Program-made: the position numbers and the translations under genes
In this document: one piece after another, positions 1-22,208 of the stretch
Numbering within the stretch: the first letter of the stretch is position 1
Layout: the number at the start of each line of letters is the position of its first letter
Assembly: GCA_026770585.1 (NCBI GenBank)
Contig: MU646650.1
Span: 388,493 to 410,700, forward strand
From: Baffinella frigidus
Taxonomy: Eukaryota > Cryptophyceae > Cryptomonadales > Baffinellaceae
DNA: 22,208 bases
Direction: 5' to 3'
Notes under the pieces: generated by a model
Databases searched by the model: none
Told to the model about the DNA's origin: nothing
The model's input: only the letters and a program-made list of their open reading frames with translations

Positions 1-260
1 GGCGTCCGCGTGACCGGTCACGCGGGCGTTCACGAGCCTGCCGGCGGGGCTGTTCCACGAACCTTGGGGCCGGTGCGCCCGGAATAAAGTGATCACGCGT
101 TTGATCCGGGCGCCAGCCTCGCTTCAGCTTAGACCATCAAAGGACAGGGCACAAAAAAGATGACAGGAAAGACCTGGAAGAAACGCGTGTTTTGTTTGAC
201 CAGACATGGCAAGGGTGGGACCTTGATATGGTAGCAAACAAAGTAATAAAAAGGGCAAGG
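1..260. other. Unassigned sequence
   Basis: No gene, long repeat or foldback element is visible here. The open frames are short and do not show the high GC3 seen in the exon at 14417-14587. Confidence 0.5.
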
Positions 261-419
261 GTATACCCTTAGCGTAGTAGTGCGAACATTAGAGAACTTG
301 AGGTCGCATTTTCACGCATAAGATTAAAGCCGAAAAGGTAGAATGTTAATTCGTCTTTTTTGGCTTGGAATCTTTTGTGTGCTGAGGCAGAGCCACCCCG
401 CGCTTCGAGCTGTGACTCA

Positions 420-680
420 GTCGTGTTGGCGGACTTTTCGTAAGTTGACAAGCTGGGTGTGGGGTGGCGGACTATTCGTAAGTTGACATGCTGGGTGTGC
501 AGCACAAAATGCGACCTGAAGCATAGCCACCACGCCCTTGGAGCTCTGCCTCAGACGGGTTGGCGGACTATTGTCGGGTTGGCGGACTATTGGTAAGTTG
601 ACAAGCTGGGTGCGGGGTACAAAACGGTGGGTGTGCGGTACAAAATGCGACCTGAAGCATAGCAACCCCGCGCTTGGACT
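420..680. repeat. Tandem repeat carrying TAAGTTGACA motif
   Basis: A unit of roughly 35-110 bases recurs. It contains GGCGGACTATT, then a GTAAGTTGACA-type motif and GCTGGGTGTG, followed by GCGACCTGAAGCATAGC. Copies are seen near 430-460, 465-535 and 560-670. A diverged copy lies far away at about 10740-10790 (CTATTCGTGAGTTGAAACGCTGGGT). Open frames across it are by-products of the repetition. Confidence 0.75.
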
Positions 681-689
681 TCATGGCCA

Positions 690-895
690 GCTCCATCTCC
701 TTCTTCGACGACCGCCTGCAGCGAAGGGTGAGTAGTTAGTAAGTTGGTCACTTTGCAGAAGGTATGACCTTGACGAGGGTAATGAAGAAGAAGAAGACGA
801 GACGAACGCCGAAGTAGCGTCCAACCGACGGTTGGAGATTATGCCTGAAGAAGGAGATCCATCTCCTTCTTTGACGACCGCCTGCAGAGAGTCCC
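690..895. repeat. Short direct repeat pair
   Basis: The string CCATCTCCTTCTT(C/T)GACG followed by ACCGCCTGCAG occurs at about 691-722 and again at about 860-890. The sequence between them has a short GAAGAAGAAG run and nothing else I recognise. Confidence 0.6.
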
Positions 896-929
896 ACGTC
901 ATCAGTTCTGCGTGCCCCCTCAAGGAACG

Positions 930-1790
930 CGCCCGTACTAACCCAGGACGCGCCAGTACTGGTTTCCCCGGGGACGGGGGGCGGGGGACCAAGGGCATCA
1001 TCAAGAGCCGCAGGGCTGTGAAGAGTGCGTACCCCCCGGGTGTGTGAACGCCACACGCCCTCGTAACCCTCGTAACCTAAGATCCACAGGGGTAAGGTTC
1101 CTTCGGGGGCGGGGGGGTTGGACCGCATGCGGCTCTTGCGGATGCCCTTGGTGGCACAGAGGCGCCAGTCCGTGCGCGTGTCCCCCCAGGACGCGCCCGT
1201 ACTAACCCAGGACGCGCCAGTACTGGTTTCCCCGGGGGCAGGAGCGGTCCACTCTGAACCGTGAGTCCTTCCCCCCTGTGAATGAAGAGTGAGTGCCCCC
1301 CAGGTGTGTGAACGCTACACGCCCTCTCAACCTAGGATCCACAGGGGTGAGGTTCCTTCCCCCCTGTGAATCGTGCCTTTCTCCCTGGGGGGGGGCGGGG
1401 GGGGCGGACCGCATGCGGCTCTTGAGGATGCCCTTGGTGGCACCAAGGGCTCTCTGCAGGCGTTCTACGAAGAAGGATGCAGAGCTGGCAAATTTATCTC
1501 AGATTCAGAGGGGTGATTGTGACCTTGTTTATTACGCTCAGCCTCGAGATGTGGGGGCTTATCTCAGAAAAGGGATTTTTGAATTCGTTTTCTTAAGTCA
1601 ATTCCTGTACAAATTCGTCAACTTATTCTTTTCTCTGCGCATAAGTTGACAAATCTGAAGGGGGATTGACCTAAGAAAACGAATTTAAAAATCCCTTTTC
1701 TGAGATAAGGGCGGGGGCGGGGGTTGGACCGCATGCGGCTCTTGAGGATGCCCTTGGTGGCACAGAGCCGCCAGTCTTTTGCGTGTGCCC
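930..1790. repeat. Host tandem repeat, about three diverged copies
   Basis: A unit starting near GGACGCGCCCGTACTAACCC, continuing with GTACTGGTTTCCCCGGG, then GAACGCCACACGCCCTC and GATCCACAGGGGT, and ending with GACCGCATGCGGCTCTTG and GATGCCCTTGGTGGCAC, occurs at about 945-1170 and 1188-1445. Its last part recurs at about 1725-1765. The third copy is interrupted by the family A element at 1559-1708. The unit is GC-rich with several G runs. Frames read through it are not supported as genes. Confidence 0.75.
1559..1708. mobile_element. Family A foldback element, copy 1 (150 bp)
   Basis: Terminal inverted repeats start TTATCTCAGAAAA and end in the reverse complement TTTTCTGAGATAA; the arms pair over about 50 bases each with few mismatches. 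Perfect 4-bp direct repeats GGGC flank it (1555-1558 and 1709-1712). The second copy at 9311-9460 has exactly the same length, which supports the boundaries. The centre contains ATAAGTTGAC, the motif common in the host repeats. There is no coding capacity, so this is a non-autonomous MITE-like insertion. Confidence 0.88.
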
Positions 1791-2010
1791 AGTTCGCCAG
1801 CCTGCGTGTGCTCCACTTAGTGCGGTCCACTTATTGCGGTCCCCTTGTCGCCGTAAGTGGCCAGGGATTAGCCAGCGTGCGTGCCACGCACCAGGTTACG
1901 AGCCGCATGCTCTGCGTGCACCCTCTCTCTGTCGACGTTTGGATCACTCATCTCTAGGCTGAGAGTCAGGGGGTGCCAGAGCTCTCCTGTGCAGGAACGC
2001 GCGCGGGCCC
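1766..2010. repeat. Host segmental repeat R2, copy 1
   Basis: This segment runs from CGCCAGTCTTTTGCGTG through CCAGTTCGCCAGCCTGCG, CTCCACTTAGTGCGGTCC, TAAGTGGCCAG and CAGGTTACGAGCCGCATG to GGGTGCCAGAGCTCTCC. The same series is found at 2541-2760. Parts recur at 2920-3010 and 3715-3845. Position 1773-1776 (AGTC) is the uninterrupted version of the site hit by the family B element at 2449-2538. Confidence 0.8.
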
Positions 2011-2041
2011 GCCTCGGGGTCAGAATTCCGGTGCATCTTCG

Positions 2042-2439
2042 AATGATCTAGTCCCAACACCAAATAGAATTGATCTCGGGAATGTCCTTCTAAACGAAGA
2101 TTTGTACCAAGAACTTTTAGTGTTTTAAAATATTCGTACTTTTAGGGCTTTAAAATATCTGGATTTGTAGAGCGGTTTTCGCATCTGTCGGCCGCCCACC
2201 GATATGAAATTATGAACAAGGGCTCCAATTCCGGCCACCTTTGGCATTTTTATCACAAAATAAAACTCTAAAACTTCAGAATCACGTCAAAAGTTGCCGG
2301 AATTGGAGCCCTTGTTCATAATTTCATATCGGTGGGCGGCCGACAGATGCGAAAACCGCTCTACCAAGAATCGTTTAGAAGGACAGTTCCCGATATTCAT
2401 TCTATTATGGACCGCGATGAGATCCAGCGTGGGATCATT
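2042..2439. mobile_element. Large foldback element M (~398 bp)
   Basis: The outer inverted arms start AATGATC and end GATCATT, and include the pair TGTCCTTCTAAACGA / TCGTTTAGAAGGACA. Inside are perfect 68-base arms at 2168-2235 and 2296-2363 (left arm begins TAGAGCGGTTTTCGCATC). The inner loop continues as a weaker inverted repeat. The left arm carries about 60 extra AT-rich bases between outer and inner arms that the right arm lacks. I see no convincing target duplication at its ends. No coding capacity. Confidence 0.8.
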
Positions 2440-2448
2440 CCGCCAGTC

Positions 2449-2538
2449 TTATCCGGGGAAACCTATTTTTCTTTCATTTGATGGCAACAAAAATTACTAC
2501 ACAATTCGTTTTTATTAGTAATAGGTTTCCCCGGATAA
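2449..2538. mobile_element. Family B foldback element, copy 1 (90 bp, internally deleted)
   Basis: It has the family ends TTATCCGGGGAAACCTA and TAGGTTTCCCCGGATAA. It lacks about 50 bases of the inner right arm relative to the three 140-bp copies. Perfect 4-bp direct repeats AGTC flank it (2445-2448, 2539-2542). The uninterrupted paralogous target is present at about 1769-1780 (CGCCAGTC then TTTTGCGTG), so the insertion and its duplication can be read directly. Confidence 0.9.
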
Positions 2539-2540
2539 AG

Positions 2541-3010
2541 TCCTTTGCGTGCACCCAGTTCGCCAGCCTGCGCGTGCTCCACTTAGTGTGGTCCACTTAG
2601 TGCGGTCCACTTACTGCGGTCCACTTGTCGCCATAAGTGGCCAGAGATTAGCCAACCTGGGGAGAGGGCGTCTGGTGTCCTCTGATAGCCTGCGTGCCAC
2701 TCACCAGGTTACGAGCCGCATGCCCAGAGAGCGTGCACCCTCTCTCTCAGTTCTCTGTCCAGGGGTTTATGGACTACACGGTCTCGTCCTGAACCTTCAA
2801 GCCTAGACCCTGGACCCTGAACCCTGAACCCTCAACCCTAGACTGTCTACCCTAGAGGTTAGGGTCTAGGGTAGACCCTTGGGGATCCTAGACCCCAGAC
2901 CCGCGGGGGTGTCTGGTTCCACACAGCAGGTTACGAGGCTCATGGCCAGCACATGGTTGTAAGTTGACATGCTGTCAACTTACGGCGAGGGGGTGCCAGA
3001 GCTCTCCCGC
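2541..3010. repeat. Host segmental repeat R2, copies 2 and 3, with telomere-like spacer
   Basis: Copy 2 follows the family B element. A block of CCCTAGACC / CCCTGAACCC variants and their inverted form GGTCTAGGG fills about 2797-2905. After it comes a partial copy beginning at the CAGGTTACGAG box and ending in GGGTGCCAGAGCTCTCC. Confidence 0.7.
2959..2983. repeat. Perfect 11-bp hairpin of GTAAGTTGACA
   Basis: GTAAGTTGACA (2959-2969) is followed by TGC and then the exact reverse complement TGTCAACTTAC (2973-2983). It uses the same motif scattered elsewhere as single copies. Confidence 0.8.
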
Positions 3011-3400
3011 GCGCGGGTGGCAGAGCGTGCTGTTTCGTCAGGTTGTGGTCCTCAAGCGCTGGTCTTCACTCCCATGGTCCATAACCTGCTTGCGCTCAGG
3101 ATCGCTGGAAAGGAGGGTACGCTCTGGGCCGCGGCGGCAAGGGGTCCTTTCGCCGGGTGGGACAGCGTTTCGTGGCGCCGAGCGGGGGTGTCCGCGTGCA
3201 CGTGCGCGGGCCCGCCTCAGGGCCATCTCACACGCGCGCGGGCCTGCCTCGGGGTCATCTCACACTCGCGCGCGCGGGCCCACCTCAGGGCTAGCGCTCG
3301 CTCGAGCCCGCCTCGGGACCATCTCGCTGCTTCCCGGCGATATTTTGAGGGATCAATCGTGGGGCACGTTGAGCTTTCTGGGTGTGGGTGGTACACCACG
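3010..3400. repeat. GC-rich short tandem repeats
   Basis: Units of about 30-50 bases containing GCGCGGGCCCGCCTC and CATCTCACAC recur about four times between 3205 and 3330. A 196-codon frame crosses this region but is made of Arg/Ala/Gly-rich repeat translation and is not supported as a gene. Confidence 0.6.
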
Positions 3401-4050
3401 CCAGGCCGCACGTGCGATTTCGCCTAAAGTTAACTCTGGACCACACGTGCGAATTCGCCTAAAGTTAACTCTGGAGGTTTGGGATGGGGTAGTGGTGACC
3501 AGGCGCCCCACGCCCGGATGTTTGTGGACCGCAAGGTCTCTTCCTAAACCATAAACCCTAAACCCTAGACCCTAGACCGTCTACCTGAGAAGAAGAACAA
3601 GAAGAGGAAGGGTTGCGCGGGGAGGGACCCTGGACCCTAGACCCTAGACCGTCTACCCTAGGGTTTAGGGTCTAAGGTAGACCCTCGGGGATCCTAGACC
3701 CTAGGCCCGCGGGGGTGGCTGGTGCCACACAGCAGGTTACGAGCCGCATGCCCAGAGTCTCTGGGCACTCTCTCTCTCACTTCTCTGTCCAGTGCACCCT
3801 CTCTCTCACTTCTCTGTCCAGGAGTTTATGGACTACACGGTCTCTTCTTAAAGCCGAGACCCTAGACCCTAGACCGTCTACCCTAGAAGAAGAAGAAGAA
3901 GACGAAGAAGAAGAAGAAGAAGAAGAAGAAGAAGAGGCAGAGGAAGAGGAAGAAGGGTGGTGCGGGGAGAGACCAGGATTCGCCTAAAGTCAACTCTGGA
4001 GATTTGGGGTGGCGCGGGGAGAGACCATGCGCCCCACGCCCGGATGACGT
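3400..4050. repeat. Direct repeats, telomere-like blocks and GAA microsatellite
   Basis: The string TTCGCCTAAAGTTAACTCTGG occurs at about 3418, 3451 and, with one change, 3979; the last two are followed by CGCCCCACGCCCGGATG. CCCTAGACC-type telomere-like runs lie at 3550-3580, 3628-3710 and 3856-3885. A GAA/GAG trinucleotide array fills 3885-3955. A partial R2 copy is at 3715-3845. Confidence 0.75.
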
Positions 4051-5060
4051 CTCGCTTCATCATCCACATCGCCACCTGCCATGTGAGAAGTGTTCACATC
4101 TGTCGACCACTAACAGAATGAAACAATGCCACACGTTCACGGTTCTGGTACTAAACCGTGATAGCCACCTGGCATGTGAAAGGTGTTCACATCTGGTGGC
4201 CAGCTAATAATACACACCCTGGGGTTTGTTTATTCCCGGTGTTGTACCAGAACCGTCAACAGCTGGCATTGTTTCATTGTCACACTCACACGTGATCTGT
4301 GAGCGGTGTTCGCGTCTGTTGGCCATGGAAAGATCTGCCATGTGAGCGGTGTTTATCCATGGAGCAACCATCGCATGGTACTTTCATAGGCTAACGGCCT
4401 GAAAATGGGGTAGTTAGGCATACGGCATTGCCTAGGACCTCCTACCGTAGGCCGAGGGATCCCAGGACCAAAAAGTCTCGGCCTACGGTAGGAGGTCCTA
4501 GGCAATGCCGTAGGCCTAACTACCCCATTTTAAGGCCGTCACCCTATTAACTTGGACAAAGACCATGCAAAACCCATAGAGGTGTTCGCATCTATCGGCC
4601 ACTGGAAGATCTCGTGGCCACGCAACTGTCCAAGCCAGAGTCTAAGAAGGGGTCGCCAAAAGTCAATTTCTCCTCAGGACAGTGGTTTTCAAAAGTCAAA
4701 AGCGCACTCAGATGCGCTTTTGAATGAATTTACCCCCTCCAACACTCTGGCGTGGCAACTGTTGGGCACGCGAAGAATGAAACACTCGCAAAGGTTGACG
4801 GCTCTGGTACTCAACAGTCATTCGACCTTCGCGCGGTGGTGCCATCTGCCCACGCAAACATCTGTTGGCCACGCATCTGTCGCCCTCGGAAACAATGAAA
4901 CAATACCACACGTTCACGGTTCTGGTACAACACCGGCATTGGACGAACCCCAGGGTATGCGGCGAAAATCGGGGGGTAATCAGTGCATCTCCCCTTGTTG
5001 AAACGCGCGTTCTCACATGTCCCTCCGCACCACGTCACGCGTCTGCAAGGACATGGGGCT
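4050..5060. repeat. Host repeat R3 (GTGTTCACATCTG family)
   Basis: Boxes ATGTGA(G/A)(A/C)GGTGTTC, CATCTGT(C/T)GGCCA, AATGAAACAATGCCACACG and TTCACGGTTCTGGTAC recur at about 4060-4200 and 4865-4935, and in inverted or partial form at 4230-4380, 4560-4620 and 4740-4820. Element H copy 1 is inserted in it. A hairpin CAAAAGCGCA / TGCGCTTTTG lies at 4697-4722 between weak inverted GCCAGAGT / ACTCTGGC boxes (4634 and 4751), possibly a degraded foldback element. Confidence 0.65.
4384..4549. mobile_element. Family H foldback element, copy 1 (166 bp)
   Basis: The ends are TCATAGGCTAACGGCC and GGCCGTCACCCTATTA. Long near-perfect arms contain ATGGGGTAGTTAGGC, CCTAGGACCTCCTACCGTAGG and a short loop. Perfect direct repeats ACTT flank it (4380-4383, 4550-4553). 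The copy at 18563-18728 has the same length of 166 bp. Non-coding. Confidence 0.88.
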
Positions 5061-5098
5061 GGCATGCCACACGCTGGGCTACGGACCTTCCATCAAAC

Positions 5099-5238
5099 TT
5101 ATCCGGGGAAACCTATTTTTCTTTCATTTGATGGCAACGAAAATTACTACACAATTCGTTCTTATTGGTAATATCAAAGCATTTGTGTAGTAATTTTCGT
5201 TGCCATCAAATGAAAGAAAAATAGGTTTCCCCGGATAA
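5099..5238. mobile_element. Family B foldback element, copy 2 (140 bp)
   Basis: The arms start TTATCCGGGGAAACCTA and pair almost perfectly for about 60 bases, through GGCAACGAAAATTACTACAC. The centre is short and AT-rich. Perfect direct repeats AAAC flank it (5095-5098, 5239-5242). Same length as copies 3 and 4. Confidence 0.9.
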
Positions 5239-5314
5239 AAACGTCTACTTGCCCGACGCTGTTAACTTTGAGGCCTTATCTGATGCAAATTTGGTTACGG
5301 TGTATGTTGGACAT

Positions 5315-5457
5315 TCATCTCGAAAGATAACTGAATCAGTTCCCTACTAGCGTTTTCGTTTAATTAGGAGACCTAATTCAATTTACTATGCCTTAACCAA
5401 TTTCTCCTATTCCACCTCCTATTCAAAAGGAACTGATTCAGTTATCTTCCGAGATGA
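5315..5457. mobile_element. Family E foldback element, copy 1 (143 bp)
   Basis: The ends are TCATCTCGAAAGATAACTGA and its complement ATAACTGAATCAG-type arm ending CGAGATGA. The AT-rich centre contains further inverted boxes (CAATTTACTATGCC, TTTCTCCTATTC). Perfect direct repeats ACAT flank it (5311-5314, 5458-5461). Confidence 0.88.
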
Positions 5458-5532
5458 ACATAGCGCAGTCGAAACCTTCGGACTCCACCAAGTGGTTGCT
5501 GGAAGGTCGTTGCTCGCAGGCTATCACGTCCT

Positions 5533-5726
5533 CCACCCTGGAGGGGACTTGCGGCCAATCCCGAATAACCCTTTATCGCAAAAGTTGACATGTTTTATAC
5601 CACTAACATACATATCAGACCTTTTTGTACCAGATCCATTCATCACGGGGGCGCCACATTGTGGCGCCATCTCCAAGGGGAGTTGACTTAAGAATGCCAA
5701 AATACCATCATGTTCCATCCAGGGTG
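5533..5726. mobile_element. Foldback element G, copy 1
   Basis: The left end CCACCCTGGAGGGGACTTG pairs with the right end CATGTTCCATCCAGGGTG. Inside are AAAAGTTGACATG, TTTTTGTACCAGATCC and a perfect 9-bp hairpin GGCGCCACA-T-TGTGGCGCC (5650-5668). Element F begins directly after it. A separate full copy, without F, is at 7792-7976. No clear target duplication is seen. Confidence 0.7.
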
Positions 5727-5771
5727 TTATCTGAGAGAATGCAATCAACGCCTTTCCTGCAACGAAAATCA

Positions 5772-5872
5772 CTGCCTAGCACCTCCTACCGTAGGCCGAG
5801 ACTTTTTGGTCCTGCGATCCCTCGGCCTACGGTAGGAGGTCCTAGGCAATGCCGTATGCCTAACTACCCCAT
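5772..5872. mobile_element. Truncated family H palindrome inside F
   Basis: The paired arms CCTCCTACCGTAGGCCGAG / CTCGGCCTACGGTAGGAGG and the loop GACTTTTTGGTCCT match the core of the 166-bp H elements. The right arm continues to GCCTAACTACCCCAT. The left arm stops at CTGCCTAG, so the left end is missing. Duplicated at 6511-6611. Confidence 0.75.
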
Positions 5873-6020
5873 CCCATCGCAATGGGATCGTACTAATCGC
5901 AGCAAAGCATATGTGTGCAGCAACTTTCCTCGGCATCAAAGGCTCTTCAACCAATCCAGTCTCTGAGACAAGTCTCCACTGTTACTTCTTAAGTTAACAG
6001 AGGTTCCACTTTTGCTTTGA

Positions 6021-6176
6021 GACGTCCCAATCTCGACTTTTGTCTCGGTGGGCCGCGCTCTTCCAGGGCGTGCCACAAAGACAAACGGCAGCCGCGTCAA
6101 GAGGAATGCCGCAGACAACGACGTCAAGGATTTCATCTCGGACCATACCAGAATCTGCCCTGATGAAAAGGCGTAA
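6021..6176 (+). pseudogene. Possible coding relic inside element F
   Basis: A frame open for 51 codons with no ATG start ends at TAA (6174-6176). Its last part reads AADNDVKDFISDHTRICPDE with sensible amino-acid composition and moderately GC-rich third positions, unlike the surrounding repeat translations. I do not recognise a family. It could be a captured host exon or a degraded transposon exon, or chance. The same frame is repeated in copy 2 at 6760-6915. Confidence 0.25.
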
Positions 6177-6300
6177 GATAGCATCATTTGATGCCTGGAA
6201 TAGCATATACACCCTTACCTTCCGCGTGGGGAGCCTAAGCCCACCCACCCTGCGCAAGAGGAACGTGAATGAATACATTCTCTGAGATAAGGTCCGCTGG

Positions 6301-6465
6301 CGAATAACCCTTTATCGCAAAAGTTGACATGATTTATACCACTAAAATACATATCAGACCTTTTTGTACCAGATCCATTCATCACGGGGGCGCCACATTG
6401 TGGCGCCATCTCCAAGGGGAGTTGACTTAAGAATGCCAAAATACCATCATGTTCCATCCAGGGTG
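6301..6465. mobile_element. Element G, copy 2, left end missing
   Basis: This is the part of G inside the second 739-bp unit. It starts at CGAATAACCC and so lacks the CCACCCTGGA left end. It runs to the right end CCATCCAGGGTG, where F copy 2 starts. Confidence 0.75.
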
Positions 6466-7029
6466 TTATCTGAGAGAATGCAATCAACGCCTTTCCTGCA
6501 ACGAAAATCACTGCCTAGCACCTCCTACCGTAGGCCGAGACTTTTTGGTCCTGCGATCCCTCGGCCTACGGTAGGAGGTCCTAGGCAATGCCGTATGCCT
6601 AACTACCCCATCCCATCGCAATGGGATCGTACTAATCGCAGCAAAGCATATGTGTGCAGCAACTTTCCTCGGCATCAAAGGCTCTTCAACCAATCCAGTC
6701 TCTGAGACAAGTCTCCACTGTTACTTCTTAAGTTAACAGAGGTTCCACTTTTGCTTTGAGACGTCCCAATCTCGACTTTTGTCTCGGTGGGCCGCGCTCT
6801 TCCAGGGCGTGCCACAAAGACAAACGGCAGCCGCGTCAAGAGGAATGCCGCAGACAACGACGTCAAGGATTTCATCTCGGACCATACCAGAATCTGCCCT
6901 GATGAAAAGGCGTAAGATAGCATCATTTGATGCCTGGAATAGCATATACACCCTTACCTTCTGCGTGGGGAGCCTAAGCCCACCCACCCTGCGCAAGAGG
7001 AACGTGAATGAATACATTCTCTGAGATAA
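6466..7029. mobile_element. Composite element F, copy 2
   Basis: Duplicate of 5727-6290 within the tandem 739-bp repeat, with one seen base difference (6962). It contains the same truncated H palindrome at 6511-6611. Confidence 0.65.
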
Positions 7030-7039
7030 GGTCCGCTGG

Positions 7040-7101
7040 CGAATAACCCTTTATCGCAAAAGTTGACATGATTTATACCACTAAAATACATATCAGACCT
7101 T
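7040..7101. mobile_element. Element G, third partial copy
   Basis: The sequence matches the start of the 739-bp unit (CGAATAACCC to CATATCAGACCT), then switches to unrelated sequence. This marks the 3' breakpoint of the tandem array. Confidence 0.8.
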
Positions 7102-7164
7102 CCTGGCGCTCCGGCGCATCTGATGCAGTTTTTCCGCGGTGTCAGCCCACGCGTCAAACACAAA

Positions 7165-7605
7165 CTCCTTCTGCATCCTGCAGTGCCCAGAAGTCCTCGG
7201 TCAGCTCACGTCAGCTCACGAGTCACGTCCGGTCACGGGCAGTCATCACGGCTGGTCATAACTGGTCGCGGGCGGCCATCAAGGTTACCACGGGCGGTCA
7301 AGGGCAGTCAGCACGGTCATCATGGGGCATGATGCATCCTGCCGCGCGCAGAAGTCCTCGGTCAGCTCACGCCGCTGACGAGTCACGTCCGGTCACGGGC
7401 AGCCAGCACGGCTGGTCACGGGCAGTCACGGGCAGTCATCAAGATCATCAAGGCAGGTCACGGGCAGGCAGCACGGTCATCACGATTGGTCACGGGCGGT
7501 CATCACAGTTACCACGGGCGGTCACGGGCAGTCAGCACAGTCATCAGGATCATCACGGCTGGTCATGGAGAGTCATCACGGTCATCACGGGTCATCACGG
7601 GCGGG
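7165..7605. repeat. GGTCACGGGCAGTCA minisatellite
   Basis: Imperfect units of about 14-20 bases, such as GGTCACGGGCAGTCA, GCACGGTCATCA and CACGGCTGGTCA, recur over about 400 bp. A higher-order repeat starts at TGCAGTGCCCAGAAGTCCTC / TGCCGCGCGCAGAAGTCCTC (about 7179 and 7339). Frames through it are repeat translations rich in Ser, Arg and His. Confidence 0.85.
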
Positions 7606-7791
7606 GGTCGCACTTGTACCACCATCCCAAACCAGCAACCATCACACGGTACTTGTCGCGCCAGTAGCGCTTCCGATCCACCATGGCCATCCACCCGGCG
7701 AACACCATCCCGTATCGCCGGCGGTCGTACCCCGCCAGCACAACTGCCAGCGAAACCACATTTTTCAATTTGTCGACACCGCCACCCTGGA

Positions 7792-7976
7792 AGGGACTTG
7801 CGGCCGATCCCGAATAACCCTTTATCGCAAAAGTTGACATGATTTATACCACTAAAATACATATTAGACCTTTTTGTACCAGATCCATTCATCACGGGGC
7901 AGCCGCATTGCGGCCGCATCTCAAGGGGAGTTGACTTATGAATGCTCCAAATACCACAATGTTCCATCCAGGGTGG
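7792..7976. mobile_element. Element G, separate full copy (185 bp)
   Basis: The left end CCACCCTGGAAGGGACTTG pairs with the right end CAATGTTCCATCCAGGGTGG. Unlike copies 1 and 2, the right end is followed by GTGTAAGCC-type sequence, not by F, so G existed without F. The central hairpin reads GCCGCA-T-TGCGGC (7902-7914) and differs in sequence from copy 1 while still pairing. Confidence 0.72.
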
Positions 7977-8682
7977 TGTAAGCCGACCAGGATAAATCCT
8001 GAGGGGGGGGGGGGTCGGGACGGCACGCTAGAAAAGCAGCAGCAAGCAGAAACGCATGCAATAATTTCATCCCGCTGAGAATTGAACTTTAAATGCCCGG
8101 GGGCTCCCCGCCTGGGGGGGAGTTATGCCGTTGGGCGTCAGGTGCGTGGAGAGTGGCACGGGGGGAGAGAGGCAGGACCGTGGACGCGGAACGTGACACT
8201 CCACCACATTTACACATACTACCTTTTCTGCCCTCGAGTGGGCAAGCAGAAGCGCGTGCACAAATTGGATAGTGGCATGGGGGGGAGAGGCGGGCGGGAC
8301 CGTGGATACGCCTGTCAACTTTCCGCTCCAGAGCGCCCGTTTTCACAAAATCGCTTCGCCCAAACAGACTATACGACAGAGCGTATACGACAGAGCGAGG
8401 AGTAAACAGACTATACGACAGAGCGAGGAGAGAGGTGGAAGCGTGGACGCGGCACGTGACACTACACCACATTTACACATACCGACACTACTCCACATTT
8501 ACGCATACATTTACTCATACTACCTTGTTTGGCCTCGAGTGGGTACGCAGAAGCGCGTGTAAAAACTGGAAACTGGCATGGGGGGGGAGAGGCGGGCGGG
8601 ACCGTGGACCGCGTGCTCACAGAATTGGTGAGACCAAACCGACAGAGAAAAAGCAAAGGAGACAGGTGGGCGCACCCACGGA

Positions 8683-8852
8683 CCACACGAGGCTACTCAG
8701 GCGAACAGAATAAAAGGGACTTTGAAAGTTTTGTGGGGAAATGATCACGTTTCCGCCCGCTGAGCGGTCGGTCGGTTACCTTGTCCGTGATCATTTCCCC
8801 ACAAAACTTTAAAAGTCCCTTTTATTCTGTTCGCCTGGGTAGCCTCATGTGG
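8683..8852. mobile_element. Foldback element J (~170 bp)
   Basis: The arms begin CCACACGAGGCTACTCAGG and end CCTGGGTAGCCTCATGTGG. They pair for about 70 bases with few mismatches, through AATAAAAGGGACTTT and GGGGAAATGATCACG. The loop is about 35 bases of GC-rich sequence. No clean target duplication is visible, so the outer boundary is uncertain by several bases. Confidence 0.8.
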
Positions 8853-9153
8853 GAGGTGGCGAGTGCGTGGATGGTGGCACGGGGACTGAACCGGACAGGG
8901 CGGGTACCGAGACGACTTTTCCGCCCCAAGGGCTCACCAAATCGCTTCGCCCAAATAGACTACCCCTTGAGTGCCACGCCAGGTCACAAACTCGTTTTGA
9001 AGGTTGAGGCTCCCATAAGTGATTCCTGGTACAAATGAAACATTATTGCGCATGGCAACGGCTCAAAGGGCTAGACATTGCTGACTTTTGAAGTGCTTCC
9101 AAAACAGAAAATCTAAGAATTAACTAGACAAATTCCCTCTTGTGACCTGGCGT

Positions 9154-9244
9154 GGATTAACGGACGAACAATCGCCCGTGGAAGCCCTAGGCAGGTCCTA
9201 CCGCCCTACGGTAGGGCGTATGAGCCTACTGGTCACTTAAGGGA
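9154..9244. mobile_element. Family I element, copy 1 (left end degraded)
   Basis: The right end CACTTAAGGGA is followed by TA. Internal boxes AATCGCCCGTGGAAGCCCTA, GGCAGGTCCTA and CCCTACGGTAGGGCGTATGA match the 100-bp copy at 19622-19721. The left end, expected TCCCTTAAGTG, is not recognisable. Confidence 0.7.
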
Positions 9245-9310
9245 TACGCCAGAGCAAAGGAAAGAGGCGGGACCGTGGATGCGGCCTCGGAGGTGGCGAG
9301 AGCGTGGGTC

Positions 9311-9460
9311 TTATCTCAGAAAACGAGTTCTAAAACTCGTTTTCTTAAGTCAATCCTCCTACAAATCCGTCAACTTATTCTTTACCCTCCGCATAAGTTG
9401 ACGAATTTGTAGGGGGGTTGACTTAAGAAAACGAGTTTTAGAACTCGTTTTCTGAGATAA
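9311..9460. mobile_element. Family A foldback element, copy 2 (150 bp)
   Basis: The ends are TTATCTCAGAAAACGAGTT and AACTCGTTTTCTGAGATAA. The arms pair for about 65 bases and the centre contains ATAAGTTGACGAATTTG. Perfect direct repeats GGTC flank it (9307-9310, 9461-9464). A diverged unfilled paralogue of the flank lies near 8858-8900 (GGTGGCGAGTGCGTGG... CTGAACCGGACAGGG). Confidence 0.9.
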
Positions 9461-9834
9461 GGTCGTGGCTGAACCGGACAGGGCGTGTACTGGGACGACT
9501 TTCCCGCTCCAAAGCGCCCGGGCTCACATCATCGCTTCGCCCAGACAGACGAAGAAAAAGCAAAAAGGGGGGAGGCGAAACCGTGGACCGCAGGCTCACA
9601 AACTGCCAGCTCACAAAATTGGTGAGACCGAACAGACAAAGACGGAACAAAGGAGAGAGGCGGGACCGTGGACGCGGCCTCGGAGGTGGCGAGTGCGGCG
9701 CACTACTTCCTCCCACCCTGCCGGTGGTTGCGTAGGGGGGAGCATGTCCCCCCCGCGTACCCCTTTGGGGCGCGCCTCCGGCGGGAACCCCCATTGCATC
9801 TCGAATATCAGGTCCACTGCCTGTCCAGGTGTAG

Positions 9835-10320
9835 GGTGGAGGGTTTAGGGGTTAGGCCAGGTTCCGGCTTCAGCTCTAGGCGGTTTCAGATCCGGGCGAG
9901 AAAAGTGCCTCGGTTGACAGGGCCGGTGGCTCTCGCAGTGTTCTCGATTCGGACGTGACCTGGGGGCGCGGGGGGACGCGTGCGGCGATGGCCTCGATCC
10001 TCTCCTCCACCACCATCCGCTCCTCCGCTGCCACCTGGGGGGGTACTTGGTTATGAGGGGGGGTACTTGGTCCTCCATCCCTCTCCCACGACGCGCGTTG
10101 CGTGACCTCTAATCAATCCTCTCCTCCACCACCATGCATCCCTCCGCCGCCAACTGCTCCGCGCGAGCAGCACACCATCACTTGGCGCGTTGGGATCGGG
10201 CCGCAGCCAGATTGCTGCTGCTGCTATTGCTGCTCATCGACGACCATCCGCTCCTCCGCTGCCACCTGCATCGATTTGTCGACACCGTATGATGCAGGTC
10301 CACCATAAGGCGTAAAGACT
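9835..10320. repeat. Degenerate short repeats (CTCCTCCACCACCATCCGCTC)
   Basis: A TCTCCTCCACCACCAT box with CCGCTCCTCCGCTGCCACCTG recurs at about 9999-10040, 10120-10160 and 10235-10268. A doubled GGGGGGTACTTGGT box sits at 10035-10070, and a short GGGTTTAGGGGTTAGG telomere-like run at 9841-9858. No supported gene. Confidence 0.6.
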
Positions 10321-11110
10321 ATTGGATCACTCAGCGTGAGTCTCGAGAGTAACGAAGAATAAGAAGAAGAAGAAGAAGAAGCCGCAACCACCTACTCAAC
10401 CCCCTCGTCAGTTGCTTTACAGAAACGCATCGGTGTCCCTCCCTAGAGTGCACATTACCTCACTCTAGGTCCGGCATCGCTTTGTCGACAACGTATAAGC
10501 CGCATTGCGGCTTGCGTCATTGCGGCTTACGTGGCGGCCTGCCTCCAGCCCCACCCACCAAACCCTGGGTCGTCCACCCTTACTCATAACGAGCGGTCGA
10601 AGCAAAGGAGAAAAAGGGGCGGCGAGAGCCACGCCTGTGCCGTTTCCCGCTACGTACAAAGTGTGCCAGATTTCGTTACCGCCCTAGCACAGCTAGACGT
10701 ACTCACAAAGAATAGTCGAAGCACACGAGAAGAAGGGTAGGGGCTATTCGTGAGTTGAAACGCTGGGTTATGGTACAAATCCGTTAGATTTGGAGAGGGG
10801 CACACCTGTGCCATTATCGCAGCCTGTTGCAGCGCAGCCATCTCCTGTACAGGGCGAAAGGCGAGGTTCGTTAAGTTGACATACACGGACCACTTACGTC
10901 AAGTTGACATACGCGACCGCGGTATGGAACCAAGGGGAGAGATGGGACGAGACCAGAGTGCTCTAGCAGCCCGTAACCACCCCGGAGGGTGGAGGGTGCA
11001 CATACCGCGCGCCTGTCACGACCCAGAAGCTCGCCATGTAGCAGGCAGCAAATCGGTGAGAGCAAATGGCCCGAGGCAGAGGTAGATGGTGTCGATCAGA
11101 TTTCATCCGG
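10320..11110. other. Low-copy sequence with AAGTTGACAT motifs
   Basis: A small AAGAAGAAG array is at about 10357-10381. A direct repeat of CATTGCGGCTT(G/A)CGT is at 10503-10530. A diverged R1 unit is at 10740-10790. Two AAGTTGACATAC boxes are at about 10874 and 10900. No frame here has the codon bias of the exon at 14417. Confidence 0.5.
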
Positions 11111-11116
11111 ACCAGT

Positions 11117-11259
11117 ATTTTCCGAAAATACGATTTCAAAAGTATTTTCAACGAAAATTACCACAAAATTTGCCTGTACTTTTTAAAATGGTCACGTCCT
11201 TGTAGTAGTTTTCGTTGCAAATCGGACCGGAGTTCCCCGAAATCGTATTTTCGGAAAAT
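11117..11259. mobile_element. Degraded foldback element P
   Basis: Perfect 21-base arms (ATTTTCCGAAAATACGATTT plus one C, 11117-11137) pair with 11239-11259. Inside are inverted copies of CAACGAAAATTACCACAA and TTGTAGTAGTTTTCGTTG, which resemble the inner arm of family B. No target duplication could be read. Confidence 0.7.
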
Positions 11260-11459
11260 GCTCGCCGCGATTAGATTGGTGCCGCGACGAGACACCCGCG
11301 GCGGGCCTGTGGACAGAACCCTGAGGCGAGCCCGTGAAAGTGCATGCACTCTGCGCCAGAACATCCGCCTAAGCTCCCCCTGAAAACCACAGCCTTGAGT
11401 CAAACGCCGGCCCCCAGAACCGGTCCATCTAAACGAAATGGCAACTTATTGCCGGGGAT

Positions 11460-11640
11460 CAGGTTTGTTGACTTCAGGTAATAAATCCTGGCTGGCAGTG
11501 AAGTGTGCGGCGTTCGACAGAGACCTGGAGCTGCTCCCAGAGCACCCAATTGACTTAAGTCTCTGGCTATGAGGGGCAGTTGACTTAGGTGAAATTTTCT
11601 GGCTGGCAATGAAGTTGGACGAGACCTGGAGCTGGACGCG
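11460..11640. repeat. Short direct repeat (GTTGACTTAGG...TGGCTGGCA)
   Basis: A box of GTTGACTT(C/A)AGGT followed by CTGGCTGGCA(G/A)TGAAGT and GAGACCTGGAGCTG occurs at about 11468-11530 and 11579-11633. Confidence 0.6.
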
Positions 11641-11688
11641 CGCTTTCTTGTCGTCGACGTCGTCGTAGTCGTCGAATACCTTGTTTCG

Positions 11689-11885
11689 CGTTGAGGGTTC
11701 AGGGTTGAGGGTGTAGGGTTCAGGGTTGAGGGTGTAGGGTTTAGGGTTCAGGGTGCAGGGTGTAGGGTGTAGGGTGTAGGGTGTAGGGTGTAGGGTGTAG
11801 GGTATAGGGTTTCGGGTGTAGGGTTTGGGGTTTGGGGTTTAGGGTTTCGGGTTTCGGGTTGAGGGTTTTGGGTTTAGGGTTTAGG
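11689..11885. repeat. Degenerate telomere-like array (TGTAGGG/TTTAGGG)
   Basis: About 28 consecutive 6-7-base units of the forms GGGTGTA, GGGTTTA, GGGTTCA and GGGTTGA run on the plus strand. Position and degeneracy suggest an interstitial or subtelomeric array, not a chromosome end. Confidence 0.88.
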
Positions 11886-12129
11886 AAGTTGTGCATACCG
11901 AGGCCTGCCTCCCGACGGCCCGCGTGTTCGGCCGCGTATCATCCTGAGGGTTGAGAGGTCAGGGTCAGGGGGGGGGGGGGTTATCGAGGGGGGAAGCGCG
12001 GTCACGCAAGTTGAGGGGTAGTGCAGACAGAGACTCTTGCGGGGAGCAGGAGCCCGAATACCCCCCAGGGGTGTGTAAGAGAATGAACGCTCATCGCGTA
12101 AGAGACTCTTGGAACACCGAGGCCTGCCT

Positions 12130-12480
12130 CCCGACCGCGCGTGAGGGGCCAACCATCGTCCTGTCACGAAAAACGCTTGCGTTAGCGTGTCGTCCTGGGA
12201 CCACTTACCGCTTCGGCAACTTATCGAGCGTGAGCAACTTACCGCGCAGGGCGTACGGTTGCGTGGTGAGGGTCGGGGGGGGGCAGCAAGAGGCACACCG
12301 AAGAGCGAGGCCGTCCTCCCTTGCACCCGAGTGTTCGGCCGCGTTTCATCTTGGGAACCACTTACCGCGTGTCAACCACTTACCGCTTCAGCCACTTGCC
12401 GCGCGTGAGCCACTTACCGTCAGCCACTTCCGGCGTAGGGGTGAGCATTGAGGGGCACGTCTCAACCTGACCGCCATTTA
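12130..12480. repeat. CCACTTACCG short tandem repeats
   Basis: CACTTACCG(C) boxes with spacers such as GTGAG or TCAGC recur about nine times between 12198 and 12432. A larger duplication carries GAGGCCTGCCTCCCGACC and GTGTTCGGCCGCGT near 11900-11940, 12119-12140 and 12330. A C-rich run of about 12 is at 12876-12887. The array provides the ACTT site used by family E copy 2. Confidence 0.7.
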
Positions 12481-12486
12481 CCACTT

Positions 12487-12628
12487 CCATCTCGCCAGAT
12501 AACTGGATCAGTTCCTTTTCAATAGGTGGTTGCATATGAGAAATTAGTTGGGGCATAGTAAATTCAATTAGGCCTCCTAATCAAATGAACGCTAATTAGG
12601 GAACTGATTCAGTTATCTTTCGAGATGA
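12487..12628. mobile_element. Family E foldback element, copy 2 (142 bp)
   Basis: The ends are CCATCTCG and CGAGATGA, with arms AGATAACTGGATCAGTTCC / GGAACTGATTCAGTTATCT. Its interior is inverted relative to copy 1 (the TATGCC and TTTCTC boxes appear on the other strand), so it inserted in the opposite orientation. Perfect direct repeats ACTT flank it (12483-12486, 12629-12632). Nearby repeat units read CCACTTCCGGCGTAGGGG, close to the unfilled site. Confidence 0.88.
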
Positions 12629-12649
12629 ACTTGCCGCGTAGGGGCGAGA

Positions 12650-13080
12650 GATATCACGTCAAGTGTTTTGATTTCGTGAAGATATCCCCTAGCAAAACGC
12701 TTGACTTGGAAGGGCACGTTGCAAGACTTGAGCGCAACTCACCTCTTACGGCGCACGGTTGAGATGTGAGGGTCGGGGGGAGTAAGAGCAAGAGACAGGC
12801 CTGGGCTGAAGTGGTGACAAAAGAAATTTGAATGACACGGGTACTTGAGGGAAACGGGCATTTGACCGCGCAGAACCCCCCCCCCCCTTGCGACTCCGGA
12901 CTTGACCGCACACGTTTTTGTACCAGACGGGAACTAAACTGGATAGGCTTTGCGCCAGGATGGTACCTAACATATCCCGACGAATCGAAGCAGTGTGATC
13001 GTTTGAGGTTGGCCAGTACCGGTGGGCTTTCGTGCGGCAATACCCCCCTGGTACAAACGCTACACCCAAAAACCTAAATC
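12650..13080. other. Low-copy sequence with a weak hairpin
   Basis: A weak inverted pair, CGTCAAGTGTTTTG and CAAAACGCTTGACTTGG, lies at about 12657-12710. TTTTTGTACCAGA-like sequence at about 12914 also occurs in element G. No gene is supported. Confidence 0.4.
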
Positions 13081-13211
13081 CGGGAGATCTTTCCTCAAAA
13101 CTCTTCGCTAGGGAGGGCTAGTGGCAAGAGCGACCTTCTAGCTTTGCCTGAGTTTTATTATGGCTCGTCCTGAAGGCTTTCTATTCGCCCTTGTATTCTG
13201 AATTTCTGATC

Positions 13212-13690
13212 TTAAATGATTTCAAGGACTAGCAAGAATAAAAGTGAGGAGGAGATAGACCTGAGATATGACGGTGACGGTGGTCTTGGGCCGCATGTTT
13301 CGCCCCGACGTGCCTGGCCGTGAGCTGTCTGTTCCGCTCGAGGTTGGTCTCTCCGACGACGCTGCCATCCCTGGGGAACGCGGTTGGCGTTCAGCCTCAT
13401 CGCCTGCACCTCCAACGCCAGCGACACCTTCTGAGCAAGCCTCCAGATGCACCCTCTACTTGGGACAAAGCAGGTAAGCAAGGGTAAGAAAAAGAGCCTC
13501 CCGACCTGGCCTGCTGCGGGCGTTCGGTGAACGCGACTTTGAGGAAGAGACATGCCGCGCTGAGGGCGGCTTGCTCGCTGAGGACGGCTTCCCCTGTCGC
13601 CCGCGTTCGGGATCGGGAGAGCGGGAGCGCTCCCCTGCTGGCAAGAGCTTCCTGTGATTTTTTTCATGGGCGCCTCCTTCACTCATCGCG
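13212..13690 (-). CDS. Possible minus-strand gene fragment, unidentified
   Basis: This part of the window has little repetition. One minus-strand frame is open for 156 codons (13682 to 13212) and includes an amphipathic stretch KVSLALEVQAMRLNANRV (about 13431-13375), whose third positions are almost all G or C. The sequence just before it on the minus strand ends in TTGCTCAG, which would fit a splice acceptor. An overlapping frame (13686-13456) is Ser/Arg/Pro-rich. I recognise no domain and cannot fix start, exons or even strand with confidence. Confidence 0.22.
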
Positions 13691-14253
13691 ACGAGTGCAG
13701 CACACTGTACTGGCGATGCGTCCAGATCCTGTTCTCAAGCCTCCCTGCTCTTTTGCTTGAGTGCCGTCTTCTTGCTCGCCTTCTGGGATCAGAAAATGGC
13801 CTTGACAGCACCGGAAGCGAGCCAGGGAGGCCGCAAGAGGCGCCTGGGGGCACGACACCCAGACGCCCGCCTCGCCTAAGAACCTTTCTTGCCCGCACGC
13901 CCCCAACTTGGGGGGGGGAGGATGAGAACGGCGCGGCGAAACTCCGCGGCCCGATCCGAAGGACAGGTTTCGAGGCTCGGGTGGATGGGCCCGCCTCGCG
14001 AATGGACTTTTGAGAGAGATTATGAAAGTGGTTAGTCCGAAGTCAATCTCCATCTGAAAGTCAACTGAGGAATTCAATTCGCCCCCCCCAAATTATCAAT
14101 GAAGAATTTCGCCCCAGGCCCAAACCATTTCAAGAACCACCCCAAAACAGTTGCCTGAACGCTTCAGCCAACTCCGCAAAGATCTATTCTCGTCGCGGAT
14201 TTTTCCTTATTTTGCCCCTTCAGAGAACCCCAATTTCCTCACCCACTGCAAAG

Positions 14254-14416
14254 GTTTGCCCGCACGCCCCGTCTCTTTGCCTTGCCTCCCAGCCCCCTTC
14301 TCTTCTCCAGCGGCTTCTTGGCGGCTCAGCGGTGCGCGGCGCGGCGGGCGGCTCAGCGGCGCGGAGCGCGCGCGTTTCCTGCTTGTTTGTCCTGACCTTG
14401 GCCCTCCTTTCCCCAG
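14254..14416 (+). other. Putative intron upstream of the exon
   Basis: AAG then GTTTGC at 14251-14259 is a possible donor. The acceptor is stronger: a pyrimidine-rich run (CCTCCTTTCCCCAG) ends at 14416, directly before ATG. The intron is GC-rich and about 163 bases. The donor is a guess; the acceptor is the better-supported end. If real, the upstream exon is either untranslated or carries an N-terminus I could not find. Confidence 0.45.
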
Positions 14417-14587
14417 ATGTTCGCCATGCTTTTCGACCTCGAGGATTACGCCACCACCTACCGCGCGACCCGCGACGCCTACCTCAAGGCGGCCAACGAG
14501 CTCAAGCTCGCCACCGGCCCCTACAAGGCGGCGCGTGACGCGTACGTCGCGGCCACCGCCACCTACACCAAGTCCCTCTACGAGTAA
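14417..14587 (+). CDS. Small helical protein or terminal exon, unidentified (56 codons)
   Basis: The frame runs from ATG directly after a CAG acceptor to TAA. Of 56 codons only three end in T and none in A, giving about 95% GC at third positions; this is by far the strongest coding signature in the window. The protein is acidic-to-neutral and Ala/Tyr/Lys-rich, with an internal repeat: YRATRDAYLKAA (residues 15-26) and YKAARDAYVAAT (36-47). It is predicted mostly helical with no signal peptide or membrane segment. A hairpin follows at the stop codon and an AATAAA at 14706-14711 could serve as polyadenylation signal. It may be a whole small protein or the last exon of a longer one; I recognise no family. 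Confidence 0.6.
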   Translation: MFAMLFDLEDYATTYRATRDAYLKAANELKLATGPYKAARDAYVAATATYTKSLYE

Positions 14588-14607
14588 ATGTTCCGCCCGG
14601 AACATTT
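14586..14607 (+). promoter_or_regulatory. Perfect hairpin overlapping the stop codon
   Basis: AAATGTTCCG (14586-14595), CC, CGGAACATTT (14598-14607) form a perfect 10-bp inverted repeat beginning in the TAA stop. In RNA this would be a stable stem at the start of the 3' untranslated region. Its role is unknown; a chance palindrome of this length at this position is possible but not likely. Confidence 0.5.
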
Positions 14608-15688
14608 CTCAGACGAGAGGCCGTAGGCCGCGGGTTGGAGCTCCTTGGAGGGGCTCTGCCTGCCACAGATCTGATCAGTTGTGCAAGCGCTGCACGTCGG
14701 GTTAGAATAAAAAAACAATTCAACCCTCGACTCTGCCGCCATGTGACGCTTGCAAACTTGGGCCGAAGGTGGGGCAACACCTTGCCACATGATCATGCAG
14801 AAGGTGCCCACTGCTGGCTCACATCAACACACTCAGACTGACGACAGTGCGGTGGCTGTTGCGGTTTTGAATGCTAGTCTTGGTCCACAGTAGAGTTGCA
14901 GCACACGTGGAGTCATCTTTGGGAATGGTTGATCTCTTTGCTGAACGTATCTTGGTACTGACAGTTTCTGTATCGGCTGTGGCAACGTGAGACGAATACA
15001 GAAGGTTTGGTGGGGAGAGCAAGGTCACACACCGCATTTTGTCCCTGAAGACCGACGATGTCTCCGGGCATATGGAGGAGGTGTTGTCTTCGCGAGTGAG
15101 CCTCTCTTCCTGAAGCCTAGATCACCCTACGGGCGTGGTCCCTCAGGAGCGAGCCCGGTACATGTATGCGCCACCACATCAGCATCCCGGGAGATGGGAC
15201 TGCCAAGGTTTATTGAAAGCAGACGGCGCATCCCCCTGCGGCCGCAGGGCAATCTACATGTAGACCTTGCGACCCGCTCCCTGACGCACAGCACCCACGC
15301 GCGCCTGTGAGACCTAGCCCTGCAGCGCAGCAGTGCTCAAGGTGCTTAAGCGGCTGGCCGACATCAACGTGCTCAGACTGACGGCAGTGTGTTGGTTGCT
15401 TTGGCTTTGAATGCTGGTCTTGGTCCAAATCGTGCGAGCACACTGAGAGTAATCTTCCGGAATAGGTCCGCATGTGCTCAGCGCATCTCGTTGCTGCCAT
15501 GTCTGTACTTGTATCGGCTATGGCCACGTGAGACGCGTGCACAAGGGATTGCTCCCGATCAGGGGTCAAGGTTAGTCGGAGAGGAAGGACACGCACCGGG
15601 TGCGTGTTCCGTCCCTGTGGACGCAAGAACTTGTCTGCTTCACGAAGCTTAGATCTACGGGCGGTGTCCTTCCTCGCAAGTGAGCCCG

Positions 15689-15711
15689 GTACATGTACCG
15701 GTACATGTATG
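15689..15711. repeat. GGTACATGTACC palindrome doublet
   Basis: The palindrome GGTACATGTACC is directly followed by GGTACATGTA. The other repeat copy at about 15158-15170 has only one GGTACATGTA. Likely a short local duplication. Confidence 0.7.
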
Positions 15712-15852
15712 CGCCGCCGCATCAGCATTCCCGGGAGATGGAAGGCAAAGGTTTATTGAAAGCAGAAAAGCGCACCCCTATCCGGCCGCATGGCAGTCTA
15801 CATGTAGACCAGCGACCGCTCCCTCCCGCACCGCGAGCGCCTGTGAGATCTA

Positions 15853-16080
15853 CAGGGATACCTTGATTACAAGAAAACGCCTCCCCGTAGGCCCCTACAG
15901 TACAGGGGTACCTCGCTCATAAGAAACCGCATCCGCCTAGGACCCTACAGTAGGCTATCCCTAGCTAGGGTCCTAGGGGGTGGGCGGTTTCTTATGAGCG
16001 AGGTACCCCTGTAGGCCTATGCCTAGGGCCCTATGGTCGTCCTAGGGGGGTGACGTTTTCTTGTAATCGAGGTACCCCTG
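15853..16080. mobile_element. Family C element, outer copy of a nested pair
   Basis: The ends are CAGGGATACCTTGATTACAA and TTGTAATCGAGGTACCCCTG, with TA on both sides (15851-15852, 16081-16082). Its middle is split by a second C element at 15903-16011. Removing the inner one restores ...CCTACAG-TA-GGCCTATG..., matching the centre expected from other copies. Confidence 0.82.
15903..16011. mobile_element. Family C element, inner copy (109 bp)
   Basis: The ends are CAGGGGTACCTCGCTCATAA and its complement. The arms contain GAAACCGC and CCTAGGACCCTACAGTAGG. The flanking dinucleotide TA is duplicated (15901-15902, 16012-16013) inside the outer element. TA duplication and short inverted ends are what Tc1/mariner-type transposases produce; assignment to that group is inference. 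Confidence 0.88.
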
Positions 16081-16485
16081 TATGCGCCGCCGCATCAGAA
16101 TTGCCGGGAGATGCACTGCGACGGTTTATTAAAGCGGCGCAGACAGCGCATCCCTCTCCGGCCGCAGGGCACTCTACATGTAGAAGTGCGACCCGCTCCC
16201 TCTCGCACCGCGAGCGCCTGTGGGATCTAGCCCTGCAGCGAAGCGGTGCTCTGCGCACAAGGAACGGCGGGTTGCTCCCTGGTCCGGAAGAAGAAGCGAT
16301 TCCTTGATCTGGCTCGGTTCCGGAACAGGCCGGCCCGAAACGCGAAACTCGGAACTCTACACCCAAGAAACGAAGAAACGACAGGCTAGCCCATCTTGGA
16401 GATCTGGGTCTGGAGGCGCTGGTTGTGCGCTGCGAGCTCCTCAACCTGGTGGAGTGTTTCAGGGTTAAGGTGCACAGGGTTATTA

Positions 16486-16577
16486 CAGGGGTACCTCGCT
16501 CATAAAAAAACGCCCCCGCCCCTAAGACCGCCGTATGACCCTAGGCATGGTCCTACTGTAGGGTCCTAGGGGGGGGC
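16486..16577. mobile_element. Family C element, right end missing
   Basis: It begins CAGGGGTACCTCGCTCATAA preceded by TA. It reaches the mirrored core GTAGGGTCCTAGGGGGGGGC, then passes into unrelated sequence, so the terminal right arm is gone. Confidence 0.75.
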
Positions 16578-16668
16578 GACAAAGCTCTGTCTAAGCGTAT
16601 GTGTACTGCAAACCCGGGCTGTCAACTTGAGGATAGTGGGGTCAACCCGACTGAGGCGGAGCTAGGTA

Positions 16669-16854
16669 TCCCTTAAGTGACCAGTAGGCTCATACGCCCT
16701 ACGGTAGGGCCCTAGGCGCGAGCAGGAGCGGATCGCTGAGACGACGGAAAACGTCCGCATGCTCGAATGGGTGCCCCCCCCCTCCTAAACCCTATACCTA
16801 GGACCTGCCTAGGGCTTCCGCGGGCGATTATTCGCCCGTTGGTCACTTAAGGGA
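16669..16854. mobile_element. Family I element, copy 2 (186 bp, carries extra insert)
   Basis: The ends are TCCCTTAAGTGACC and GGTCACTTAAGGGA, with TA on both sides (16667-16668, 16855-16856). Compared with the 100-101-bp copies it holds about 85 extra bases in the centre (roughly 16715-16795), non-palindromic and GC-rich. Confidence 0.82.
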
Positions 16855-16896
16855 TAGGCCTCGAGCACCCAGGCCTCCGTTGGTAGACATACGGCC

Positions 16897-17250
16897 ATGT
16901 TGGTGAATGGAACAGCCAACGCAATTTATCCTCCGTGTGGGCTTAGGCGCATAATGGCCGTGTTGGTATCAATCAACCTGAGTGAGAGACACCCGGGCCT
17001 TCAAAAATTAGGGTCTGCGAAACACGGTCGTTGTGCGGTCCTCAATTGTGTAAGGCGTAACGGAAACCGCTACAAAATGCAAGTGCAAATTAAGGACCGC
17101 AAACAAAGCGGTGTGCGGTCCTTGATTTATTCATGTCCACACGTCAACTTTGGGCGTGTGCCATATTGTGGTACCTTATCTTCGAGTAAGCCCTGTAACA
17201 CCTGTATGCAAAACAGGACAGGCCGCGAGGACCTGATGCTTATCCCTTAA
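16897..17250 (+). CDS. Doubtful 117-codon open frame
   Basis: The frame is open from ATG at 16897 and its end lies inside the left end of family I copy 3. The middle has several cysteines (RCAVLNC, YSCPH, PYCG, PCNTC) but third positions show no GC bias, unlike the exon at 14417. The sequence also contains inverted GTGCGGTCCT / AGGACCGCA boxes (about 17034, 17092 and 17111). More likely chance or a captured fragment than a gene. Confidence 0.15.
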   Translation: MLVNGTANAIYPPCGLRRIMAVLVSINLSERHPGLQKLGSAKHGRCAVLNCVRRNGNRYKMQVQIKDRKQSGVRSLIYSCPHVNFGRVPYCGTLSSSKPCNTCMQNRTGREDLMLIP

Positions 17251-17343
17251 GTGGCGAGTAGGCGCATACGCCCTACCGTAGGGCCCTAGGACCTGCCTAG
17301 GACCTCTTGGCTCGCAAATTTGGGGGCCTGGCCACTTAAGGGG
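17243..17343. mobile_element. Family I element, copy 3 (101 bp)
   Basis: The ends are TCCCTTAAGTGG and CCACTTAAGGGG with TA on both sides (17241-17242, 17344-17345). The core CCCTACCGTAGGGCCCTAGG is the family palindrome. A family C element follows four bases after its right TA. Confidence 0.85.
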
Positions 17344-17349
17344 TATCGA

Positions 17350-17466
17350 CAGGGGTACCTCGCTCATAAGAAACCGACCCCCCCTAGGACCCTACAGTAG
17401 GACCACGCATATGGCCCTACGGTGATCCTAGGGGGGGGGTGCTTTCTTGTGAGCGAGGTACCCCTG
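17350..17466. mobile_element. Family C element (117 bp)
   Basis: The ends are CAGGGGTACCTCGCTCATAA and GAGCGAGGTACCCCTG. The right side is followed by TA; the left neighbour is GA, so that side of the duplication is changed or lost. The centre has CCTAGGACCCTACAGTAGG and CCCTACGGTGATCCTAGG. Confidence 0.82.
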
Positions 17467-17626
17467 TAGTGGTGGGCCTCGGCCTCCACCACACGATACA
17501 ACGGAGGTGGCTCGGGAGTATCTAGCTCTGTCTCAGTTCAATTGGTCTCATCATTTGTCAAACCGGGCCGCGGCCCGGGGCAGTGGGGGCAGGGTGTGAA
17601 GAGGGCGCGGGGGAAAGGCGGAGAAA

Positions 17627-17695
17627 CCCTAGACCCTAGACCCTAGACCCTAGACCCTAGACCCTAGACCCTAGACCCTAGACCCTAGACCCTAG
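17627..17695. repeat. Perfect (CCCTAGA)n array
   Basis: Nearly ten uninterrupted copies of the heptamer CCCTAGA. It resembles a telomere repeat (TCTAGGG on the other strand) but is far cleaner than the degenerate arrays at 11689, 18903 and 20712, suggesting recent expansion or addition. Confidence 0.92.
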
Positions 17696-17821
17696 GGAGT
17701 TGATTTCCCTGTTCCGCGGTACAAATTTGTCACCTTTTGGCGTCAAACCCCAGAAAATGACAAGACCAATTCAACTCAGGCAGAGCTGGGGTATGCATCA
17801 GAGGGGGGATGCACGCAAGGG

Positions 17822-17890
17822 CGCCAATAAATGTCCAATAACTATCCAATAAAGGCCCATAAAATGTCCAATAAATGTCCAATAATCTTC
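17822..17890. repeat. CCAATAAATGT short tandem repeat
   Basis: TCCAATAA(A) units recur about five times in 65 bases, AT-rich compared with the neighbourhood. Confidence 0.75.
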
Positions 17891-18164
17891 GTTTACTGTT
17901 GTATACTCGGTGATATATGACTCTGGGTAGGTGACTCTCTAGAGCATCTTTCTGCTCTCGCGTGTCGCCTCCCAGCGTCTATCAACGTCCAACAAATGTG
18001 AGCGCACCTGGTGTTTGAAGTGGTGGGCCTCCTCGGCGGCCGCGCGCAGCTTGCGGTTCTCCTCCTCCAGCGCCGCGAACTTCTGCGCTCACGCCGCCGT
18101 ACACGCCCCGTCAGCACTCGAGGTGTCGTGATACACGGCGCCCTGGTCCTGGCTGCTTGGTGAC

Positions 18165-18318
18165 GCCGAGGGGCCCTATGGTGGCCCTAGGGGGGTGGGC
18201 GGTTCATCTCTGCGGCACAACCTGGCGGCATTCTGCGCCCCACCCCAGCCGCCTCAGACGAGGTCCCTCGCTCTTGAGAAACCTCCCACCCCCCTAGGAC
18301 CACCATAGGGCCCCTAGA
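18165..18318. mobile_element. Split family C-like arms around host sequence
   Basis: GGGGCCCTATGGTGGCCCTAG with GGGGGGTGGGCGGTT (about 18170-18205) and CTCGCTCTTGAGAAACC with CCCCCCTAGGACCACCATAG (about 18267-18316) are inverted to each other. They enclose about 60 bp of R6-type sequence. The left arm is absent from the paralogous R6 copy beginning at 18729. A second right arm is at 18807-18857. Confidence 0.6.
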
Positions 18319-18562
18319 GGCATAGCGCAGCTTGCGGTTCTCCTCCTCCATCGCTGCGAACTTCTGCGCTCACGCCACCGTACACGCCCCGTCAGCACTC
18401 AAGGCATCGTGCACGACGTGCTACGTCAGCACTCCAGGCACCGTGCCCGAGTCAGCATCGAGCCCTCAAGTCGCTGCGAACTTCTGCGCTCACGCCACCA
18501 CCGTACACGCCCCGTCAGCACTCGAGGTATCGTGATACACGGCGCCCTGGTCCTGGCTGCTT

Positions 18563-18728
18563 CAATAGGGTAACGGCCTGAAAATGGGGTAGTTAGGCCT
18601 ACGGCATTGCCTAGGACCTCCTACCGTAGGCCGAGACTTTTTGGTCCTAGGATCCCCCGGCCTACGGTAGGAGGTCCTAGGCAATGCGGTATGCCTAACT
18701 ACCCCATTTCCAGGCCGTTAGCCTATGA
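18563..18728. mobile_element. Family H foldback element, copy 2 (166 bp)
   Basis: The ends are CAATAGGGTAACGGCCTG and CAGGCCGTTAGCCTATGA, with the same interior as copy 1. Perfect direct repeats GCTT flank it (18559-18562, 18729-18732). The uninterrupted paralogous target CCTGGCTGCTTGGTGAC is at 18149-18162, so the 4-bp duplication is read directly. This excludes a TA target despite the TA within its ends. Confidence 0.92.
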
Positions 18729-18902
18729 GCTTGGTGACTTCTCTGCGACACAACCTGGCTGCATTCTGCGCCCCGCCCCAGCCGCCTCAGACGAGACACA
18801 TGGGGACCTCGCTCTTGAGAAACCGCCCACCCCCCTAGGACCACCACAGGGCCCCTAGAGGCATAGCGCAGCGTGCGGTTCTCCTCCAGCGCCGCGAACT
18901 TC

Positions 18903-19090
18903 GGTTTTACGGTTTACGGTTTACGGTTTAGGGCTTAGGGTTTGGGAGCGCTCCGGGCACCGTACAAGTGCTCAGAAACAGCCTCGCGGGTCTCCTCCTC
19001 CAGCTGGAGGAGGTTGAGGGTAGAGGGTAGAGGTTGAGGGTAGAGGGTAGGGTTGAGGGTAGAGGGTAGAGGGTTAGGGGTTCGTCCTCT
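18903..19090. repeat. Degenerate telomere-like repeats (TTTACGG, GAGGGTA)
   Basis: GGTTTAC units at 18903-18950 shade into GGGTTTGGG. A second array of GGTTGAG / GGTAGAG units occupies 19010-19085. Confidence 0.85.
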
Positions 19091-19246
19091 CATTCGCCGC
19101 GAACTTCTGCTCCGGGCAACCGTACAGGGGTTGCTCAAGAACAAGGACACGCACTCTGTCCTAGCTAGGGGTCTGCAGTAAGCATGCCGCCGAACACGCC
19201 CCGTCAGCACTCCAGGCATCGTGCACGACGTGCCACGTCAGCACTC

Positions 19247-19386
19247 TTATCCGGGGAAACCTATTTTTCTTTCATTTGATGGCAACGAAAATTACTACAC
19301 AATTTGTTCTCATTAGTAATATTAAAGCATCTGTGTAGTAATTTTCGTTGCCATCAAATGAAAGAAAAATAGGTTTCCCCGGATGA
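19247..19386. mobile_element. Family B foldback element, copy 3 (140 bp)
   Basis: The ends are TTATCCGGGGAAACCTA and TAGGTTTCCCCGGATGA. Perfect direct repeats ACTC flank it (19243-19246, 19387-19390). The unfilled paralogue at 18426-18445 reads GTCAGCACTCCAGGCACCG, matching the joined flanks exactly across the junction. Confidence 0.93.
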
Positions 19387-19621
19387 ACTCCAGGCACCGT
19401 GCCCGAGTCAGCATCGAGCCCTCTAGTCTTGCACGGCCTTCACGGATGGGAATACATGATGGCATGATGGGTTCGGTCCGTAACAATCGCACGTTTCTCT
19501 CTCCATGCACCGTACAAGCGCTCAGACACAGCCTCATGAAATCTGCCAGACAAAGGCATGGAGCGCAGACCCCAAATCCGGTGTGGATTCTTAAGCTCTG
19601 GGCTCTTGCAACCAACCCATA

Positions 19622-19721
19622 TCCCTTAAGTGACCAACGGGCGAATAATCGCCCGTGGAAGCCCTAGGCAGGTCCTAGGGCCCTACGGTAGGGCGTATGA
19701 GCCTGCTCGCCACTTAAGGGA
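19622..19721. mobile_element. Family I element, copy 4 (100 bp)
   Basis: The ends are TCCCTTAAGTGACCAACGG and GCCACTTAAGGGA with TA on both sides (19620-19621, 19722-19723). The unfilled R7 copy near 20299-20320 reads AACCCAGATATCCCTGTACG, consistent with insertion at its TA apart from a two-base difference. Confidence 0.86.
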
Positions 19722-19744
19722 TATCCCTGTATGTGAGAAGGGGC

Positions 19745-19900
19745 CACGCCACGATGACCTGTGTACCAACTTGGCATTTTTAAAAGTCAATTCACCCACA
19801 AATCTGTCAACTTAGTCCGGATTCCGGACAACAATAGTTTTAGTAGTGCACAAATAATAGAAATACGCAATCAAGTTGGTGCACAGGTCATCGTGGCGTG
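19745..19900. mobile_element. Foldback element L (156 bp)
   Basis: The arms CACGCCACGATGACCTGTG / CACAGGTCATCGTGGCGTG continue to CCAACTTG with one mismatch. The centre is AT-rich and carries AAAAGTCAATTC and CTGTCAACTTAG. Perfect direct repeats GGGC flank it (19741-19744, 19901-19904). The ends differ from the TYAT families but the target has the same RNNY form. Confidence 0.8.
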
Positions 19901-20007
19901 GGGCGTGGATTGTTCAGGAGGCTCGTGACCTGTTCCAAACGAGCGAGCAGTGGCATGGGGCGCAGACCCCACATCCGATGCGGGTTCTTACGGCCCGGGT
20001 TCGTGTA

Positions 20008-20054
20008 CAGGGGTACCTCGCTCATAGGAAACCGCCCCCCCCTAGGACCCTACG
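20008..20054. mobile_element. Family C left-arm fragment
   Basis: TA then CAGGGGTACCTCGCTCAT and GAAACCGCCCCCCCCTAGGA, broken at the CCCTAC of the core and followed directly by another C-type end. Confidence 0.7.
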
Positions 20055-20056
20055 TA

Positions 20057-20189
20057 CAGGGATACAGGGGTACCTCGCTCATGAGAAACGTCCACCCCCC
20101 TAGGACCACCGTAGGGCCCTAGGCATGGGCCTACTGTAGGGTCCTAGGGGGGGGCGGTTTCTTATGAGCGAGGCACCCCTGCATCCCTG
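20057..20189. mobile_element. Family C element nested at a CAGGGATATCCCTG site
   Basis: CAGGGA then TA then a C element (20065-20181, ends CAGGGGTACCTCGCTCAT and GAGCGAGGCACCCCTG) then CA then TCCCTG, with TA on the outside at 20055-20056 and 20190-20191. The inner insertion split the palindrome CAGGGATATCCCTG at its central TA; the right TA has become CA. The arms have CCTAGGACCACCGTAGGGCC and a mirrored right arm. Confidence 0.78.
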
Positions 20190-20384
20190 TACGTGAGAAG
20201 GGCCGTTCGGGAGGCTCATGCCCCGTTCCAAACGAGCGAGCAAGGCAAGGAGCGCAGACCCCAAATCCGGCGCGGGTTCTCAAGGCCTGGGTTCGTGTAA
20301 CCCAGATATCCCTGTACGTGAGAAGACATCCCTGTACGTGAGAACCCAGATATCCCTGTGCGTTGTTGTAACCCAGATATCCTT

Positions 20385-20960
20385 GCGTTCGGGAGGCTCA
20401 TTACCTGTTCCATGCGCGCGAGCATGGCCTTGCTCGCCCCATTTCACGGCACACGCCCTAGGTATCCAAAGGACATGCAATAATGGCCATGCTGGTGTCG
20501 ATCCCCAATAAACAAACATTTTCGTCCTGCCTGGGACAACCATCCAGCCCTCTCGCCTCACGAAATGTGTTGGGGCATGTGAGGAGGAGCACGGAGAGCG
20601 TTCGGGAGGCTCGTTACCTGTTCCATGCGCGCGAGCATAGCCTTGCTCGCGCCGTCGAAGCCCCCTGCCACGTCGCCCCCCCCACCCGCGCCACTCTGCC
20701 CTCCTGCTGCCGTAGGGTGTAGGGGTTAGGGTTTAGGATGCAGGGTTTAGGACGAGTATGGCTCGCCCCGTCGCCCCCCCCACCCGCGCCGCTCTGCCCT
20801 CCTGCTCGTGTAGGGTGTAGGGTTGAGGGTGTAGGATTTAGGTTTTAGCGTCGCCTTGCTAGCCCCGTCGAAGCCCCCTGCCCCGTAGCCCCCCCCACCG
20901 GAGCCGTTCTGCCCTCCTGCTCGTGTAGGGTTGAGGGTTGATGGTGTAGGGTGGAGGGTT
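20385..20960. repeat. Host tandem repeat R8 (CTTGCTCGC...CTGCCCTCCTGCT)
   Basis: A unit with GTTCGGGAGGCTC(A/G)TTACC, CATGCGCGCGAGCAT, CCGTCGAAGCCCCCTGCC, GTCGCCCCCCCCACC and CTCTGCCCTCCTGCT occurs at about 20388, 20600, 20757 and 20855. The later copies alternate with telomere-like GTAGGGT runs. Confidence 0.75.
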
Positions 20961-21118
20961 GAGGGTTGATGGTGTAGGGTTTAGAGATGTTGGATTGGGG
21001 ATTAGGGGTTAGGGATGAGGGTTTGGGGTTTGGGGTTTACGGTGGAGGGTGGAGGGTGGACGGTGGAGGGTGCAGGGTTTAGGGTGTAGGGTGTAGGGTG
21101 GAGGGTGGAAGGGTTTAG
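20712..21118. repeat. Degenerate telomere-like G-rich arrays
   Basis: Runs of GGGTGTA, GGGTTTA, GGGTTGA, GGGTGGA and GGGATGA units at 20712-20750, 20812-20845 and 20925-21115, always on the plus strand, separated by R8 copies. Confidence 0.85.
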
Positions 21119-21298
21119 CCCGGAGCGCGCCACAGATTCAGGCCAGCTTGCTCACAACCCCCCCAGAGGTAATCGTGCTTCTTCCCTCACGTCTCTCCCT
21201 GCATAGAGCCCTCTCGCTGCCAGCTGTGCTACGCGATCAACCGCCTACGCTGCCCTCTCCCAATGCATACACAGTGGCCATGCTGGTTCTCGATCCGT

Positions 21299-21451
21299 AC
21301 CACCAACCCTCCCGGTTGGACCAAATCATCGATTTTAGGCTTGAAATTTACCCTTGTAGAGACCCCAGATCTGGGGTCTCTGCAAGGGTACGTCAAGGGC
21401 AAATCTACAATCTAAACTCGACGATTTGGTCCAATCGTGAGGGTTGGTGGT
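21299..21451. mobile_element. Foldback element N (~153 bp)
   Basis: The ends are ACCACCAACCCTC and GAGGGTTGGTGGT. The arms include TTGGACCAAATC / GATTTGGTCCAA. The centre is the perfect palindrome AGAGACCCCAGA-TCTGGGGTCTCT. The left arm is shorter than the right by about 15 bases. No clear target duplication is seen. Confidence 0.78.
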
Positions 21452-21484
21452 GATGAAGAGACTTTCCTTTCCCAAGCACCACCC

Positions 21485-21624
21485 TTATCCGGGGAAACCT
21501 ACTTTTCTTTCATTTGATGGCAATCAAAATTACTACACAGATTCTTTTATATTACTAATAAGAACGAATTGTGTAGTAATTTCCGTTGCCATCAAATGAA
21601 AAAAAAATAGGCTTCCCCGGATGA
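21485..21624. mobile_element. Family B foldback element, copy 4 (140 bp)
   Basis: The ends are TTATCCGGGGAAACCTA and TAGGCTTCCCCGGATGA. Perfect direct repeats ACCC flank it (21481-21484, 21625-21628). The arms carry a few more mismatches than copies 2 and 3. Confidence 0.9.
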
Positions 21625-21680
21625 ACCCGCCACGTACTGCAAGGGTCTCGCGCGGAGGGTCTGGGGACCAAGCCCAATGT

Positions 21681-21806
21681 ACATCTCGAAAGATAACTGA
21701 ATCATTTCCCTAAATAGCGTGTTCATTTAATTTACTATGCCCCAAATAATTTCTCCTATTCAACCTCCTATTGAAAAGGAACTGACTTAGTTATCTTCCG
21801 AGATGA
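21681..21806. mobile_element. Family E foldback element, copy 3 (126 bp)
   Basis: The ends are ACATCTCGAAAGATAACTGA and TTATCTTCCGAGATGA. It has lost about 16 bases of the left interior relative to copy 1. Perfect direct repeats ATGT flank it (21677-21680, 21807-21810). A family C element abuts its right duplication. Confidence 0.87.
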
Positions 21807-21811
21807 ATGTA

Positions 21812-21929
21812 CAGGGGTACCTCGCTCATAAGAAACCGCCCCCCCCCTAGGACCACCATAGGGCCCTAGGCATACCCCTACTGTAGGGTCCTAGGGGGGC
21901 GCGCTTTCTTATGCGCGAGGTACCCCATG
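21812..21929. mobile_element. Family C element (118 bp)
   Basis: The ends are CAGGGGTACCTCGCTCATAA and GCGCGAGGTACCCCATG, the right end with one added A compared with CCCCTG. TA lies on both sides (21810-21811, 21930-21931). ATGTA is in fact repeated on both sides, so a 5-bp reading is also possible for this copy. It landed in the right target duplication of family E copy 3. Confidence 0.82.
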
Positions 21930-21940
21930 TATAATGCCAC

Positions 21941-22088
21941 AAGCTAACGCCAGCGGACCCCTTAGCCTACGGTAGGAACCCCCCCTCCTCCTACGACGTG
22001 TAAAACAAAAATGACTTTAAAAGTCGTAGGAGGGGGGCTCCTACCGTAGACAATCTGTAGGCCCTAAGTACCTCGCTGGCGTTGGCTT
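21941..22088. mobile_element. Foldback element K (~148 bp)
   Basis: The ends are AAGCTAACGCCAGCG and CGCTGGCGTTGGCTT. The arms also hold CCTACGGTAGGA / TCCTACCGTAG and CCTCCTACGAC / GTCGTAGGAGG around an AT-rich loop. If the true ends are AACGCCAGCG, the flanking tetramers are AGCT and GGCT, an imperfect RNNY pair; boundaries are unresolved. Confidence 0.75.
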
Positions 22089-22126
22089 TTTGCATGATGT
22101 ATGCACCCTCTGCGAGAGGGAATCAA

Positions 22127-22207
22127 GGGGGGGGGGGGGGGGGGGGATGGCGGCCGTGGTGGTGGTTATGAAGGTCTCTTTCTCATCTGGGGGGGGGGGG
22201 GGGGGGG
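22127..22207. repeat. Two poly-G tracts
   Basis: An uninterrupted run of 20 G at 22127-22146 and one of 19 G at 22189-22207, 42 bases apart. Shorter G or C runs of about 12 are at 8003-8014 and 12876-12887. Lengths at the window edge may be affected by sequencing or assembly. Confidence 0.85.
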
Positions 22208-22208
22208 C

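What the first reader, a model, noticed from the sequence alone, without database searches (positions are those of the whole stretch)
1555..21810. Unrelated-looking foldback families share an RNNY 4-bp target duplication and TYAT ends
Reading boundaries from the inverted repeats gives perfect 4-bp duplications at twelve insertions: family A GGGC and GGTC; B AGTC, AAAC, ACTC, ACCC; E ACAT, ACTT, ATGT; H ACTT, GCTT; element L GGGC. Every one is purine-N-N-pyrimidine. The A, B, E and H ends all fit or nearly fit TYAT (TTATCTCAG, TTATCCGGGG, TCATCTCG, TCATAGG), though their interiors are unrelated. This suggests one transposase lineage with a symmetric RNNY target mobilising several MITE families. 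Superfamilies known to make 4-bp duplications include Chapaev, Sola1 and Ginger; I cannot choose among them.
Basis: partly seen in the sequence, partly recalled or inferred. Interest (0 to 1): 0.88.

Follow-up and report, generated by a model that had tools for sequence, protein, structure and literature searches.

The report
Hairpin jumping genes sharing one target
An alga's genome carries many different short hairpin-shaped mobile DNA pieces that nearly all duplicate the same kind of 4-letter target when they insert, which points to one shared moving enzyme that has not yet been identified.

Summary
Eleven of the twelve listed insertions (families A, B, E, H) have exact 4-bp duplications of the form purine-N-N-pyrimidine (RNNY) and TNAT-type ends; the twelfth (L) has other ends and its one other copy found does not repeat it. 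In the window plus 20 stretches of the same genome (187,822 readable bases) a fixed-rule scan gave 67 foldbacks with such ends and a 4-bp duplication: 61 of 67 are RNNY against 31% background, and shifted-flank controls give 0-3 rows. With TYAT at both ends, 3-, 5- and 6-bp duplications give none. Unoccupied sister copies, one inside the window, fix the duplication at 4 bp. TA-duplicating foldbacks live alongside, so at least two systems coexist. The host is most likely the cryptophyte Baffinella frigidus. No transposase with these ends was found: Harbinger-type none, piggyBac one single-copy exon, integrase-type 18 hits of which five were examined (three LTR-like, two undecided). CMC/Chapaev did not complete; Sola and Academ untested. 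New variant of a known kind (MITEs).

The parts
1559..1708 (.). Family A foldback, TTATCTCAG ends, duplication GGGC (1555-1558 and 1709-1712)
9311..9460 (.). Family A foldback, duplication GGTC
2449..2538 (.). Family B foldback, 90-bp short copy, TTATCCGGGG ends, duplication AGTC
5099..5238 (.). Family B foldback, duplication AAAC
19247..19386 (.). Family B foldback, ends TTAT and TCAT, duplication ACTC
   Evidence: unoccupied site
18386..18472 (+). Unoccupied sister copy of the 19247-19386 insertion site, 97% identical over 87 bp, ACTC present once
21485..21624 (.). Family B foldback, duplication ACCC
5315..5457 (.). Family E foldback, TCATCTCG ends, duplication ACAT
12487..12628 (.). Family E foldback, ends CCAT and TCAT, duplication ACTT
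21681..21806 (.). Family E foldback, ends ACAT and TCAT, duplication ATGT
4384..4549 (.). Family H foldback, ends TCAT and TAAT, duplication ACTT
18563..18728 (.). Family H foldback, ends CAAT and TCAT, duplication GCTT
11103..11273 (.).
21932..22097 (.).
19745..19900 (.). Element L, ends CACGCC, flanks GGGC on both sides; not supported as a member of the group

Best explanation
These are several families of MITEs: non-autonomous, almost fully palindromic DNA transposons, mostly 126-171 bp in the window. One transposase lineage most likely moves them. It recognises ends that begin T-N-A-T followed by a family-specific inverted repeat, cuts the element out, and joins both ends to the two target strands 4 bp apart at a symmetric site, preferred form CC-RNNY-GG; gap repair leaves the 4-bp duplication. 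Shown here: the exact 4-bp duplication, the end letters, the symmetric target and unoccupied sites. Inferred: that one lineage serves all these families, that it is a DDE-type cut-and-paste enzyme, and that it is or was encoded in this genome.
For: 61 of 67 elements RNNY across A, B, E, H, M, S, K and single elements, 35 of 40 without B; 4 bp only, none at 3, 5, 6 bp with TYAT at both ends; symmetric target logo with R 95% and Y 95% at the outer duplicated bases and C/G flanks; RNNY in 23 of 27 rows with two TNAT ends but 3 of 24 with none; unoccupied sister sites; B, S, M and three single elements share sequence inside; TA-duplicating families in the same DNA do not show it.
Against: No transposase with these ends was found. 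The inverted repeats agree only over the first four to six bases. A (3 of 11) and K (2 of 3) break RNNY, and three exceptions (TCTT, TGTT, ACGG) lie at sites with unoccupied sister copies, so they are real. A, E, H and K share no interior with B or each other.
Confidence: 0.7

Rival explanations
1. The mobiliser is an ordinary member of a named superfamily with 4-bp duplications (Sola, Academ or CMC/Chapaev), so the MITE families are new but the enzyme type is not. This is compatible with the single-lineage reading.
For: 4-bp duplications fit those superfamilies (Sola, Academ and Chapaev lengths are recalled; iMITEdb passages list Academ at 3 bp). Most MITEs trace to known superfamilies (5531 of 6012 insect families).
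Against: Nothing positive here: PF02992 (CMC) did not complete, and Sola and Academ were not tested. Chapaev ends are CAC-like (recalled), unlike TNAT.
Confidence: 0.5
2. A retroviral-type integrase (Ginger, IS481EU or an integrating Polinton-like virus) moves the MITEs.
For: Ginger1 makes 4-bp and IS481EU 4- or 15-bp duplications (PMC10045372 passages); Polinton-like viruses are expanded in cryptophytes and are sometimes bordered by about 4-6-bp repeats (PMC12220804 passages); the genome has 18 integrase-core matches.
Against: IS481EU termini are TGT...ACA, not TNAT; no 5- or 6-bp duplications with TYAT at both ends; of five integrase hits examined three have LTR-retrotransposon domains. Two were undecided and 13 were not examined by Pfam.
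Confidence: 0.1
3. Several unrelated transposases converged on similar end letters and a similar target.
For: The inverted repeats differ after the fourth to sixth base; A and K depart from RNNY more often; A, E, H and K share no interior.
Against: Length, outer target bases, flanking C/G and end letters agree together, while unrelated foldback families in the same DNA duplicate TA; B, S and M share an interior.
Confidence: 0.13
4. The duplications are an artefact of choosing boundaries inside palindromes.
For: A first scan did give spurious even-length matches from palindromic flanks; without the end rule 4-bp matches are at chance.
Against: Fixed-rule scan with shifted-flank controls of 3, 0, 1, 1 rows against 68, and unoccupied sister sites.
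Confidence: 0.01

Closest known systems
MITEs / foldback elements of eukaryotic cut-and-paste transposons
   Same: Short, interspersed, non-coding, inverted terminal repeats, target duplication
   Different: Many families joined only by TNAT ends and a symmetric RNNY 4-bp target; almost fully palindromic
Introners of Symbiodinium microadriaticum and Chrysochromulina (PMC9860276, passages seen)
   Same: Algal elements with 4-bp duplications; the Symbiodinium ones also have inverted repeats
   Different: Introners sit in genes and are spliced out; whether these elements are spliced was not tested
IS481EU (PMC10045372, passages seen)
   Same: Some families make 4-bp duplications
   Different: TGT...ACA termini and also duplications of about 15 and 25 bp
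piggyBac
   Same: 4-bp duplication
   Different: Always TTAA (5199201 passages), which is pyrimidine first and purine last; here R first and Y last. The genome's one piggyBac-domain exon is single copy
TA-duplicating foldback families I, C and P of the same genome
   Same: Also foldbacks, interspersed and nested with the RNNY families
   Different: TA precedes 64 of 74, 28 of 32 and 9 of 14 of their ends, and a P copy sits in an E copy at a duplicated TA (L019)

Membership tests
MITE | Short, multicopy, inverted terminal repeats, target duplication | tested here: met
   67 elements; B query of 149 bp had 2038 first-look candidates in the genome, 40 scored at 95-100% identity on the + query strand
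MITE | No transposase gene inside | tested here: met
   Elements of 90-200 bp, one 366 bp with a nested insert
One Repbase superfamily for A, B, E and H (rule for non-autonomous elements) | Same duplication length and terminal positions 1-11 aligned with at most one mismatch (PMC4455052 passages) | tested here: not met
   Same length, but the ends agree only over four to six bases
Tc1/mariner or pogo | TA duplication | tested here: not met
   4-bp duplications with unoccupied sites; PF13358 and PF03184 searches did not complete
piggyBac | TTAA duplication | tested here: not met
   61 of 67 RNNY; none of the 67 is TTAA
Harbinger / PHIS | DDE_Tnp_4 transposase in the genome | tested here: not met
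   0 matches to PF13359; six-frame search by exon, so weak for intron-rich genes
Ginger | Integrase-core transposase outside LTR retrotransposons, between matching ends | tested here: inconclusive
   18 matches; five scanned: three with LTR-type domains, two with the core alone; ends not examined
IS481EU | TGT...ACA termini | tested here: not met
   End pairs listed; the definition
CMC / Chapaev | CMC transposase (PF02992) | not tested
   Search sent 15 times, never answered
Sola | 4-bp duplication (recalled) | tested here: met
Sola | Sola transposase | not testable with these tools
   No profile known to me and no sequence at hand
Academ | Academ transposase | not tested
   No profile at hand
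Introner | Copies in genes that are spliced as introns | not tested
   No gene annotation or RNA data at hand

The most novel reading that the evidence does not exclude
An undescribed cut-and-paste transposase superfamily, with TNAT ends and a symmetric CC-RNNY-GG 4-bp target, has driven the spread of about ten or more MITE families in one cryptophyte genome.
Probability: 0.25. Interest if true: 0.7.

Novelty: new variant of a known kind. Interest (0 to 1): 0.5.

Why it matters
MITEs are usually tied to their transposase through longer shared ends. Here the link is a target rule plus about four end letters, kept across families whose inverted repeats have diverged. If one enzyme serves them all, it tolerates an unusual range of inverted repeats, and that would explain how one cryptophyte genome filled with different hairpins. 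The rule also gives a concrete way to find the enzyme: look for a gene bounded by TNAT ends and an RNNY duplication.

Tried and rejected
Boundary choice as an artefact: rejected for the TNAT families by fixed-rule scans with shifted-flank controls and unoccupied sites. A first family-agnostic scan gave an excess of even-length matches from palindromic flanks; repeated with palindromes removed, 4-bp matches overall are at chance (55 against 50-67 in five controls), and the RNNY bias sits in the rows with TNAT ends (recount).

Long elements with the same ends in the fetched stretches: two rows, against controls of 1, 1 and 0, both spanning two neighbouring MITEs. Apparent larger A-type element at 5728-6291 and 6467-7030: a tandem-duplicated composite with flanks GGTG/GGTC, not counted.

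Transposase by Pfam in the whole genome: PF13359 none; PF13843 one exon, single copy, no convincing matching ends in the readable DNA around it; PF00665 18 matches, open frames listed for all 18, five scanned by Pfam. PF02992, PF03184 and PF13358 were sent but did not complete. Ten open frames of the fetched stretches gave one Pfam match, a MYND finger.

Viruses as carriers: B and E end patterns had no exact match in viral contigs (the tool warns that records of this genome may be left out); the A pattern had one, in an IMG/VR contig with no foldback there, so chance.

In print: transposon + TSD + RNNY as whole words, 0 papers. Searches with Baffinella (15 of 113 listed, none holding the word) and CCMP2293 (6 of 3,352 listed, none holding it) showed no paper on mobile elements of this alga. 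The library holds open-licence papers only, and these lists were capped.
Full report
What the window is. The window is G000:C342:388493-410700 of a genome of 382,457,362 bases in 1364 contigs. An exon from that genome (in L029) is 100% identical over 96% of the query to a protein labelled MMETSP0987, taxon 697907, which the taxonomy merges into Baffinella frigidus, a cryptophyte. The host is therefore most likely this alga. The window is rich in repeats, has telomere-like 7-base arrays, and gave no Rfam match at gathering thresholds.

The observation. Inverted repeats were located independently. Element L has GGGC on both sides, but its ends are CACGCC, and the only other copy in the sample lacks equal flanks. 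I found one more RNNY insertion (11103-11273, GATT) and one insertion with TAAT/TCAT ends that breaks the rule (21932-22097, TGTA).

Beyond the window. I fetched 20 stretches of the genome around B copies. With the window this makes 187,822 readable bases. The stretches were chosen for B, so B is enriched; the other families were not chosen. A fixed-rule scan asked for AT at end positions 3-4, at least one TYAT end, at least 13 of 20 complementary end bases, length 60-800 and equal 4-bp flanks. It gave 68 rows; with the right flank shifted by 5, 9, 13 and 17 bases it gave 3, 0, 1 and 1. With TYAT at both ends there are 46 rows at 4 bp and none at 3, 5 or 6 bp. After removing one nested duplicate row, 61 of 67 are RNNY: 12 of 13 in the window, 49 of 54 outside, 35 of 40 without B. 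The background upstream of TYAT is 627 of 2006, 31%.

By family: B 26 of 27, A 8 of 11, E 6 of 6, H 4 of 4, M 6 of 6, S 4 of 4, K 1 of 3, others 6 of 6. The six exceptions are TGTT (B), TCTT, TATC, TAGC (A), TGTA, ACGG (K). One row among 'others' (L021 7503, GGCC) has ends like the TA-type C family and is probably chance. Family labels come from short end strings and are rough.

Is it tied to the ends? A scan that ignores end letters gives 55 rows at 4 bp, no more than its controls (50-67). Within it, rows with two TNAT ends are RNNY in 23 of 27, with one in 4 of 4, with none in 3 of 24. The bias therefore belongs to the TNAT group.

Unoccupied sites. Sister copies without the insert show the four-base slot once (138 rows, output cut, many of them from one low-complexity flank; these are rows I saw): window B at 19247 against window 18386-18472 (97% over 87 bp, ACTC intact); A in L024 with the non-RNNY TCTT (intact); B in L020 with the non-RNNY TGTT (intact) and with GGGT (eleven rows, not all with GGGT intact); a B copy inserted in an S-type element (ACTT, intact); A in L021 (ACTC, one base different in the sister) and K in L025 (ACGG, one base different in the sister). 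So the duplication is 4 bp, and at least TCTT and TGTT are real insertions rather than misread boundaries.

Target and ends. Pooled over both strands the target reads C-C-R-(A)-(T)-Y-G-G, with R 95% at the first and Y 95% at the last duplicated base. End pairs among the 67: TTAT/TTAT 35, TAAT/TCAT 14, TCAT/TCAT 8, TCAT/TTAT 3, others 7. The shared end is TNAT rather than TYAT.

Relations between families. By blastn among the 67 elements, all 27 B, all 4 S, 5 of 6 M (the window's 11103-11273 among them) and 3 others form one component of 39; A (11), E (6), H (4) and K (2) form their own, and 5 elements stand alone. Departures from the majority shared by both arms against one-arm departures: A 33 against 58, B 7 against 38, E 0 against 39, H 0 against 21, S 0 against 46. 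For A this suggests hairpin subfamilies that spread from master copies; for the others it does not.

Other systems nearby. Ends of families I (CAGGGGTACCTCG), C (TCCCTTAAGTG) and P (GAGCG) are preceded by TA in 64 of 74, 28 of 32 and 9 of 14 cases, and a P copy inserted in an E copy shows the duplicated TA (L019). At least two mobilising systems therefore act in this genome.

The enzyme. Harbinger-type transposase: 0 matches. piggyBac domain: one exon, single copy, no convincing ends around it in the readable DNA. Integrase core: 18 matches; of five examined by Pfam, two carry Gypsy-type domains, one a weak retroviral SH3-like domain below its cut-off, and two the core alone. CMC, pogo and Tc1 searches did not complete; Sola and Academ could not be tested. 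Six-frame search by exon is weak for intron-rich genes, and MITEs may outlive their enzyme, so absence is not proven.

Most likely working. A cut-and-paste transposase binds inverted repeats that start TNAT and joins the ends 4 bp apart at a symmetric site; repair yields the RNNY duplication. The duplication, the site and the ends are shown; the enzyme and its unity are inferred. I hold one lineage at about 0.7.

Known kinds. As MITEs the elements are ordinary. 4-bp duplications are known from several groups (PMC10045372, passages) and from introners of Symbiodinium and Chrysochromulina (PMC9860276, passages). By Repbase's rule for non-autonomous elements (PMC4455052, passages) A, B, E and H would not be placed together, which is what makes the shared target informative. 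I rate this a new variant of a known kind.

Noticed in passing
window 15851-16082, 17349-17467, 20008-20181, 21814-21926: Foldback family I with ends CAGGGGTACCTCGC next to TA; the end resembles pogo/Tigger inverted repeats (recalled). TA precedes 64 of 74 such ends in the sample.
   Followed up: partly
window 16667-16856, 17239-17345, 19619-19724: Foldback family C with ends TCCCTTAAGTG next to TA; TA precedes 28 of 32 such ends in the sample.
   Followed up: partly
window 5728-6291 and 6467-7030: Two 564-bp blocks 99.8% identical, 739 bp apart: a recent tandem duplication that contains part of an H-type element and A-like outer ends with flanks GGTG/GGTC.
   Followed up: partly
window 8683-8852, 8974-9155, 19745-19900: Foldbacks whose ends begin CCAC or CACG and show no consistent duplication; a possible further group to which L may belong.
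   Followed up: no
L029 892-1773: Exon of a piggyBac-domain gene, single copy in the genome and matched by a transcript-derived protein; possibly a host gene.
   Followed up: partly
L016 4231-4506: Two different foldbacks (B-like and S) stand side by side with only ACTT between and ACTT on both outer sides, as if the second had inserted at the first one's duplication.
   Followed up: no
window 425-660, 5580-5600, 9345-9430: A motif like AAGTTGACA (and its complement) recurs in several otherwise different repeats.
   Followed up: no
window 11690-11885, 17626-17695, 20923-21118: Degenerate arrays of 7-base telomere-like units (TTTAGGG type, also CCCTAGA).
   Followed up: no
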